From the IMG/VR virus record IMGVR_UViG_3300017917_000368, positions 1 through 49,144 of that record: 49,144 nt of DNA. The stretch is one strand, 5' to 3'. Positions 1 through 49,144 of the stretch are shown piece after piece (within the stretch, counting starts at the first letter, position 1; each line of letters begins with the position of its first letter). This DNA is from a virus. Below the pieces are notes generated by a model. That model searched no databases. It was not told where the DNA came from and saw only the letters and a program-made list of their open reading frames with translations. The translations under genes were made by a program, and so were the position numbers.

Positions 1-1
1 A

Positions 2-1138
2 GAGACCAAAGACGCCCTGTTAGAAGGTCTACAAGGTTCTAAAAGAACTACAATGGCTGTAATTTTAGAAAACACTAAGAAGCACTTGATGGAAACTGCT
101 ACTAGTGGTGCAACAGCAGTAGGTAACGTTGCAACATTAAACCGCGTGATTCTTCCAGTGATTCGTCGTGTAATGCCAACAGTTATCGCTAACGAAATCG
201 TTGGCGTACAACCAATGACTGGCCCAGTAGCTCAAATCCACACTCTACGTGTACGTTACGCTGACCAAGTGACAGCAACAAGTGGCGACAGCACAGTAGG
301 TGGTGACGAAGCACTAAGCCCATTCAAGATTGCAACTGCATACTCTGGTACAACAGCTGGTAAAGCTGCTTCTACATCAACACTAGAAGGCACACCAGGT
401 AACCGCATCAACGTTCAAATCTTGAAACAAGTTGTTGAAGCTAAAACACGTAAACTAAGCGCACGTTGGACATTTGAGGCAGCTCAAGATGCACAAGCTA
501 TGCACGGTTTAGATGTTGAAGCTGAAATCATGGCAGCTTTAGCACAAGAAATCACAGTTGAAATCGACCAAGAGATCTTAGCATCTCTACGTGCTTTGGC
601 TGGTAACACATTCAACTACAATCAAGCAACAGTATCTGGTACTGCTACATTCGTTGGTGACGAGCACGCTGCTCTTGCTGTTTTAATTAACCGCGCAGCT
701 AACTTGATCGCACAACGTACACGTCGTGGTGCTGCAAACTGGGCAGTTGTAAGTTCAGAAGCTTTGACAGTATTGCAATCTGCAACTACTTCTGCTTTTG
801 CTCGTACAACAGAAGGTACATTCGAAGCTCCAACTAACACTAAATTAGTTGGTACTTTAAACAACGCTATGAAGATCTATGTAGACAGCTATGCTGGTAC
901 AGGTACTTCTGTGTTAGTAGGTTACAAAGGTTCTAGCGAAGCTGATGCAGCTGCGTTCTATTGCCCATACGTACCTCTAATGTCTAGCGGTGTTGTACTA
1001 GATCCAAACACATTTGAACCAGTAGTTGGTTTCATGACACGTTACGGTTATGCTGAGTTAACAAACACAGCATCATCTCTAGGTAACGCTGCAGACTACT
1101 TGGAAACAATTGGTGTTTCAAACCTATCATTCCAATAA
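2..1138 (+). CDS. 23: Major capsid protein, gp23-like (5' end outside window)
   Basis: This is the hexamer-forming head shell protein of T4-like phages. The segment with VILPVIRRVMPTVIANEI, GVQPMTGPVAQIH and LRVRYAD is the conserved N-terminal core of the family. The reading frame is open from base 2 through the ATG at 53, and the upstream residues include ALLEG and GSKRTT, which fit gp23 N-termini, so the ATG at 53 is probably internal and the gene begins before the window. At least 378 residues are visible; T4 gp23 has 521 and related phages are somewhat shorter. The LLE|G sequence near the visible start resembles the (L/I)xE cleavage site of the T4 prohead protease gp21. A strong terminator follows 27 bases after the stop. 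The identification is firm; the exact start is unknown. Confidence 0.93.
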   Translation, partial: ETKDALLEGLQGSKRTTMAVILENTKKHLMETATSGATAVGNVATLNRVILPVIRRVMPTVIANEIVGVQPMTGPVAQIHTLRVRYADQVTATSGDSTVGGDEALSPFKIATAYSGTTAGKAASTSTLEGTPGNRINVQILKQVVEAKTRKLSARWTFEAAQDAQAMHGLDVEAEIMAALAQEITVEIDQEILASLRALAGNTFNYNQATVSGTATFVGDEHAALAVLINRAANLIAQRTRRGAANWAVVSSEALTVLQSATTSAFARTTEGTFEAPTNTKLVGTLNNAMKIYVDSYAGTGTSVLVGYKGSSEADAAAFYCPYVPLMSSGVVLDPNTFEPVVGFMTRYGYAELTNTASSLGNAADYLETIGVSNLSFQ

Positions 1139-1164
1139 GATTTAATCTTAAAGGATATGAAAAT

Positions 1165-1190
1165 AAAAAAGCCCCGCAAGGGGCTTTTTT
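1165..1190. terminator. Bidirectional intrinsic terminator after the capsid gene
   Basis: A perfect stem, A6-GCCCC / GGGGC-T6 with a GCAA tetraloop, sits just after the capsid gene stop. The A tract on one side and T tract on the other make it symmetrical, so it can end both the capsid transcript and the convergent reverse-strand transcript of the gene at 1196-1513. Confidence 0.93.
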
Positions 1191-1195
1191 GTTGG

Positions 1196-1513
1196 CTAGT
1201 ATTTTTCTAATATACTTAATGCGTCTACATGCTGATTAGCATGTCTAACCGCAGTTAGGATAGTATTAGCATCATCTCTATCAAAATTGGGATGTCTAAA
1301 GTTCCACTGTTTTTTACTTTCAGCACGTTCTAAACAATACAGTAAGTCCATTTTAACATCAAAACTTTTAGTAGTTATTAGTAGGGCATTCATTTCTTGT
1401 ATGTCTAAAAAATACTCTACATATTTCTTTGTAGCGTTTATAGTTTTGTAATTAGTTTCACCACCCCTAAACGCAGGTTTAATACTTTTGTATTTTGCTA
1501 TATACCAAGTCAT
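1196..1513 (-). CDS. Small hypothetical protein, reverse-strand insert
   Basis: I do not recognise this 105-residue protein. It is rich in Lys, Asn, Tyr and Asp, has no membrane segment or clear motif, and is probably a soluble cytoplasmic protein. Support that it is real: the start ATG at 1513 is preceded by AGGAG at 8 bases, and a near-consensus sigma70 promoter on the same strand lies just upstream (1542-1570). It lies opposite to the flanking late genes and is closed by the symmetrical terminator at 1165-1190, so it forms an independent one-gene unit, like a moron. Host-type promoter control suggests expression early in infection. Function unknown. Confidence 0.8.
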   Translation of the reverse strand: MTWYIAKYKSIKPAFRGGETNYKTINATKKYVEYFLDIQEMNALLITTKSFDVKMDLLYCLERAESKKQWNFRHPNFDRDDANTILTAVRHANQHVDALSILEKY

Positions 1514-1541
1514 AGTCTAGTCTCCTAGTAAATGAAGCGTA

Positions 1542-1570
1542 ATTATACTATCAACCGCAGTAAAAGTCAA
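1542..1570 (-). promoter_or_regulatory. Sigma70-type promoter for the reverse-strand gene
   Basis: On the reverse strand TTGACT (bases 1565-1570) and TATAAT (1542-1547) are separated by exactly 17 bases. The gene start is at 1513 with an AGGAG ribosome site between. This is an early-type host promoter, unlike the late octamers around it. Confidence 0.85.
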
Positions 1571-1575
1571 TCTAC

Positions 1576-1583
1576 GATAAATA
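1576..1583 (+). promoter_or_regulatory. Late promoter GATAAATA, flanked by a 9-bp inverted repeat
   Basis: The octamer GATAAATA matches the late promoter set of this phage. With T4 spacing the start would be near 1589, giving a leader of about 77 bases to the ATG at 1666. CAATCTACG (1568-1576) and CGTAGATTG (1629-1637) form a perfect inverted repeat around it. The right arm overlaps a second hairpin, GATTGT-AGA-ACAATC (1633-1647), just before the AAGGAG ribosome site. A late transcript would lack the left arm. Confidence 0.75.
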
Positions 1584-1665
1584 TAAATGTATATACAATG
1601 CCCGCAAGGGTTTATGCGGCACCCACCGCGTAGATTGTAGAACAATCATATAAGGAGAAAAACAA

Positions 1666-2328
1666 ATGGGACGTCCAGTAAAATCAGTTTATTTTGGTAA
1701 TCGTAATTCAAACGGTGTAGGTGGCGAAGGCGTATTATACGCTAACGTTTATATTGGTGGTACAGGTTACTACACAGCTAATGCAGCAGTGTCATTTAGT
1801 GCACCACAAATCACAGGCGGTACTACAGCACAAGGTACAGTAACATTAAACGGTAGCGGTAACGTTACAGCAATCACAGTAACCGTACCGGGTACAGGCT
1901 ATACATCAGCACCTGTAATGACTATCACTGGTGCTAACGCATCAGGAGCATTAGGTAACGTAACATTATATGGTACAGGTGTAACAGCCAATGCTATTAA
2001 CATGACAGCATATCTATCTGCTGCGGATGGCGGCAGTTCAGCAGTGTCTAGTGATATCACTAAACAAACAGGTAGTAAACGTTATCGCGTAGCAAATGCA
2101 CAAGGTACAGGTGTTGTTGCTCTAGTTGACAATGGTAGCCCTACCGCAGGTCAAGGCTATATCAGCGCAACAGACTCAGCAGGTGGCACTTACTACGTTT
2201 ATAAATTATTTGGCCAAACAGCATTCCTAACACCTGATACAGGTACTCAGTTTGCTGCAAATACACGTGTACAATGGAATGTTACGACTCCAGTATTAAA
2301 TACAAGTGTAACGTTGTCTAACAATTAA
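1666..2328 (+). CDS. Putative virion structural protein with Gly/Thr-rich beta repeats
   Basis: A 220-residue protein that starts MGRPVKSVYFGNRN, a start style I associate with small virion proteins of T4-like environmental phages. The middle has repeated beta-type segments of the form TGYY/TGYTSAP with many Gly, Thr and Val (GGTGYYTANAAVSF, PGTGYTSAPVMTI). There is no signal peptide or membrane segment. The ATG follows AAGGAG at a good distance, and the gene has its own late promoter (1576) and terminator (2342-2370), so it is a single-gene late unit. A head decoration or tail accessory role is likely but inferred only from position and composition. Confidence 0.75.
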   Translation: MGRPVKSVYFGNRNSNGVGGEGVLYANVYIGGTGYYTANAAVSFSAPQITGGTTAQGTVTLNGSGNVTAITVTVPGTGYTSAPVMTITGANASGALGNVTLYGTGVTANAINMTAYLSAADGGSSAVSSDITKQTGSKRYRVANAQGTGVVALVDNGSPTAGQGYISATDSAGGTYYVYKLFGQTAFLTPDTGTQFAANTRVQWNVTTPVLNTSVTLSNN

Positions 2329-2341
2329 TTTGTTACCAATT

Positions 2342-2370
2342 AAAATAGCGGCTACGGCCGCTATTTTTTT
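2342..2370 (+). terminator. Intrinsic terminator
   Basis: Eleven-base perfect stem AAAATAGCGGC / GCCGCTATTTT with a TACG loop, continuing into a T run. It ends the transcript of the gene at 1666-2328. Confidence 0.92.
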
Positions 2371-2385
2371 ATCTGATACTATCGT

Positions 2386-2393
2386 GATAAATA
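2386..2393 (+). promoter_or_regulatory. Late promoter GATAAATA
   Basis: GATAAATA ends 19 bases before the ATG at 2413 and follows directly on a terminator. The predicted start near 2399 leaves a leader of about 14 bases. Confidence 0.85.
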
Positions 2394-2412
2394 ATGTAAA
2401 CTGGATTTAAAA

Positions 2413-3069
2413 ATGACTATTGTTAAGCAAGCCAATTCAAATTATGTTGTACAGACACCGCGATCAGCGTCTAGTAATATTACGCTAGACACAGATACTG
2501 TTTATGTTCGTGGAGACTTGTCAATTGCTCAAAACTTAACAGTTTTAGGAACTACAACGTCAATTGAAACAACAAATACCACGTTAAAAGACAATATTAT
2601 TGTTTTAAATCAAGGCGATTCAGGAACATCAGGTGTAACCTTAGGCAAAGCGGGTATCACAGTATACCGAGGTGCTAATACTGCCTATTATCCAAGTTCG
2701 GGACTTGTATGGAACGAATCTGTAGGCGGTGCTTGGCAAATCGCAGGAAACATTAATAATCCTGCTAGTTATGCTAATATCTTAGCCGCGGGTATCACTG
2801 GTTTAACTTCTGTATTCGATGACAAAAATCCAGTACTAGGCGGCAACGTTAATGTAAATGGCTTTGCCTTGACTGCAAATGTTAACGCAACTGTTATGGT
2901 TGGCGGAAATTTGCAACTAATTAGTAGTCTCGCAGCGAGCACATCTAGTACACTTTACTCAACAACCCCGGGTAATGGTAACAGCGGATTGTTTGTAGTT
3001 AATCAAGCTGCAGCCAACGAAGAATTAGTAACTAAGAAAAAAGCATTTGCTTTTTCGTTAATTTTATAG
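2413..3069 (+). CDS. Tail-fibre-like virion protein
   Basis: A 218-residue protein with the segment DLSIAQNLTVLGTTTSIET followed by LKDNIIVLNQGDSG, a hallmark of T4-like environmental tail-fibre proteins; the giant fibre at 9505 has the same arrangement (DVTITGNLTVQGAS, then NDPLIVMN). The rest is Asn/Thr/Gly-rich beta sequence, ending in AANEELVTKKKAF. It starts the fibre operon 2413-3838, with gaps of 8 and 2 bases to the next two genes. A fibre or baseplate accessory role is likely. Confidence 0.75.
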   Translation: MTIVKQANSNYVVQTPRSASSNITLDTDTVYVRGDLSIAQNLTVLGTTTSIETTNTTLKDNIIVLNQGDSGTSGVTLGKAGITVYRGANTAYYPSSGLVWNESVGGAWQIAGNINNPASYANILAAGITGLTSVFDDKNPVLGGNVNVNGFALTANVNATVMVGGNLQLISSLAASTSSTLYSTTPGNGNSGLFVVNQAAANEELVTKKKAFAFSLIL

Positions 3070-3077
3070 GAATAATC

Positions 3078-3392
3078 ATGGCAATATCTAATTCCATTTT
3101 ATCTACTACTCCAGCTAATATTTTTGTTAGTGCCGGTGGTGCTAATGTTATATCAACAATGCATTTTTGCAATAATCATGACAATACTGTGTCGTTAAAT
3201 GTGTATGCACTGCCCAACGGTCACACTGTTGCTAACGCATCGTATCAGATTTATGCAAATCTTCAAATTACTAGTAGCGATACTTATGTAGTTGATATGG
3301 AGAAACTTGTACTAGCCAGCGGGGATAAAATTGCGGCCAGTGCGTCAAATGCGGGTGTGGTAACTGCTACTGTAAGTTATGTTGGAGCCTAA
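3078..3392 (+). CDS. Small virion-type beta protein
   Basis: A 104-residue protein (MAISNSILSTTPANIFVS...) with a predicted all-beta composition and no cysteine cluster or membrane segment. An AGGAA ribosome site precedes the ATG at 3078. It lies 8 bases after the previous gene and 2 bases before the next, so it is translated as part of the same late operon. Similar short proteins are common among virion genes of T4-like phages, but I cannot give it a specific role. Confidence 0.7.
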   Translation: MAISNSILSTTPANIFVSAGGANVISTMHFCNNHDNTVSLNVYALPNGHTVANASYQIYANLQITSSDTYVVDMEKLVLASGDKIAASASNAGVVTATVSYVGA

Positions 3393-3394
3393 CC

Positions 3395-3838
3395 ATGGGC
3401 CGATTGCTTAAAAATACGGTATTTAAAAGTGGTAGTCACACACTAGGAGTACCTAACTCGCCGAGTAGTGTTGGGCCTGACGTAGCAGTAACAGGTCAAA
3501 CTAGATTTAATACCACAACAAACAAGCTAGAATTTTTTGCTAACATTACAGGAACACCTAGCTGGAATGCTATTTCGCGCGAGGGTAACGTTGCTATAAC
3601 CAAAACTGAATTTACCGGCAACGGCGTTGCATCTCAGTTCTGGCCTGTAGGATACGCTGCCGGCGACGAAAACAAAGTATTAGTACACGTGGGCACTGTG
3701 TACCAAATACCTACCACTAACTATACTTTTGGTACAGGTGGCGATGCAGGAAATATTATTTTTAGTAGCCCTCCAAGCGGTAGTGCCGCTATCACAATCA
3801 TTGGTGGATTCACAAGTACAGTTTCGACACTAGCCTAA
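3395..3838 (+). CDS. Short fibre-module protein
   Basis: A 147-residue protein made almost wholly of two modules that recur in the large fibres here. The first is the hairpin QTRFNTTTNKLEFF...SWNAI (residues about 35-60). The second is a beta domain with FTGNGVASQFWPV, VLVHVGTVYQIPTTNYTF and IIFSSPPSGSAAITI (about 68-140). The same pair occurs in order near residues 350-430 of the fibre at 3876 and near the C-terminus of the fibre at 9505. It could be a small separate fibre tip or a copy of a fibre segment that became independent. It ends the operon 2413-3838. Confidence 0.72.
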   Translation: MGRLLKNTVFKSGSHTLGVPNSPSSVGPDVAVTGQTRFNTTTNKLEFFANITGTPSWNAISREGNVAITKTEFTGNGVASQFWPVGYAAGDENKVLVHVGTVYQIPTTNYTFGTGGDAGNIIFSSPPSGSAAITIIGGFTSTVSTLA

Positions 3839-3845
3839 TCATCCA

Positions 3846-3853
3846 GATAAATA
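3846..3853 (+). promoter_or_regulatory. Late promoter GATAAATA inside an imperfect hairpin
   Basis: The octamer ends 22 bases before the ATG at 3876. TAATCATCC (3836-3844) can pair with GGTTGGATTA (3861-3870) with one bulge and one mismatch, placing the octamer in the loop and the likely ribosome site in the right arm. The predicted late start (near 3859) would exclude the left arm, as at gp13. Confidence 0.78.
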
Positions 3854-3875
3854 GTGTAAAGGTTGGATTATTTTA

Positions 3876-6800
3876 ATGGCAATCAGTCGAGTTCCCGGGT
3901 TTTCACTATTACCCAATTTAGATAGACAAGGTGTAGATCTCCAGTTTACTACGCAAGGCAATGCCTTGGTGCAAATGGACTTTACTAATTTCCGCGTGGG
4001 CATAAATTCTTCTGCCCCAACCGAGTCACTGTCTGTGAATGGTAATGTTATCGTAAGTAACGGACATGTATATTCTGAAGCCAACGTGTCCTATGATCTA
4101 GGAAAAATCACTAATTACTGGCGAAATTTTTATGTAGAAAACGCAGTAATATCCAGTAATCTCACAATAGGATCTGGGTTGTCCATCAGCGGTAACATTG
4201 ATACAACCAGCATCAATGCTGATTCTCTTTATGCTGACGAGTTTTACGAAGCAGGATATCGCGTATTAACTTCTAATAGTAACATAATAGTCAATGGTGA
4301 CGTAACCGGCTCTGGTACTAATAGTAATGTTTTTGTGCTTCTAAACACGTCAGGTGTGACTCCTGCAACCTACGGTTCTGCTAATGTAGTTGTACAGTTA
4401 ACAGTCAACGACAAAGGTATAATAACCACAGCGGCAAATGTTGTACTAACTAGAATTGGAAATCTATATGTCAATGACACAGAGATATATAATCAATCAG
4501 GTAATATAGCTATTTCTTCAGTGACTGGAAACGTCAGTGTAAACAATAGTAGAATAACAAATTTAGCAACCCCAGTAAATAACACAGATGCAGTTACTAA
4601 ATTTTATGTAGACAATTCTATTCTAGTAGCAGGTAAATCAATCTTCTCAGGTAATTCGTCGGTGACTGTAAACGACGACAATACATCACCTGGGTGGATT
4701 TCTACAGTGGTTGACGGTATAGAAGTTGCTAATGTAACAACAGTTACTACACAACTTTACACCAATCTAGAAGTGGCAACGTTTTCTATATCTGGTAACT
4801 CGTTGTCATCTACAGGAAATATAATTGTTGAACCAGACTATCCGGGCATAGTTAAAGTATATGGTAATTCAGCAATTCAAATACCAGCTGGCGACGACTT
4901 TGATAGACCCGGTGACCCAACTGAAGGTTACATTAGATATAGTACCAGTAGAAATGGTATAGAATACTGGGACGGCGCTAATTGGCAGATTCCGGGCGAA
5001 GTAACTATTATTTCAGATACAATCACACCCGATGGAGTGAGTAATGTATTCACACTAACAGCAAACACAAGTACACAGGGTGTTTTGGTAAGTATCAACG
5101 GTACGGTGCAACGACCACAGAGCGCATACACAGTTACAAATAATGCTATCACATTTACAGAAACTCCGCTGACCACTGATATTATTGAAGTTAGAACACT
5201 GGCCACTGGTGCGGCATTCGCATATGAAACGTTGGGCTACGACAATTCGTTGATTGTCGCCGATGGTGTAAATCTCAATGTCACAGGTAATTTGTTACCA
5301 AGTGCTAATGTCACTTATAGTTTAGGTAGTGCAAGTTATCAATGGAAAGATCTGTGGGTTAGTGGTAACACCATCTATCTTGGTGGTGCTGCAATTACGG
5401 TTGCCGCTGGCCAGTTATCAATAAACGGTAACACAGTTGGTGCCGCTGATCCCTATGGTAACATAAATGTCAAAGCCTACACCGAAACAATGGGCTTTGC
5501 TAACTATAGTAATGTTAATGTAGCTGCATACTCACGCACACAATCATTTACAAACTATAGTAACGTAAACGTATCGTCCTATTTAGGTGGTAATATAAGT
5601 GTTGGTACAATCACTTCGGGCACATGGAATGGATCGATTATAGACGTTACCTACGGTGGCACCGGTGCATCAACATCAGCTGATGCTTTAAATAACCTAT
5701 TACCCAGCGGCGAGCAAAGCGGCTATGTATTAACCACCGGCGGAGCAGGTACATATTATTGGGCCACAGCAGGTGGCGGTGGTGGAGCTACTGTAGGACA
5801 AAGTCTTAGTACCTTACGTCAATCTAACACAGCAACCGCAGGGCAAACAGTATTTAATTTAGTAAACAATTTGTCGTATACTCCGGGCACTGGGCAATTA
5901 CGTGTTTACGTTAATGGTGTAAGACAATTTCCCAATGCCTACACAGAAACATCAGCTAATGTCTATACCTTAAGTCAGGGTGTAAATGAAGGAACTGAAG
6001 TATTTGCTGAAATTGATGCGTTTAGTACATTTAACAACTATGCTAACTTAACCTATGCCAGCAACATAGGTAATATTTTAGCAGTGGGGTTAACAGTACA
6101 ATCAGCAATCGAAACACTCGAAACAACCAAAGCACCACTGTCTAGTCCGGTGTTTACTGGTACACTAACATCTCCTATCGTTGCAGTTACTTCTGGTACA
6201 CAATCAACTAGTGTAACCACCGGAGCTCTTGTAGTAACTGGTGGTATTGGTATAGGTAAAGATGCGTTTTTCAACGGAAATATCACAGTAGCAGGTAATC
6301 TTTTCATAAATGGAAATACCACTACACTTAACACTAATAATTTAAGTATCAGTGATAGTTTAATTTACCTAGCAACAGCCAACCCCGAAGATACCATAGA
6401 TATAGGATTCGTAGGACACTTTATTAATCCAGGATATCAACATACCGGTTTAGTTCGTGATGCCTCAGATGGTACCTGGAAACTATTTGCTAATGTTGTC
6501 TCAGAACCAACTACCACTGTTGATTTTACAGATGCTACGTACAGTAATTTACGTATTGGCAATTTAACAGCAGTGTCAGCAACATTTACAACCGAGGTAT
6601 CTGCGCAGCATTTCACAGCCACAGGTAATGTGTCATCGACTAACTTAACTGGAACTTTATTAACAGCCAGTCAACCTAATATTACCGCAGTTGGTACACT
6701 AGGTACGTTAAATGTATCAGGGTTAACAACACTTGCAGAAACTACAGAAATATTAGACACTAAATTTAGCGTAACTGGTACAGTGGTGCATGATTTCAGC

Positions 6801-7088
6801 ACAAGTGCTATATGGTATTATTCCAACATAGCAGGTAATGTAACTGCTAATATCACAAACGTTCCAACCACAGATAATCGTGTGACAAGTGTGAGTATTG
6901 TAGTCAACCAAGGTTCTCCGGGGTATATTGTTAATGGTCTACAAATAAACGGATCCGCGCAGACAATTCGCTGGCAAGGCAACACAGTGCCTGCAGCAAG
7001 TACCAATAGAATTGACGTGTTTACCTTTAGTTTAATCAGAGCAGCTAGTACGTGGACAGTATTAGGTGCTGCAACATCACACGGATAA
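3876..7088 (+). CDS. Large tail fibre protein
   Basis: A 1,070-residue fibre protein. It starts MAISRVPGFSLLPNL and soon has VGINSSAPTESLSVNGN, followed by many short beta repeats of the NLTVNG type typical of trimeric fibre shafts. A hairpin GYIRYSTSRNGIEYWDGANW plus a module with VSINGTVQRPQSAYTVT lie near residues 350-430. A second copy of the module (VYVNGVRQFPNAYTET) lies near 680. TTGALVVTGGIGIGKDAFFN, near 780, is a repeat shared with the fibre at 9505. Residues near 540-580 contain two NYSNVNV repeats. It is probably a long or side tail fibre that contacts the host surface. It is followed after 3 bases by a glycine-rich adhesin-like gene, an arrangement like fibre plus tip adhesin in T-even phages. 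Confidence 0.85.
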   Translation: MAISRVPGFSLLPNLDRQGVDLQFTTQGNALVQMDFTNFRVGINSSAPTESLSVNGNVIVSNGHVYSEANVSYDLGKITNYWRNFYVENAVISSNLTIGSGLSISGNIDTTSINADSLYADEFYEAGYRVLTSNSNIIVNGDVTGSGTNSNVFVLLNTSGVTPATYGSANVVVQLTVNDKGIITTAANVVLTRIGNLYVNDTEIYNQSGNIAISSVTGNVSVNNSRITNLATPVNNTDAVTKFYVDNSILVAGKSIFSGNSSVTVNDDNTSPGWISTVVDGIEVANVTTVTTQLYTNLEVATFSISGNSLSSTGNIIVEPDYPGIVKVYGNSAIQIPAGDDFDRPGDPTEGYIRYSTSRNGIEYWDGANWQIPGEVTIISDTITPDGVSNVFTLTANTSTQGVLVSINGTVQRPQSAYTVTNNAITFTETPLTTDIIEVRTLATGAAFAYETLGYDNSLIVADGVNLNVTGNLLPSANVTYSLGSASYQWKDLWVSGNTIYLGGAAITVAAGQLSINGNTVGAADPYGNINVKAYTETMGFANYSNVNVAAYSRTQSFTNYSNVNVSSYLGGNISVGTITSGTWNGSIIDVTYGGTGASTSADALNNLLPSGEQSGYVLTTGGAGTYYWATAGGGGGATVGQSLSTLRQSNTATAGQTVFNLVNNLSYTPGTGQLRVYVNGVRQFPNAYTETSANVYTLSQGVNEGTEVFAEIDAFSTFNNYANLTYASNIGNILAVGLTVQSAIETLETTKAPLSSPVFTGTLTSPIVAVTSGTQSTSVTTGALVVTGGIGIGKDAFFNGNITVAGNLFINGNTTTLNTNNLSISDSLIYLATANPEDTIDIGFVGHFINPGYQHTGLVRDASDGTWKLFANVVSEPTTTVDFTDATYSNLRIGNLTAVSATFTTEVSAQHFTATGNVSSTNLTGTLLTASQPNITAVGTLGTLNVSGLTTLAETTEILDTKFSVTGTVVHDFSTSAIWYYSNIAGNVTANITNVPTTDNRVTSVSIVVNQGSPGYIVNGLQINGSAQTIRWQGNTVPAASTNRIDVFTFSLIRAASTWTVLGAATSHG

Positions 7089-7091
7089 TCT

Positions 7092-7826
7092 ATGCCAAGA
7101 TTAAACGCACTTACCAGCAGAATTCTAACAGGTAAAGGCCGTAACTTTGTCTTTAAGAAAACATTTTCAGCAAACACACAAAACTACAACCTACGTTCAG
7201 ATATTATTACATCAGGATGGAACGGAACAGCACCTGTTATTGCCGAGCTAACAGTATCTGGGGGTGTGGTTATTGGATCTAGTAGTCCAGGCACAGTTAA
7301 CAGTACAACGCAGAATATTGTATTGCTAACTAGAAACTATTCGCTTGATTGCCGCAACTTGCCAACTGGATCAATTGTGGTCATCATAAACAACGGATAC
7401 ATTGTTGGTGCTGGTGGTCAAGGCGGTGGTAATGGAGTCGAAGGAAACGAAGCCGAAGGTTTTCCTGGAGGTGACGCTATTATAGTTAATACTCCTACAG
7501 TTGTCTACAACTATGGTATTATTGGAGGCGGAGGTGGCGGCGGTGCTGGTGGTGACGGTAACGGCACTAATTGGCCCAACGGTGGTGGCGGTGCTGGCAA
7601 CAGCCCAGGTCCAGCAGGTGTTGGTGGTCGCGGTGGTACCACACCACAACCAGGTACACTACTAACTGGTGGTGTAGGTAGATTCGGAGCAACAGGCGGA
7701 GCCTTGGGACAAGCAGGAACCAACTATGGTGTTGGTGGCAAAGGCGGACCACCGGGAAACGCTATTGTTGGCATAAGTAACGTTACCTATGCTGTACAAG
7801 GTGACATAAGAGGCCCAACGATCTAA
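7092..7826 (+). CDS. Glycine-rich adhesin-like fibre tip protein
   Basis: A 244-residue protein. Residues 1-130 form a beta-type N-terminal domain. Residues 130-230 are a glycine-rich region with runs such as GGGGGGGAGGDGNG and GGVGRFGATGGALGQAG. Polyglycine-II sandwiches of this kind make the receptor-binding surface of gp38 adhesins of T2/S16-type phages; that is known for the family, and its use here is inference. It lies 3 bases after a 1,070-residue fibre gene, matching the gp37-gp38 order. No signal peptide. It may be the host-range determinant of that fibre. Confidence 0.72.
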   Translation: MPRLNALTSRILTGKGRNFVFKKTFSANTQNYNLRSDIITSGWNGTAPVIAELTVSGGVVIGSSSPGTVNSTTQNIVLLTRNYSLDCRNLPTGSIVVIINNGYIVGAGGQGGGNGVEGNEAEGFPGGDAIIVNTPTVVYNYGIIGGGGGGGAGGDGNGTNWPNGGGGAGNSPGPAGVGGRGGTTPQPGTLLTGGVGRFGATGGALGQAGTNYGVGGKGGPPGNAIVGISNVTYAVQGDIRGPTI

Positions 7827-7836
7827 GGAACATAGA

Positions 7837-7923
7837 ATGCCATTAACGCAGATTAGCAATACAATATTAGCTGCTACTAGTTTTTCAGAAGTAACAGTAG
7901 CTGATATTTTGTTAAATACATAA
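7837..7923 (+). CDS. 28-residue micro-ORF resembling the start of the next fibre gene
   Basis: ATG at 7837 follows AAGGA at 8 bases and codes for 28 residues starting MPLTQISNTIL. The gene at 7939 starts MALTQVTKEVL, so this looks like a duplicated and truncated N-terminus. Its 3' end overlaps the octamer GTTAAATA (7911-7918). It may be a remnant of a fibre gene lost by module exchange, or a short translated leader. Whether it makes a stable product is unknown. Confidence 0.45.
   Translation: MPLTQISNTILAATSFSEVTVADILLNT
7911..7918 (+). promoter_or_regulatory. Possible late promoter variant GTTAAATA
   Basis: GTTAAATACATAA occurs here, 20 bases before the ATG at 7939, and again at 28567 before the small terminase gene. 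The second base of the octamer differs from the main consensus, so this is a weaker call. Confidence 0.5.
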
Positions 7924-7938
7924 TAACAGAGAACAAAT

Positions 7939-8547
7939 ATGGCATTAACACAAGTAACCAAAGAAGTACTACACAACGATCAAGCTAATATTACAATAGT
8001 GGGCACACTAGGAAGCCTTACGGTCAGCGGCAATGTTAACGTTGGTCGTGACATACTTGTGCCCACGTTTGGTGGTGATTATAACAATCATCTGACATTC
8101 TTAAGTTCTACAGCCGATGACAGTACACGTATACAAGTTTCTCCATCGGGCACTGGACTCGTTGGCCAGATAGCAGTAGCATCCGAGTCAAACGTGGCTA
8201 ATGCTAGTGTTTTAGAGTTAACTACAGTTTCTTCATTATACACTCGGATTGAATCTGGACGTCATGGAGATGGAACACGTTTACCATTAGACATCTATGT
8301 AGGTGGTGCTAGACGGATGCGATTTGACACAAGCGGTAACGTAGGTATTAATACTGCTAGTCCAACAGCAACTTTACATGTCAACGGTAACTTACTGGTA
8401 TCAGGCACAATTATTGACTATGCTACTACTGCCTATGTTCAAACCGCAGGACAGAACAGTCAAGGAACCAAAACAGTACAGTCGGTGTCAGCTGGTGTTC
8501 CTTCTAACTCCACTGGCAACAACGGTGATATAATTTATCAATATTAA
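7939..8547 (+). CDS. Short tail fibre protein
   Basis: A 202-residue fibre protein. The N-terminus MALTQVTKEVLHNDQANI is followed by VGTLGSLTVSGNVNVGRDI. Residues about 105-150 hold the pattern DIYVGGARRMRFDTSGNVGI and ASPTATLHVNGN, which in many phage fibres stands just before a C-terminal chaperone or tip domain. Here no intramolecular chaperone domain follows; the protein ends GNNGDIIYQY. It is separated by 2 bases from a glycine-rich adhesin-like gene, repeating the shaft-plus-adhesin pairing of 3876/7092. Confidence 0.78.
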   Translation: MALTQVTKEVLHNDQANITIVGTLGSLTVSGNVNVGRDILVPTFGGDYNNHLTFLSSTADDSTRIQVSPSGTGLVGQIAVASESNVANASVLELTTVSSLYTRIESGRHGDGTRLPLDIYVGGARRMRFDTSGNVGINTASPTATLHVNGNLLVSGTIIDYATTAYVQTAGQNSQGTKTVQSVSAGVPSNSTGNNGDIIYQY

Positions 8548-8549
8548 TC

Positions 8550-9377
8550 ATGGGCACATACGTTAAAGACGGCGGAGTACAAAGATTAATTCAGTATGCC
8601 TTTATTAAAGACAGCAACGTTTGGCAACGCTGTAAAAGGATATGGGTTAAAGATGGAGGCGTTTGGCGTAAAGCCTACGAAATAGAAGCTCCACCCGCTA
8701 CACAAACTTACACCGCAGTAGGAACCACAGCATGGACTAAACCCACAACATATTTTGACTACATGACAGTTCAAATATGGGGTGGTGGAGCAGGTGGCGG
8801 TGGCGGATCAAATAATACTCCAGCCGGTGGCGGTGGTGGTGGCGCTTATATACAATATAACGTAGCCTATGCAGATGTTCCAAGTTCTGGATCTGTAGTA
8901 GTAGGCGGCGGCGGAGGTGGTAGTCCTGGAACAAACACAGCGGGTGGTGCTGGGGGAGAAAGTTCTTTCCTAGGCGCTAGAGCCGGTGGAGGTTCTGGTG
9001 GCGGTGTAGCTCCGGGAGGCGCAGGAGGTTCAATACTTGCTGCCCCAAGTGTTACATACTCTGGTTATATAACTGAAGTTGGCGGCACTGGCGGCCCAGG
9101 TTCTAATGCAGGTAGACCCACAACCAATGGACAGAGTAGAACTTACGCTGGCGGTGGTGGCGGCGGATCTGGTGAAACCAGTGGATCTATCGGTGGACTA
9201 GGTGGTACATCAACATTCGGTGGAGCCGGCGGTAACGGTAGTAACGGTAATCAAGGGCAGGCTGGATCAACACCGGGTATAGCACCAGGCGGTGGTGGCG
9301 GTGGTGGTGACTTTGCGGGCGGCGATGTAGGTGCTCGTGGAGAAGTAAGAATCACATACTATACTTCACTTAGCTAA
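8550..9377 (+). CDS. Second glycine-rich adhesin-like protein
   Basis: A 275-residue protein. Residues 1-45 contain two WVKDGGVW-type repeats (KDSNVWQRCKRIWVKDGGVW), likely an attachment domain. Residues 50-75 include TAWTKPTTYFDYMTVQIWGGG, the usual opening of the glycine-rich tail domain found in many phage fibres. Residues 75-265 are a glycine-rich sandwich with runs such as GGGAGGGGGS and GGGGGGGDFAGG. It ends EVRITYYTSLS. It is a likely receptor-binding tip and the second such protein in this window, which could broaden host range. It ends the operon that starts near 7939. Confidence 0.72.
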   Translation: MGTYVKDGGVQRLIQYAFIKDSNVWQRCKRIWVKDGGVWRKAYEIEAPPATQTYTAVGTTAWTKPTTYFDYMTVQIWGGGAGGGGGSNNTPAGGGGGGAYIQYNVAYADVPSSGSVVVGGGGGGSPGTNTAGGAGGESSFLGARAGGGSGGGVAPGGAGGSILAAPSVTYSGYITEVGGTGGPGSNAGRPTTNGQSRTYAGGGGGGSGETSGSIGGLGGTSTFGGAGGNGSNGNQGQAGSTPGIAPGGGGGGGDFAGGDVGARGEVRITYYTSLS

Positions 9378-9407
9378 ATTGACCCTCTCAAAAAATTTTA
9401 AATCCCT

Positions 9408-9415
9408 CATAAATA
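9408..9415 (+). promoter_or_regulatory. Late promoter CATAAATA
   Basis: CATAAATACACTAA matches the promoter at 44143 over 13 bases (ATAAATACACTAA). The predicted start near 9421 gives a leader of about 84 bases before the giant fibre gene, containing the micro-ORF at 9451. AATCCCT (9401-9407) could pair with AGGGGAAT (9443-9450) in read-through transcripts only. Confidence 0.75.
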
Positions 9416-9450
9416 CACTAAAGAACAACTGAAAAAGTCCTAAGGGGAAT

Positions 9451-9489
9451 ATGGAACCGCAGGGTATAACAGTTAATAAAAAATATTAA
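9451..9489 (+). CDS. 12-residue leader micro-ORF
   Basis: ATG at 9451 has a very strong ribosome site (AAGGGG, 3 bases upstream) and codes for MEPQGITVNKKY before a stop, 15 bases ahead of the giant fibre gene. The ribosome site is stronger than that of the fibre gene itself (GGAG). It may be a leader peptide that couples or tunes fibre translation, or a residual N-terminus. There is no proof of expression. Confidence 0.4.
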   Translation: MEPQGITVNKKY

Positions 9490-9504
9490 TTTGGAGTATT
9501 ACTC

Positions 9505-12500
9505 ATGTCGGTTTTAACCCGCATTAAAAATAATCAGATTCTTGACTCGACAATTTACGCAAATGCTAAAATTGTACCTGGGTCAATCGTAGGTAGCCTA
9601 TTCAACAGCAACATTACAATGACGTCAGATGTTACTATCACAGGTAACTTGACAGTACAAGGTGCTAGTACATACTTAACTGTAGCTTCAACTAACACGT
9701 TTGTTAATGATCCGCTGATAGTCATGAATAACGCTTTCTCGGGCACTAACACATACGATTTGGGTATTATTTTTAATCGTGGATCACTGTTAAATCAAGC
9801 TATTATATGGAATGAATTTAGCAAAGAATTTAGACTTGTAGGCACAACAGAAACTGGCACAACCTACGGTAATATTAATCAAACTAACTTTGCTAATTTA
9901 AGAATTGGTAGTCTGGTAGCTGACAACGATATATCTGCTATAAATGTAACAGCATCTGACACAGTTCAAGCAACAACAGGTACAATTACTGGTAATCTAG
10001 CAGTGAACGGTGGCGGGCTGACAACCAGTCAATCAACGTTTGACTTATTAAACACAACTGCTACAACAGTAAATTTTGCTGGAGCTGCAACTAGCTTAGT
10101 TGTAGGCGAAGGTACTGGTACTATTAATCTGCGTGGTGCAAATTTGTATCTTCCAAATGCAACCACAATTCACAGTGCTCAATCAACATTAAGTATTGCC
10201 AATCAAGTAACATCTACATTGAACATTGGCGGAGAAGCCACTACGGTTACACTAGGTGCGACCACAGGTGCATTAAGTCTACGTAATGCAAATATTTGGC
10301 TACCCAATGCAACAACCTTAAGCGGTGCACAAACAAGCATAGACTTGTTTGCACAAAACGTTACAACGGCTAATTTGTTAACCGCGGCCACAGCACTAGT
10401 AATTGGTTCTACAACAGGAACAGTTACACTGCGTAACGCATTAGTTGACATTGATGCTAATGCCAGTGTTGGCGGAACACTGGGCGTCACAGGCGATACT
10501 ACTTTAACAGGTGATTTAGCAGTTAACGGTGGTGACTTAACCACAAGCCAAACAACATTTAACTTAATAAACGCAACTGCAACAACACTAAACATTGGTG
10601 GCGATGCTACTACTCTTAACCTAGGTGCAGTAAGTGGCACAACCACAGTTAAAAACAATTTAGACGTAGACTTAAGTTTAAATGCTCGTGATATTAACAG
10701 TACAGTTATTGGTAATGTAACACCTGCTGCAGCAACATTTACAGAGTTAACCACACAGGGTGCTACCCAATTAAATCTAACCACTGCTACAGCAATTAAC
10801 AATACACCAATTGGTAATGCAACTCCTAGCACTGGTGCATTTACTACGCTGAATACAACAGGCAATACCAGCTTAAGTTTTACAACAGCGACAGCAATTA
10901 ATAATACACCAATTGGTAACGCAACAGCATCGTCTGGTGCATTTACAACCTTGACCGCTAGTGGTATCACACAAGTAACCAACACAACAGAAGCAACCGC
11001 AGTAGGAACAGGTGCATTCCGTGTGTCGGGTGGAGCTAGTGTAGTAGGTAACCTGTACGTAGGCGGAAACATTAACTTTACTGGTAATGCATATTCAATC
11101 ACTGGTAATTCAGGTGTGTTCTACGGTGACGTAAACGGGTTTGGCGCATTGTATGCAGGTGTGACTGGATATACGCCACTACCTCAAACAGTGTTACAAA
11201 CATCAGCTGACTATGTTGGTTACGCTCAAAACAACTTCCAGAACATAAACACAAATGCCAAGTCATCCACTGACTGGGTAGCCACATCTGGCGACGGTAC
11301 CGACTTTGATCACTATATCAATATGGGTATCACAACCGCTGCTTGGGATGGTACACAAGATAACAGTTTGACAAATGCTGTTGGCGCAAATGATGGGTAT
11401 CTGTATGTACAAGGTAATGCATCGCATTCTAGTGGTAACTTAACCATTGGTGCAAGTACATTTGGCACTAAAAAAGTTAGTATCATTGTTGGCGGTAACA
11501 CCTCATCTTATATTACCGCAGTATTTAGAAATCCAGGTACTGCGGCAACAGACACAACATCGGGCGCACTGACAGTTGTTGGTGGTGTAGGTATATACGG
11601 TAATGTTTATGCAAATAACCTAAGCACCGGTGGTAGTATCAGTACCACTGATCTAACACTAAGCGGTGACCTGGCAGTAAACGGCGGTGACATAACAACA
11701 TCAGCTTCTACATTTAATCTACTCGACGCTAACGCTACCACAGTGAACTTTGCAGGGGCTGCCACAACATTAACGATTGGTAGTACTTCAGGTAATACCA
11801 CGGTACAAAACAGATTATTAGCCACAGACACATCACAGAGCACTAATACTACCACAGGCGCCATAGTAACCTCCGGCGGTGTTGGTATTGCTAAGAACTT
11901 AAATGTTGGTGGTGATGTGGTAATCACAGGTAATCTACAAGTTGACGGTGCAGTTACTACGGTTAACACAGCGACCCTGGACGTTGAAGATTTGAACATC
12001 ACAGTGGCCAAAGGTGCTGCCAATCCAGCCGCAGCCAATGGCGCAGGTCTAACAGTTGACGGTGCTAATGCTACATTCACCTATGCTGACTCGGACGACA
12101 GTTGGAACGTTAACAAATTATTAAAAGGCACAGCATTACAATTAACCGGCAATGTTGCATCTCAAGGCACATTAACAGCACGTGACATACAGTCAACTGT
12201 TATTGGTAATGTGACACCTGCGGCAGCTACCTTTACTGAATTAACATCTCAAGGAGCTACCCAATTAAATCTAACCACTGCGGTTGCAATTAACAATACA
12301 CCAATTGGTAATGCAACTCCTAGCACTGGTGCATTTACCACCTTGAATACCACTGGTAATACCAGCTTAAGTTTTACAACAGCAACAGCAATTAACAATA
12401 CACCAATTGGTAACTCAACTCCGAACACCGGTGCATTTACTACACTAACAGCCAGCGGAGCAACTACATTAACAGACAACACTACGTCAATTGATACTAC

Positions 12501-14874
12501 CACCGGTGCATTGGTAGTAACCGGCGGTGTGGGTGTTGGCGGAAATTTAAATGCCGGCGCACTAGGCGTATCCGGCGATACAACATTAGCAGGTGATTTA
12601 GCTGTAAACGGTGGTGACTTAACAACTAACCAGACAACATTTAATCTGGTAAACAGCACAGCAACTACACTTAACTTAGGTGGTGCAGCAACTACGCTAA
12701 CAGTTGGCGGTACGTCGGGTACATTAAACTTACGAAATGCAAACGTTTGGTTACCAAACGCAACCACACTGGATGGCGCACAAACAAGCATAGATTTGTT
12801 TACACTAAATGCTACATCTGCAAACTTGCTAACTTCGGCTACTGCAATCACAATTGGTGCAGTGTCTGGCACACTCACACTGCGTAACGCATTAGTTGAT
12901 ATTGATGCCAATGCTAGTGTTGGAGGAACATTAGGTGTAACCGGTGACACTACATTAACCGGTGACCTGGCTGTAAACGGAGGAGACTTAACCACAAGTC
13001 AAACAACATTTAATCTAGTCAATGCAAATGCTACAACATTAAATGTTGGTGGTGATGCTACTACTGTTAACATAGGTGCTACCAGCGGTACAACTAATAT
13101 TAAGAATAACTTAGATGTAGATTTGACTTTAAATGCTCGTGATATTAATGGCACAGTCATTGGTAACGTAACTCCTGCGGCAGCTACGTTTACATCATTG
13201 TCTTCAAACAGCACTACTAATTTAGGTTCTGTTACTGCTACAAGTATTAACAATACACCAATTGGTAATGCTACTCCATCGAGCGGTGATTTTACAAGAT
13301 TATCTGCAACAGGAACAGTATACGCTAATGCAACAACAAGTTCAACTAGCCATACAAATGGTGCACTAGTTGTAGCAGGAGGAATAGGTTCCGCAGGCAC
13401 TATAAACATTGCAGGTGGTAACAAATTAGTTGTTGGTGCTGATCTAACTGGTGCTATTATCAATGCAAACTCGGCTATTAGTGTAACAGGAAACATCTCC
13501 GAAGATGTAAACATATCAGCACGTAACCTAAGTAACGTTGGATTTACAGAATTTAGAGCAGAATCTGACCAAGGGTTCACAGCACTATTTGGTATTACCA
13601 GCTCGGCATATTCTGAAGCATCAAGTAGACTTTCAGGGACAACAGCTTATGTTCAAGCACCGACCAGTGATTTAGTCATTGGATCTGGTCAAGACGTTGA
13701 CATTACAGTTGGTGGTTTAAACGAAGCAAATGTTATTGCATCTTACAGTGCTACAAATTCAAACGTAACTATATACAGTTCTGGCGCAGCAATAACACCA
13801 AGAATCGGCGCATTTACTGTAGCAGGCGGTGTTGGCGTTGGTGCCAACCTAGTAGTCAACGGTGGCGCAATTATAAACTATGGTCAAACAGCCGGTAATG
13901 TTGTAATTAAAACTCCTACTAGTGCGGCCGGTGTAATATATGACGCAGGCAACCAGCACCTGTTTATTAATGGTCCAGGATATGAAGGTAACACTAGACC
14001 AATTAAGGGTGCTACCTTTGCAGTAAGATCTCAAGACGCAATATTAATTCCAGCTGGTTCAACTTCTAAGCGACCAGGAATTGACGGTAATGTTGATATT
14101 ACTGGTATGTTGCGCTTTAACACTACCATTAATAATCTTGAGTGGTACAACGGCACTGACTGGGCTGTTCCTGGTGCTAGTACCACAGTTATTACCAGTC
14201 AACAATTAACAGGTAATGGTGTTGCTACAGTCTTTACTGTTAATAATGCAAGTACAACAAACAGTTCAATCGTAAGTATCAACGGTGTGGTACAGGCACC
14301 AGTATTAGCCTACGGTATTACTGGTACTACATTAACGTTTACTGAACCACCAGCTGACGGCGACTTAATTGATGTACGTACATTAACAACTACATCAGTT
14401 ATCGCTGGTCTGACCAGTGCTAACGGTTTCATGGGTATAGACTTAACTGATCCGGTTAATAGATACGCAAACGTTACAGCCGGGGACAGCTCTGCTACTT
14501 CTAGAATTAGCATAACCACCGATGGTATTATAAGTTTAGTTAACAATGCTAAAATTGCTAACCAAAATCCAACTATTAATATTCCTAGCGCAAGTACTCC
14601 TTATGTATTAGATACATTTGAACAAACTAAATTCAGTACTGCAAAATATGTAGTGCAGGCTAAACGAGGCGCTACAAATATTGAAAGCATGGATGCTATT
14701 GTGATCACTGACGGCACAGGTAATGCATTTGTTAGCGTTTACGGAGTAATAAACAACGGAACAGCAATGGGTACATTAAGTGCTAACGTCCTTGCAGGTA
14801 ATGTTCAACTGTACTATACAAGTACAAGTTTAACTAACAGCAACGTCCGTGTAACTACAAGTTATATTAAATAA
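9505..14874 (+). CDS. Giant repetitive tail fibre protein
   Basis: At 1,789 residues this is the largest gene in the window. The N-terminus MSVLTRIKNNQILDSTIYAN leads into DVTITGNLTVQGAS and NDPLIVMNNAFSG. The shaft is built of repeats: LAVNGGDLTTSQTTFNL (several copies), TTGALVVTGGVGVGGNL-type units, AINNTPIGNATPSTGAF (several copies) and ARDINSTVIGNVTPAAATF (three copies, at about 10687, 12181 and 13138). The C-terminal part (about residue 1510 on) has the hairpin MLRFNTTINNLEWYNGTDW and a module with VSINGVVQAPVLAYGIT. It is a long, probably trimeric tail fibre or ruler-like baseplate fibre. It has its own late promoter, and the gene for a glycosyltransferase-like protein begins 3 bases later. 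Confidence 0.86.
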   Translation: MSVLTRIKNNQILDSTIYANAKIVPGSIVGSLFNSNITMTSDVTITGNLTVQGASTYLTVASTNTFVNDPLIVMNNAFSGTNTYDLGIIFNRGSLLNQAIIWNEFSKEFRLVGTTETGTTYGNINQTNFANLRIGSLVADNDISAINVTASDTVQATTGTITGNLAVNGGGLTTSQSTFDLLNTTATTVNFAGAATSLVVGEGTGTINLRGANLYLPNATTIHSAQSTLSIANQVTSTLNIGGEATTVTLGATTGALSLRNANIWLPNATTLSGAQTSIDLFAQNVTTANLLTAATALVIGSTTGTVTLRNALVDIDANASVGGTLGVTGDTTLTGDLAVNGGDLTTSQTTFNLINATATTLNIGGDATTLNLGAVSGTTTVKNNLDVDLSLNARDINSTVIGNVTPAAATFTELTTQGATQLNLTTATAINNTPIGNATPSTGAFTTLNTTGNTSLSFTTATAINNTPIGNATASSGAFTTLTASGITQVTNTTEATAVGTGAFRVSGGASVVGNLYVGGNINFTGNAYSITGNSGVFYGDVNGFGALYAGVTGYTPLPQTVLQTSADYVGYAQNNFQNINTNAKSSTDWVATSGDGTDFDHYINMGITTAAWDGTQDNSLTNAVGANDGYLYVQGNASHSSGNLTIGASTFGTKKVSIIVGGNTSSYITAVFRNPGTAATDTTSGALTVVGGVGIYGNVYANNLSTGGSISTTDLTLSGDLAVNGGDITTSASTFNLLDANATTVNFAGAATTLTIGSTSGNTTVQNRLLATDTSQSTNTTTGAIVTSGGVGIAKNLNVGGDVVITGNLQVDGAVTTVNTATLDVEDLNITVAKGAANPAAANGAGLTVDGANATFTYADSDDSWNVNKLLKGTALQLTGNVASQGTLTARDIQSTVIGNVTPAAATFTELTSQGATQLNLTTAVAINNTPIGNATPSTGAFTTLNTTGNTSLSFTTATAINNTPIGNSTPNTGAFTTLTASGATTLTDNTTSIDTTTGALVVTGGVGVGGNLNAGALGVSGDTTLAGDLAVNGGDLTTNQTTFNLVNSTATTLNLGGAATTLTVGGTSGTLNLRNANVWLPNATTLDGAQTSIDLFTLNATSANLLTSATAITIGAVSGTLTLRNALVDIDANASVGGTLGVTGDTTLTGDLAVNGGDLTTSQTTFNLVNANATTLNVGGDATTVNIGATSGTTNIKNNLDVDLTLNARDINGTVIGNVTPAAATFTSLSSNSTTNLGSVTATSINNTPIGNATPSSGDFTRLSATGTVYANATTSSTSHTNGALVVAGGIGSAGTINIAGGNKLVVGADLTGAIINANSAISVTGNISEDVNISARNLSNVGFTEFRAESDQGFTALFGITSSAYSEASSRLSGTTAYVQAPTSDLVIGSGQDVDITVGGLNEANVIASYSATNSNVTIYSSGAAITPRIGAFTVAGGVGVGANLVVNGGAIINYGQTAGNVVIKTPTSAAGVIYDAGNQHLFINGPGYEGNTRPIKGATFAVRSQDAILIPAGSTSKRPGIDGNVDITGMLRFNTTINNLEWYNGTDWAVPGASTTVITSQQLTGNGVATVFTVNNASTTNSSIVSINGVVQAPVLAYGITGTTLTFTEPPADGDLIDVRTLTTTSVIAGLTSANGFMGIDLTDPVNRYANVTAGDSSATSRISITTDGIISLVNNAKIANQNPTINIPSASTPYVLDTFEQTKFSTAKYVVQAKRGATNIESMDAIVITDGTGNAFVSVYGVINNGTAMGTLSANVLAGNVQLYYTSTSLTNSNVRVTTSYIK
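10262..10740 (+). repeat. Intragenic repeat A, copy 1 (copy 2 at 12713-13191)
   Basis: This stretch and 12713-13191 align without gaps at a constant offset of 2,451 bases (817 codons). The best part codes for the same peptide in both copies (VDIDANASVGGTLGVTGDT, then LAVNGGDLTTSQTTFNL), with most base differences at third codon positions. Confidence 0.8.
10687..10965 (+). repeat. Intragenic repeat B, copy 1 (copy 2 at 12181-12459)
   Basis: Aligns with 12181-12459 at a constant offset of 1,494 bases (498 codons). Both code for TVIGNVTPAAATFTEL, then GATQLNLTTA and the INNTPIGN units. Its start overlaps repeat A, so the fibre shaft is a mosaic of overlapping segmental duplications. Confidence 0.8.
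12181..12459 (+). repeat. Intragenic repeat B, copy 2
   Basis: Second copy of the unit at 10687-10965. The GATQLNLTTA and INNTPIGNATPSTGAFTTLN segments are nearly identical at DNA level. Confidence 0.8.
12713..13191 (+). repeat. Intragenic repeat A, copy 2
   Basis: Second copy of the unit at 10262-10740. Differences from copy 1 are mainly synonymous in the VDIDANASVGG to TTSQTTFNL region. Confidence 0.8.
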
Positions 14875-14877
14875 TTT

Positions 14878-15615
14878 ATGTTAAAATTAACCAAGCGTTA
14901 TAGAAAAAATTATCGCGGTGAGAATATTGTAGTTGACAGAAACTACACTAATGGCGTTTGGCATGATACAACAGAACGTGTGCATAATGCTGTTGATAAT
15001 AATCAGATTTCCAATCGTGCAGTGGTACTAGGAAATGGACCATCTAGACTGACGTTTGATCTCAAACATCTTAAAAATTATAGTGGACACTTAGGCGCAG
15101 ACACTGTACAAACATACGGATGTAATGCGTTATATAGAGATTTTACACCTGACTTTTTGGTTACTAATGGCAATAACATTATAATTAAAGAATTAGCAGA
15201 GTCACAGTATGTATTAGATAATATTGTATATACAAATTCTATTCATTTACTAGAATACCCGGGCAAATTTTATTTAATTCCACACGATCCTTATACAGAT
15301 GCTGGAACAACAGCACTGTATTTGGCAGCCTTTGATGGACATAAAAAAATATTCATGTTAGGGTTTGATGGTCAGCCTGACGCCGGATATAATTATAATG
15401 TTTATGCAGGCACGAACGGATATGATTCTATCAGAACTAATATCATTCAAGATAAATGGATCAATGATAGACGTCAGGTATTTGACGTCTATGACGATGT
15501 TGAATTTATTCGTGTAACACAGTTTAACACAGAAAGAATTCCAGAATCTTGGAAATATTGCACAAACTTTAGACAAATATCACATACGGAATTTGTCTTA
15601 GAAGCAAGTTTATAA
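14878..15615 (+). CDS. Glycosyltransferase-like protein (sialyltransferase / DUF115-like fold)
   Basis: A 245-residue protein. Residues about 47-56 read RAVVLGNGPS, the nucleotide-sugar loop pattern (GNGPS) seen in CST-type sialyltransferases and MptE/DUF115 proteins. YGCNALYRDFTPDFLV (about 80-95) matches the conserved CN...D segment, and DAGTTALYLAAFDGHKKIF then LGFDG (about 141-165) matches the later conserved helix and strand. The catalytic assignment is by motif only. It starts 3 bases after the giant fibre gene, so it is made with the fibre; one possibility is glycosylation of a virion protein, another is modification of host surface sugars. It converges with the Nudix gene, the two stops overlapping by 6 bases. 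Confidence 0.6.
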   Translation: MLKLTKRYRKNYRGENIVVDRNYTNGVWHDTTERVHNAVDNNQISNRAVVLGNGPSRLTFDLKHLKNYSGHLGADTVQTYGCNALYRDFTPDFLVTNGNNIIIKELAESQYVLDNIVYTNSIHLLEYPGKFYLIPHDPYTDAGTTALYLAAFDGHKKIFMLGFDGQPDAGYNYNVYAGTNGYDSIRTNIIQDKWINDRRQVFDVYDDVEFIRVTQFNTERIPESWKYCTNFRQISHTEFVLEASL

Positions 15616-16092
15616 TAATTCTTCCAAGGTCTTTAACTTTGACATTACCGTACTAAAACTAATAGTACGCCAAACTCCCGGATGAAGAGGTTTAGGGTGA
15701 TCTTCTAAACTTACCCAGCAAAAACCACGATGTTCATGATTTAACTCGGGAACGAATTCCTCGTCTAACGGAATTAAGAAAGTATGATAAGTGAAACGTT
15801 TATTGTCGCTGGTAAATTTTTCTATGGGAATAACTTTAGTTTCAGAAAAGTTATAACCTAATTCCTCTTCTAGTTCACGATGCAGGCTTGAAAGTAGTTG
15901 TTCACCAGCTTCAATACCACCACCTGCTAATCCCCATGTACCTGTATATTTTTTAGTGTTGCGTAGCAAGAATAGATAACGTTGTGTGGTAGTACAATAG
16001 ATAAAAGTACCAACACCTTCTACAATACCAGAGTCCACAGGCCTTCTTTGTATTCGCCTTCCCAGCTTTTCACCCATTGATTGTTGGTCCAT
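15610..16092 (-). CDS. Nudix hydrolase
   Basis: The complete Nudix box is present: GGIEAGEQLLSSLHRELEEE followed by LGY, fitting Gx5Ex7REUxEExGU with the metal-binding REx2EE glutamates. The family hydrolyses nucleoside diphosphates linked to another group (damaged dNTPs, NDP-sugars, dinucleotide polyphosphates, capped RNA); the substrate here is not clear. The flanking EGVGTFIY and TGTWGLAGGG strands also fit. The listed ATG at 16092 overlaps gp15 by 73 bases. A GTG at 16038, just after AGAAGG, would give a product starting VDSGIVEGVGTF and may be the true start. T4 also has a Nudix enzyme (NudE), but this is not clearly its orthologue. Last gene of the reverse operon 18877 to 15610. Confidence 0.85.
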   Translation of the reverse strand: MDQQSMGEKLGRRIQRRPVDSGIVEGVGTFIYCTTTQRYLFLLRNTKKYTGTWGLAGGGIEAGEQLLSSLHRELEEELGYNFSETKVIPIEKFTSDNKRFTYHTFLIPLDEEFVPELNHEHRGFCWVSLEDHPKPLHPGVWRTISFSTVMSKLKTLEELL

Positions 16093-17426
16093 TTATATTG
16101 AGTACCTGTGGTTAGATTACTTACATATTGTAACGTATTAGCCTGTTGACTGTCAAATACAACATCCCAATGGTTACCATTGTATTGAATAATATCATTT
16201 GCGTGGGCCACTATGTCAACCCCGTCGGTGCCTCTCCAGGCACTGGCTCCAGAACCCGGGGCGTTACCAAAACTGCCAATACTGTTTAATATTAGATAAC
16301 GGGTACCGGCTGCTGGTCTAGTAATAGCAGTATCTGTAACTTTAAGAGGGTCAATGATAGCAGTCACAGAAGACAGTGTATTAGTTGGATAAGTGTCAAT
16401 ATCAGCATTAAAAATTAAAACAGTGTCGTCGGTAGGGTGATGACTGACTGTACCAACTACTTCAGTCATCTCATCTTCTTGTAGTAAACGAATCTGTGTA
16501 ACACCGTTTGTTATTCCTGGTCCGTATAGATTAACCAAAGTTCTCCAGTTGTCCTTGGTTCCAACTTTTGTTGGAGTAAGTAATGTAGGCTCTCTAGGAA
16601 GTTCTAGCTCACTGACTTTTAATAAAGTAAGTTGATTGCCTACTAATAAAACACTATATCCTAAAGGAGTATAGTACGGTCTTGCTATAATTTTTGTATC
16701 ATCTAAGATATCTTCTGAGAGGTCACCGTCACTGTTGTGAATGTTAGCAATAATCTTTTGTATAACACCAAGACGTTTGACCTTGGCCGGAGCACTGATC
16801 CAAACAGGTAGCTTAAATGTTAAAGTGGCCACGTCAATTGGATTTTCTGTACCAATTGGTACACTTCGGCTGGACCATGTAGGTGATTCTAACTTGACCA
16901 CACTTAAACTAGTCCAATCAACATAATTGTCGGTTGATTGTATTTCCAATGAAGGATTAAATAGTACAACTAACTGCTCTAATAATTGTAATTTTTGTTT
17001 AGTGTTACTAGTCCATATATCCAGTTTTAGTTCTAAGGTATAAGGAACAGGCATAGGACGCTCAATGGTAAATGCATTACCCTGGCGGTTTTCAAATTCT
17101 TGTGTGTCTTCGTTATAGTATTTTTGACGTATATTCATCTTACCAATGAAGTTAGGTTCTTGCATTCGATCTCTATCGTAGGTAATATTGTTGATATACA
17201 CAGTCATTGCTGGCACAACAGGCATCACACTGCCGCCACTGTTGTTACTTATAATACTCTGAACTTGTCGACTGCTATCGCCCCAGTACACAGGCACACG
17301 CTGTAGAGTTCGCACACCATCTCGGTTCGCGCCAAACTCAACTTGAAACCCAGATACTATGCGAATGAATTGCGCAAGAAAGCGTTCAATTTGAGCATCG
17401 TAAAAAAATTGTTGATTAGCTACCAT
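16020..17426 (-). CDS. 15: Tail completion / sheath stabiliser protein, gp15-like
   Basis: The 468-residue product has the conserved gp15 core: FLAQFIRIVSGFQVEFG, VPVYWGDSSRQVQSIISNN, PAMTVYINNITYDRDRMQEP, FTIERPMPVPYTLELKLDIW and TSNTKQKLQLLEQ. T4 gp15 forms the hexameric ring that closes the top of the tail and binds sheath, tube and neck. This protein is longer than T4 gp15 (272). The extra C-terminal part (from about residue 250) is beta-rich and ends in two hairpins, NDIIQYNGNHWDVVF and GTQYKWTNNQWVKSW, of the same type found in the fibres and sheath here. Its ATG overlaps the gp14 stop by 1 base, so the two are co-translated. The identification is firm for residues 1-250. Confidence 0.9.
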   Translation of the reverse strand: MVANQQFFYDAQIERFLAQFIRIVSGFQVEFGANRDGVRTLQRVPVYWGDSSRQVQSIISNNSGGSVMPVVPAMTVYINNITYDRDRMQEPNFIGKMNIRQKYYNEDTQEFENRQGNAFTIERPMPVPYTLELKLDIWTSNTKQKLQLLEQLVVLFNPSLEIQSTDNYVDWTSLSVVKLESPTWSSRSVPIGTENPIDVATLTFKLPVWISAPAKVKRLGVIQKIIANIHNSDGDLSEDILDDTKIIARPYYTPLGYSVLLVGNQLTLLKVSELELPREPTLLTPTKVGTKDNWRTLVNLYGPGITNGVTQIRLLQEDEMTEVVGTVSHHPTDDTVLIFNADIDTYPTNTLSSVTAIIDPLKVTDTAITRPAAGTRYLILNSIGSFGNAPGSGASAWRGTDGVDIVAHANDIIQYNGNHWDVVFDSQQANTLQYVSNLTTGTQYKWTNNQWVKSWEGEYKEGLWTLVL

Positions 17427-18877
17427 TATATATTATCCGCTGATGGACGCAGGGCCTCAGACAAGCTCTGACGTTCGTTGATTACATGTTCGTAAATAGT
17501 GTATTCTAACACATTGCCCACGGGCAACTGTGACGTTACTGTAAATGAAATATTACCAGCAGTGTTGCCAATTGTATTAGAAATTCTCGCGTTGTTTAAA
17601 TAAGTTTGCACACCATATGCGCTGTTATACGGTGTTTTGGTTACTACAGTACCGTAAGGACTAACATTACTGAGTGTAAACGAAAGCGTAGAAGCGTTTG
17701 CTGGTGATGTATACGGACTTGAAATACGTATAGCATCTCTGGCAATAGCGTTACTCATAAACTTGCCAGTGTTGTTTACAAAACCACTACGTTGTGTTTG
17801 ATTGTTACTGCCTGGGGTTAAGTTTGTTCTCACTGCGTCCTCAACTTTTACCCAACGACTACCATCAAAACGGAATAATCTATTAGGCAGGTAATCTAAT
17901 CTTAGGAAATAATCACCAATTTGAGGATTCTGCGGAAAACCAATTCCAGCTGAAACTGTCTTGCCATTTGGTAACAATCCGTTGCCAGTTAAATATCCAT
18001 TAACTTTTTGTGATGTAGTAAGCGGTAAAGAGCTAGCATCTGGATTGCCATCTGCATCGCTGGCATCTGTTGTGGTAGTATCGCTGGCATCTAATGTTGC
18101 AGGATCAACTAGATTACCGTTTGCGTCGGTAGGAAGTACGTAAATTTGACTAGTATCATACCCACTCATTGGAACGTCATCTTCGGCACGTTCAATAACA
18201 GCATCATTGATGCTGATAAGTTTATTGTAGGAACTGATTAAGTTACCCAATGACTGTTCACCTGGATCTAATATGCCATTATTATTGGTATCATTGGCAG
18301 GCAAGTTATCAAGAATATCTTTGTATTCTTGTGCATCCACTAGTGGTTGCAGTTTAACACGCCACAAGTGCGGATACCATAACGGACTGAAACCTTCTGC
18401 GGCACGAGTGGCATCTTGTACCACGTAGTAGCGTTTTAATGCTGCGCTTACTGTAGCGTCTAGGGGATAATAATCTTTTAAGAATGGCATTTCCAGCACG
18501 TCACCTACCATAATCTTACGCCCTAGTGTCTCAACCATATCATTGAGATGGAACGTAGCAAATATAGTATCACCGGTTAAAAATAAGCCAAATTGTTGCA
18601 GGTCAAAATCACTGTCATTGATACGAAATTGTGTTCGCATAACATAAACACTAGTGTCGTATTTACGATCACGATTTTCTAAAAACAGTAGGTCTTGTAT
18701 GCTAGTTACACCGGTGGTACCAGGTTCTGTATTACTGACAAATCCTGTGCTCTGCGGGCCCAAATATTTGTGCAAATTGATATCAACTCCGCCGACAGTG
18801 AACTGTTCGCTGATATTTTTATCAATAAACTTGTAATCGTTGCCCTTATTTGGACGGTAAAGTGAAAGCCTTGGCAT
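17426..18877 (-). CDS. 14: Neck protein, gp14-like
   Basis: A 483-residue protein starting MPRLSLYRPNKGNDYKFIDK, a conserved start for neck proteins of T4-like environmental phages. GLFLTGDTIFATFHLNDMVE, VGDVLEMPFLKDYYPLD and RYYVVQDATRAAEGFSPLWY fit the gp14 layout of a short beta domain with MPF/LKDY followed by an interaction segment. In T4, gp13 and gp14 form the neck that joins the filled head to the tail. Residues about 305-340 carry the hairpin GDYFLRLDYLPNRLFRFDGS-RW. The gene lies directly upstream of gp15 with its own reverse-strand late promoter (18898-18905), and gp13 is nearby on the other strand. A structural role is sure; the gp14 name is from order and motif memory. Confidence 0.75.
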   Translation of the reverse strand: MPRLSLYRPNKGNDYKFIDKNISEQFTVGGVDINLHKYLGPQSTGFVSNTEPGTTGVTSIQDLLFLENRDRKYDTSVYVMRTQFRINDSDFDLQQFGLFLTGDTIFATFHLNDMVETLGRKIMVGDVLEMPFLKDYYPLDATVSAALKRYYVVQDATRAAEGFSPLWYPHLWRVKLQPLVDAQEYKDILDNLPANDTNNNGILDPGEQSLGNLISSYNKLISINDAVIERAEDDVPMSGYDTSQIYVLPTDANGNLVDPATLDASDTTTTDASDADGNPDASSLPLTTSQKVNGYLTGNGLLPNGKTVSAGIGFPQNPQIGDYFLRLDYLPNRLFRFDGSRWVKVEDAVRTNLTPGSNNQTQRSGFVNNTGKFMSNAIARDAIRISSPYTSPANASTLSFTLSNVSPYGTVVTKTPYNSAYGVQTYLNNARISNTIGNTAGNISFTVTSQLPVGNVLEYTIYEHVINERQSLSEALRPSADNI

Positions 18878-18897
18878 TAATTATTCCTGGTTTTGTA

Positions 18898-18905
18898 TAT
18901 TTATC
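18898..18905 (-). promoter_or_regulatory. Late promoter GATAAATA, reverse strand
   Basis: The reverse complement of 18898-18905 is GATAAATA. It lies 20 bases upstream of the gp14 start (18877) and drives gp14, gp15 and Nudix. It shows that the octamer works on both strands and tracks gene orientation. Confidence 0.88.
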
Positions 18906-18910
18906 GTCGC

Positions 18911-18939
18911 TTGACAACTAGCTAAATTGATAGTATAAT
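18911..18939 (+). promoter_or_regulatory. Perfect-consensus sigma70 promoter
   Basis: TTGACA (18911-18916), 17-base spacer, TATAAT (18934-18939): a full match to the E. coli consensus. It is divergent from the gp14 late promoter 5 bases away. The expected start, 7 bases after the -10 box, is the A of the ATG at 18946. Confidence 0.93.
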
Positions 18940-18945
18940 ACGAAA

Positions 18946-19215
18946 ATGAACAATCAAATACAGACAAGCATGGACTGGGCCGCTGTACAGCAACGTATAG
19001 AATTGCCAGTGGTTAGAATGAAAAAATACAGTGGTGAAATGCTAAAGGTAAGTAGAAACATCGGACACATGGTAAGTGAGCTAAGTAAAGAAGAAATAAA
19101 CTGCCGCAGATTGGGCAAGCAAACAAGCAATCACAAACAAATGGTTGACAAGATTAACCAAGAGATAGCAAACTACGAACGTATGTTAACTTTTGCAGTA
19201 TTACTAGCAGGATAA
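18946..19215 (+). CDS. Small hypothetical early protein, possibly leaderless
   Basis: An 89-residue helical, charged protein, not recognised. The middle (VSRNIGHMVSELSKEEINCR, then NHKQMVDKINQEIANYERM) is probably a coiled coil. The ATG at 18946 is only 7 bases after a perfect TATAAT, so the message may have no leader; an internal ATG at 18970 (MDWAAVQQ) is the alternative start but lacks a good ribosome site. It is the first gene of the likely early unit 18946-20441, followed after 14 bases by the next gene. The strong host promoter suggests abundant early synthesis. Function unknown. Confidence 0.75.
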   Translation: MNNQIQTSMDWAAVQQRIELPVVRMKKYSGEMLKVSRNIGHMVSELSKEEINCRRLGKQTSNHKQMVDKINQEIANYERMLTFAVLLAG

Positions 19216-19229
19216 ATCAAGGAAAAATT

Positions 19230-20441
19230 ATGGCAATTAAGATTGATGGTGCAAAGAAAAAGGCTAAAGTAAGTCGCGATCCTATGTTCGTTGACGAAAA
19301 GTATACAGGTACAGAACCAGTGTGGGACACTGAACGTGCCTTACAGTTTACAGATGAAGAGTTTGATCACCATCTGCGTAAGGCTTTGCGCTACTACAAT
19401 TATTACTATGGTGTAAAAGATCTTAAAAAATACTTTGTAGCATGGTTGCGCGAACACACAGGCAAAGATAGCCAATATCATAAGTTAGACAAAGCCACGG
19501 TTGACTACTATGCTAAGACTAAAGACAGCTTGACACCTTTAACAGCCTGCGCTATTGTTCGAGCACACACCAAGGGTATGCCATTGCGTGACAAACATGT
19601 AGAATACTTGCTGAACACAGTTAAAGAAGTTATCAAACTACAAGAACAAATGGCAGATGACGATGAAGCCCCAGCAAAGACTGATGTAAAGGCCGCTAAA
19701 ACAGACGTAAAGGTGCCTACAATACAAGATCGTATGAACGCAATAGCAGACAAGCACCAACTGCACTTCTTGGAACTAGAAGACCAGCTGTTTGAAGGTA
19801 AGGCAGTTGACCCTAAAGCCTACGACTATTTGTTTAGTAAAAATGTAGCACCTGCTACCTTAGCACGTATTCTTGCTCCGTTTGAACGTAGCCGTGCCGA
19901 GTTTAACGAAGCAAAGTCTACTAAAGATGAAGATCTGAAAGATGCTTATGCCCACTTAAAATCTGCCGACTATAAACGTATTGAAGCATTTTACACAGCC
20001 TTATTTGATGGCTTTGCCCAATACAGCCAAGTTAAGAAAGCAACTAAGAAGGCTAGTGTACGTAAACCACCTGCTAAAGAAAAACTTGTTGCTAAACTCA
20101 AGTATCTAAAAAATGATACAGTGACCAAGGCAGTAAGTATCAATCCTGTAGATATTATTGGTGCGCAAGTCTTGTGGGTTTACAACACTAAAACACGTAA
20201 ACTAGGCAAATATGTCGCCGAAGACATGGGCGGTGCGTTGGGTGTTAAGGGCACTGGTATCACAGGCTATGATGAAAACAAGAGCGTAAGCAAGACCTTA
20301 CGTAAACCTGAAGCACAGATCAAAGAATTCTTAGCCGCAGGCAAGATTGATCTGCGTAAGTTCTTAGAAAACATTAAAGCTACAGAAGTGAAACTTAACG
20401 GACGTATCAATCAAGACACTATCTTACTAAAAGTACAATAA
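19230..20441 (+). CDS. Conserved-type hypothetical protein, probably early
   Basis: A 403-residue Lys-rich soluble protein, preceded by AAGGA. Residues 1-135 (FTDEEFDHHLRKALRYYNYY, VKDLKKYFVAWLREHTGKDS) look helical. Residues about 148-160 hold a low-complexity linker with a short repeat (AKTDVKAAKTDVKV). Residues 270-403 form a mixed domain with NPVDIIGAQVLWVYNTKTRK and IDLRKFLENIKATEVKLNGR. I recall similar proteins of unknown function in T4-like environmental phages, and no enzyme motif is evident. It shares the sigma70 promoter at 18911 and ends 3 bases before the left arm of the gp13 hairpin. Confidence 0.78.
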   Translation: MAIKIDGAKKKAKVSRDPMFVDEKYTGTEPVWDTERALQFTDEEFDHHLRKALRYYNYYYGVKDLKKYFVAWLREHTGKDSQYHKLDKATVDYYAKTKDSLTPLTACAIVRAHTKGMPLRDKHVEYLLNTVKEVIKLQEQMADDDEAPAKTDVKAAKTDVKVPTIQDRMNAIADKHQLHFLELEDQLFEGKAVDPKAYDYLFSKNVAPATLARILAPFERSRAEFNEAKSTKDEDLKDAYAHLKSADYKRIEAFYTALFDGFAQYSQVKKATKKASVRKPPAKEKLVAKLKYLKNDTVTKAVSINPVDIIGAQVLWVYNTKTRKLGKYVAEDMGGALGVKGTGITGYDENKSVSKTLRKPEAQIKEFLAAGKIDLRKFLENIKATEVKLNGRINQDTILLKVQ

Positions 20442-20443
20442 AC

Positions 20444-20489
20444 AAATTATCCTGTTACTATCGATAAATACTTGGTAACAGGATAATTT
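20444..20489 (+). promoter_or_regulatory. Perfect 15-bp inverted repeat sequestering the gp13 ribosome site in read-through RNA
   Basis: AAATTATCCTGTTAC (20444-20458) and GTAACAGGATAATTT (20475-20489) are perfect reverse complements. The 16-base loop holds the late octamer at 20463-20470. The right arm contains AGGA, the gp13 ribosome site. RNA reading through from the early gene upstream would form the stem and hide the site. RNA started from the late octamer (about 20476) lacks the left arm. There is no T run, so it is not an intrinsic terminator. T4 gene e is known to use this design. Confidence 0.88.
20463..20470 (+). promoter_or_regulatory. Late promoter GATAAATA in the hairpin loop
   Basis: The octamer ends 21 bases before the gp13 ATG at 20492. 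With T4 spacing, transcription starts about 20476, one base inside the right arm of the inverted repeat. Confidence 0.88.
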
Positions 20490-20491
20490 AC

Positions 20492-21409
20492 ATGAGTCTA
20501 CTACCAGCAAACGTTTCGGCGGATACTAGTTTAACTAATAATCAAAGCCTACAAACAAAATCACTTTTCAACCAATCAACTGGCACAGGTGCTGGACACA
20601 TTGCGTTTGATGCTAACTTGCAGGCACAGTTAGATACAGTAATTGCACAAAGCAATAATATCACAGACTACATTCGCCTACGCTTAGGCTATGGTATGAT
20701 TGATGTTGAAGCAGACAAAGAACACTTTGACATGGGCATTAAACAAGCTCTTATTCGTTATCGTCAAAAAAGTTCTAACGCAGTAGAGGAAAGCTATGCG
20801 TTTTTAGATCTTCATCCTGAAACACAAGAATATATCCTTCCTAACACCATCATGAACGTTCGTGCTGTATATCGCAGAGGCATCGGATCGGTCACAGGCA
20901 CAACAGCAAGTCAGTTTGAACCATTTGCATCCGGTTACTTAAACACTTATATGTTAGTGGCAGGACGAGTTGGTGGTCTAGCAAATTACGAATTGTTTGT
21001 TGATTATCAAAAGCTAGCAATGAAGATGTTTGGTGGCTTTATGAATTTTACATGGAATAAAGTAACCAAAAAATTAACGATTGTGCGTAAGATTCCGTTC
21101 CAGGGTGCGAACCCTGATCCACAAGTCAGCGAAAGCGTTTTATTACATATTGACAACGTGAAACCCGATATCATGCTTATGAATGATATAACAGCGTTTC
21201 CGTGGATCCAAGACTATGCATTAGCATTAGTTATGATTTCAATTGGCAATGCTCGCGAGAAATTTGCATCAATCGCTGGCCCAAGTGGTGGTACTTCTTT
21301 AAACGGAACCGCACTGAAACAAGAAGGTCAAGCTATGTTAGATAAACTTGATGAAGACATCAAAAATTATGTTGACGGCGGCACACCAATGACCTGGATA
21401 ATGGGCTAA
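20492..21409 (+). CDS. 13: Neck protein, gp13-like
   Basis: A 305-residue protein close in length to T4 gp13 (309). The conserved core is present: ITDYIRLRLGYGMIDVEADK, FDMGIKQALIRYRQKSSNAV, LDLHPETQEYILPNTIMNVR, then YRRGIGS. The C-terminal half includes DITAFPWIQDYALALVMISI, a conserved helix in this family. gp13 forms part of the neck that closes the head after packaging and accepts the tail. gp14 and gp15 lie 1.6 kb away on the opposite strand. Expression appears restricted to late time by the RNA hairpin and late promoter in front of it. Confidence 0.87.
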   Translation: MSLLPANVSADTSLTNNQSLQTKSLFNQSTGTGAGHIAFDANLQAQLDTVIAQSNNITDYIRLRLGYGMIDVEADKEHFDMGIKQALIRYRQKSSNAVEESYAFLDLHPETQEYILPNTIMNVRAVYRRGIGSVTGTTASQFEPFASGYLNTYMLVAGRVGGLANYELFVDYQKLAMKMFGGFMNFTWNKVTKKLTIVRKIPFQGANPDPQVSESVLLHIDNVKPDIMLMNDITAFPWIQDYALALVMISIGNAREKFASIAGPSGGTSLNGTALKQEGQAMLDKLDEDIKNYVDGGTPMTWIMG

Positions 21410-21435
21410 AATTTCGTATAATTCTATCAAAACAA

Positions 21436-21465
21436 TAGACCTATCAAGTGACATTGTTGTACAAT
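21436..21465 (+). promoter_or_regulatory. Possible sigma70 promoter for the dNMP kinase
   Basis: TAGACC (21436-21441) and TACAAT (21460-21465) are separated by 18 bases; 4 of 6 and 5 of 6 bases match the consensus. AAGGGAG, the ribosome site, follows. No late octamer is present here, which fits an early metabolic gene. Confidence 0.45.
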
Positions 21466-21489
21466 TAACTATCAAAAGGGAGATTTTCA

Positions 21490-22185
21490 ATGGGTCGTGT
21501 CATCGGCATCTGTGGGTTCATTGGGTCAGGCAAGGATACAGTTGCTGACTATCTAGTTAATTTTCATGGGTTCAGACGAGAAAGTTTTGCTAACAGCCTA
21601 AAGGATGCTGTAAGTCAAATTTTTGGATGGGACCGTGAGCTACTTGAAGGGCGTACAAAAGAAAGCCGAGAGTGGCGCGAAACCAAAGACGAGTGGTGGA
21701 GCAAACGTCTTAAAATGGACATTACTCCAAGATACGTCTTACAATACTGGGGCACAGAAGTAGTCCGCAAAGGTTTTCATAACGATATGTGGGTAGCAAG
21801 TTTAGAAAATCGTCTAGTACACACCAAAGACGATATCATTATTACTGACTGTCGTTTCCCTAACGAAATCAAAGCAATTAAAGCAGTAGGTGGTCAAGTT
21901 ATTCGCATATCCCGCGGACCTGAGCCCGAATGGTATCACCATGCTGTAAACTACAACAGAGGCATGAAACGTATTGGTTGGGCCCTGGGCAAAGAAGAGT
22001 TAGAAAAAGCCGGAGTTCATGCTAGTGAATACAGTTGGGTAGGTAGTAAGTTTGATGTAGTTTTAGACAACAACGGAAGCATTGACGACTTATACACACA
22101 GGTACGCGATTTTCTTAATAGTCAGGAACAAGATCCCCTTGACGCCACCCTAGTCCTTCCCGAGCTACTTCGTACTGGCAGTTAG
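21490..22185 (+). CDS. 1: Deoxynucleoside monophosphate kinase, T4 gp1-like
   Basis: A 231-residue P-loop kinase that phosphorylates dNMPs to dNDPs for phage DNA synthesis. The Walker A loop GFIGSGKDT (residues 9-17) opens the protein, followed by RRESFANSLKDAVSQIFGWD, RYVLQYWGTEVVRKGFHNDM-W and DDIIITDCRFPNEIKAI, the conserved core of T4 dNMP kinase-type enzymes (241 residues in T4). The strong AAGGGAG ribosome site sits 7 bases before the ATG. Its 3' end overlaps the convergent zinc-ribbon gene by 71 bases. The only clear nucleotide-biosynthesis gene in the window. Confidence 0.9.
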   Translation: MGRVIGICGFIGSGKDTVADYLVNFHGFRRESFANSLKDAVSQIFGWDRELLEGRTKESREWRETKDEWWSKRLKMDITPRYVLQYWGTEVVRKGFHNDMWVASLENRLVHTKDDIIITDCRFPNEIKAIKAVGGQVIRISRGPEPEWYHHAVNYNRGMKRIGWALGKEELEKAGVHASEYSWVGSKFDVVLDNNGSIDDLYTQVRDFLNSQEQDPLDATLVLPELLRTGS

Positions 22186-22468
22186 CACAAATAGTGCGTA
22201 AGTTTGTGTGACTGCTATTGTTTAAATCACCATCAATATAGTAGACAAATAACTGTTCCCGATACTTTGCCTTAAAACCGCACTTTTCACAGTGCGGTTT
22301 CTTTTTGTATCCAGCTAATGCCCAACTTGGTTGTTGTGGTTTTAACTTGCGGCCTTTTCGTATACAACTATTACATCTGGTTCTAAAGTGCGTAATGTCG
22401 CCCTTCTTGTAGTTAATAGAAGCAGGCATTTTACCACAGGATTGGCACAGAGGACGGTACAACATCAT
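22115..22468 (-). CDS. Zinc-ribbon / HNH-like protein
   Basis: Starting at ATG 22468 the product has 117 residues and begins MMLYRPLCQSCGKMPASINY. It has paired cysteine motifs CQSC, CNSC, CEKC and CANC, with YIDGDLNNSSHTNLRTICANC, which resembles the D-N-L-x-T-x-C-x-x-C end of HNH-type zinc modules. Such proteins are frequent in T4-like environmental phages and are often labelled HNH endonuclease. A nuclease role is possible but the catalytic His is not secure. A longer frame begins at a TTG (22531), but its extra 21 residues look unconserved. It converges on the dNMP kinase. Confidence 0.75.
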   Translation of the reverse strand: MMLYRPLCQSCGKMPASINYKKGDITHFRTRCNSCIRKGRKLKPQQPSWALAGYKKKPHCEKCGFKAKYREQLFVYYIDGDLNNSSHTNLRTICANCQYEVAREGLGWRQGDLVPDY

Positions 22469-22469
22469 G

Positions 22470-22477
22470 TATTTATA
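22470..22477 (-). promoter_or_regulatory. TATAAATA on the reverse strand, touching the start codon
   Basis: The reverse complement of 22470-22477 is TATAAATA, an exact T4-type late octamer, but it ends 1 base before the chosen ATG (22468). Transcription from it would start inside the gene, so it is either fortuitous or serves a shorter product. Confidence 0.3.
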
Positions 22478-22536
22478 ATACCTAGCGGCTAGAACCTTTG
22501 CAAAGGCACCTAAACAGCCTAAAAAAACCAAAATAA

Positions 22537-22544
22537 AATAAATA
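22537..22544 (+). promoter_or_regulatory. Late promoter AATAAATA for the sheath gene
   Basis: AATAAATA ends 32 bases before the gp18 ATG; the predicted start is about 22550, followed by a GAGGA ribosome site. Confidence 0.75.
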
Positions 22545-22576
22545 GTTTAAAGTAACCTATAAAGAGGAACAATAAA

Positions 22577-25500
22577 ATGGCATTAATTTCCCCAGGAGTC
22601 CAAGTAACAGTATCCGATGAGAGTCAATATACGCCCACCGCGGCCGGCTCAATTGCATACGTTTTAGTTGCGACTGCACAAGATAAAAGAAACCCAACTG
22701 GTTCAGTAGCAACAGGTACTACCGTTGCTAACGCTGAGAGAATTATCACAGTAACGAGTCCTAGAGAACTTGTTAGCTTGTTTGGTACACCAACATTCAA
22801 AACAGACGCCGGCGGCAATCCTATCCACGCCAGTGAACAAAATGAATACGGACTACTTGCGGCTTATTCTGCTTTAAGTGTAAGCAATCAAATGTACATA
22901 CAACGTGCTAACGTTGACTTAGATCAACTAACAGGCACAAGTATTCGTCCAACTGGCGAGCCAACAGATGGTACATACTGGTTAGATTTAGAAAATACTA
23001 ACTGGGGTATTTTTGCCTGGGACGCAGAAGGTCCTGGATTCATAGCACAATCTCCTATTGTTATCACGGATGAAGACCAAATTTCAAACGGATTACCAAT
23101 CCAGTCAGTAGGTCAGATTGGTGACTACGCTATTGATGCAACTACAACCAATAACTTTGTTTACTACAAAGGTTTTAGAAACAGATGGAGTAGAGTAGGC
23201 ACTGATAACTGGAAAGCAAACGTTCCAGTAATTACATCAAGTATTGCAAATCCAGGTAACTTAACAATTTACGATAAGATACAACTTAACGGAGCTAATA
23301 TTACTACTAACTCTACTACAATCACTGGTGTGGCTACTGCAATTAATAATGCTGGCTTGCCAGGTCTAACAGCTCGCGCAAATTCAATCGGTGCGTTAGA
23401 AATTTTTGTTGATAGTACAGCAGCTAGTTCAGGAAATGCAGCGTTGCCAGATGGTAAGTTGCGTATTGTTAAAGGCACTGATCCAGCAGTGGGCGGTAAC
23501 GTGGACTTGAGTGCTAAACTTGGTCTGTTCACATCTTTTGACGGTACATCAAATACAAAAACATTACTTGGTCCAACTATAACATATAGTAGCTATACTA
23601 GTGTTCCAGCATGGAGAGAGTCAGATACAGGAACTACACGTCCATACGGTTCTGTGTGGTTTAAAACATCAGCTACAGGTAACGGTGCAAGCTTCTCAGT
23701 TAAAGAATATAGCAGCGCATTACAAGAATGGCAAGTTCTTTCAGCTCCTCTTTACGCTAGTGATACAGCCGCTATTCAAGCATTGGATTTAACAGGTGGC
23801 GGCGCAGGCTTAGAAGCAGGATCTGTATACATAAAATACGATGTAAGCGACAACGACACAGGTTCATTTAAACCATATATTAAAAATGTTGCTGGCTTAT
23901 TAAAAATTACAGGTAATGCAGCAGGTGGTTCAGCAACTTACAGTGTGAACGACAGCTTCACATTAGAAGTAAGCGTACCAGGCAATTTATCAACAGCAAC
24001 ATCAACAGTTACACTAACAGGAACCACAGCTCAAGATTTAGTTGGTGATATCTTAGCAGCAGGCTTACCAAACATTAGCGCAGCTATTGAGACCAGTGGT
24101 GCAATTAGTATTAGTCACCTAGCTGGCGGTACTATTAAAATTACCAAAGGCACCGGTAATCCACTAAGTATGGCTGGTTTGTTTGTTGACAGTAAGGTCC
24201 AAGTGCTATCAGCAAATACAGTGTGGTTAGCAAGTCCGTTCACACCATTAACATATTTTGCCAGCACTGATGCTCCGTATAGCAACCCAGCCAATGGTAC
24301 ACTATGGTATTACAACGAAGCATTTGAAGCCGATGTAATGATTAATGATGGTACAGGCTGGAAAGGCTATCAAAATGGTGGCACTGACGCACGTGGATAC
24401 ACATTAAACGCTACAGATGATGCTGGCGTAATTTTCAGTGCAAGCCGTCCAACTAAACAAAGTGATAATATTGGTCAGTTAGTTGCAGGTGACTTGTGGG
24501 TTGACACAGGTGATTTAGAAAATTATCCAGTATTATATCGTTACAATGGTGCAGATTGGGATCTTATTGATAAAACAGACCAGGTTACATCCGACGGTAT
24601 TGTTTTCGCTGATGCTCGCTGGTCAACTAACGGTAATGTAAATCCTATTACAGACAGCATTACACCAACAACTGACCTGTTAACCAGCAATTACCTAGAC
24701 ATTGATGCACCAAGTTATCAAGCGTATCCCCGAGGCACATTGTTATGGAACACACGTCGTAGTGGTTTCAACGTTAAACGATTTGACACTGAGGCTCTTG
24801 CCGCTGATACAACATCAACTATAAATGCAACCTGGATAACAGCCAGTGGAATAGATCCTACAACAGGTGTTCCATACTTTGGACACAAAGCACAAAGATC
24901 TGTTATTGTAAATGCAATGAAACAGGCTATTGCATCTAGTACAGCACTACGCGAAGAGCAAACACAGTTTAACTTGATCTGTGCACCAGGATACCCAGAG
25001 TTGATCCAAGACATGATCACATTAAACAATGACCGTAAACAAACAGCATTTATCATTGGTGACAGCCCATTAACTCTAAATTCAAGTAGTACAACAGTCG
25101 AAGCATGGGCTAAAAACTCAGGTCTAGTAGTAGACAACGGCGAAGACGGTTTAGTAAGCACAAGCGAATACTTAGCTGTTTACTACCCAAGCGGTTTTGC
25201 AACAAACCTAGATGGCAACAGTGTAGTTGTTCCACCAAGCCATATGATGTTACGTACATTTATCCGTAGCGATAATGTTAGCTACCCATGGTTCGCACCA
25301 GCTGGTGTACGTCGTGGTGTACTTGACAACGTAAGCTCTATTGGTTACGTAGATGTTAATGATGGTAACTTGTTTAAGAGCATTGGCGTAACAGTAGGTC
25401 TGCGTGACATTATGTACGCTAACAGACTAAACCCAATTACAAACCTACCAGGGGTTGGTTTAGTAGCATACGGTCAAAAAACACGTGCTGCAATGACATC

Positions 25501-25828
25501 AGCAATGGATCGTGTAAATGTAGCACGTTTAGTAGTTTACTTACGCACAGTGCTAGATCAAGTAGCTCGTCCGTTTGTATTTGAACCAAACGACACTATT
25601 ACACGTAACCAGGTTAAAGCAGGCTTTGAAGCAGTGTTAAACGATCTAGTTGCTAAACGTGGTTTATATGACTACCTAGTAGTTTGCGATACTTCAAACA
25701 ATACACCAGATCGTATTGATCGTAACGAGTTATATGTTGATATTGCAATCAAACCAGTTAAAGCAATTGAGTTTATCTACATTCCAGTTCGCTTAGTGGC
25801 TACTGGTGCACCGTTGGCTATAGTATAA
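22577..25828 (+). CDS. 18: Tail sheath protein, gp18-like, with a large insertion
   Basis: The contractile sheath subunit. The N-terminus MALISPGVQVTVSDESQYTP and the C-terminal block (AMDRVNVARLVVYLRTVLDQ, RPFVFEPNDTITRNQVKAGF, DIAIKPVKAIEFIYIPVRLV) are typical of gp18. At 1,083 residues it is far longer than T4 gp18 (659). The extra length lies between about residues 130 and 740 and includes five short hairpins of the form G-x-x-W: GTYWLDLENTNWGIFAWD (132), YGSVWFKTS (356), NGTLWYYNE (573), GDLWVDTGDLENYPVLYRYN-G (637) and RGTLLWNTRRSGFNVKRFD (718). These probably form surface domains on the sheath. It has its own late promoter and a terminator just after the stop. Confidence 0.93.
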   Translation: MALISPGVQVTVSDESQYTPTAAGSIAYVLVATAQDKRNPTGSVATGTTVANAERIITVTSPRELVSLFGTPTFKTDAGGNPIHASEQNEYGLLAAYSALSVSNQMYIQRANVDLDQLTGTSIRPTGEPTDGTYWLDLENTNWGIFAWDAEGPGFIAQSPIVITDEDQISNGLPIQSVGQIGDYAIDATTTNNFVYYKGFRNRWSRVGTDNWKANVPVITSSIANPGNLTIYDKIQLNGANITTNSTTITGVATAINNAGLPGLTARANSIGALEIFVDSTAASSGNAALPDGKLRIVKGTDPAVGGNVDLSAKLGLFTSFDGTSNTKTLLGPTITYSSYTSVPAWRESDTGTTRPYGSVWFKTSATGNGASFSVKEYSSALQEWQVLSAPLYASDTAAIQALDLTGGGAGLEAGSVYIKYDVSDNDTGSFKPYIKNVAGLLKITGNAAGGSATYSVNDSFTLEVSVPGNLSTATSTVTLTGTTAQDLVGDILAAGLPNISAAIETSGAISISHLAGGTIKITKGTGNPLSMAGLFVDSKVQVLSANTVWLASPFTPLTYFASTDAPYSNPANGTLWYYNEAFEADVMINDGTGWKGYQNGGTDARGYTLNATDDAGVIFSASRPTKQSDNIGQLVAGDLWVDTGDLENYPVLYRYNGADWDLIDKTDQVTSDGIVFADARWSTNGNVNPITDSITPTTDLLTSNYLDIDAPSYQAYPRGTLLWNTRRSGFNVKRFDTEALAADTTSTINATWITASGIDPTTGVPYFGHKAQRSVIVNAMKQAIASSTALREEQTQFNLICAPGYPELIQDMITLNNDRKQTAFIIGDSPLTLNSSSTTVEAWAKNSGLVVDNGEDGLVSTSEYLAVYYPSGFATNLDGNSVVVPPSHMMLRTFIRSDNVSYPWFAPAGVRRGVLDNVSSIGYVDVNDGNLFKSIGVTVGLRDIMYANRLNPITNLPGVGLVAYGQKTRAAMTSAMDRVNVARLVVYLRTVLDQVARPFVFEPNDTITRNQVKAGFEAVLNDLVAKRGLYDYLVVCDTSNNTPDRIDRNELYVDIAIKPVKAIEFIYIPVRLVATGAPLAIV

Positions 25829-25833
25829 AAACA

Positions 25834-25865
25834 GGAGGGGGTTTAACCCCCCCTCAAATTTTTCG
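25834..25865 (+). terminator. Intrinsic terminator after the sheath gene
   Basis: GAGGGGG (25835-25841) pairs with CCCCCTC (25849-25855) around a 7-base loop, followed by AAATTTTT. The T run is displaced by three A residues, so termination may be partial. Confidence 0.75.
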
Positions 25866-25876
25866 GCGACGAAATA

Positions 25877-25884
25877 GATAAATA
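25877..25884 (+). promoter_or_regulatory. Late promoter GATAAATA for the tail tube gene
   Basis: GATAAATA ends 25 bases before the gp19 ATG, between the sheath terminator and an AAGGAAAG ribosome site. Confidence 0.88.
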
Positions 25885-25909
25885 TTATAAAGAATAAAAG
25901 GAAAGCAAG

Positions 25910-26545
25910 ATGGCAACATCATCACTAAACAAATTTACAGTACCGTTAGCTAATAACCAAAGTGCTACAGCACAAGGTTTGCTAATGCCAAAACTAAAGT
26001 TCCGCTTCCGCGTAACTTTTGAAAACTTTGGTGTAAGTCAGCCAACAACTGAATTAACTAAACAAGTAATGGATTTTAAACGTCCTTCACTTTCGTTTGA
26101 CGCAAAAGAAATTCCTATCTACAACAGTCGTGTTTACTATGCAGGTAAACCAACTTGGGAAACTGTTACTTGTACGTTGCGTGATGATGCAGGCGGCCAA
26201 GTTACTAAACTTGTAGGCGAACAACTACAGAAACAATTTGACTTTATGGAACAAGCAAGTGCTTCTAGTGGTATTGACTACAAATTTATTACACGCTTTG
26301 AAGTATTAGATGGGGCAAATGGTACAGCCGAAGTTAACATTTTAGAAACATGGGAAATGTATGGTTGTTTCTTAAGCCAAACAGACTATCAAAATGCGGA
26401 ATATAGTTCAGACGATCCGATGACTGTATCACTAACAATCCGTTACGATAATGCTATCCAAACAGCAGGTACAGTTGGAGTTGGCACACTACTTAAACGT
26501 GATTATATTAAATCAGCAAGTGGCGTTGGTTCTATCACTGGTTAA
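25910..26545 (+). CDS. 19: Tail tube protein, gp19-like
   Basis: The 211-residue inner tube subunit; T4 gp19 has 163. Conserved parts: MPKLKFRFRVTFENFGV, LTKQVMDFKRPSLSFDAKEI, IYNSRVYYAGKPTWETVTCT-LRDD, and the C-terminal VNILETWEMYGCFLSQTDYQ with DPMTVSLTIRYDNAIQ. Order sheath then tube is as in T4. The gene is a one-gene late unit with promoter GATAAATA (25877) and a strong terminator (26569-26597), which fits the large amount needed per virion. Confidence 0.93.
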   Translation: MATSSLNKFTVPLANNQSATAQGLLMPKLKFRFRVTFENFGVSQPTTELTKQVMDFKRPSLSFDAKEIPIYNSRVYYAGKPTWETVTCTLRDDAGGQVTKLVGEQLQKQFDFMEQASASSGIDYKFITRFEVLDGANGTAEVNILETWEMYGCFLSQTDYQNAEYSSDDPMTVSLTIRYDNAIQTAGTVGVGTLLKRDYIKSASGVGSITG

Positions 26546-26568
26546 TCCAGACGAAAATTTACTAACAG

Positions 26569-26597
26569 AAGCCCGGTTAAAATCCGGGCTTTTTTTT
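26569..26597 (+). terminator. Intrinsic terminator after the tube gene
   Basis: AAGCCCGG pairs with CCGGGCTT around a TTAAAAT loop and is followed by eight T residues. Confidence 0.94.
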
Positions 26598-26600
26598 GAC

Positions 26601-26608
26601 GATAAATA
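26601..26608 (+). promoter_or_regulatory. Late promoter GATAAATA
   Basis: The octamer lies 3 bases after the tube terminator and 19 bases before the ATG at 26628. It starts the operon 26628-28559. Confidence 0.88.
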
Positions 26609-26627
26609 ATATAAACGAGTTGCTAAC

Positions 26628-27752
26628 ATGGCGAATTTATTTAACCAATTTTTAAGACAGATATCCTCTACAGATGAAATTAGAGATTATCAACACGCGG
26701 CCAAAACTTTTGTTGACGGTCTATATAGATTAAGTCCTAAACTTAATAGCCTATTTCACGTGTTTATTGAGTTGAATCCATTGGTGGTTAAACAAGATCC
26801 CCAAAATCCTAATAGTCAGTATGAACTAGGATTACTTGCTAAGTCTGTTCAGTTACCTAAATTTACAGTACAAAACAAAGTACTTAACGCATATAACAGA
26901 AAGAATATAGTTCAAGAACGTATATCGTACGACCCGATACAAATGACCTTTCACGACGATGCAGCAGATGTTGTACGTAATTTTTGGGAAGGCTATTACA
27001 GTTATTACTACAGAGACAGTGATCATTCTCTTGAACTATATCAACAAGAACACAAGTACGCAGAACGACAAGCACAAAACTGGGGATTCACTCCGCGATA
27101 TATTGGCCCTGGTGCACCTAACTATATTAACGCTATAAGAATTTACAGTCTACATCAAAAATCCTTTAGTAGTTACATCTTAATTAAGCCAACTGTAACT
27201 TCATTTCAACACGGCACACATGTGCAAGGCGAATACGAACCATTAGAAAATTCCATGCAAATTGCCTACGAAGCAGTGCAGTACGAATATGGCGCAGTTC
27301 GGCAAGGATCTGTTCTTGGCTTTAATATTATGCATTATGATAATACTCCAAGTCCGTTAACATCAATTGGTGGTGGCACTACCAGTATTTTAGGACCAGG
27401 TGGGTTAGTGCAAGGCACCGGTGACGTGATTTACAATTTACAAAATGGTAACTTTGGTGCAGCAACGGTGGGTTCTTTGAATATGTTTAGCAATTTTAAA
27501 AATACTAATTTAAGAACTGTAGCGTCCGGTGAATTAATTCAAACTGCAACAAATATTTTACGTGGACAAAATAATCAAAGCTCAGTGTTTGTTCCAACGT
27601 CAGCTAGTGTCAAAGAAGGTATCAGCAAATCTGTTTTTGGTAGACCAACAGCGGCAGCTCCTAACAATCTACCAAATATTAACGCACAATTATCGAGACT
27701 GCCAAATTTAAATGCTCCGCTAGCAACAGGGTTTGGTGGAGGGACATTTTAA
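26628..27752 (+). CDS. Second tail-tube-fold protein (gp19/gp54-like)
   Basis: A 374-residue protein. Residues about 35-245 resemble the tail-tube fold: LNSLFHVFIELNPLV, LGLLAKSVQLPKFTVQNKVL, NAYNRKNIVQERISYDPIQM and TFHDDAADVVRNFWEGYYSY parallel the tube protein order (core strand, then RP/PKF loop, YNR/YNSR segment, then DD). Residues 255-374 are a Gly/Asn/Ser-rich tail ending LATGFGGGTF. In T4, gp54 initiates tube growth and shares this fold, so a baseplate tube initiator or a tube-end protein are the likeliest roles; I cannot choose. It lies directly after gp19 and 3 bases before the next small gene. Confidence 0.7.
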   Translation: MANLFNQFLRQISSTDEIRDYQHAAKTFVDGLYRLSPKLNSLFHVFIELNPLVVKQDPQNPNSQYELGLLAKSVQLPKFTVQNKVLNAYNRKNIVQERISYDPIQMTFHDDAADVVRNFWEGYYSYYYRDSDHSLELYQQEHKYAERQAQNWGFTPRYIGPGAPNYINAIRIYSLHQKSFSSYILIKPTVTSFQHGTHVQGEYEPLENSMQIAYEAVQYEYGAVRQGSVLGFNIMHYDNTPSPLTSIGGGTTSILGPGGLVQGTGDVIYNLQNGNFGAATVGSLNMFSNFKNTNLRTVASGELIQTATNILRGQNNQSSVFVPTSASVKEGISKSVFGRPTAAAPNNLPNINAQLSRLPNLNAPLATGFGGGTF

Positions 27753-27755
27753 TTT

Positions 27756-28124
27756 ATGTTTTATACTAATTTACCGCCAATTCAAACTACTAACAATACC
27801 ACAGAGTTTTTTGATAACTTTTTTAAAGAGCCCACAGCAGGCGTTAGTGCAAATACCAACGATGCAGTAATTGGGTACTTTCAGTCTATTTCGGGTGATA
27901 AAGAAGCTGGAATAGCACTAGCATCAGCAGTGTTATATACAGCAGCTCAACAAGGGCTGTCGCCAATGGAAATTATTGATCAATTTAAAAGCATTGGAAA
28001 CCCTGGTGATCTAAATGCGTTTTTGACCATGTTCCTTAATCTGAATAGACAAGGAACTAGTTTATTGGGCCTAAGTAATCAGCCACAACTTAACAAATAC
28101 GTCTCACGAGCAATACTTCCTTAG
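27756..28124 (+). CDS. Small virion-operon protein, unknown role
   Basis: A 122-residue protein (MFYTNLPPIQTTNNTTEFF...). The N-terminal third is Asn/Thr-rich and probably extended; residues 45-115 are helical (DKEAGIALASAVLYTAAQQG, NPGDLNAFLTMFLNLNRQGT). It is placed 3 bases after a tube-fold protein and 3 bases before gp4, so it belongs to the late assembly operon. I recall similar small proteins at this place in T4-like environmental phages, and a baseplate or tail accessory role is plausible. Confidence 0.7.
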   Translation: MFYTNLPPIQTTNNTTEFFDNFFKEPTAGVSANTNDAVIGYFQSISGDKEAGIALASAVLYTAAQQGLSPMEIIDQFKSIGNPGDLNAFLTMFLNLNRQGTSLLGLSNQPQLNKYVSRAILP

Positions 28125-28127
28125 TCT

Positions 28128-28559
28128 ATGGCAAAGTACGCTAACGGTAAATTTTCAATTAAAAATGCAGAAAAGTATATAGGTAAAAAGGTACCTACCT
28201 ATCGTAGTAGCTGGGAGTTTGCATTTATGAATTTTTGCGATAACAATCCGGCAGTGGTTCAATGGGCCAGCGAAAGCATACAGATACCTTATTTTAATCC
28301 TGTATTAGGACGACAGACTATCTATGTGCCAGACTTCATTATAGTCTATGTTGATGCTAACAAAAAACGACACGTAGAAGTAGTTGAAATCAAACCTTTA
28401 ACACAGGTTACTATGGAAACTGCCAAGAGTCTCAAAGACAAATACAGTGTTGCTGTTAATATGGCCAAATGGGCTGCAGCCGATGCGTGGTGCAAGGCCA
28501 ATAACATGCGGTTCCGCGTGGTAACAGAACACGATATCTTCAAAAATCTCAAACGATAA
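28128..28559 (+). CDS. 4: Head completion protein, gp4-like
   Basis: 143 residues; T4 gp4 (gp50/65) has 150. The pattern YIGKKVPTYRSSWEFAFMNF, NNPAVVQWASESIQIPYFNP, then YVPDFIIVYVDANKK and HVEVVEIKP matches gp4 (YRSNWEKFFFEWLDKNP, WGSETAVIPYF, MDIWMKD, FIEIKP). The D...ExK arrangement in DFIIVY/VEIKP is a PD-(D/E)XK nuclease-like fold. T4 gp4 is needed to finish DNA-filled heads before tail joining and is thought to act on DNA ends. Last gene of the operon starting at 26628; the small terminase gene follows. Confidence 0.88.
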   Translation: MAKYANGKFSIKNAEKYIGKKVPTYRSSWEFAFMNFCDNNPAVVQWASESIQIPYFNPVLGRQTIYVPDFIIVYVDANKKRHVEVVEIKPLTQVTMETAKSLKDKYSVAVNMAKWAAADAWCKANNMRFRVVTEHDIFKNLKR

Positions 28560-28566
28560 AAATCTC

Positions 28567-28574
28567 GTTAAATA
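28567..28574 (+). promoter_or_regulatory. Possible late promoter variant GTTAAATA
   Basis: GTTAAATACATAA, the same 13 bases as at 7911. It ends 7 bases before the terS ATG, so a transcript from it would begin at about 28580, leaving almost no leader. Confidence 0.45.
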
Positions 28575-28581
28575 CATAACT

Positions 28582-29082
28582 ATGACAAAGAAACTAGAAG
28601 AACTTTTTAATCTCCCACCTCGTGAGGGCACGGATTCCACGTTTGAAGAAGCAGAACTACTTATCGAAGAAAATCGTGAAATGATAGCCGCAGTAGACAC
28701 GGCTATTGATAAAATAGATCAAGCACTTCCATTTGTGAACGATCTTGACACCAGCGACAAAGAACTAGATGAACTAAGCGACCTGGCCAAAGAAAAATTT
28801 AATGACCTTATTGACCTAGGCATGAATGTAGAAGCACGCTTTAGCGGACACATACTAGCCACAGCAGGCACCTTGCTAGGTCATGCTATCACAGCCAAAC
28901 AAGCCAAACTAGATAAAAAACTGCGTATGGTTGATTTACAACTTAAAAAAGCACGCTTAGACATGCAAATAGAGCAGGCTAATAAAAAATCCGATGGCGA
29001 TAAAATTGTTGATGCAGAAGATGGACAAGGTGTAATTCTTGATCGTAACGAGTTACTGAAACAGTTGCTTAACAAGAAATAG
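28582..29082 (+). CDS. 16: Terminase small subunit, gp16-like
   Basis: 166 residues, equal to T4 gp16 in length (164). Acidic N-terminus, then a long helical hairpin: IEENREMIAAVDTAIDKIDQ, LDELSDLAKEKFNDLIDLGM, FSGHILATAGTLLGHAITAK, LDKKLRMVDLQLKKARLDMQ. This fits the central coiled coil by which gp16 forms rings, with its conserved layout of a helix ending in a Leu-Gly-His segment and a Lys-rich helix. gp16 controls the nuclease and ATPase of gp17 in headful packaging. The large subunit lies 4 kb downstream, separated by five or six genes. The start has no clear ribosome site. Confidence 0.8.
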   Translation: MTKKLEELFNLPPREGTDSTFEEAELLIEENREMIAAVDTAIDKIDQALPFVNDLDTSDKELDELSDLAKEKFNDLIDLGMNVEARFSGHILATAGTLLGHAITAKQAKLDKKLRMVDLQLKKARLDMQIEQANKKSDGDKIVDAEDGQGVILDRNELLKQLLNKK

Positions 29083-29092
29083 TAAGGTTTTT

Positions 29093-29100
29093 GATAAATA
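29093..29100 (+). promoter_or_regulatory. Late promoter GATAAATA
   Basis: The octamer lies 10 bases after the terS stop and ends 23 bases before the ATG at 29124. It rules out the TTG at 29091 as a start, because that codon precedes the predicted transcript start (about 29106). Confidence 0.85.
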
Positions 29101-29123
29101 ACACTATATATGGATTTTATACT

Positions 29124-29723
29124 ATGAAGAATTTTTTAGATTACCTTAGCGAAAACCAAAAAATTTATGAGTTTCGCATCAAAGTAGCTAACTGCGACCC
29201 TAAAGAAAAACTAGATGAGCTTAAAGCTGGTCTAGCAGGTTATGTAGTTGATAGTATTAGTGCACCTAAAACACTGCCAATTAAATCAAACGACATTGAT
29301 TTTCCTAGCATGACTAATTGCGAAATTTATTTAATGGATGCAACATTTAAATATCCAGTAAATGATGCGCAGTTACGTAGCATTGTAGCTGAACGTTTAG
29401 GATGTTCTGCAGCACAGGTTGTTGTTGTGAGCCCTAATCACCCAGAAGAACAACGTCGTTGGGATTTGCCAGGCAATGATGTGCGCGAATTTAAGCAAGG
29501 TGAGAATGTCCTGACACAGGCACTGCCAGAAGCTACAACAGAACAAAAAGCTGCCAGCAAGTTCTACAGTGAGGCAGGAACAATTTTAAAAGAGTTAAAC
29601 AAGCCAGCAACGTTTGAAATCGCTGGAAATGACCGCACCATTGGCGGCGAAAAAAACCCAGCAGATGGCAAAACAACTAATGATGTAGCAGTTGGTACAA
29701 AAAGCCCAGTAAAAGGACAATAA
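29124..29723 (+). CDS. Putative internal-head / prohead protein with capsid-targeting-like N-terminus
   Basis: From ATG 29124 the product has 199 residues and starts MKNFLDYLSENQKIYEF. This resembles the T4 capsid-targeting peptide MKTYQEFIAEA, with LSE|N in place of the IxE|A cleavage site. The body has an alpha/beta look (IYEFRIKVANCDPKEKLDEL, VDSISAPKTLPIKS, EIYLMDATFKYPV, LRSIVAERLGCSAAQVVVVS) like a small ferredoxin-type fold. The C-terminus is hydrophilic. It lies after terS and before another probable head protein, 4 bases away. Function unknown; a prohead core or packaged protein is inferred. Confidence 0.72.
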   Translation: MKNFLDYLSENQKIYEFRIKVANCDPKEKLDELKAGLAGYVVDSISAPKTLPIKSNDIDFPSMTNCEIYLMDATFKYPVNDAQLRSIVAERLGCSAAQVVVVSPNHPEEQRRWDLPGNDVREFKQGENVLTQALPEATTEQKAASKFYSEAGTILKELNKPATFEIAGNDRTIGGEKNPADGKTTNDVAVGTKSPVKGQ

Positions 29724-29727
29724 TAAA

Positions 29728-31560
29728 ATGAGCGATATGAAAATGTATAATATCTTAGGTGTATTCAACAACGTTGACCCTAAGACGACTCCTGCAGCGG
29801 AAGAAGCTAAAACAGAACCTACATACGAAAATGTTGAACCACGAGGCAGTATTATGGAAGCTGTTAAGAGCTTGGAAGAAAAATACCAGGGCTTTAAGAA
29901 AACAGTAGCCGCTATCGCCAAAGGCGGTAGTGCTGAAGATCCAGAGGCGGTAGCCGCCGCTATTGGTCGCAAAAAATATGGTAAGGCTAAGTTCCAAAAA
30001 GCTGCCGCCGCAGGTAAGAAACTAGGCGAAGCCGCTAAACCTGACTATATTGATCTAGACAAAGACGGCGACAAGACAGAGCCAATGAAAAAAGCTGCTA
30101 AAGATGCTAAAAAGAAAACTGATGAAGCAATTGATCCAGAACTACTTAAAGCTGCTGGTGTAGGTCTTGCTACTGGTGCGCTAATCCCTGCCGCTAGCAA
30201 CCTTGGCTATAAAGCAGCAGAAAAAATTGACAAATGGTTAGACAAACGTTCATCTGCAGCCGCTAAAAAAGAATATGAAGCAGAGCGTAAAGCTAGACTT
30301 GCTAAGAAATCTAAAAAAGTTGCTGAAGGTGAGTACGATCCAGCACCAATTGATCCGGAAGCAGTAGCTAAACGTAAACGTTTACAGGCATTAAAAGACA
30401 AGCAAGAAGATGAGCACGGTTACGATACTAAAAAATCAAACGTGCGCACAGTTAAAGGCAAAGCCTACGGTGGTGCCGCACAGAAAGACGATGCTGATGA
30501 TTTAGATGAAGTAGCACCTCCGGGCGCTAAAGCAGAACGCATGGTTAAACACATTAAGAAAGGCTATGCCAAAGACGGCAAACTAACTAAGAAAGAAAAA
30601 GGCATTGCCTACGCCACAGCATGGAAGGCACACAATAAAGGTAAATTAGAAGAAAGTCGTATGATACAAGAAGGCGACTATTTCTATGAAAAACTAGGTA
30701 AAGCACTAGCTGAAAAAGATCCTACATTAAACACAGCAGATTCAAGTTTCGTTACAGCAGTTCGTCAAGAAATGGTAGCGCAAGGTATCGAACCTAATCG
30801 TGCTCGTAACATTATTATGATGGACGACGATTTTATCAGCGACGTTGCTACATCATATGGCCACTACTGTAAAGAAATTGCAGAGTGCGGTATACCACAG
30901 AATAGTCATTTAGGTGGTGTAGAAGAGTTAGATGAGATTGCTCGTTTAGCTGGATTACCTCCAAAAGAAGAAGTTGATGAAGTTGCTCCGGCGTTGGCTG
31001 CCGTTGGTGCTGATTTAGCTGCAGCGGCTCCAGCTATTGCTGCAGTTTCAGCAATGAAAGACAGTGATCTGGAAGAAGGTAGCGATGAAGACTTAGCTGA
31101 AGAAGAAATGGGTGAAGGCAACGAGTTCTCTGGAGCACTAGCTCAAGCACGTGCTAGCGGTGCCAAAGAGTTTGAAGTAGACGGTAAGAAATACACAGTT
31201 AAAGAAGATGTAAACATTAATGTATCAGCTAACGGTGAATTTGATTCAATTAATTTAATTCGTCAACTTGCTGGCCTAAACACGTATCAAAATATTCTGG
31301 GATCAAAACAAGCAAGTGATAGCGGCCCGATTGATACAGACAGTCAAGACCTTGAAGTAGCAGAAGAACGCGATGTAGAGCACACAAATACACCACGCGA
31401 AGAAACTGCTGGACTTGATGCTGCTATTCCAACAGGTGCTGATTTAAATCGTGCCAAGAAACAGTACAAGAAAGAATATCCAGGTGACAACCCAATGGCT
31501 GTTAAAGAAGAAGCACTGTGGAAAGCATACGAAAGTATGATTAACGACGTCAAGAAGTAA
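29728..31560 (+). CDS. Lys/Ala/Glu-rich virion or scaffold-type protein
   Basis: A 610-residue, highly charged protein. Notable parts: KPDYIDLDKDGDKTEPMKKA (about 109-128), a frequent segment in proteins of T4-like environmental phages; AGVGLATGALIPAASNLGYK (about 144-163, hydrophobic); AERMVKHIKKGYAKDGKLTK and GIAYATAWKAHNKGK (about 270-307); then ESRMIQEGDYFYEKL, containing an IQE|G protease-like site. A run of Ala/Pro/Val (DEVAPALAAVGADLAAAAPA, about 415-435) precedes acidic stretches. Two motifs of the form IxxLAGL occur near residues 402 and 509. The composition resembles prohead core or internal head proteins. It follows the 29124 gene by 4 bases. Exact role unknown. Confidence 0.72.
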   Translation: MSDMKMYNILGVFNNVDPKTTPAAEEAKTEPTYENVEPRGSIMEAVKSLEEKYQGFKKTVAAIAKGGSAEDPEAVAAAIGRKKYGKAKFQKAAAAGKKLGEAAKPDYIDLDKDGDKTEPMKKAAKDAKKKTDEAIDPELLKAAGVGLATGALIPAASNLGYKAAEKIDKWLDKRSSAAAKKEYEAERKARLAKKSKKVAEGEYDPAPIDPEAVAKRKRLQALKDKQEDEHGYDTKKSNVRTVKGKAYGGAAQKDDADDLDEVAPPGAKAERMVKHIKKGYAKDGKLTKKEKGIAYATAWKAHNKGKLEESRMIQEGDYFYEKLGKALAEKDPTLNTADSSFVTAVRQEMVAQGIEPNRARNIIMMDDDFISDVATSYGHYCKEIAECGIPQNSHLGGVEELDEIARLAGLPPKEEVDEVAPALAAVGADLAAAAPAIAAVSAMKDSDLEEGSDEDLAEEEMGEGNEFSGALAQARASGAKEFEVDGKKYTVKEDVNINVSANGEFDSINLIRQLAGLNTYQNILGSKQASDSGPIDTDSQDLEVAEERDVEHTNTPREETAGLDAAIPTGADLNRAKKQYKKEYPGDNPMAVKEEALWKAYESMINDVKK

Positions 31561-31561
31561 C

Positions 31562-31657
31562 ATGACTATAAGGCTACACATAGAATATTTTTTAGTATGT
31601 TTGTGTGTAGCTTTACTAAAAAAATTACGCAAAGTTGTTAGACTATTTAATATATGA
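31562..31657 (+). CDS. 31-residue small hydrophobic protein, coupled to the next gene
   Basis: ATG at 31562 follows AAGAAG (end of the previous gene) at 5 bases. The peptide begins MTIRLHIEYFLVCLCVALL and continues KKLRKVVRLFNI: a short hydrophobic helix followed by a basic one, suggesting a membrane-binding peptide. Its TGA (31655-31657) overlaps the next ATG (31654-31656) as ATGA, a classic coupling junction. This fills an otherwise empty 93-base gap. It has not been recognised from any family. Confidence 0.5.
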   Translation: MTIRLHIEYFLVCLCVALLKKLRKVVRLFNI

Positions 31658-32007
31658 AGATAAGCGAAATTGTATCAGAAGGTAAAATGCGCAAAGGAGC
31701 TCGCCGCGCAATTCCTGACCTAAACAGCTATCCTAAATTAGATAATAATAACAATCCTTATCTAGCCTATCGATTTGGTATAGAATTAGCAGGCAGCCCT
31801 GATATTGATGCCGACGAACAAGGAGCATGGGGCAGCGAATTTGCAACCATTGGATACAGCGACGCCGACAGAGAAATAATTGACCATGCTAAACGAGCAT
31901 TTGGTATTTCTACTAAAAAACAATCAAACAAGCAGTCACAAGAATTACCTAATGCTGGCACAAAAAGTCCTGTAGCCACTCGTAAGAAAAACAAATACGG
32001 AGTGTAA
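31654..32007 (+). CDS. Putative packaged head protein with capsid-targeting-like N-terminus
   Basis: 117 residues starting MKISEIVSEGKMRKGARRAI. The first ten match the pattern M-[KR]-x(n)-hydrophobic-x-E-G shared by other proteins here and by T4 internal proteins. The body has LDNNNNPYLAYRFGIELAGS and EFATIGYSDADREIIDHAKR, a pattern I recall from small proteins of T4-like environmental phages of unknown function. The C-terminus is basic (KSPVATRKKNKYGV), as expected for a DNA-associated internal protein. The start overlaps the upstream micro-ORF stop (ATGA). Role inferred. Confidence 0.72.
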   Translation: MKISEIVSEGKMRKGARRAIPDLNSYPKLDNNNNPYLAYRFGIELAGSPDIDADEQGAWGSEFATIGYSDADREIIDHAKRAFGISTKKQSNKQSQELPNAGTKSPVATRKKNKYGV

Positions 32008-32008
32008 T

Positions 32009-32233
32009 ATGGATTTAGATCAGTTAAAACTTCTTGCTGGTATTACACACAACGTAGGACAACTACAAGAATATCGCGGCGAAGGCAGTATACACACAAG
32101 TGGCAGTAATATAAGTATCACCGCCAATGAAAAAATTCAATACCAACAACAAAACAATATTCAACCGGGCACTCCTGAATGGTTTCGCCTATGGTTTAGC
32201 AAACCGTACCTTACCTCAGAAAAACCCTGGTAA
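32009..32233 (+). CDS. Small virion-type protein
   Basis: 74 residues starting MDLDQLKLLAGITHNVGQLQ, where LKLLAGI is a version of the IxxLAGL motif in neighbouring head proteins. The C-terminus, NIQPGTPEWFRLWFSKPYLT, is a Trp-rich segment that I have seen in small proteins of T4-like environmental phages. It starts 1 base after the previous stop, so it is coupled, and belongs to the packaging/head operon. Function unknown. Confidence 0.68.
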   Translation: MDLDQLKLLAGITHNVGQLQEYRGEGSIHTSGSNISITANEKIQYQQQNNIQPGTPEWFRLWFSKPYLTSEKPW

Positions 32234-32253
32234 TTTAATATACAACAAAATCC

Positions 32254-32991
32254 ATGATAAGTATTATTATGGAACAACCTATACCCTATCACATTAATCA
32301 TCAATATCAAGGACAAACTGTGTATTGGTCCGGTAGTGACCGTAAAGATGTCTGGGAAAAAAATATAAAAAGTTCTAATAATTACGAATACTTAAAAAGT
32401 GCAGGCTGGGATAACGAGTACGCGATAGAATATAAATTTAATAGTCATGGATTTCGTGATGCAGAATTTGATCAGCGTGATAATTTTATTGCGATTGGTT
32501 GTAGCTTCACTGAAGGGGTAGGGTTAGGTAAAGATCAAATTTGGCCAACTAAACTTACTAATCTAGTAGGAACACATGTTTGGAATTTAGGAATAGGTGG
32601 CGCCGCCGCTGATACTTGTTTTAGAATTCTTGACTATTACATACAGACATTAAAACCAAAAGCAGTATTTTTTTTAGTGCCTCCGGTGATGCGAGTAGAA
32701 CTGCACTACGACGATAGAATTGAGTCACATCTTGCCAATGACGGACATGTATCAAATTTTGTTAAGCAATGGTTCGTATGCGAAGATAATGGCACTATAA
32801 ATAGATATAAAAATACACTAGCAATGAAACAAATTTGTTATACCGCTGGTGTTAATTTGTATGTTCAGGACAGTATATCTAACATGCTGGAAAACATAGA
32901 ATTAGCAAGAGATTTACTGCACCCCGGCGAAGAGTATCAGGATTATATTGCAAAATTATTTTATGAAGATTTTATAAATGGCAACAGGTAA
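32254..32991 (+). CDS. SGNH/GDSL-type hydrolase
   Basis: 245 residues with the SGNH blocks in order: FIAIGCSFTEG with nucleophile Ser84 (block I, GxS), NLGIGGAAADT (block II, 111-121), KAVFFLVPPVMR (block III region, about 136-147) and Asp220-LL-His223 (DLLHPG, block V). FNSHGFRD (63-70) is a common feature N-terminal to the block I Ser. The family comprises esterases and acetylesterases acting on lipids or on sugars such as acetylated polysaccharides. There is no signal peptide. It overlaps the gp17 start by 14 bases, so it is made together with terminase; a virion or surface-sugar deacetylase role is possible. An ATG at 32269 is an alternative start. Confidence 0.78.
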   Translation: MISIIMEQPIPYHINHQYQGQTVYWSGSDRKDVWEKNIKSSNNYEYLKSAGWDNEYAIEYKFNSHGFRDAEFDQRDNFIAIGCSFTEGVGLGKDQIWPTKLTNLVGTHVWNLGIGGAAADTCFRILDYYIQTLKPKAVFFLVPPVMRVELHYDDRIESHLANDGHVSNFVKQWFVCEDNGTINRYKNTLAMKQICYTAGVNLYVQDSISNMLENIELARDLLHPGEEYQDYIAKLFYEDFINGNR

Positions 32992-34546
32992 AGGTACAGA
33001 TAACGTTCTAGTTAAGAAGCCGCACCAAATTACGGCATTCACTAACGAGCAACTTCAGGAATTTGCAAAATGCGCTGATCCTGTCACAGGACCTGAGTAT
33101 TTTATGAGCAATTACTTCTACATACAACATCCTACCAAAGGACGTATGTTGTATACTCCTTTTGACTATCAACGACGTTTGATTGAAACATATCATATGT
33201 ACCGCTACAGTATATCACTGATGCCTCGACAAACAGGCAAATCAACAAGTGCCGCAGGTTACTTGTTATGGTACGCTATGTTTGTACCAGATAGTACTAT
33301 CCTAATTGCCGCGCACAAATTTACAGGCTCACAGGAAATCATGCAGCGTATTCGCTACGCTTACGAAAGCGTGCCGGATTTTATACGTGCTGGCGCTGTG
33401 AGCTACAACAAAGGTAGTATCGATTTTGACAATGGTAGTCGTATCGTAAGTGCCACAACCACAGAAAACACAGGTCGCGGTATGTCTATTTCACTACTAT
33501 ACTGTGACGAGTTTGCGTTCGTCCGCCCTACCATAGGACGAGAATTTTGGACTTCAATTAGTCCCACACTAGCAACTGGTGGTAAATGTATTATTACTTC
33601 AACACCTAACAGTGACGAAGATCAGTTTGCTACCCTATGGAAAGGTGCTAACAAGTGTTTTGATGAATTTGGTAACCCTACAGAAGTTGGAATCAATGGA
33701 TTCAAAGCATTTAGAAGCTACTGGAACGAACACCCTGACAGAGACGAAGCATGGGCCATGCAACAGCGAGCCCAATTAGGTGATGAACGTTTCCGCCGCG
33801 AGATGGACTGTGAGTTTATTATTTGGGACGAAACACTAATCAATCCTAGCCATCTAGTTGAACTAGCTGGGTTAGACCCAATAGAAAGACAAGGACAGGT
33901 GCGGTGGTATAAACGACCAGAAGCACAACACACCTATGTAGTAGCATTAGACCCTAGTCTAGGTACAGGTGGTGACCCAGCAGGCATACAAATCTTTGAA
34001 TTGCCTACATTTAAGCAAGTAGGAGAGTGGCAACACAATCGCACTCCTGTGCAACAGCAGGTGGGTATCTTAGCTGAAATTATTAAATATATTTCCGAAA
34101 CAGTTAATCCTAACAATATCTATTATTCCGTGGAAAATAACACTCTAGGCGAAGCTGCACTTATATCAATAAGCGAAATTGGTGAAGAAAACATCAAAGG
34201 TATTTTTCTAAGCGAGCCTAAACGTGCCGGTGCCACTCGTAGATATCGTCGAGGATTTAATACCACAAACTCAACTAAAATCTCAGCGTGTGCCAAACTT
34301 AAAAATCTAATTGAGAGTAAGCGCATGACTATTGTGAGTAAGCCACTTATATCAGAACTTAAAACATTTGTGGCCAGCGGCTCTAGTTATGCTGCCAAAC
34401 CAGGCGAAACTGACGACCTGGTTATGGCACTTATATTAGTGGTTCGTATGGCTATGTTATTACAGAGTTTTGATAGTCAGATTGATTACACTATGAAAGA
34501 TAGTTTAGAAGATGTCGTTGAGCCAATGCCGTTCTGGGTAGTTTAA
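32978..34546 (+). CDS. 17: Terminase large subunit, gp17-like
   Basis: The 522-residue packaging motor. Walker A PRQTGKST (residues 83-90, the R/QTGKST form of T4-like terminases), Walker B LLYCDE (173-178), coupling motif IITSTPNS (about 205-212) and the nuclease domain opening VVALDPSLGTGGDPAGI with Asp325 are visible; EENNTLGE-like VENNTLGEAAL and GETDDLVMALILV supply further nuclease acidic residues. T4 gp17 has 610 residues. It packages DNA by headful and cuts concatemers. The start overlaps the SGNH hydrolase. A late promoter for the next gene lies directly at its stop. Confidence 0.95.
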   Translation: MATGKGTDNVLVKKPHQITAFTNEQLQEFAKCADPVTGPEYFMSNYFYIQHPTKGRMLYTPFDYQRRLIETYHMYRYSISLMPRQTGKSTSAAGYLLWYAMFVPDSTILIAAHKFTGSQEIMQRIRYAYESVPDFIRAGAVSYNKGSIDFDNGSRIVSATTTENTGRGMSISLLYCDEFAFVRPTIGREFWTSISPTLATGGKCIITSTPNSDEDQFATLWKGANKCFDEFGNPTEVGINGFKAFRSYWNEHPDRDEAWAMQQRAQLGDERFRREMDCEFIIWDETLINPSHLVELAGLDPIERQGQVRWYKRPEAQHTYVVALDPSLGTGGDPAGIQIFELPTFKQVGEWQHNRTPVQQQVGILAEIIKYISETVNPNNIYYSVENNTLGEAALISISEIGEENIKGIFLSEPKRAGATRRYRRGFNTTNSTKISACAKLKNLIESKRMTIVSKPLISELKTFVASGSSYAAKPGETDDLVMALILVVRMAMLLQSFDSQIDYTMKDSLEDVVEPMPFWVV

Positions 34547-34554
34547 GATAAATA
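34547..34554 (+). promoter_or_regulatory. Late promoter GATAAATA, start predicted at the ATG
   Basis: The octamer begins at the base after the gp17 stop and ends 5 bases before the ATG at 34560. With T4 spacing the transcript would begin at the A of ATG, giving a leaderless message. Confidence 0.75.
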
Positions 34555-34559
34555 ATGTT

Positions 34560-36809
34560 ATGAGAGAAATTAACAAAATTGCAGAAGGCCTGTTTGAAAA
34601 AATTCGTGACAGATTTGAGGATGTCAGCTTGGGTGACGAAAATGCCAACGCTACGCAAAATCCAGAAAATGCACGTTTTTTCAACTTTGACTATGTAGTT
34701 GATGGACAAAACTACGGTAATATCACACTTAGTGTTATCGATGAAACTAGTCTTAAAGTTTATTTTAGTAAAAATATAAGTCGCGATTTAACTGGTGAAG
34801 AAAAGAAAAATTGGTACAGTTTCTTGCGCGAGTTACGCGAATTTGCTAAACGCAACCTCCTAAGTTTTGAACCACGAGATATTACTCGTTCAACGTTAAA
34901 ACACAGAGATATTCAGCAAGTCAGCAAGGCTGATAGCACATACGACAAAGACGAAGTCATTGGCGAAAGTCGTTTGTACGGCACAAGTCGCAGTAGTTAT
35001 GAAAATGATGGCCCTGTGCGTATTATAATTCGTCACAGCGATCAAATTAATCCCGAACAACCTGGTGCACGTAGCCGTAAAATTCGTGCCATGTACTTGG
35101 AAAACACTGACGGTGAACGACGTAAACTGCCTTACAACAACCTACGCTACGCTCGTGCTATGGCACGCCATGTGTCTGAAGGTGGGTCAATAGAAGATGA
35201 ATTTGGTCAACACATCACTGGCATTGCAGAAGAATGTGCAAAATTAAAACCATTTAAAGCCGCAATAGTGCGCAGAGTATTTGAGGATGAAGAAACTCAG
35301 CGTATGGTAGAAGCTGCATTCGAGTATCATAGCCTACTTAGAGATACACTGAATAAATTAAGTGGTCGCAAAGGCTATAAACAATGTAAAGAACAGTTTG
35401 TAGCAACCAGCACCAGCTATATTCCAGAAGATGATTTTGACGCAGATAGTATGCGTGAACGCTTCGTAAAACGTACCTATAACGATCACATGAACGATGC
35501 GTTACCTATTGTTCACAAAGCCTACAATTTAAAGAAAACTAATAAAATGGCAGAAGCCTTTGAAAGTTGGGCTAATCAACTTGCAGAAGGTACATGGGCT
35601 CTACCCGAAAATGATGACGAAATTAATAAACTTATTGAATTAATGAAACAACCATTAGAAGCTGGAGTAGATGCAGAGAATGCCAGTAGTGCGCTATACA
35701 ATTTACTAGGCGATGATCAGCTATTTAACGACTTAGACGAAATCGCACAACAGCAAGGACCTGAAGTAGATGTGCGTGAAGTTATTTTTAATTGGCTAGA
35801 AAGTAATCACCCTGACCTAGCAGAAAAAGTAAGTCAGGCAATTGACCAAACTGAACCAGTGGCAGAAATGTCAGACACAGGCGACACATCATTTGACAAG
35901 ATGTCGAGACGCGAATTATTAGATTATTTAAATTTAGATATGCTACAAGCACAGCATTATTCAAATGAACAATTACGTGCCGCAGCAGAGGAAAAATCAT
36001 ACGATATGACAGAAAATTACGACGCTATGTCACCACATGACAGCTCAAGTCCACTTACACACATGCGTGAAGATGACTATGATCAAGATCAAGTTGAATC
36101 TATTGCTTCAGCAATCGTACGCAGAATTCTAAACAACATTGGTCAACACAAAGAATTATTAATGAAAGCGGGTCCAGAAGGCGTGTTAAATGCTGCAAAA
36201 GATGTAGCAAGTTTTCACGTACCAGTAGAAGAACTAGGCTCAAGTGACATCAGCGGCATGATTAGAGAAGTATACCGTGAAGTTGGTGTAGACTATCCAG
36301 AAATGAATGAAGCAGACGGTGCACCATTACGTAAAACAGCAAGTCCAAGTAAAAAAGCACGCGATGCAAAATATTATGATTATCTAGCAAGAACATTAGG
36401 CGAAGGAAAAGTAAAAGAAGTCAGTATAGATCTTGAAGAACTGACAGACGAAGAATTCAAGGCAAAATATGGCAAGACCAAGGAAGAGATAAAACAAGCA
36501 CTGTCAGAAGGTCTAACAGGCTTACAAAAATTTGGTGCTGGCGCAGCTATGATTGGTGCACTAGCAGGTAACGCATATATGGATAACAAAGCAGTTGAAG
36601 CAAGTCCACAGATGCAAAAATTGGAACAACTATATCAACAAGCATTGGCTAATAATGACACAGCAAAGGCAGATGAATTGGAAGATAGAATTGAAAATTT
36701 AAGAGCAAGAATAGAATTAGGCAAAGGCGAAGTAGTAGACAAAGAAGGTAATCCTATAGAACCAAAATACGAAAGTATAGATGATATAAAAAAACTAGCA
36801 GGCTTATAA
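34560..36809 (+). CDS. Large virion-type protein with capsid-targeting-like N-terminus
   Basis: 749 residues starting MREINKIAEGLFEKIRDRFE; the first ten fit the M-[KR]-...-I-A-E-G pattern of T4 targeting peptides (IAE|A). Residues 1-115 form an alpha/beta domain (DYVVDGQNYGNITLSVID, KVYFSKNI, NWYSFLRELREFAKRN). Residues 150-215 hold a second conserved-looking part (VRIIIRHSDQINPEQPGARS-R, YNNLRYARAMARHVSEGGSI). The middle and C-terminal parts are helical and acidic, with a hydrophobic stretch FGAGAAMIGALAGNAYM (about 658-674), a coiled coil (QKLEQLYQQALANNDTAKAD) and the C-terminal motif SIDDIKKLAGL. I recall such proteins as virion structural proteins in T4-like environmental phages. Likely in the head or ejected; function unknown. 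Confidence 0.78.
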   Translation: MREINKIAEGLFEKIRDRFEDVSLGDENANATQNPENARFFNFDYVVDGQNYGNITLSVIDETSLKVYFSKNISRDLTGEEKKNWYSFLRELREFAKRNLLSFEPRDITRSTLKHRDIQQVSKADSTYDKDEVIGESRLYGTSRSSYENDGPVRIIIRHSDQINPEQPGARSRKIRAMYLENTDGERRKLPYNNLRYARAMARHVSEGGSIEDEFGQHITGIAEECAKLKPFKAAIVRRVFEDEETQRMVEAAFEYHSLLRDTLNKLSGRKGYKQCKEQFVATSTSYIPEDDFDADSMRERFVKRTYNDHMNDALPIVHKAYNLKKTNKMAEAFESWANQLAEGTWALPENDDEINKLIELMKQPLEAGVDAENASSALYNLLGDDQLFNDLDEIAQQQGPEVDVREVIFNWLESNHPDLAEKVSQAIDQTEPVAEMSDTGDTSFDKMSRRELLDYLNLDMLQAQHYSNEQLRAAAEEKSYDMTENYDAMSPHDSSSPLTHMREDDYDQDQVESIASAIVRRILNNIGQHKELLMKAGPEGVLNAAKDVASFHVPVEELGSSDISGMIREVYREVGVDYPEMNEADGAPLRKTASPSKKARDAKYYDYLARTLGEGKVKEVSIDLEELTDEEFKAKYGKTKEEIKQALSEGLTGLQKFGAGAAMIGALAGNAYMDNKAVEASPQMQKLEQLYQQALANNDTAKADELEDRIENLRARIELGKGEVVDKEGNPIEPKYESIDDIKKLAGL

Positions 36810-36832
36810 TTCCTAGGGATGGGAAGGGAGTT

Positions 36833-36859
36833 AGGACACTTAGGTGTCCTTTCTTTTTG
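36833..36859 (+). terminator. Intrinsic terminator
   Basis: AGGACAC (36833-36839) pairs with GTGTCCT (36844-36850) around TTAG, followed by TTCTTTTT. It separates the head/packaging operon from gp32. Confidence 0.85.
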
Positions 36860-36889
36860 GCTAAAAATATTTAAAATTATCTCTTGTGA

Positions 36890-36897
36890 GATAAATA
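36890..36897 (+). promoter_or_regulatory. Late promoter GATAAATA upstream of gp32
   Basis: The octamer overlaps a small inverted repeat TTATCTC-TTGT-GAGATAA (36877-36894). The predicted start, about 36903, coincides with the first base of the candidate pseudoknot in the gp32 leader. Confidence 0.75.
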
Positions 36898-36902
36898 ACA
36901 TT

Positions 36903-36941
36903 AACGTATAGTATTATTAATGCTTATACGTTTTAGGCATT
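36903..36941 (+). promoter_or_regulatory. Candidate autoregulatory pseudoknot in the gp32 leader
   Basis: Stem 1: AACGTATA (36903-36910) with TATACGTT (36925-36932), perfect. Stem 2: AATGC (36919-36923) in the loop with GCATT (36937-36941). The order is that of an H-type pseudoknot with nearly stacked stems. It ends 33 bases before the gp32 ATG. T4 gene 32 is known to have a pseudoknot about 40-67 bases upstream that nucleates repression by gp32. The loop crossing stem 1 is short (4 bases), so stem 1 may be partly frayed. Confidence 0.55.
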
Positions 36942-36974
36942 TTAAAGACCAACTTAAATTAAAGGAAAAACATT

Positions 36975-37994
36975 ATGGCAACATCATTAGCAGAAATTCG
37001 TGCAAAATTACAAGCACAAGAAAACCGCGGAACAGGCGGTAGTTCACAAGGCGGCGACAACGCTATCTATGCTCACTGGAACATTCCAGAAGGTTCGAGC
37101 GCAAGAGTTAGATTTTTACCAGACGGCAACACTAAGAATGATTTCTTTTGGGCAGAACGTTTGATGATTAACTTAACCTTTGCAGGTATTAAAGGTCAAC
37201 CAGATAGTAAACCAGTAACTGTACAAGTTCCGTGTGTGGAAATGTATGGCGAAGCATGTCCTGTGCTTGCAGAAGTGCGTACTTGGTTCAAAGATCCAAG
37301 TTTAGAAGAAATGGGTCGTAAGTATTGGAAGAAAAAATCATACTTGTTCCAAGGTTTTGTTCGCGAAAATCCGCTAACAGACGATCAGCCACCTACCAAT
37401 CCAATTCGTAGATTTATCATTAGTCCACAGATCTTTAATTTGATTAAAGCGGCTTTGATGGATCCAGAACTAGAAAACCTACCCACCGACTATCAAGGCG
37501 GTCTAGACTTTACTGTAAGCAAAACATCAAAAGGTGGTTATGCTGATTACAGTACAAGTAAATGGTCACGCAAAGAGTCAGCTCTTACACAAGACGAAGC
37601 GGCAGCTATTGAGCAATATGGTTTGTTCAATCTTAGCGAATTCCTTCCTAAGAAGCCAAGTGACGTTGAACTAAAAGTTATCAAAGAAATGTTTGAAGCA
37701 AGTGTTGATGGTCAACCATATGATACAGAACGTTGGGGTGCTTACTATCGTCCACGCGGCGTTAATGCACCAGCAGGCAATGCGGCTCCTGCGGCACAAG
37801 CAGCACCAGCAAGTGCTCCTGTGGCACAAGCGGCACCAGCACCAGCACCAGCACCTGTAGCAGAAGCAGAAGATGTACCATTTGAAGCAGACGAACCAGC
37901 AACAGCATCAGCTCCAGTGACTACACCATCCGGTGGCGGCCAACGAGCTGAAGACATTTTAGCAATGATTCGTAGCCGTCAAAAAACAAGCTAA
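36975..37994 (+). CDS. 32: Single-stranded DNA-binding protein, gp32-like
   Basis: 339 residues; T4 gp32 has 301. It binds ssDNA cooperatively during replication, recombination and repair. The DNA-binding core is clear: NAIYAHWNIPEGSSARVRFL, TVQVPCVEMYGEACPVLAEV, MGRKYWKKKSYLFQGFV and IRRFIISPQIFNLIKAALMD. Cys87 and Cys95 sit where the T4 zinc site lies, but the complete His-Cys3 set is not evident. Residues 265-330 are an Ala/Pro-rich linker (long runs of AAPAPAP type) followed by an acidic stretch (EAEDVPFEADEP), as expected for the C-terminal partner-binding tail. The leader has a late promoter and a candidate pseudoknot; AAAGGAAA is the ribosome site. Confidence 0.94.
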   Translation: MATSLAEIRAKLQAQENRGTGGSSQGGDNAIYAHWNIPEGSSARVRFLPDGNTKNDFFWAERLMINLTFAGIKGQPDSKPVTVQVPCVEMYGEACPVLAEVRTWFKDPSLEEMGRKYWKKKSYLFQGFVRENPLTDDQPPTNPIRRFIISPQIFNLIKAALMDPELENLPTDYQGGLDFTVSKTSKGGYADYSTSKWSRKESALTQDEAAAIEQYGLFNLSEFLPKKPSDVELKVIKEMFEASVDGQPYDTERWGAYYRPRGVNAPAGNAAPAAQAAPASAPVAQAAPAPAPAPVAEAEDVPFEADEPATASAPVTTPSGGGQRAEDILAMIRSRQKTS

Positions 37995-38003
37995 CATTTT
38001 TAA

Positions 38004-38630
38004 ATGTTTAGCAGGATAGACGAAATAATCTTTCCAAATCGCTGTGAGGTAATAGAAATACAAGCCTCACAGCGATATATCTATCCCATTTTTAAAAATG
38101 GTAGTACATCTATCTTTGAGTATGCATATCAACAAAAGTATAAAATTCTTTTTAATAATCAAATTGCACGAGCAAAAATAATAGACGTTGTACTGCGCGA
38201 TCCGGTCGATAGGTACATATCTGGATTCAACACGTTTGTCTATAATACTAAGCGTGAAAATCCTGGTTTAGATTTAGATACTATTATCTATTTTGCTAAA
38301 ACCTATTTGTTTTTAAATAGACACTATACACCTCAGCTTTTTTGGTTAGAGCATCTTAGCAAATATGCCAACCCTGATACAATATTACAACTACGCGGAA
38401 TGGATTCAATTGTAGCTTATTCGCCGTTGAACATAGGGCCCAAACAAGAATTTATATTAACTAACTCGTTGGTTGATGATTTGGTCAATGATATACATGT
38501 TAAAACATATCTAGAGTTAGACAATATTTTACTGTCTATGATCGATTCTAATCTAACCTATAATGAAATAATGAAATGCATTAAAAATCAGCATCCGGCA
38601 GGGTACGCAAAATGTATTGCCCAAGATTAG
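38004..38630 (+). CDS. Sulfotransferase-like protein
   Basis: 208 residues with the two PAPS-binding elements of the sulfotransferase superfamily: YPIFKNGSTSIFEYA (residues 27-41, 5'-phosphosulfate loop of the PKNGSTS type) and VVLRDPVDRYISGFNTFV (62-79, 3'-phosphate motif RDPxxRxxSGF). The family transfers sulfate from PAPS to sugars, peptides or lipids. It is short compared with many family members (about 250-300), so the acceptor domain is reduced. It starts 10 bases after gp32 and overlaps the following radical-SAM gene by 19 bases, pointing to a joint function. It has no signal peptide and acts in the cytoplasm. Substrate unknown. Confidence 0.78.
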   Translation: MFSRIDEIIFPNRCEVIEIQASQRYIYPIFKNGSTSIFEYAYQQKYKILFNNQIARAKIIDVVLRDPVDRYISGFNTFVYNTKRENPGLDLDTIIYFAKTYLFLNRHYTPQLFWLEHLSKYANPDTILQLRGMDSIVAYSPLNIGPKQEFILTNSLVDDLVNDIHVKTYLELDNILLSMIDSNLTYNEIMKCIKNQHPAGYAKCIAQD

Positions 38631-39496
38631 ATCATTTTGTTAGATTAAATTCAAATGGTACAATCAGTCGGTGTGGACACATGACACGTCAGCCTCAATT
38701 TGCTACACTAGAATCTATGGACACTAGCGAATGGTTACACGGTGTTCGGGAACACATGGCACAGGGCATATGGCCCGTTGAGTGTGAACGCTGTATGGAA
38801 ACCGAACAAGCTAACGGCACTAGTATTAGAATAAATTCTATAAATTTTGACAAGCTACAAAAGAAAAAAGATTATCTAATAGTTGGTGGTGTTTTAGACA
38901 ATGTGTGCAATAGTGCTTGTTTAACCTGCGATGAGCAACACAGTACTCTAATTGGTGGCTTGACGTCAAAAACGTATCCTATTGTGGATAATTCAAGTAA
39001 GTTTTGGGACTTACCACTGGATAGAGTCGTGCATTTAGATATAAATGGTGGCGAGCCTAGTCATAGTAAAAACTATAAACACATTCTAGCAAACTTGCCC
39101 CCTAGTATTAAGTCAGTAAGACTTAACACAAACTGTAGTACAGTGTTAGAGGAACTTTGGCCGTTGTGTGAGCGCGGAGTACAGGTAACTGTAACTGTTA
39201 GTCTAGATGGAATTGGTCCAGTACATGACTTCGTGCGCTGGCCTGTCAAGTGGGATAAGTTCTATGTTAACCTAAAACGTTACATGGAGATGCCTGTTAG
39301 GCTAAACACATGGACCACAGTAAGTGCATTAAATGTTGATGATTTACCTAATATTCTAGCATTTGTCAAAGAACATAAGTTAGATCACAGCTATGCCTAT
39401 CTCAAAGATCCAGTTGAATTAGCAGTTGAAAATAAAGATACTCCAGAGTTTATAGCATACATACAAAAACAAAAGCAGTTAAGAGGTATTGAATAA
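38612..39496 (+). CDS. Radical SAM protein 1
   Basis: 294 residues. The [4Fe-4S]-SAM motif is CNSACLTC (Cys99, Cys103, Cys106, CX3CX2C), followed by VVHLDINGGEPSHSKNY (GGEP motif) and VTVTVSLDGIGPVHDFVRWP. N-terminal Cys3, Cys21, Cys58 and Cys61 (MYCPRL, SRCGHM, CERC) may bind a second cluster, as in twitch/SPASM-type proteins. Such enzymes carry out radical chemistry, often on peptides. The overlap with the sulfotransferase-like gene suggests one pathway. A related but distinct radical-SAM gene lies 1.4 kb away, beyond uvsX. Proteins of this type occur in T4-like environmental phages; their reaction is not known to me. Confidence 0.85.
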   Translation: MYCPRLDHFVRLNSNGTISRCGHMTRQPQFATLESMDTSEWLHGVREHMAQGIWPVECERCMETEQANGTSIRINSINFDKLQKKKDYLIVGGVLDNVCNSACLTCDEQHSTLIGGLTSKTYPIVDNSSKFWDLPLDRVVHLDINGGEPSHSKNYKHILANLPPSIKSVRLNTNCSTVLEELWPLCERGVQVTVTVSLDGIGPVHDFVRWPVKWDKFYVNLKRYMEMPVRLNTWTTVSALNVDDLPNILAFVKEHKLDHSYAYLKDPVELAVENKDTPEFIAYIQKQKQLRGIE

Positions 39497-39527
39497 TAGT
39501 AATTTTAACCAAAACATAATCAAAATA

Positions 39528-39556
39528 TTGAAAATAGTTAACAAGTATGTTACACT
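39528..39556 (+). promoter_or_regulatory. Sigma70-type promoter for uvsX
   Basis: TTGAAA (39528-39533), 17-base spacer, TACACT (39551-39556). No late octamer is present between the radical-SAM gene and uvsX, which fits early or middle expression of a recombination gene. Confidence 0.7.
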
Positions 39557-39592
39557 ATTAAAGACATCTTACATTTAGAGAGGCAACAATTT

Positions 39593-40663
39593 ATGTCAAC
39601 AAAACCATATGATTTTTCAAAACTTAGAAAGAGTCTAACCAAAAGCATTGATGGACTTAGTTTTGGCTTCAACGACCCAACAGACTGGGTTAGTACAAAC
39701 AACTACGCATTAAACTACTTAATCAGCGGTGACTTTAATCGAGGAATCCCATTAGGTAAAGTAACAGTGTTTGCTGGTGAATCTGGTGCAGGCAAATCAT
39801 ATATCTGTTCAGGTAACCTAATTAAAAATGCTCAAGCACAAGGCATCTTTCCTATCCTAATAGATACAGAGAATGCACTTGACGAAGCATGGTTACAAGC
39901 ACTAGGTGTAGACACCGGTGAAGATAAGTTGATGAAAGTAAATATGGCTATGATCGATGACGTGGCTAAACTTATCAACGATTTCGTTAAAGAATACAAA
40001 ACACTACCCGAAGATGATCGTCCAAAAGTATTGTTTGTTTTAGACAGTTTGGGCATGTTACTAACACCAACTGATGTTAATCAGTTTGAAGCAGGCGACT
40101 TGAAGGGTGATATGGGCCGTAAGCCCAAGGCACTGACAGCCCTAGTTCGTAACTGTGTAAACATGTTTGGTAGTTTAAACATTGGTCTTGTTGCAACTAA
40201 TCATACATATGCCAGTCAAGATATGTTTGATCCAGATGATAAGATTTCAGGTGGTCAGGGCTTTATCTATGCTTCAAGTATTGTTGTTGCTATGAAGAAA
40301 TTGAAGTTGAAAGAAGATGAAGATGGTAACAAGATTTCAGAAGTTAAAGGTATTCGTGCTGGTTGTAAAATTATGAAGACCAGATATGCTAAACCTTTTG
40401 AAAGTGTACAGGTTAAAATTCCTTATGAGACAGGTATGAATCCATACTCAGGTCTAGTAGATATGTTTGAGGGTAAAGGATTATTAGCCAAAGACGGTAA
40501 CAGTCTTAAATACACACTAGCAGACGGTACAGTTATTAAACAGTTCCGCAAAGCGTGGGAACGCAACGAAGAAGGTAGTTTAGACAAAGTCATGGAAGAC
40601 TTTACTAAAAATCCACATAGAGATGCTAAATCTGCAACCATTGAAGAGGATGTAACAGAATGA
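39593..40663 (+). CDS. uvsX: UvsX, RecA-like recombinase
   Basis: 356 residues; T4 UvsX has 391. Walker A GESGAGKS (62-69), ILIDTENALDEAWLQALGVD, Walker B VLFVLDSLGMLLTP, the L1/L2 area (DMGRKPKALTALVRNCVNMF, then VATNHTYASQDMFDP, DKISGGQGFIYASSIVVAMK) are all typical. It forms filaments on ssDNA and drives strand exchange and recombination-dependent replication, working with gp32. It has a sigma70-type promoter, and its stop overlaps the next ATG (ATGA). It is embedded between two radical-SAM genes. Confidence 0.95.
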   Translation: MSTKPYDFSKLRKSLTKSIDGLSFGFNDPTDWVSTNNYALNYLISGDFNRGIPLGKVTVFAGESGAGKSYICSGNLIKNAQAQGIFPILIDTENALDEAWLQALGVDTGEDKLMKVNMAMIDDVAKLINDFVKEYKTLPEDDRPKVLFVLDSLGMLLTPTDVNQFEAGDLKGDMGRKPKALTALVRNCVNMFGSLNIGLVATNHTYASQDMFDPDDKISGGQGFIYASSIVVAMKKLKLKEDEDGNKISEVKGIRAGCKIMKTRYAKPFESVQVKIPYETGMNPYSGLVDMFEGKGLLAKDGNSLKYTLADGTVIKQFRKAWERNEEGSLDKVMEDFTKNPHRDAKSATIEEDVTE

Positions 40664-40905
40664 GTATTGAAATTGATGTAGTTGGGGAAGTTTGGTTAAC
40701 TTGTAAAGAATATATCAATCCTAAGGATCGTCAAGCGGCAGCCGATCATCTTATTAGTGTTGTTGCAGACCATAACATCTTAGAACGTGATTTAAAGGCT
40801 GTAGGTGGTACAGACAGCTATCTTAAACGTGCAGTCGAAGAGTATCTAGGCGAAGAAGTAGAAGAGCCCGATTACGACGACGATGAAGAAGACGACAACT
40901 ATTAA
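40660..40905 (+). CDS. Small acidic protein coupled to uvsX
   Basis: 81 residues. The N-terminal 60 are helical (VVGEVWLTCKEYINPKDRQA, DHLISVVADHNILERDL), and the C-terminus is extremely acidic (EEVEEPDYDDDEEDD). The start overlaps the uvsX stop as ATGA, and its own stop overlaps the next start. A small acidic protein in this place is common next to uvsX in T4-like environmental phages as far as I recall. It might modulate UvsX or a replication partner; that is inference from position only. Confidence 0.75.
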   Translation: MSIEIDVVGEVWLTCKEYINPKDRQAAADHLISVVADHNILERDLKAVGGTDSYLKRAVEEYLGEEVEEPDYDDDEEDDNY

Positions 40906-42077
40906 TGACTGATCGCAATTACTATTGTAACATGAAGTTCCGTATGATGAAAATTGATGCGGAACGAAAACTTGCGTATAATTGCGATCCTGCAACGCCG
41001 TATCCTATTGACTTTGTCTGGTTAGAGGAAAATCCTGGACAGCTATTTAACACTCCTCGAGTAGTACATGAGCGAGAACTAATGCTGAATAATCAAAGAA
41101 ATTCTAGTTGCGAAAATTGCTGTTTCCGTGCTGAAGATGTTGGAGCAGTAAGTCCTAGAATAACACGCCGGGGATATAATAAAACACATCACGAAACAGT
41201 TACTCAACCTGAAATAATAGATTTTACCATCGGAAGTGACTGTAATCTAACTTGTTCGTACTGTGTAAAAGAATATAGTAGCGCCTGGCGCAGAGATTTA
41301 CTAAACAACGGTGATTACGCCATTGACTTTGAAGATGATAGATACACTATCAATATTAAAGATCGTGTTATGGAGAAGAATAGTCAACCTACTAGGGTTG
41401 GGTCTAAACACTTTCAGCAGATAATCAATGAGTTGGAATTGATGGCACCATCTTTAAAGAGTATGGATATCACCGGCGGCGAACCTATGTTAAATAATAG
41501 TCTACTAGATATAATTGATAGAGTTAAGCAAGTTCCTGATATTAAAATATTTACAGGGCTAGGAGTAGATATTAAGCGCCTTGCTAACATCTTAGTAAAA
41601 TTAAAAGAATATCCTAACGTTAGACTAGCAGTAAGCGCCGAAAGTGTGGAAAAGATTCACGAGTTTAACCGATACGGAGTGAAATGGGATGATTTCCTTC
41701 AAAAAATCAACTTAATAAAACAGCACAATATATATTTTAGTTTTCACTCTACGCTATCAAACTTAACTGTTATTAGTTATTGTAAGTTTAGAAATCTGTT
41801 TGCAGATATTTATAGCGAATTTGAAATGGTGTATAAGCCAGATTTTATGGCAGTATACGTGTTAGACGATCAAACAAAAGATTTTGTAATACAAGATTTA
41901 GAAAAATCAGAAATACAAAATAAGGAACAGATAATTCAAAGCATCATGGCTTCCCCAACTGAACTTCAAAAAAACAATATTAAGAAATTTTTAAAAGAAT
42001 TTACTAGGCGGAGACCCGATCTTGATGTTACAATATATCCTAAAGAGTTTTTAGATTGGATTGAATATGTGGTATAG
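40905..42077 (+). CDS. Radical SAM protein 2
   Basis: 390 residues. IGSDCNLTCSYCVKEYSSAW holds the radical-SAM motif (Cys113, Cys117, Cys120), and MDITGGEPMLNNSLL holds GGEP. N-terminal Cys8, Cys27, Cys69, Cys72 and Cys73 (CENCC) may ligate an auxiliary cluster. RLAVSAESVEKIHEFNRYGV-KW corresponds to SLDGIGPVHDFVRWPVKW of radical SAM protein 1, so the two are paralogues that have diverged strongly. The ATG shares its first base with the stop of the uvsX-linked small gene, so it is co-transcribed with uvsX. The C-terminal part is helical and extends into the next gene by 11 bases. Substrate unknown. Confidence 0.87.
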   Translation: MTDRNYYCNMKFRMMKIDAERKLAYNCDPATPYPIDFVWLEENPGQLFNTPRVVHERELMLNNQRNSSCENCCFRAEDVGAVSPRITRRGYNKTHHETVTQPEIIDFTIGSDCNLTCSYCVKEYSSAWRRDLLNNGDYAIDFEDDRYTINIKDRVMEKNSQPTRVGSKHFQQIINELELMAPSLKSMDITGGEPMLNNSLLDIIDRVKQVPDIKIFTGLGVDIKRLANILVKLKEYPNVRLAVSAESVEKIHEFNRYGVKWDDFLQKINLIKQHNIYFSFHSTLSNLTVISYCKFRNLFADIYSEFEMVYKPDFMAVYVLDDQTKDFVIQDLEKSEIQNKEQIIQSIMASPTELQKNNIKKFLKEFTRRRPDLDVTIYPKEFLDWIEYVV

Positions 42078-42522
42078 CCGAATTGTATCTAGCCTGGGTA
42101 ATATTCCTGACTTTATTGAGTATTACGAAAATGAACTGAATCATGCTAAGAAAGAAGTGGGTACCTACGGCAACATTGAAAAAAATCTAGCTAACTTACC
42201 GGGCATTACAGAGCATCGTTTCAATCAACTGCAAGAAATTGAAGCGGTGCTCAACTATCTTAATATACAGCTACGTAAAATACGTCAAACACACTACAAA
42301 AAATATCTAGAAGCATATGCTAGAGCATTGACAAGTCGCGACGCGGAAAAATATGCTGAGGCAGAAGATGAAGTTATTGATATGGAAACTATCATTAACG
42401 AAGTAGCACTCTTACGTAACAAATGGTTAGGTATTATGAAAGGCCTGGAAAGTAAGAACTTTATGCTAGGGCACATTACTCGACTGCGTACAGCAGGCAT
42501 GGAGGATGCATCAGTTGGCTAG
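42067..42522 (+). CDS. Helical protein, possible UvsY-like recombination mediator
   Basis: From ATG 42067 the product has 151 residues (MWYSRIVSSLGNIPDF...). It is almost wholly helical: YYENELNHAKKEVGTYGNIE, EHRFNQLQEIEAVLNYLNIQ, LRKIRQTHYKKYLEAYARAL, TIINEVALLRNKWLGIMKGL. Size, helical content and location 1.4 kb after uvsX fit UvsY, which loads UvsX onto gp32-coated ssDNA (137 residues in T4), and I recall proteins with this sequence style labelled UvsY-like. The direct motif match is weak. A TTG six bases earlier could also start it. It overlaps genes on both sides. Confidence 0.6.
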   Translation: MWYSRIVSSLGNIPDFIEYYENELNHAKKEVGTYGNIEKNLANLPGITEHRFNQLQEIEAVLNYLNIQLRKIRQTHYKKYLEAYARALTSRDAEKYAEAEDEVIDMETIINEVALLRNKWLGIMKGLESKNFMLGHITRLRTAGMEDASVG

Positions 42523-43417
42523 ACACAGCGAGACTATACTGTCAGAAATTCGCAATTATGACGCATTTTTAGATAGTCTACGGAATATTGCTGACATGGG
42601 TTGTGGCACCGGCGAAGATATACATTGGTGGGCTACATTAGAGACTCGCGACGATCCGCCTAAGCCATATAACTTTAATTGCTTTGCCATTGACACAAAT
42701 GAATCAAAATTATCTCAGGTTCCTAACCTACCTAATATTCACAAATATAATAATAACTTTAGTGCCTATCCAATATTTCCTGTAACCATAGATCTAATGT
42801 GGGCTCATGACAGTTTGCAATACAGTCATAATCCACTAGAAACACTTAAAGCATGGAATAAATCAATGACGGTTAATGGTATGCTAGTAGTAAGTATACC
42901 TCAAACCAATGGAGTTGAATACAACAGGTATTACAGTAGAACGTATGAACACTGTTTTTATAATTATACTCCTACTAGTCTAATTTATATGCTAGCAGTC
43001 AACGGGTTTGACTGTAAAGATGCATATTTACTAAAACGGTTCCAAGACCCGTGGATACAAATGGCAGTGTATAAAAGTGGTATAGAGCCAATGGATCCAG
43101 CTACTACCACATGGGAAGATTTAATCGAAACAGATTTGTTACATCCTACTGTAGTTAATAGCATTCGTAAACATGGACACATTCGTCAAGAAGAAATTAT
43201 AATGCCATGGTTAGATCGGGAAAATTATTATATTGATTGGGTTCCTCAAGCGACAGTAATACCACCAGAAGCAGAAACCATAGTTACAGGTGTATTTAAT
43301 ACCACCGAGGAATCAGTAAAACAACAAGTTCGTCAGAGAAAAAAATCCACAGTAGAAACTACCTTACTGAAACCAGTGGGTATTATACGCCCACCAAAAG
43401 AACGTTATGTTAAATAA
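42506..43417 (+). CDS. SAM-dependent methyltransferase
   Basis: 303 residues. Class I methyltransferase motifs: IADMGCGTGEDIHWWA (motif I, about 27-42), NCFAIDTNESKL (motif II, about 58-69), IDLMWAHDSLQYSHNPLETL (about 93-112, motif IV region) and MTVNGMLVVSIPQTN (post-IV strand). Residues 150-303 include LIYMLAVNGFDCKDAYLLKR and a hydrophilic C-terminus. This arrangement is like small-molecule or sugar methyltransferases, such as those tailoring polysaccharides, rather than DNA methyltransferases (no DPPY-type motif seen). Overlaps both neighbours, so it belongs with the radical-SAM and nucleotidyltransferase genes. Confidence 0.82.
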   Translation: MHQLARHSETILSEIRNYDAFLDSLRNIADMGCGTGEDIHWWATLETRDDPPKPYNFNCFAIDTNESKLSQVPNLPNIHKYNNNFSAYPIFPVTIDLMWAHDSLQYSHNPLETLKAWNKSMTVNGMLVVSIPQTNGVEYNRYYSRTYEHCFYNYTPTSLIYMLAVNGFDCKDAYLLKRFQDPWIQMAVYKSGIEPMDPATTTWEDLIETDLLHPTVVNSIRKHGHIRQEEIIMPWLDRENYYIDWVPQATVIPPEAETIVTGVFNTTEESVKQQVRQRKKSTVETTLLKPVGIIRPPKERYVK

Positions 43418-44147
43418 AGTAGTGTTAGTTACAGGTGGTTTTGATCCTTTGCACTCGGGTCATATTCAATACTTTCAAGATGCTCGACGTTTAGGCGATA
43501 TGCTGGTAGTTGGAGTCAATAGCGATGCTTGGCTTGAACGTAAAAAGGGTCGTGCGTTTATGCCCAGCAATGAGCGCATTACTATCATACAAAATCTTAA
43601 AATGGTTGACCACTGTATATTGTTTAATGATGACGATGACAGTGCCCGCGAAGCTATTCGAAACGTTAAAAGCATGTATCCTAATAGCCAGATTATTTTT
43701 GCCAACGGCGGTGACCGCACGGCTAAAAATATACCTGAAATGACGGAACCAGACGTAGAGTTTGTGTTTGGTGTTGGTGGCGAAAATAAAATGAATAGTA
43801 GCAGTTGGATACTAGAAGAGTGGAAAGCACCTCGCACAGAACGTCCTTGGGGGTATTATCGTGTACTACATGAAGTACCGGGTACCAAAGTTAAAGAACT
43901 AACCATTAACCCTGGAAAGTCGCTTACCATGCAACAACACTATGAGCGTGCCGAACATTGGCACGTAGCATATGGCATGTGTCAGGTTGAATTAGATAAT
44001 CAGACATTTACCTTACAACATCACGATCACTATCATGTTGAACCCGAACAATGGCATAGACTACATAATCCTTTTACTGTTCCTTGCCGCATAGTTGAAA
44101 TACAGTACGGCGACTATTGTGGCGAAGATGATATTGAACGCAGATAA
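43407..44147 (+). CDS. Cytidylyltransferase-cupin fusion (sugar nucleotide enzyme)
   Basis: 246 residues in two domains. Residues 1-140 form a cytidylyltransferase-type domain: VVLVTGGFDPLHSGHIQYF with HxGH (residues 16-19), GDMLVVGVNSDAWLERKKGR and MPSNERITIIQNLKMVD (the ISTxER-like region). Residues about 142-246 form a cupin like the phosphomannose isomerase part of ManC: RTERPWGYYRVLHEVPGTKV-KEL, SLTMQQHYERAEHWHVAYG, FTLQHHDHYHVEPEQWHRLH and CRIVEIQYGDYCGEDDIER, with the metal-binding histidines. A fusion of these two activities suggests synthesis of an activated sugar or polyol phosphate. It overlaps the methyltransferase gene by 11 bases and ends the operon. Confidence 0.85.
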   Translation: MLNKVVLVTGGFDPLHSGHIQYFQDARRLGDMLVVGVNSDAWLERKKGRAFMPSNERITIIQNLKMVDHCILFNDDDDSAREAIRNVKSMYPNSQIIFANGGDRTAKNIPEMTEPDVEFVFGVGGENKMNSSSWILEEWKAPRTERPWGYYRVLHEVPGTKVKELTINPGKSLTMQQHYERAEHWHVAYGMCQVELDNQTFTLQHHDHYHVEPEQWHRLHNPFTVPCRIVEIQYGDYCGEDDIERR

Positions 44148-44150
44148 ATA
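44143..44150 (+). promoter_or_regulatory. Late promoter GATAAATA
   Basis: Overlaps the stop of the fusion gene and ends 21 bases before the ATG at 44172. TACAC (44149-44153) can pair with GTGTA (44164-44168), which overlaps the AAGGTG ribosome site; the predicted start near 44156 excludes the left arm, a weak version of the gp13 design. Confidence 0.82.
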
Positions 44151-44171
44151 CACTAATAACAAGGTGTAGAC

Positions 44172-45533
44172 ATGAGATTTTACGATTTACTTCCAGAGGC
44201 TAAAGGTATTTTTGGCCGCCTTCCGGGCGATACTTTTTTAAATGTTGATGGTAAAGCATTTAACTTTGTTGCCGCTACAGCGTTCCCAGCCGCTGAAGAT
44301 GTTAAATTTCCTACCCCACAAGATCGAGATGCGGCTATTGCAGAATTTGAAAAAAATGCCAACGCAAAAATTCAATGGACAAATAATCCAACTGGTAGTG
44401 CATTTGCAGTTGCTGAACTAGACGACGAAGACGGTGGACGTGTATTCTGGGGTAGGTACCTGCAACAGACTAAACACAACATGTTAGGCGTTTGGTCAAA
44501 CAAAGATATTCCTGCAGGATGGAAACTTGCCACTAAAGGTGCACAAAAGTTGCAGGCCGGTTTTGACCCGCAGAATCTTATCAAAACAGAACAAGTTTTT
44601 ACCAGTGTCAATCAGTTAATACAAACAGTATCTGCTAACAGTCCAGAACCGGTTAAACAAGTGTTCACAGAAAACCTACAAAATTTAGCCTCAGGACAAG
44701 GTGCAGTGGTATTTCCGGGCATGGCACCTCAAATGGAAGCCATACGTGACTATTTTGGCGAAATCATGCAACCAGTGGCACTAATGGGTGGAGTAATTGG
44801 TGGACAAGCAGAGGATGCACGACAAGTTCTAGCTGGTGGTGCGCCATGGAACAGATGCCGTGTTCAGTTTCCAATGGCAATGAATGCCGCACTGTGCGAT
44901 AGTTTTTTAATTGCACCTAATGGACAAGAAATTGGTATTAGCAGTAAGGGCGGTAGCGGAGCTAAAGCTAGTGCTAAGAATTTGTATGATGCCTACAAAA
45001 AAGCACAAGCAGATGGAAATACTGAACTAATACAAACTGCTAAGTTTGCTATTGATACAGTAATAGTCATTGCTGACAATTCAGCACTGGTAGGACCATT
45101 TAAATTAGGAATGCTATTAGGCATCCCCGGAATCACTGCCGAATTGTTAAACGAAGTAGAACTGTACATCAAAACAGGCAAAACAGATTTTAACGGTATA
45201 ACCAGAGATGCAAGAACAATAATGGCACCTTACACAGTTAAACCTGATGTAGTAGGGTTTAATACAGGTTATGCTATTATGTCGGCTGTTGCTAAAACTG
45301 TAGCAAGTGCTGTTAATGCTAACCCAGAATTCAGCAACGGTGCACTAGCTTTACTGAACCAATCAAGTATTATTCAAATCTATACAAAGATGGCAAAGAA
45401 AGCCAACGATGCAGTACTAACTAGTTTTACGGCTGTCTACCCACCAAATTTTGAAGGCCACGTTATGATGGATGGCGGTAAGAATTACTATAGCTCTCGT
45501 ATCGGTGGAAAATTAGCATTTTATTTCAAATAA
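44172..45533 (+). CDS. Probable packaged protein with a nuclease-like patch
   Basis: 453 residues starting MRFYDLLPEAKGIFGRLPGD; the first ten fit the capsid-targeting pattern with LPE|A as a gp21-type cleavage site. The body is alpha/beta. Residues 240-262, ALCDSFLIAPNGQEIGISSK then GGSGAKAS, show Asp243, Glu253 and Lys259 on what could be a beta hairpin, recalling the D...E...K layout of PD-(D/E)XK nucleases, though the spacing is not canonical. The C-terminal half is helical (FNTGYAIMSAVAKTVASAVN) and ends GHVMMDGGKNYYSSRIGGKL-AFYFK. The gene is a one-gene late unit with AAGGTG ribosome site. A protein packaged in the head and injected with DNA is plausible; function unproven. Confidence 0.7.
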   Translation: MRFYDLLPEAKGIFGRLPGDTFLNVDGKAFNFVAATAFPAAEDVKFPTPQDRDAAIAEFEKNANAKIQWTNNPTGSAFAVAELDDEDGGRVFWGRYLQQTKHNMLGVWSNKDIPAGWKLATKGAQKLQAGFDPQNLIKTEQVFTSVNQLIQTVSANSPEPVKQVFTENLQNLASGQGAVVFPGMAPQMEAIRDYFGEIMQPVALMGGVIGGQAEDARQVLAGGAPWNRCRVQFPMAMNAALCDSFLIAPNGQEIGISSKGGSGAKASAKNLYDAYKKAQADGNTELIQTAKFAIDTVIVIADNSALVGPFKLGMLLGIPGITAELLNEVELYIKTGKTDFNGITRDARTIMAPYTVKPDVVGFNTGYAIMSAVAKTVASAVNANPEFSNGALALLNQSSIIQIYTKMAKKANDAVLTSFTAVYPPNFEGHVMMDGGKNYYSSRIGGKLAFYFK

Positions 45534-45536
45534 ACA

Positions 45537-45565
45537 TTGACAACTATATAAAAATCTTTTAACAT
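45537..45565 (+). promoter_or_regulatory. Sigma70-type promoter for the omega-like gene
   Basis: TTGACA (45537-45542, perfect) and TAACAT (45560-45565) with a 17-base spacer; an AT-rich TATATT follows. This starts the unit 45593-47334 (omega-like, small basic protein, SAH hydrolase) and implies early expression. Confidence 0.7.
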
Positions 45566-45592
45566 ATATTAACAACATGTTAAAGGACTTTT

Positions 45593-45835
45593 ATGAGAGC
45601 TACTAAACCCACTGTAGAACGCTATAACATTGATAATTGTATTAAGACATTTAATGATAATCAATTCTATCTAATCCTTGGTGCCGCAGCACGTGCAAGA
45701 GAAATCGCCAGTCAGCGCACATTTCAAGACCGTAACGGTATTAAAATGATCCATACAAATAAACCTGTAGTAGAGACACTGTGCGAAATTGACCAAGGTA
45801 AGATTGGTGCAGAATATTTAAATAAAATTCGATAA
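45593..45835 (+). CDS. RNA polymerase omega-like subunit
   Basis: 80 residues; bacterial omega has about 90. The alignment with RpoZ is clear: DNCIKTFNDNQFYLILGAAA with RAREIASQR corresponds to E. coli NRFDLVLVAARRARQM, and TNKPVVETLCEIDQGKIG corresponds to DKTTVIALREIEEGLI. Omega wraps the C-terminal tail of beta-prime and helps assembly and stability of RNA polymerase. A phage copy could replace host omega and bias the enzyme toward phage promoters; this is inference. It has an AAAGGA ribosome site and a sigma70 promoter, so it is likely made early. It is followed after 11 bases by a small basic gene. Confidence 0.82.
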   Translation: MRATKPTVERYNIDNCIKTFNDNQFYLILGAAARAREIASQRTFQDRNGIKMIHTNKPVVETLCEIDQGKIGAEYLNKIR

Positions 45836-45846
45836 GGAAAAATCAA

Positions 45847-46041
45847 ATGGCAAAAACAAACTCAACATTTAAGTTTGGTAAAATGAACAAAATTAAGCTT
45901 GGTGGCATTTTAGATCGAGCACAGCGTACTATTTTCAAAAAGGCCTTCATTGATGCTGAATCTAGTTTTATCGCTGGTAAAAATCGAAAGTTTAGTGACC
46001 CAGCAGTTGCACAAAAATCACGCGAAGTGTCAAAGGACTAA
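45847..46041 (+). CDS. Small basic hypothetical protein
   Basis: 64 residues, strongly basic (Lys/Arg-rich, FKFGKMNKIKLGGILDRAQR and GKNRKFSDPAVAQKSREVS). No membrane segment. AAGGA precedes the ATG. It lies between the omega-like gene and SAH hydrolase, 3 bases before the latter, so the three form one operon. A nucleic-acid or RNA polymerase-binding role is possible from its charge and neighbour, but nothing in the sequence proves it. Confidence 0.75.
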   Translation: MAKTNSTFKFGKMNKIKLGGILDRAQRTIFKKAFIDAESSFIAGKNRKFSDPAVAQKSREVSKD

Positions 46042-46044
46042 TCA

Positions 46045-47334
46045 ATGACAGACTATAAAGTAGCAGACATAGGTCTGGCAGAGTGGGGACGTAAAGAAGT
46101 AGCCATTGCAGAAACAGAAATGCCAGGGTTAATAGCTGTACGTGATGAATACAAAGATAAGCAACCACTGGCAGGTGCTCGTATTGCTGGTAGTCTACAC
46201 ATGACTATTCAAACAGCAGTATTAATAGATACACTAGTGGCTCTGGGCGCAGAAGTGCGTTGGTCAAGCTGTAATATTTTTAGTACGCAAGACCATGCGG
46301 CTGCATATTTGGCTGCCAAAGGTATTCCTGTGTTTGCATGGAAAGGCGAAACTGAAGAAGAATACTGGCAGTGTATTGAAGCAACACTCAGCGGTCCTGG
46401 TGACTGGCGTCCTAACATGATCTTAGATGACGGACACGACCTAACATGGTACGTACACAAACATCATCCAGGGCTATTAGATGGTATCTTGGGCGTCACA
46501 GAAGAAACTACCACAGGCATACACAAAATACGTGAAGCAATTGAAGCAGGTGAGTTCAAACTACGTGCTATCAATGTCAACGATAGTGTAACTAAAACTA
46601 AATTTGACAACCTATATGGTTGTCGTGAAAGCCTAGTTGATGGTATTAAACGTGCCACTGACAGTATGATTGCTGGTAAGATTGCTGTGGTAGCAGGCTA
46701 TGGTGATGTAGGCAAAGGTTCAGCCGCAAGTCTTAAAGCCTTAGGCGCACGTGTTTGGGTCACAGAGATTGATCCTATCTGCGCACTACAGGCTGCTATG
46801 GAAGGTTACTATGTAACTACCATGGACTTTGCCGCAGAACATGCTCATATATTTGTCACAGCCACAGGTAACATCAATGTTATTACACATGACCACATGC
46901 GTAAGATGAAGCATAATAGTATTGTGTGTAACATTGGTCACTTTGACAGCGAGATTGATGTAGCTAGTCTAGAGCAGTATGAGTGGGAAGAAATTAAACC
47001 ACAGGTTGATCACATTATATTCCCGGATGGCAAACGCATTATTTTATTGGCCAAAGGACGACTGGTAAACTTAGGCTGTGCCACAGGACATCCAAGTTAT
47101 GTAATGTCAAACAGTTTTACTAATCAAGTGTTAGCACAAATTGAAATGTACAATAACTGGAAGGCATATGACGTAGGGCAGTTGTATCTATTACCTAAAC
47201 ACTTAGATGAAAAAGTAGCTAAACTACATCTAGCACAAATTGGTGCACATTTAACCACGCTTACTCCAGAGCAAGCTGATTATATTGGCGTATCAGTTAA
47301 CGGCCCTTATAAAACAGATACATATCGATATTAA
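46045..47334 (+). CDS. ahcY: S-adenosylhomocysteine hydrolase
   Basis: 429 residues, the size of bacterial AhcY. It splits S-adenosylhomocysteine to adenosine and homocysteine with bound NAD+, removing a strong inhibitor of methyltransferases. The signature segments are intact: [73 protein letters not shown], the NAD loop [16 protein letters not shown] (about 215-230), [10 protein letters not shown] and C-terminal [10 protein letters not shown]. No disabling change is seen, so it should be active. The phage codes for at least one methyltransferase that makes SAH, plus radical-SAM enzymes that use the SAM pool. It ends an early-type operon with a terminator right after the stop. Confidence 0.96.
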
Positions 47335-47335
47335 G

Positions 47336-47367
47336 AAAAGTGTTGTATTTTTGCAACACTTTTTGAT
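47336..47367 (+). terminator. Intrinsic terminator after SAH hydrolase
   Basis: AAAAGTGTTG (47336-47345) pairs perfectly with CAACACTTTT (47354-47363) around an 8-base loop, running into T residues. It isolates the porin gene from the operon upstream. Confidence 0.88.
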
Positions 47368-47416
47368 TATTTTTACCAAAACGTGGCAGAAAAACTACAC
47401 TTTCTTGATCTATGTT

Positions 47417-47424
47417 TATAAATA
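47417..47424 (+). promoter_or_regulatory. Late promoter TATAAATA for the porin
   Basis: Exact T4 late octamer, 65 bases before the porin ATG. The leader (from about 47430) contains a perfect 7-bp hairpin, TAACACT / AGTGTTA (47441-47463), well before the AGGAGA ribosome site, which may stabilise the message. Confidence 0.82.
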
Positions 47425-47489
47425 ATTTACACTGTAAAGGTAACACTATTCTTTTCAGTGTTAATCCAATATTTAGGAGAACTAAAGTA

Positions 47490-48653
47490 ATGAAGAAAAC
47501 ATTATTAGCAACTTTGATGGCAGGCCTGTTTGCGTCCTCAGCAAACGCTGGTATCGTTATCCCAGCAGGTGAGTGGACGCTAGACATTAACGGTAACGTT
47601 AACGCCTATGCTTCGATTACTAATGCGAAAGATAACAACAATATCGTTGGCGGTATTGCTACTAAACAAGATGCGCAGGGCAACAGCCATGCACGTAGCA
47701 TCAACACTGGTTTGTTACCAGCATGGATTGGCTTTACTGGTAAATCACGTCAGAACGATTTAGACGTGGAATTTACAATCAGTTTCCAACCTAACGTAAG
47801 TGACAATTCAAGAGCAGGTGATGAACTAACTCCACTTAATCGTCAAGCATACGTAAGCTTTGGTGATAAGTCATGGGGCTCAGTGAAACTAGGTAAAGAC
47901 CTAGGTGTATTTGGTAGCGACGCTATCCTTAACGATATGACATTATTAGGCGTTGGCGCAGGTGCTGGTATCAGCGGTGCTACAACAACATTAGGTGGTA
48001 TCGGTAGTGGTTACATCTATCCAGCATGGAAAGGTCAAGTAGCATATACAACACCTAACTGGAATGGTTTGAGTGCAACCGTAGCTATTACCAACCCTAA
48101 CCAAACAAGTAACAATGATTTATATCAAGACAACTTTGGTTACGAAGGTAAAGTTAACTATGACTACAATCTAGCAGGTGTTACAGGTAAACTATGGACC
48201 AGCGCAGCTAACTACAAAGTTAACTCAGCAACAGCAGGTACATACACAGCCTACGCTTGGGACATCGGTGGTACAACTAACGTTGGCCCATTAGGTGTAA
48301 CAGCATACTACTACAACGGTAAAGGTGCTGGTACAACCTTATTTGGTGCTAACGGTGTAGATGCTAACGGTAGTCGTCGTGCAAGCGATGGTTTCTACTT
48401 ACAAAGCACATACGCATTGCCAACAAAAACCAAAGTTGGTGTAGCATATGGTCGTAGTAACCTTGAACGTGCTAACGGCGGTGATGTCTCTAACCTAGTT
48501 GACTTCAATGAACGTTACACAGTTGGTGCATACCATCCATTGACTAAGAACTTAAACTTAGTTGCTGAATACAATCGTATCAAGTCTGAAGCACATTCAG
48601 GTGTTAAGAACGAAAGCGACACATACTCAGCAGGTGCTATCTTATTCTTCTAA
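47490..48653 (+). CDS. Outer-membrane porin
   Basis: From ATG 47490 (AGGAGA upstream) the product has 387 residues. It begins with a Sec signal peptide, MKKTLLATLMAGLFASSANA, cleaved before GIV. The mature part is a Gram-negative porin: alternating amphipathic strands (VAYTTPNWNGLSATVAITNP, VNYDYNLAGVTGKLWTSAAN, TYALPTKTKVGVAYGRSNLE, NLNLVAEYNRIKSEAHSG), the segment FGDKSWGSVKLGKDLGVFGS before the presumed constriction loop, and a final aromatic residue (AGAILFF), the signal for BAM-mediated insertion. Porins form trimeric channels in the outer membrane. Codon and base composition match the phage genes around it. It has an exact phage late promoter and its own terminators on both sides. A longer frame from 47412 overlaps the promoter and is rejected. 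Confidence 0.93.
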   Translation: MKKTLLATLMAGLFASSANAGIVIPAGEWTLDINGNVNAYASITNAKDNNNIVGGIATKQDAQGNSHARSINTGLLPAWIGFTGKSRQNDLDVEFTISFQPNVSDNSRAGDELTPLNRQAYVSFGDKSWGSVKLGKDLGVFGSDAILNDMTLLGVGAGAGISGATTTLGGIGSGYIYPAWKGQVAYTTPNWNGLSATVAITNPNQTSNNDLYQDNFGYEGKVNYDYNLAGVTGKLWTSAANYKVNSATAGTYTAYAWDIGGTTNVGPLGVTAYYYNGKGAGTTLFGANGVDANGSRRASDGFYLQSTYALPTKTKVGVAYGRSNLERANGGDVSNLVDFNERYTVGAYHPLTKNLNLVAEYNRIKSEAHSGVKNESDTYSAGAILFF

Positions 48654-48679
48654 GAATAACTTTAGTTAACCAAAACTAC

Positions 48680-48708
48680 AAAAAAGCCTGCTTTTAGCGG
48701 GCTTTTTT
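48680..48708 (+). terminator. Intrinsic terminator after the porin
   Basis: AAAAAAGCCTGC pairs with GCGGGCTTTTTT (one G-U pair) around TTTTA, ending in a T run. Confidence 0.93.
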
Positions 48709-48709
48709 C

Positions 48710-48738
48710 TTGACCTAAATTTTTAATTCTGTTAATAT
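48710..48738 (+). promoter_or_regulatory. Probable sigma70-type promoter
   Basis: TTGACC (48710-48715) and TAATAT (48733-48738) at 17-base spacing, directly after the porin terminator and before the small gene at 48781. Confidence 0.6.
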
Positions 48739-48780
48739 ATTAGAGTTAACACTCGTAAGAACTTATATAAGGAACTAAAC

Positions 48781-48936
48781 ATGTTTGATTCAATTGAAAT
48801 TCGTAAAGTAGCCAATGGTTTTATTGTTATCTTAAACACAGAAGATGACGCACAGGAATATGTATTTGACACTAGCCGTAAAGCCATTCGTTTTATCAAA
48901 GAATACGTAGAAGCTAAAGTAGCAGTAACCGCATAA
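48781..48936 (+). CDS. 51-residue hypothetical protein
   Basis: A short gene, MFDSIEIRKVANGFIVILNT then EDDAQEYVFDTSRKAIRFIK, ending AKVAVTA. AAGGA sits 7 bases before the ATG, and a terminator and probable promoter precede it. The pattern of a beta strand pair (GFIVILNTEDDAQEYVF) followed by a helix is that of a small alpha/beta protein; I recall close versions in T4-like environmental phages, function unknown. Likely early. Confidence 0.75.
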   Translation: MFDSIEIRKVANGFIVILNTEDDAQEYVFDTSRKAIRFIKEYVEAKVAVTA

Positions 48937-48958
48937 TTTTGGCACCGAAATTAGCAAA

Positions 48959-48966
48959 AATAAATA
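48959..48966 (+). promoter_or_regulatory. Late promoter AATAAATA
   Basis: AATAAATA lies 38 bases before the ATG of the epimerase-like gene, which has a GGAG ribosome site. Confidence 0.65.
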
Positions 48967-49004
48967 CATTAAAGCAGTAAATTCAATCAAAATTGGAGAT
49001 TTCG

Positions 49005-49144
49005 ATGTCAAAAACCGTTCTAGTAACTGGCGGTGCGGGCTTTGTTGCACACCACGTTATTCATCATTTATTAAAAAACACAGACTGGAATATTGTCAGT
49101 CTTGATCGCTTAGACTTTAGTGGCAATTTAAATCGTTTGTCTGA
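49005..49144 (+). CDS. NAD-dependent sugar epimerase/dehydratase (3' end outside window)
   Basis: Only the first 46 residues are present. MSKTVLVTGGAGFVAHHVIH is the Rossmann NAD(P)-binding start of extended short-chain dehydrogenases (TGGAGFxxxH), followed by a strand ending in SLDRLDFSGN, where the Asp binds the adenosine ribose. dTDP-glucose 4,6-dehydratase and UDP-sugar epimerases start like this. The usual GxxGxxG third Gly is Ala-His here (GFVAHH), a form I have seen in some family members. It may act with the cytidylyltransferase-cupin in sugar nucleotide synthesis. Start chosen by the GGAG site 7 bases upstream. Confidence 0.85.
   Translation, partial: MSKTVLVTGGAGFVAHHVIHHLLKNTDWNIVSLDRLDFSGNLNRLS

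Follow-up and report, generated by a model that had tools for sequence, protein, structure and literature searches.

The gp13-like neck protein gene of the virus fragment studied here is preceded by a hairpin that contains its ribosome site and carries a T4-type late promoter motif in its loop. We propose, with a probability of roughly 0.86, that this element is a cis-acting translation switch of the T4 e/49/I-TevI type, which would keep the neck gene off early and turn it on late in infection. The analysed window is a 49,144-base IMG/VR virus fragment (IMGVR_UViG_3300017917_000368) with T4-like virion genes, including those for the gp13-like neck protein, a dNMP kinase, tail sheath, tail tube and terminase. 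The evidence comes from the hairpin and the promoter motif themselves, from covariation and conservation among relatives, from promoters upstream, and from a predicted difference in the energy required to open the start region.

We infer that two transcripts would cover gp13, and that repression and timing would follow from the difference between them. Early RNA initiated at a sigma70 promoter would continue past the 89-aa and 403-aa genes into gp13, taking in both arms of the hairpin, so that the AGGA would be locked in a stem of 15-17 bp and ribosomes could not start gp13. Once replication begins, a gp55-type late sigma factor would start RNA at about position 20476 from the GATAAATA element in the loop. 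This late RNA would lack the left arm, leaving a 16-nt leader open and allowing gp13 to be made. The features are collected in Table 1.

Table 1. Features of the gp13 region, in window coordinates.
Feature	Position	Strand	Basis
Sigma70 (early-type) promoter TTGACA-17-TATAAT	18911..18939	+	12/12 consensus match
89-aa ORF, first gene after the sigma70 promoter	18946..19215	+	ORF; same-size ORF in relatives
403-aa gene, phrog_11903, directly 5' of the hairpin	19230..20441	+	E 6.1e-67
Left (5') arm AAATTATCCTGTTAC, anti-Shine-Dalgarno strand	20444..20458	+	Predicted only in read-through RNA
T4-type late promoter -10 element GATAAATA, in the loop	20463..20470	+	ATAAATA in 39/39 distinct sequences
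Predicted late transcription start, ~20476	20475..20477	+	Inferred from the T4 position of TATAAATA
Right (3') arm GTAACAGGATAATTT	20475..20489	+	Inverted repeat, folding
Shine-Dalgarno AGGA inside the right arm	20480..20483	+	Sequence; 8 nt before ATG 20492
gp13-like neck protein / head-tail adaptor Ad2, 305 aa	20492..21409	+	phrog_211, E 6.8e-30
dNMP kinase gene (T4 gene 1 type), 3' of gp13	21490..22185	+	phrog_139, E 3.6e-52; Pfam DNMK
Terminator-like site, first after the early promoter, beyond the kinase gene	22275..22300	+	10-pair stem + T tract

A preliminary description of this DNA had reported a perfect 15-bp inverted repeat, with AGGA in a right arm ending 2 nt before the ATG and GATAAATA in the loop, and the sequence bears out each of these points. 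The two 15-nt arms are fully complementary and lie 16 nt apart, and the left arm starts 2 nt after the upstream stop codon. In RNA folding the stem extends to 17 pairs with a minimum free energy of -20.6 kcal/mol, compared with -7.1 +/- 2.2 kcal/mol for dinucleotide shuffles (z -6.0). It is the sole perfect 15-bp inverted repeat with a loop of up to 60 nt in the window, and the mean over 200 dinucleotide-shuffled windows was 0.005 such repeats. The arm is present a single time in the window; a search for further copies gave chance-level matches only. PeSL cassettes, which combine a mobile early promoter with an adjacent stem-loop and are dispersed in T4-type phage genomes, were rejected as a description of the element, as the loop promoter is late-type and the arm sequence is not repeated.

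The motif ATAAATA is not over-represented in the window (18 copies against 18.7 expected). It lies 10-40 nt before an ORF at nine sites, and other 7-mers of equal composition do so at no more than five; this placement is as expected for T4-type late promoters. In T4 late promoters TATAAATA spans positions -13 to -6 (PMC1524935), which puts the gp13 late start at about 20476, just 3' of the left arm, in agreement with the start predicted previously. A weaker hairpin at 3835-3880, with ATAAATA in its loop between ATCCA and TGGAT, precedes a 1070-aa ORF. Contigs G007 (L231) and G001 (L243) contain versions of it with other arm sequences before homologous-looking genes; a protein search with 3876-7088 returned too few relatives for testing this second hairpin.

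The sequence upstream is compatible with early read-through, as had been proposed from a consensus sigma70 promoter and the lack of a terminator. That promoter matches the consensus perfectly, and the terminator scan found no plus-strand terminator-like site between it and gp13. Relatives with enough upstream sequence have sigma70 promoters 5' of the same genes with 11-12 of 12 matches, apart from two that score 10/12. Homologues of the 403-aa gene adjoin RNase H, ligase and nrdC genes in phages phiM12 and OC and thus have early/middle-type neighbours, while a family search gave no confident family for the 89-aa ORF. The gp13 homologues are annotated as neck protein in PA5oct, CBB and XaC1. 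The sigma70 promoter is part of a back-to-back arrangement at 18892-18939, where its -35 element begins 7 nt from a minus-strand late motif, CGACGATAAATA, that serves the tail genes.

The position of gp13 between early-type genes and the dNMP kinase gene offers a likely reason for silencing instead of terminating, because early RNA destined for the kinase would have to pass gp13. This rationale is weakened by a possible separate kinase promoter at 21395-21422 (TGGATA-16-TATAAT, 10/12 match). The terminator-like site beyond the kinase gene may be a chance occurrence, since it overlaps an HNH-like ORF on the opposite strand. This HNH-endonuclease-like ORF (22115-22531, minus strand) lies between the kinase and sheath genes and overlaps the 3' end of the former; its antisense contains the terminator-like stem.

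To compare genes on one scale, we calculated the free energy required to unpair positions -16 to +3 around the start codon, both in read-through RNA (from -90) and in the predicted late RNA. For gp13 the predicted opening cost falls from 18.5 kcal/mol in the read-through RNA to 0.7 kcal/mol in the late RNA (difference 17.9 before rounding). This is the largest difference among the 10 late genes in the window, the next best being 4.6. It stays within 14.4-17.9 over seven assumed late starts (+/-3 nt), so that the conclusion is insensitive to the exact start. Among late genes of related contigs gp13 ranks first in G007, G003, G002, G008 and G001 and second in G006, and over distinct close loci the difference ranges from 5.1 to 22.8 with a median of 15.6 kcal/mol.

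T4 served as positive control. The top six of 31 genes were e (13.0), I-TevII (12.9), 49 (12.7), segB (11.0), I-TevI (9.0) and 26 (8.6 kcal/mol), all of them reported switch genes (PMC2988022, PMC3014915). The known case soc scored only 1.6, so the measure misses some cases. The difference between read-through and late opening energy recovers most known T4 cases and could serve to survey any T4-like genome for such switches. Several other genes stood out. HNH homing-endonuclease-like genes in G002 (L254:11607 and L251:1545) have a late promoter and a sequestering hairpin, as in I-TevI and mobE; two other late genes in G004 (L267:2286 and L270:18853) have very strong promoter-containing hairpins with differences of 14.3-14.5 kcal/mol; and another jumbo-phage late gene (L155:7939) has a promoter-containing hairpin, identified by pattern alone.

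Conservation was examined in 80 close loci from IMG/VR, found by gp13 protein and not by the hairpin, of which 39 distinct sequences were aligned. The arrangement TATCC...ATAAATA...GGATA precedes the ATG in all 80 loci, and in the 39 distinct sequences ATAAATA is invariant, lying between or overlapping the arms. Spacing from the late motif to the ATG is 18-24 nt, with 21 nt in 60 of the 80 loci. Scanning the whole viral collection with the pattern TATCCTG-ATAAATA-CAGGATA gave at least 115 matches; among the matches listed, 87 of 115 directly precede a gp13 homologue and the remainder are mostly coincidences in coding sequence. The close relatives G007 and G003, as well as G004, encode a gp55-family late sigma factor, and a marginal gp33 match was found in one contig.

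Covariation within this alignment supports the stem. Standard pairs make up 94% of it, and the compensatory changes anticipated in the preliminary description are found, both sides being altered in 8 of 17 pairs (24 cells). None of 500 shuffles was as good on any covariation measure, and slid versions gave 0-3 pairs. Changes in one arm alone, which had been named beforehand as evidence against the switch, do occur, but at the tip or the outermost pair only, leaving the core intact: many relatives have C/U at alignment column 16, L006 has a C-C mismatch, L064 has lost the tip and L040 has a 3-nt deletion. Non-Watson-Crick exceptions comprise 51 G-U and 6 A-C combinations, which indicates that selection acts on the hairpin as plus-strand RNA rather than on a palindrome in the DNA.

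Two additional elements were seen next to the hairpin in relatives. Many of them (e.g., L014:1350-1385, L018, L038) have the sequence TAATCCCCTCAAGGTAGCG(T)AAAGCC after the upstream stop codon and before the hairpin; it is absent from the window, and all 104 occurrences in the loci examined precede the gp13 hairpin. In L021, L027, L033, L046, L065 and L076 an AAAGCC/AAAGAC-type sequence pairs with the AUG and second codon (AUGGCUU/AUGUCUU) in an outer helix. This outer helix was dropped as a component of the switch, being broken in many relatives.

The same logic appears at gp13 in more distant phages. PA5oct-like metagenomic phages keep the late motif with different hairpins: one group (L215, L217 and L221 among others) has CTCTGTA...TACAGAGG, so placed that the left arm ends where late RNA is predicted to start, L204 uses the promoter as its left arm (AAATACCT/AGGTATTT), and L212 has the promoter in the loop. 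Cultured jumbo phages have strong, unrelated hairpins before gp13, with [A/C]TAAATA overlapping the left arm and the right arm containing the Shine-Dalgarno sequence. Opening differences are 21.4 kcal/mol for CBB, 20.0 for Hallingskeid, 17.8 for PHA46, 17.0 for XbC2, 16.5 for K64-1, 13.0 for slurp01 and 12.6 for XaC1, with Phosso intermediate at 7.3. For CBB and slurp01 the annotated start codon was used, and an upstream in-frame ATG sits inside the hairpin. In CBB, PHA46 and slurp01 gp13 comes out on top among the 44-49 genes that have a late motif. PA5oct, Vibrio 2.275.O and Atu_ph07 gave low energy differences at gp13; since PA5oct and Atu_ph07 have the orthologous gene with no clear hairpin, the hairpin is not obligatory for gp13.

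These hairpins are not seven independent designs, as that of CBB resembles that of XbC2, and those of Hallingskeid, K64-1 and slurp01 resemble each other. Neck protein identity across these phages is only about 33-42%. The combination of unrelated hairpins and the same geometry points to turnover of the hairpin sequence while the logic stayed. Most relatives share the order gp13-kinase, as do six of the seven cultured phages with a hairpin, K64-1 having a homing endonuclease gene after gp13 instead of the kinase; the kinase call for slurp01 and some others rests on the sequence MGRQIIAINGTIGSGKDTF, not on annotation. In PA5oct gp13 is followed by the kinase gene and then the sheath gene.

The distant hairpins also bear on an alternative in which the hairpin chiefly terminates or attenuates transcription of the upstream early genes, its overlap with the ribosome site being secondary. 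Its position 2 nt after the upstream stop codon would fit this role, and in XaC1, CBB, XbC2 and slurp01 the equivalent hairpin is followed by 5-8 T, so that a combined terminator and translation lock is plausible there. In loci L291, L295, L297 and L299 a run of 5-8 T extends from the hairpin 5' of gp13 to the start codon, so that one stem could serve as terminator and ribosome-site lock. However, the hairpins of Hallingskeid and K64-1 have no real U tract, and neither does that of the window, whose stem is A+T-rich (4 G-C pairs of 15, plus one at the arm end) and is followed by ACATGAGT. Clear terminators in the window, for instance those that precede the late promoters at 2387 and 26602, combine G+C-rich stems with long runs of T, and the gp13 hairpin is absent from the terminator scan. 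An intrinsic terminator, taken as a G+C-rich stem with a U tract, was thus rejected for the window, and we consider a mainly terminating role improbable.

A stable stem between two genes on one RNA could also serve to detach gp13 from the message before it, through cleavage by RNase III or another processing step, or it could stabilise the 3' end of that upstream message. Such a role could coexist with sequestration, but it would not lead one to expect a late promoter always placed between the arms or overlapping them, or a Shine-Dalgarno sequence buried in all hairpin families, and as the main function it is very unlikely. A DNA operator for a phage regulator, suggested by the long perfect palindrome around the promoter, is the least credible reading, because the arms change in compensating fashion with G-U tolerated and A-C hardly so, as expected for plus-strand RNA, and because the jumbo-phage orthologues have unrelated arm sequences.

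As a broader proposal, to which we give even odds, gp13 in T4-like jumbo phages may be a conserved and repeatedly re-evolved target of silencing, with unrelated hairpins each opened by a late start, because the gene sits in an early operon that has to be read as far as the dNMP kinase gene and/or because neck protein made too soon would harm assembly. The data suggest that control of this kind has stayed with one gene in divergent phages while the hairpin was replaced, which raises the question why early neck protein should be avoided. CBB and GAP32 have ATAAATA late promoters before structural genes and CBB has a gp55-like sigma factor (PMC5259590); a search of that paper turned up neither a hairpin nor translational control for the neck gene. 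In the open-licence literature we found no earlier report of such a switch at gp13. The mechanism is already known, and it is the target gene and its conservation that look new.

The switch proposed for gp13 follows that of T4 gene e (McPheeters 1986, reviewed in PMC3014915). There, early read-through RNA hides the ribosome site in a stem, for which the review gives a 100-fold reduction of lysozyme synthesis, and late promoters within the 5' part of the structure yield RNA free of it. Among the defining features of T4 switches, none that sequence can test speaks against the gp13 element. The Shine-Dalgarno sequence lies in a predicted stable stem on the read-through RNA (AGGA at 20480-20483, opening cost 18.5 kcal/mol), the late promoter would leave out the 5' arm with its predicted start at 20476 +/-3, and the hairpin is kept by compensatory change. 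The T4 precedents e, soc and 49 cited in the preliminary description indeed share this logic, but the list was too short: in I-TevI, I-TevII, I-TevIII, segB, 25/26 and Aeh1 mobE, as in 49 and soc, a late gene in an early or middle unit has its ribosome site sequestered, and RNA from the late promoter omits the 5' arm (PMC2988022, PMC3014915). The targets in the T4 and Aeh1 cases are nuclease, capsid decoration, baseplate and homing endonuclease genes, whereas here it is a neck protein gene. The neck target had been set against these precedents; since the structural genes soc, 25 and 26 are already switch targets, a structural target is in itself not unusual. More notable is the apparent recurrence of the same logic at gp13 in very divergent jumbo phages. 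T4 gene 13 itself lies behind the late gene wac, with no late promoter found close upstream. Compared with T4 e, the window element controls a different gene with an unrelated hairpin sequence, and its stem is longer and predicted to be stronger (17.9 vs 13.0 kcal/mol on the same measure). With gp13, a textbook T4 control device would be extended to a core morphogenesis gene.

Follow-up and report, generated by a model that had tools for sequence, protein, structure and literature searches.

The locus raises the question of why four proteins with otherwise unrelated bodies should begin alike. The window, i.e. the whole 49,144-nucleotide stretch analysed (IMG/VR record IMGVR_UViG_3300017917_000368), is late-gene DNA from an uncultured phage related to T4. 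Judged by gp23 and gp22, the nearest cultured relatives of this phage are jumbo phages, e.g. Phosso, PA5oct, Vibrio 2.275, RaK2 and Atu_ph07. A first-pass annotation had pointed out the starts MKNFLDYLSEN, MKISEIVSEG, MREINKIAEG and MRFYDLLPEA of the proteins encoded from 29124, 31654, 34560 and 44172 (named here by these positions), and had taken all four for T4-like signals that target cargo to the prohead and are cut after the Glu. The starts lie where they had been placed, and the bodies are indeed unrelated (best BLASTP E value among the four, 0.2). Proteins 29124 and 31654 have a short C-terminal GTKSPV in common, and nothing more. In T4, the internal proteins IPI, IPII and IPIII carry capsid targeting sequences that are cut by gp21, and the targeting residues of IPIII (positions 4 and 7) are distinct from those needed for processing (PMC9026906). 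The answer that we consider fairly probable is an expanded cargo system of the T4 type in which a second signal, at the C-terminus and mimicking the scaffold, probably operates; packaging in this phage, cleavage and the role of the C-terminal tail are what we infer. The features concerned are collected in Table 1.

Table 1. Features of the window bearing on the shared protein starts (arrows mark cleavage-type sites).
Feature	Position	Strand	Evidence or remark
gp23-like major capsid protein, LLE↓G cleavage-type site in N-terminal region	17..28	+	sequence; Pfam Gp23 5e-98
GATAAATA late-promoter-like box ahead of 29124	29093..29100	+	conserved before orthologs in G001 and G011
199-aa virion-type protein (29124)	29124..29723	+	phrog_14802 E 7e-4; PA5oct homolog gp282 with ESI-MS/MS note
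N-terminal tag MKNFLDYLSE of 29124	29124..29153	+	T4 register K2/F4/Y7/L8/E10; moderate case
610-aa core-like protein	29728..31560	+	several hxE↓(A/G/S) sites; internal LAGL motifs LDEIARLAGL, INLIRQLAGL
117-aa protein (31654)	31654..32007	+	fold without known match
N-terminal tag MKISEIVSE of 31654	31654..31680	+	strong case; start conservation in orthologs
74-aa protein, N-terminus MDLDQLKLLAGI similar to scaffold tail motif	32009..32233	+	sequence; G001 ortholog has VDLRRLAGM
GATAAATA late-promoter-like box ahead of 34560	34547..34554	+	conserved in G001 and G011
749-aa virion-type protein (34560)	34560..36809	+	phrog_13484 E 1e-17; PA5oct homolog gp278 with ESI-MS/MS note
MREINKIAE start of 34560	34560..34586	+	weak case
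C-terminal tail SIDDIKKLAGL of 34560	36774..36806	+	common to the clade's gp22 scaffold
GATAAATA late-promoter-like box ahead of 44172	44143..44150	+	conserved in G001 and G011
453-aa cargo candidate (44172)	44172..45533	+	residues 167-453 weakly fold-similar to PD-(D/E)XK restriction enzymes
N-terminal tag MRFYDLLPE of 44172	44172..44198	+	strongest case; conservation and model

The pattern M[KR]x(4-6)[LIV]xE[AGN], which was fitted post hoc to these four proteins, matched them and no further member of the curated set of 46 window proteins. Expected were 0.09 matches under position-specific composition and 0.08 under within-protein shuffling, and four or more occurred in 0/5000 and 0/3000 null trials, respectively; the pattern was found at 3 of 252 interior Met-Lys/Arg sites and in four of the five proteins starting with MK or MR (Fisher, 1e-6). 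A chance origin of the shared starts is ruled out by these three nulls. All four are kept in G001, a syntenic 189-kb relative, and a similar pattern is enriched there (6 vs 0.58 expected) and in a second relative, G011 (6 vs 0.66). The T4 register (basic residue 2, hydrophobic residues at P7 and P4, Leu, Ile or Val at P3, Glu at P1) is matched by 29124, 31654 and 44172 (3 vs 0.36 expected) and, applied to T4 itself, recovers IPII and IPIII. Strict patterns showed no enrichment in RaK2, Phosso or HTVC008M, and a broad hxE pattern that did not require the basic residue was clearly enriched only in G001 and weakly in a few others.

Sites of the same type occur in the head proteins of the clade. 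The LLE↓G that had been noted near the visible start of the capsid protein was borne out: the frame is open to the left end of the window, ATG 53 (53-1138) is internal to it, and upstream of this ATG the frame reads ETKDALLE↓GLQG. The full start of the G001 capsid protein is MTTQLLE↓GRWNETKDALLE↓GLQG, and hxE↓G stands at the same place in PA5oct, 121Q, CBB, RaK2, Vibrio 2.275 and Atu_ph07. The gp22 scaffold of G001 is rich in cleavage-type sites (12 vs 2.2 expected), and the core-like protein of the window holds six hxE↓(A/G/S) sites vs 2.6 expected (ortholog, 9 vs 3.7). A gp21-type (S77) prohead protease is absent from the partial window and is encoded in G001 (E 8.5e-30). Head proteins of the giant phages SPN3US and phiKZ likewise lose propeptides after x-x-E to a gp21-related protease, and the SPN3US paralogs gp53 and gp54 have identical N-termini (PMC5694885). 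Unlike the short starts considered here, however, their propeptides are often longer than 100 residues, and in SPN3US the motif reads A-x-E (PMC5694885).

As to the start codons, ATG 31654, ATG 34560 and ATG 44172 are each the first ATG of their frame. For 29124, the TTG at 29091 preferred by the mechanical caller was rejected and ATG 29124 taken as the likely start, because the late-promoter-like box overlaps the TTG. Three of the four tagged genes (29124, 34560 and 44172) have such a box of their own.

Orthologs and structure models set the four starts apart. In 44172, Arg2 and Glu9 are invariant in 16/16 aligned sequences, residues 3, 6 and 7 are always hydrophobic, and position 10 is Ala or Ser. 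Residues 3-8 are more variable than the body (2.13 vs 1.03 bits), with eight different residues at position 8 (P2), so that the letters change while the pattern holds; in the AF2 model residues 1-9 are disordered, i.e. exactly up to Glu9. For 31654, MK(I/V)xE(I/V)(I/V)xE precedes a variable linker in 12 of 13 distinct orthologs, all 13 have hydrophobic-x-E within the start, and the proteins in the same slot of G001 and G011 combine strongly diverged bodies with the same start. That the starts of 31654 and 44172 would act as free-standing targeting and cleavage peptides is, as far as conservation and modelling can tell, well supported. The four starts might instead be amphipathic N-terminal helices that form part of their folds or serve to bind a different partner (the portal, the tail, a membrane or RNA polymerase), the hxE(A/G/S) match being incidental. 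This looks true of 34560, where a predicted helix (residues 4-18) passes through the candidate site, and is possible for 29124, where conserved residues straddle it. As an account of the whole set it is unlikely, since the peptides of 44172 and 31654 stand apart from the fold, and an invariant Glu together with a small P1' residue and a freely varying P2 is easier to reconcile with a protease site than with the surface of a helix.

For 29124 the T4-type reading is moderately supported by the ortholog alignments. The P1 Glu is present in 16/17 near orthologs and is lost in three distant homologs (RaK2, Asp; Phosso, Ser; PA5oct, Ala), and all homologs, including these three, retain the putative targeting residues. 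P1' is Ala, Gly or Ser in only 4/17 orthologs and Asn, Thr or Val in most. In this family, targeting residues and processing residues, which T4 mutagenesis showed to be distinct, appear to be conserved independently of each other in nature.

The start of 34560 fails the T4 targeting register: residues 3 and 6 (P7 and P4, corresponding to T4 positions 4 and 7) are Glu and Lys in place of hydrophobic residues, and among orthologs this Glu3 is invariant and Lys6 nearly so. The residues directly after the candidate site are also invariant. Because of Glu/Lys at P7/P4, the helix through the site and the lack of an N-terminal Glu site in the cultured homologs, a T4-type targeting and cleavage reading is not supported here, and the start probably belongs to the N-terminal helix of a domain. 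The original proposal, in which all four proteins are analogs of the T4 internal proteins, each targeted by its start, cut after the Glu and injected in mature form, is consistent with the common pattern, its retention in G001 and the starts of the same kind in IPII and IPIII. We consider it quite improbable in this full form, given the failed register, the invariant residues past the site and the site-less cultured homologs of 34560, together with the prevailing Asn, Thr or Val at P1' of 29124; its targeting and cleavage part is well supported for 31654 and 44172 and moderately so for 29124.

The other end of 34560 points to a different signal. Its C-terminus fits hxxI(K/R)(K/R)(L/I)(A/S)G(L/I), as does the end of the clade's gp22, which closes with such a LAGL-type tail in Atu_ph07, Phosso, PA5oct and Vibrio 2.275 and with a weaker one in RaK2, 121Q and CBB. 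Among 3259 ORFs of the clade's loci, the tail was found on gp22 and on three other families only (34560 and two cargo-like ones), and on 34560 it is kept although the region ahead of it is unalignable. A sober explanation, to which we give a sizeable minority chance, would be a common short helix or a remnant of protease processing, shared by chance or through old recombination and recruiting nothing: the tie to gp22 is one of sequence similarity, gp22 of T4 and HTVC008M lacks the tail, and PA5oct, RaK2 and G011 have no clear excess of such tails. Its restriction to so few families, its retention at the end of gp22 and its persistence on 34560 beside an unalignable region argue for a signal. 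In the parts of the literature on gp22 and targeting sequences that were accessible, we found no description of a scaffold tail on cargo.

In relatives, the N-terminal tag occurs on further proteins, including an Fe/Mn superoxide dismutase and an amidoligase, the latter in G001 with both the N-terminal tag and the scaffold-like C-terminal tail. The dismutase of G001 (159708, outside the window) scores over the cut-off for both Sod_Fe_N and Sod_Fe_C; its PA5oct ortholog gp223 matches Sod_Fe_C (1.2e-21) and falls slightly below the Sod_Fe_N cut-off of 27 (26.9 bits). A literature search on phage superoxide dismutase returned only animal-virus papers. Packaging of the window proteins is supported through relatives only: in the PA5oct record (NC_071039), ESI-MS/MS notes mark homologs or analogs, namely gp223 (start MNDSIKKYISIAE↓A), gp333 (start MKINDIITE↓G), gp282 (homolog of 29124) and gp278 (homolog of 34560). 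Unlike the window proteins, gp278 and gp282 have no Glu site at the N-terminus, so the site is dispensable for presence in the virion. No homolog of 31654 or 44172 comes with virion evidence, and none of 44172 was found in PA5oct at all. Among the MS-marked PA5oct proteins the strict tag was not significantly enriched (2/93 vs 2/295, P 0.24), and a looser pattern was weakly so (11/93 vs 15/295, P 0.026).

In the expanded cargo system that we favour, cargo proteins would be expressed late, in most cases each from a promoter of its own, and would enter the prohead core before shell closure. Recruitment would be by a T4-type N-terminal peptide of 9-10 residues for 29124, 31654 and 44172 and by a C-terminal tail resembling the end of the gp22 scaffold for 34560; the amidoligase of G001 would use both. 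The gp21-type protease would cut after the Glu where the site exists, freeing mature cargo (44172, 31654); where the Glu is replaced, as in some homologs of 29124, the peptide may target and yet stay on. With the T4 internal proteins this scheme shares the basic residue 2, hydrophobic P7 and P4, the L/I/V-x-E motif, similar starts on bodies that are unrelated to one another and a gp21-type protease in the clade. It differs from them in that the bodies here are unrelated to theirs, the tag is one residue shorter in 31654 and 44172, its carriers include large proteins and, among the proteins of relatives, enzymes, and some cargo bears a scaffold-like tail. T4 Alt, which gp21 processes at both ends (PMC9026906), offers an earlier example of an enzyme that is packaged and has a signal at each terminus, although Alt is an ADP-ribosyltransferase, the doubly tagged protein of G001 is an amidoligase, and T4 gp22 has no LAGL-type tail.

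More tentatively, the cleavable N-terminal tag and the copied scaffold tail, singly or combined, could form a two-ended code by which the head is loaded with many unrelated proteins, among them enzymes such as the superoxide dismutase, the amidoligase and possibly a nuclease, and carries them to the host; we consider this possible, at less than even chances. The starts would offer a sequence rule for predicting head cargo in uncultured T4-related phages, and the tail points to a second, scaffold-mimicking signal not shown by T4 gp22. The scheme also predicts an antioxidant enzyme as a passenger of phage heads, and on this point a mass-spectrometry note from virions is already present in the PA5oct record.

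As to the possible nuclease, neither its body (44172) nor those of 29124, 31654 and 34560 had a Pfam match above cut-off. Homologs of 44172 were absent from 50,697 phage records and, by HMM, from PA5oct, RaK2, Atu_ph07, Phosso, T4 and Vibrio 2.275; a motif scan of seven genomes found nothing, Foldseek against the PDB gave no match, and no relative was found among solved structures. BFVD holds a fold match to 44172 in Atu_ph07. A second-look fold comparison by VIA, and this comparison only, weakly linked the protein to restriction enzymes (MspI, Z 3.8, 162 residues aligned at 5.4 Å; HincII, 2.8; MvaI, 2.6). Set against the D...(D/E)xK active site, D243 and K259 are invariant and Ser occupies position 257, where Asp or Glu would be expected.

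The first-pass annotation read four protein starts (MKNFLDYLSEN at 29124, MKISEIVSEG at 31654, MREINKIAEG at 34560 and MRFYDLLPEA at 44172; proteins are named here by these coordinates) as T4-like capsid-targeting peptides, cut by gp21 after the Glu. All four were present at these positions, and the pattern M-[KR]-x(4-6)-[LIV]-x-E-[AGN] matched 4 of 46 window proteins (0.08-0.09 expected), or 4 of 5 MK/MR starts vs. 3 of 252 interior MK/MR sites. As this expression was built after the hits were known, tests outside the window carry more weight. A similar pattern was enriched in the relatives G001 (6 vs. 0.58 expected), which retains all four starts, and G011 (6 vs. 0.66). Among MS-marked proteins of PA5oct, a cultured jumbo-phage relative, the strict tag was not significantly enriched and a looser tag was enriched only weakly; these virion ESI-MS/MS notes are annotations of a deposited record. 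Genes in unannotated genomes were called mechanically, with some starts missed.

T4 IPIII requires no more than its first ten residues; residues 4 and 7 serve targeting, residues 8 and 10 processing, and Asp10 blocks processing with targeting intact, the gp21 cut falling after L/I-x-E (PMC9026906). From these rules a register test was built, with P7 and P4 hydrophobic, P3 aliphatic and P1 Glu (counted back from the cut). Applied to T4, it gave 7 matches vs. 3.9 expected, including IPII, IPIII and two ORFs fitting gp24 and Alt by size and position. In the window, 29124, 31654 and 44172 passed (3 vs. 0.36 expected, P 0.005) and 34560 failed. Overall, the T4-type interpretation is partly supported: strongly for 44172 and 31654 and moderately for 29124, with the evidence pointing away from it for 34560. 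The N-terminal tags would be further members of an already known kind, and the putative cargo might be injected, by analogy with T4.

The clearest case for a targeting tag is that of 44172. An alignment of 16 sequences shows no change at Arg2 or Glu9, either Ala or Ser at residue 10, and hydrophobic residues without exception at positions 3, 6 and 7. Even so, the stretch 3-8 has twice the variability of the body (2.13 against 1.03 bits), with family starts such as RFYDLLPE, RAREFLKE, RANQFITE, RLQHILLE and RDLIEIVTE. In the AF2 model (mean pLDDT 82), residues 1-9 are disordered and confidence is high shortly beyond. Weak fold similarity to MspI, HincII and MvaI (Z 2.6-3.8) and an invariant D243 with S257-S258-K259 suggest a possible nuclease. 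Residues 11-120 weakly resemble the EF-P/CarD/Mfd-RID barrel type (Z up to 4.4).

The case for 31654 is likewise strong: orthologs retain MK(I/V)xE(I/V)(I/V)xE ahead of a linker variable in length and sequence, and in G001 and G011 its slot is filled by much diverged bodies bearing the same start. For 29124, residues 2, 4, 7, 8 and 10 agree in kind with T4. Its homologs retain the hydrophobic residues, with P1 being Asp (RaK2), Ser (Phosso) or Ala (PA5oct, where the homolog bears an ESI-MS/MS note in the deposited record). Such retention with loss of the P1 Glu corresponds to the T4 split between targeting and processing, and is equally expected if the start is part of the fold; a targeting tag is moderately supported. 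Near their C-termini, 29124 (29124-29723) and 31654 (31654-32007) share GTKSPV, with ortholog variants such as SPVKG and SPVAxxKKNKYGV.

For 34560, a signal of another kind, at the C-terminus, is a better explanation than an N-terminal tag. At its start a helix is predicted, with low confidence, through the site; invariant residues follow directly beyond, Asp replaces Glu in five near orthologs, and nothing resembling the site was found at the start of cultured homologs. Its C-terminus, YESIDDIKKLAGL, is the sequence type with which the gp22 scaffold ends in this clade (NVIDIKRLAGLK in G001, VEELRRLAGIK in PA5oct, INDLKRLAGIKK in Atu_ph07, IHELRRLAGIEK in Phosso; weaker in RaK2, 121Q and CBB). 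Judged by eye, 34 distinct orthologs retain this tail after an unalignable region. Besides 34560 and gp22, just two families, an amidoligase and a 373-aa protein, matched a regular expression for the tail among 3259 ORFs (at least 60 aa) in all clade loci. We infer that the tail recruits cargo via whatever partner binds the scaffold tail, a signal that, if real, would be a novel variation on known ones. T4 Alt, processed at both ends (PMC9026906), offers a precedent for C-terminal processing; the tail is absent from gp22 of T4 and HTVC008M.

Further tagged proteins lie in a G001 island at 159-175 kb (slash, putative cut): an Fe/Mn superoxide dismutase (SOD) starting MRARDFLTE/S (Sod_Fe_C 1.4e-22), the amidoligase, which begins MRYSQIKQALRE/A and has the C-terminal tail IKRLAGLV, and the starts MKPSEFINE/S, MRAKQFTRRVNE/G and MVTKLLE/G; neighbours carry NT5C and ferritin-like domains. 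At the SOD loci of near relatives, MRAxxFLTE/S is retained and adjacent genes start MKPSEFLNE/G or MKASDFLNE/A; the SOD loci of more distant relatives vary. PA5oct gp223, orthologous to the G001 SOD (42% identical), starts MNDSIKKYISIAE/A and bears an ESI-MS/MS note. In the same late island, a ferritin/Dps-like protein (G001 172842-173285, L042:1842-2285, minus strand; Ferritin 1.3e-17) is itself untagged and adjoins the tagged MKPSEFINES protein.

GATAAATA is a likely late promoter of this phage group. Each of its 11 copies in the window (2.8 expected) lies 5-82 nt ahead of a start codon, and a single base separates it from TATAAATA, the late box of T4. It precedes 29124, 34560, 44172 and their G001 and G011 orthologs, as well as the tagged G001 amidoligase; 31654 has no such box of its own.

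The 49,144 bases, the entire IMG/VR record, carry T4-related head and tail genes. gp21 was not found in this partial genome, and the portal and scaffold genes, which adjoin gp23 in G001, would lie past its left end. G001 (188,801 bases, syntenic; gp23 96% identical) encodes an S77 prohead protease, a gp22-like scaffold and a complete gp23 start. gp23 and gp22 point to jumbo phages as the cultured relatives: Phosso, Vibrio 2.275, PA5oct, CBB, 121Q, RaK2 and Atu_ph07.

Features located in the window
Feature	Position	Remarks
GATAAATA sites	1576, 2386, 3846, 18898 (-), 20463, 25877, 26601, 29093, 34547, 36890, 44143	
gp23	left end	Pfam Gp23 5e-98
Large-terminase-like gene	32978	read from sequence; G001 counterpart syntenic, 91% identical
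Two radical-SAM-like genes	38612-39496, 40905-42077	among structural genes; several related ones in G001
Cytidylyltransferase-like and mannose-6-phosphate-isomerase/cupin domains	43407-44147	fused in a single gene
80-aa protein	45593-45835	directly 3' of 44172; RNA_pol_Rpb6 (omega-like) over Pfam cut-off, E 7.5e-7
S-adenosylhomocysteine hydrolase gene	46045-47334	
Porin_4 (Gram-negative porin) gene	47412-48653	E 1.3e-25

The porin gene, directly after that for S-adenosylhomocysteine hydrolase, could be phage-borne or the sign of a host junction.

Follow-up and report, generated by a model that had tools for sequence, protein, structure and literature searches.

The window, that is, the whole stretch of DNA analyzed here, is a 49,144-base virus record containing genes for the major head protein, tail sheath, tail tube, terminase, UvsX and a single-strand binding protein. 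The gene for the late sigma factor gp55 was found on one 177-kb relative (phrog_234, E=2.3e-23) and not on the window or on seven shorter records, all of which are fragments. The head, sheath, terminase and UvsX genes, together with gp55 in the relative, agree with the T4-like setting proposed in the initial annotation. The tail sheath protein is unusually long (1083 aa, positions 22577–25828; phrog_10581, 5.7e-209), and the other strand encodes a further sheath-type protein, of 468 aa (16020–17426). Further observations in the window include a freshwater-2 RNA (RF02980; 1601–1668), which scores 50.2 bits, barely above the gathering score, and lies directly before a gene at 1666; a cytidylyltransferase-like domain fused to a mannose-6-phosphate isomerase-type cupin (43407–44147), kept in seven contigs; and a small RNA polymerase omega/Rpb6-like protein (45593–45835; PF01192, 7.5e-7), whose family occurs in 14 of the 23 porin contigs described below and which might have a role in transcription control.

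Close to the end of the window, the S-adenosylhomocysteine hydrolase gene ahcY (46045–47334, plus strand; TIGR00936, E=3.8e-182) is closed by an intrinsic terminator (47335–47364, plus strand; 13-bp stem, -14.7 kcal/mol, z -5.6) and followed by a porin gene of the Porin_4 family (47490–48653, plus strand), itself closed by a second intrinsic terminator (48680–48708, plus strand; -16.5 kcal/mol, z -4.8). The z values of both hairpins confirm that the porin lies between two strong terminators, as originally described. Further downstream on the plus strand there are a 51-aa ORF with no assigned function (48781–48936, from the ORF list) and, recognized by inspection, a nucleotide-sugar dehydratase/epimerase-like gene of which the contig end leaves only the first part (49005–49144). 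A similar-looking gene heads a run of sugar and glycosyltransferase genes in related contigs, and its counterpart in contig L005 matches GDP_Man_Dehyd (PF16363, 1.3e-44).

The porin gene extends from an ATG at 47490 to a stop codon at 48651–48653 and encodes 387 aa. The ORF list opens this frame at an ATG at 47412 (413 aa); we set the start at 47490 because homologs, ribosome-binding site and signal peptide all agree on it. The ribosome-binding site, AGGAG (47475–47479, plus strand), is invariant in 12 contigs. By inspection, the N-terminus (MKKTLLATLMAGLFASSANA followed by G; 47490–47549, plus strand) resembles a signal peptide, including an AxA site, and the protein ends in ILFF, with a terminal Phe. 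The Pfam match to Porin_4 (PF13609, E=1e-25) covers residues 7–367, the whole barrel, and the earlier description of a complete porin with signal peptide and terminal Phe was correct. Its composition (GC 0.43 for the porin and 0.40 for the window), compared within the window alone, cannot by itself separate phage from host DNA. An AlphaFold2 model from 22 sequences, of moderate confidence (pLDDT 74.8, pTM 0.76) and low confidence in the loop regions, is a barrel of 17 strand segments that also has a short helix (143–149). The best PDB matches of this model are PorB, BpsOmp38, DcaP and the anion-selective Omp32 (E down to 1.6e-16), with OprP also among them; by sequence, no relatives of the porin were found in the PDB or in PHROGs. 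Both the sequence and the predicted 16-stranded barrel with a constriction loop identify the product as a member of the Porin_4 family.

The region between the ahcY terminator and the porin contains a -35-like hexamer, TTGATC (47405–47410, plus strand), and, 17 nt after it, a -10-like hexamer, TACACT (47428–47433, plus strand), each of them imperfect (4/6). The T4-type late-promoter octamer TATAAATA (47417–47424, plus strand) lies inside their spacer, 73 nt before the ATG. Upstream of the -35 there is an A-tract element, ACCAAAACGTGGCAGAAAAACTACACTTTC (47375–47404, plus strand), possibly a regulator site, an assignment of low confidence; similar boxes are equidistant in other type-1 contigs (defined below), and TGTAACAAAAATGTCACA-like boxes occupy the corresponding place in hosts. 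The host version, a direct repeat TGTAACAAAAATGTCACA with 7-4-7 spacing immediately before the -35 of host porins (e.g., L016, L018, L025–L029), looks like an OmpR/PhoB-family site.

The initial annotation took the exact octamer as evidence of a late promoter. The octamer is indeed present, but the bare word occurs at chance level in the window (4 found against 5.45 expected), so we rejected it as evidence and used class and conservation tests instead. For the NATAAATA class, 11 of the 18 sites in the window are upstream of genes and on the sense strand, in a stretch where 0.36 would be expected (p = 6.5e-15); the commonest form, GATAAATA, is mostly 27–40 nt before structural genes. Because these sites precede genes, mainly structural ones, and a relative encodes gp55, NATAAATA is, as far as sequence can tell, the late-type motif of this phage lineage. 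Published late promoters include NATAAATA in S-PM2 (PMC2984593) and CTAAATA in Aeh1 (PMC1524935).

Conservation around the octamer follows a pattern. Twelve of the 16 distinct phage porin copies share a common cassette, here called type 1, with the TAAATA core in the spacer in all 12, and with a leader end of the form ATCCA...AGGAGAA.TA..GTAATG. The sigma-70-type arrangement TTGAY-N17-TACACT, or close variants, is found in 12 contigs: TTGAC or TTGAT is at fixed spacing (with TTTAC and TTAAC once each) and ACACT is invariant. The remaining four copies (type 2; L005, L006, L007, and L036) have a different leader and also an [AC]TAAATA core upstream. The proposed late promoter is supported in part: its core is conserved in place in relatives but embedded in a conserved sigma-70-like promoter. 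We read the whole as a putative interlocked early/late promoter, which more probably drives expression from the early stage of infection onward into the late stage than in the late stage alone. A candidate hairpin in the 5′ leader (AACACT..AGTGTT) was discarded, as its z score in the window is -0.5 and compensatory changes are absent from the 12 sequences compared, and inheritance of the promoter from a host porin is unsupported, the upstream sequences of host loci being different.

The composite pattern TTGAY-N9-TAAATA-N3-TACACT was not found in 187 Methylophilaceae genomes, although chance alone would yield few matches, if any, in that amount of DNA. IMG/VR contains at least 119 matches, most of them directly before genes of other contigs, among them families starting MATSTKK, MHSFDTN, and MQDLARI; of 69 sites, 46 were in the sense orientation and 20 lay on the other side. 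The pattern is thus specific for the porin within porin contigs, a specificity that does not hold across IMG/VR, and the interlocked sigma-70/late promoter seems to be a widespread design, wider than porins.

Whether other phages carry this porin, a question raised from the start, can be answered: relatives occur on 22 further IMG/VR contigs, seven of these at 71–95% identity and the others near 50%; with that of the window, there are 16 distinct copies. A tblastn search against 50,697 annotated phage records retrieved no relative. In 20 of the 23 contigs ahcY is within the same stretch as the porin, commonly directly upstream. Contigs with a close ahcY (at least 79% identity) nearly all carry the porin where the sequence extends far enough, whereas those with a distant ahcY (78% or less) lack it; porin carriage therefore marks a sub-lineage. 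Pairwise dN/dS for the porin is 0.06–0.20 at dS 0.25–0.73, and 0.07–0.15 against the nearest relatives, showing that the gene is under strong purifying selection. An assembly chimera, or the passive presence of a recently captured host gene, could be imagined, as the porins are host-type proteins and that of the window is close to the contig end. We consider this very improbable: an assembly join at 47335–47490, which would have undone the initial annotation, is contradicted by the same ahcY-porin junction in independent contigs from other metagenomes, the promoter and signal peptide types are absent from the hosts examined, and purifying selection acts across dS ~0.5.

The closest bacterial relatives, which the initial annotation had left to be found, are porins of Methylophilaceae, with 54–66% identity (61–66% for the best), and a Porin_4 relative is present in 136 of 187 genomes of this family. 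Judging from porin similarity alone, the phage lineage probably infects Methylophilaceae. A tree built on the mature parts places phage group A (the window and L002–L007) beside pelagic/OM43-type porins and group B (L035–L045 and L047) next to those of the Methylotenera type; L046 may form a third group, a placement that is uncertain. A test that omitted long rows rejected a single phage porin clade (AU p 5.6e-61), and the phage porins have more than one origin, with at least two groups. The gene is host-derived, under purifying selection and present in several phage genomes, as is characteristic of an auxiliary metabolic gene. The constriction-loop region and the periplasmic turns are kept with respect to the hosts, mostly at 75–90% identity, as expected if channel function is retained. 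Conversely, the surface-loop residues 47–52, 207–216, 326–335, and 369–372 show 15–27% identity to host porins, although the loops of host porins also differ among themselves.

All phage copies carry a signal peptide of the type MKKxLLATLLAGLFATSANAG, which none of the examined host copies has; its residues 3–11 show 70% identity within phage group A and 11% to hosts. The upstream DNA of the window or L046 is 69–78% identical to that of L039, L043, and L047, whereas the mature genes are only ~38–65% identical. The opposite is seen between L036 and L043, with porin genes 83–90% identical and unrelated upstream DNA (41%, and 16% further up). Additionally, in L192 (1249–1437 and 874–1161, minus strand) the porin cassette, with box, composite promoter and leader, precedes a different small outer-membrane barrel-like gene with one in-frame stop. 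These mismatches between upstream and gene identity, together with L192, indicate that promoter and barrel are exchanged separately. The phages may keep a fixed outer-membrane slot, formed by the early/late promoter, leader and signal peptide, and repeatedly swap its barrel for porins of the Methylophilaceae they infect, tracking the host outer membrane; we regard this model as evenly balanced between right and wrong. A slot with exchangeable barrels makes it testable whether changes in the host porin are followed for feeding or for receptor control.

Among the 13 distinct contigs whose flanks are informative, nine have phosphate-type genes near the porin (L002, L004, L035, L036, L042, L043, L045, L046, and L047); the window, which stops 491 nt past the porin, L003 and L006 end too soon for this count. 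The count includes phosphoesterases, which are the sole phosphate-type gene in L002, L042, and L046; these LpxH-like enzymes may have a role in lipid A instead of phosphate uptake, making the count of nine generous. The neighbors in relatives comprise PstS (TIGR02136, 8.9e-97), a phosphate-selective Porin_O_P (1.2e-40), a Porin_5 (3.3e-31), the LpxH-like phosphoesterases and, in one contig, a PQQ methanol/ethanol dehydrogenase (L035, 11453–13318; TIGR03075, 3e-184). In L004 and L008, which have the porin type of the window, PstS is directly downstream, followed in L008 by a second porin (Porin_5). By inspection, PHO-box-like repeats (TTGTAACATTACTGTAAT) belong to the PstS and phosphate-porin genes themselves. 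In the other four of the 13 contigs (L005, L007, L039, and L040) no phosphate gene accompanies the porin, which in L005, L007, and L039 precedes envelope-sugar genes. Other host-type genes in porin-bearing contigs encode an Hsp70 (L045, 951–2927), a CHASE2-adenylate cyclase (L045, 16279–18291), and a fatty-acid desaturase (L006, 5363–6199).

Taken with the conserved constriction and the diverged loops, these neighbors favor nutrient entry as the role of the porin, with a change of receptor as the main rival. The best explanation, which we hold with slightly better than even confidence, is that of an auxiliary nutrient-acquisition porin of T4-like phages infecting Methylophilaceae. During infection, the phage would equip the outer membrane with a 16-stranded pore of host type, probably transcribed early from the sigma-70-type promoter and then late from the overlapping NATAAATA promoter. 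After shut-off of host porin synthesis this pore could admit phosphate, methanol, other C1 substrates and ions to the periplasm, where it would supply the PstS and PQQ dehydrogenase encoded beside the porin in sister phages, to the presumed benefit of the phage. Nutrient flow during infection had been one of the functions suggested initially; it is favored because related phages place PstS, a phosphate-selective porin, phosphoesterases and a PQQ dehydrogenase beside the porin, and the four contigs without a phosphate gene count against it.

The phage porin might instead, as the initial annotation also proposed, displace or dilute a host receptor porin, so that other phages are barred from adsorbing or the progeny is spared from sticking to debris. 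The contrast between loops and constriction region would fit this superinfection exclusion, as would the nucleotide-sugar dehydratases, C-methyltransferase, glycosyltransferase, acyltransferase and desaturase flanking the porin in relatives. There is also a precedent in the porins Lc, from phage PA-2, and NmpC, outer-membrane porins encoded by lambdoid prophages with a reported effect on phage receptors, although their carriers are temperate phages of Enterobacteriaceae. Nevertheless, porin loops usually diverge, host copies included, and it is hard to see what PstS, the phosphate porin and the PQQ dehydrogenase would contribute to exclusion; we consider exclusion unlikely as the main role, and nutrient entry and receptor change can be compatible simultaneously. 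General envelope upkeep, in which the porin would make up for lost host porin and keep the outer membrane in balance over a long infection, serving no solute in particular and playing no part in adsorption, agrees with the frequency of the family in Methylophilaceae genomes and with the envelope-sugar genes, rather than nutrient genes, downstream in L005, L007, and L039. It leaves the repeated PstS and phosphate-porin partners unexplained, however, and appears improbable to us.

Phage porins as such are already on record, as the viral ompL discussed below and as porins annotated in uncultured Caudovirales in structure libraries (BFVD). Full-text literature searches found no description of a porin in a T4-like phage, in agreement, as is the empty tblastn search, with the initial remark that no well-described case is known. 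As far as these searches reach, what is new is a porin maintained in a lineage of T4-like Methylophilaceae phages, its phosphate/C1 setting and the shared slot with exchangeable barrels. The methylotrophs that these phages probably infect are abundant in fresh and coastal waters. The porin often accompanies a phosphate-binding protein and another porin of phosphate type, and in one case a methanol-oxidizing enzyme, such that one infection could rebuild a whole uptake path.

The Porin_4 porins of Methylophilaceae (OM43 isolates KB13, HTCC2181, LSUCC0717, and relatives) belong to the same family, with 54–66% identity, the constriction region and the C-terminal Phe, whereas the phage copies have another signal peptide, another promoter and diverged surface loops. 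Overlapping early and late promoters were described for RB49 and S-PM2 (PMC2984593), where a gene is likewise served by early elements of sigma-70 type and by late ones; here, both elements are interlocked in a single 29-nt unit before outer-membrane proteins. The T4-like viruses VP_139 and VP_266 from Lake Baikal, of the same host family, carry methanol dehydrogenase and SAM-cycle genes (PMC7678222), and the word porin is absent from the main text of that report. The viral ompL found beside glnK-amtB in contigs from oxygen-minimum zones (PMC8115048) likewise pairs a viral porin with a gene for nutrient transport, but apparently comes from Flavobacteriales and accompanies ammonium genes rather than phosphate/C1 genes. 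Cyanophage phosphate genes, such as pstS, with PhoB-controlled promoters, are another example of host uptake genes in lytic T4-like phages, and cyanophage PstS is thought to sustain phosphate uptake while host expression shuts down (PMC10976474). The product of cyanophage pstS is a periplasmic binding protein, and known phage nutrient genes act mostly in the cytoplasm or periplasm, whereas here a lytic T4-like lineage would supply the outer-membrane channel itself, the gate to the cell.
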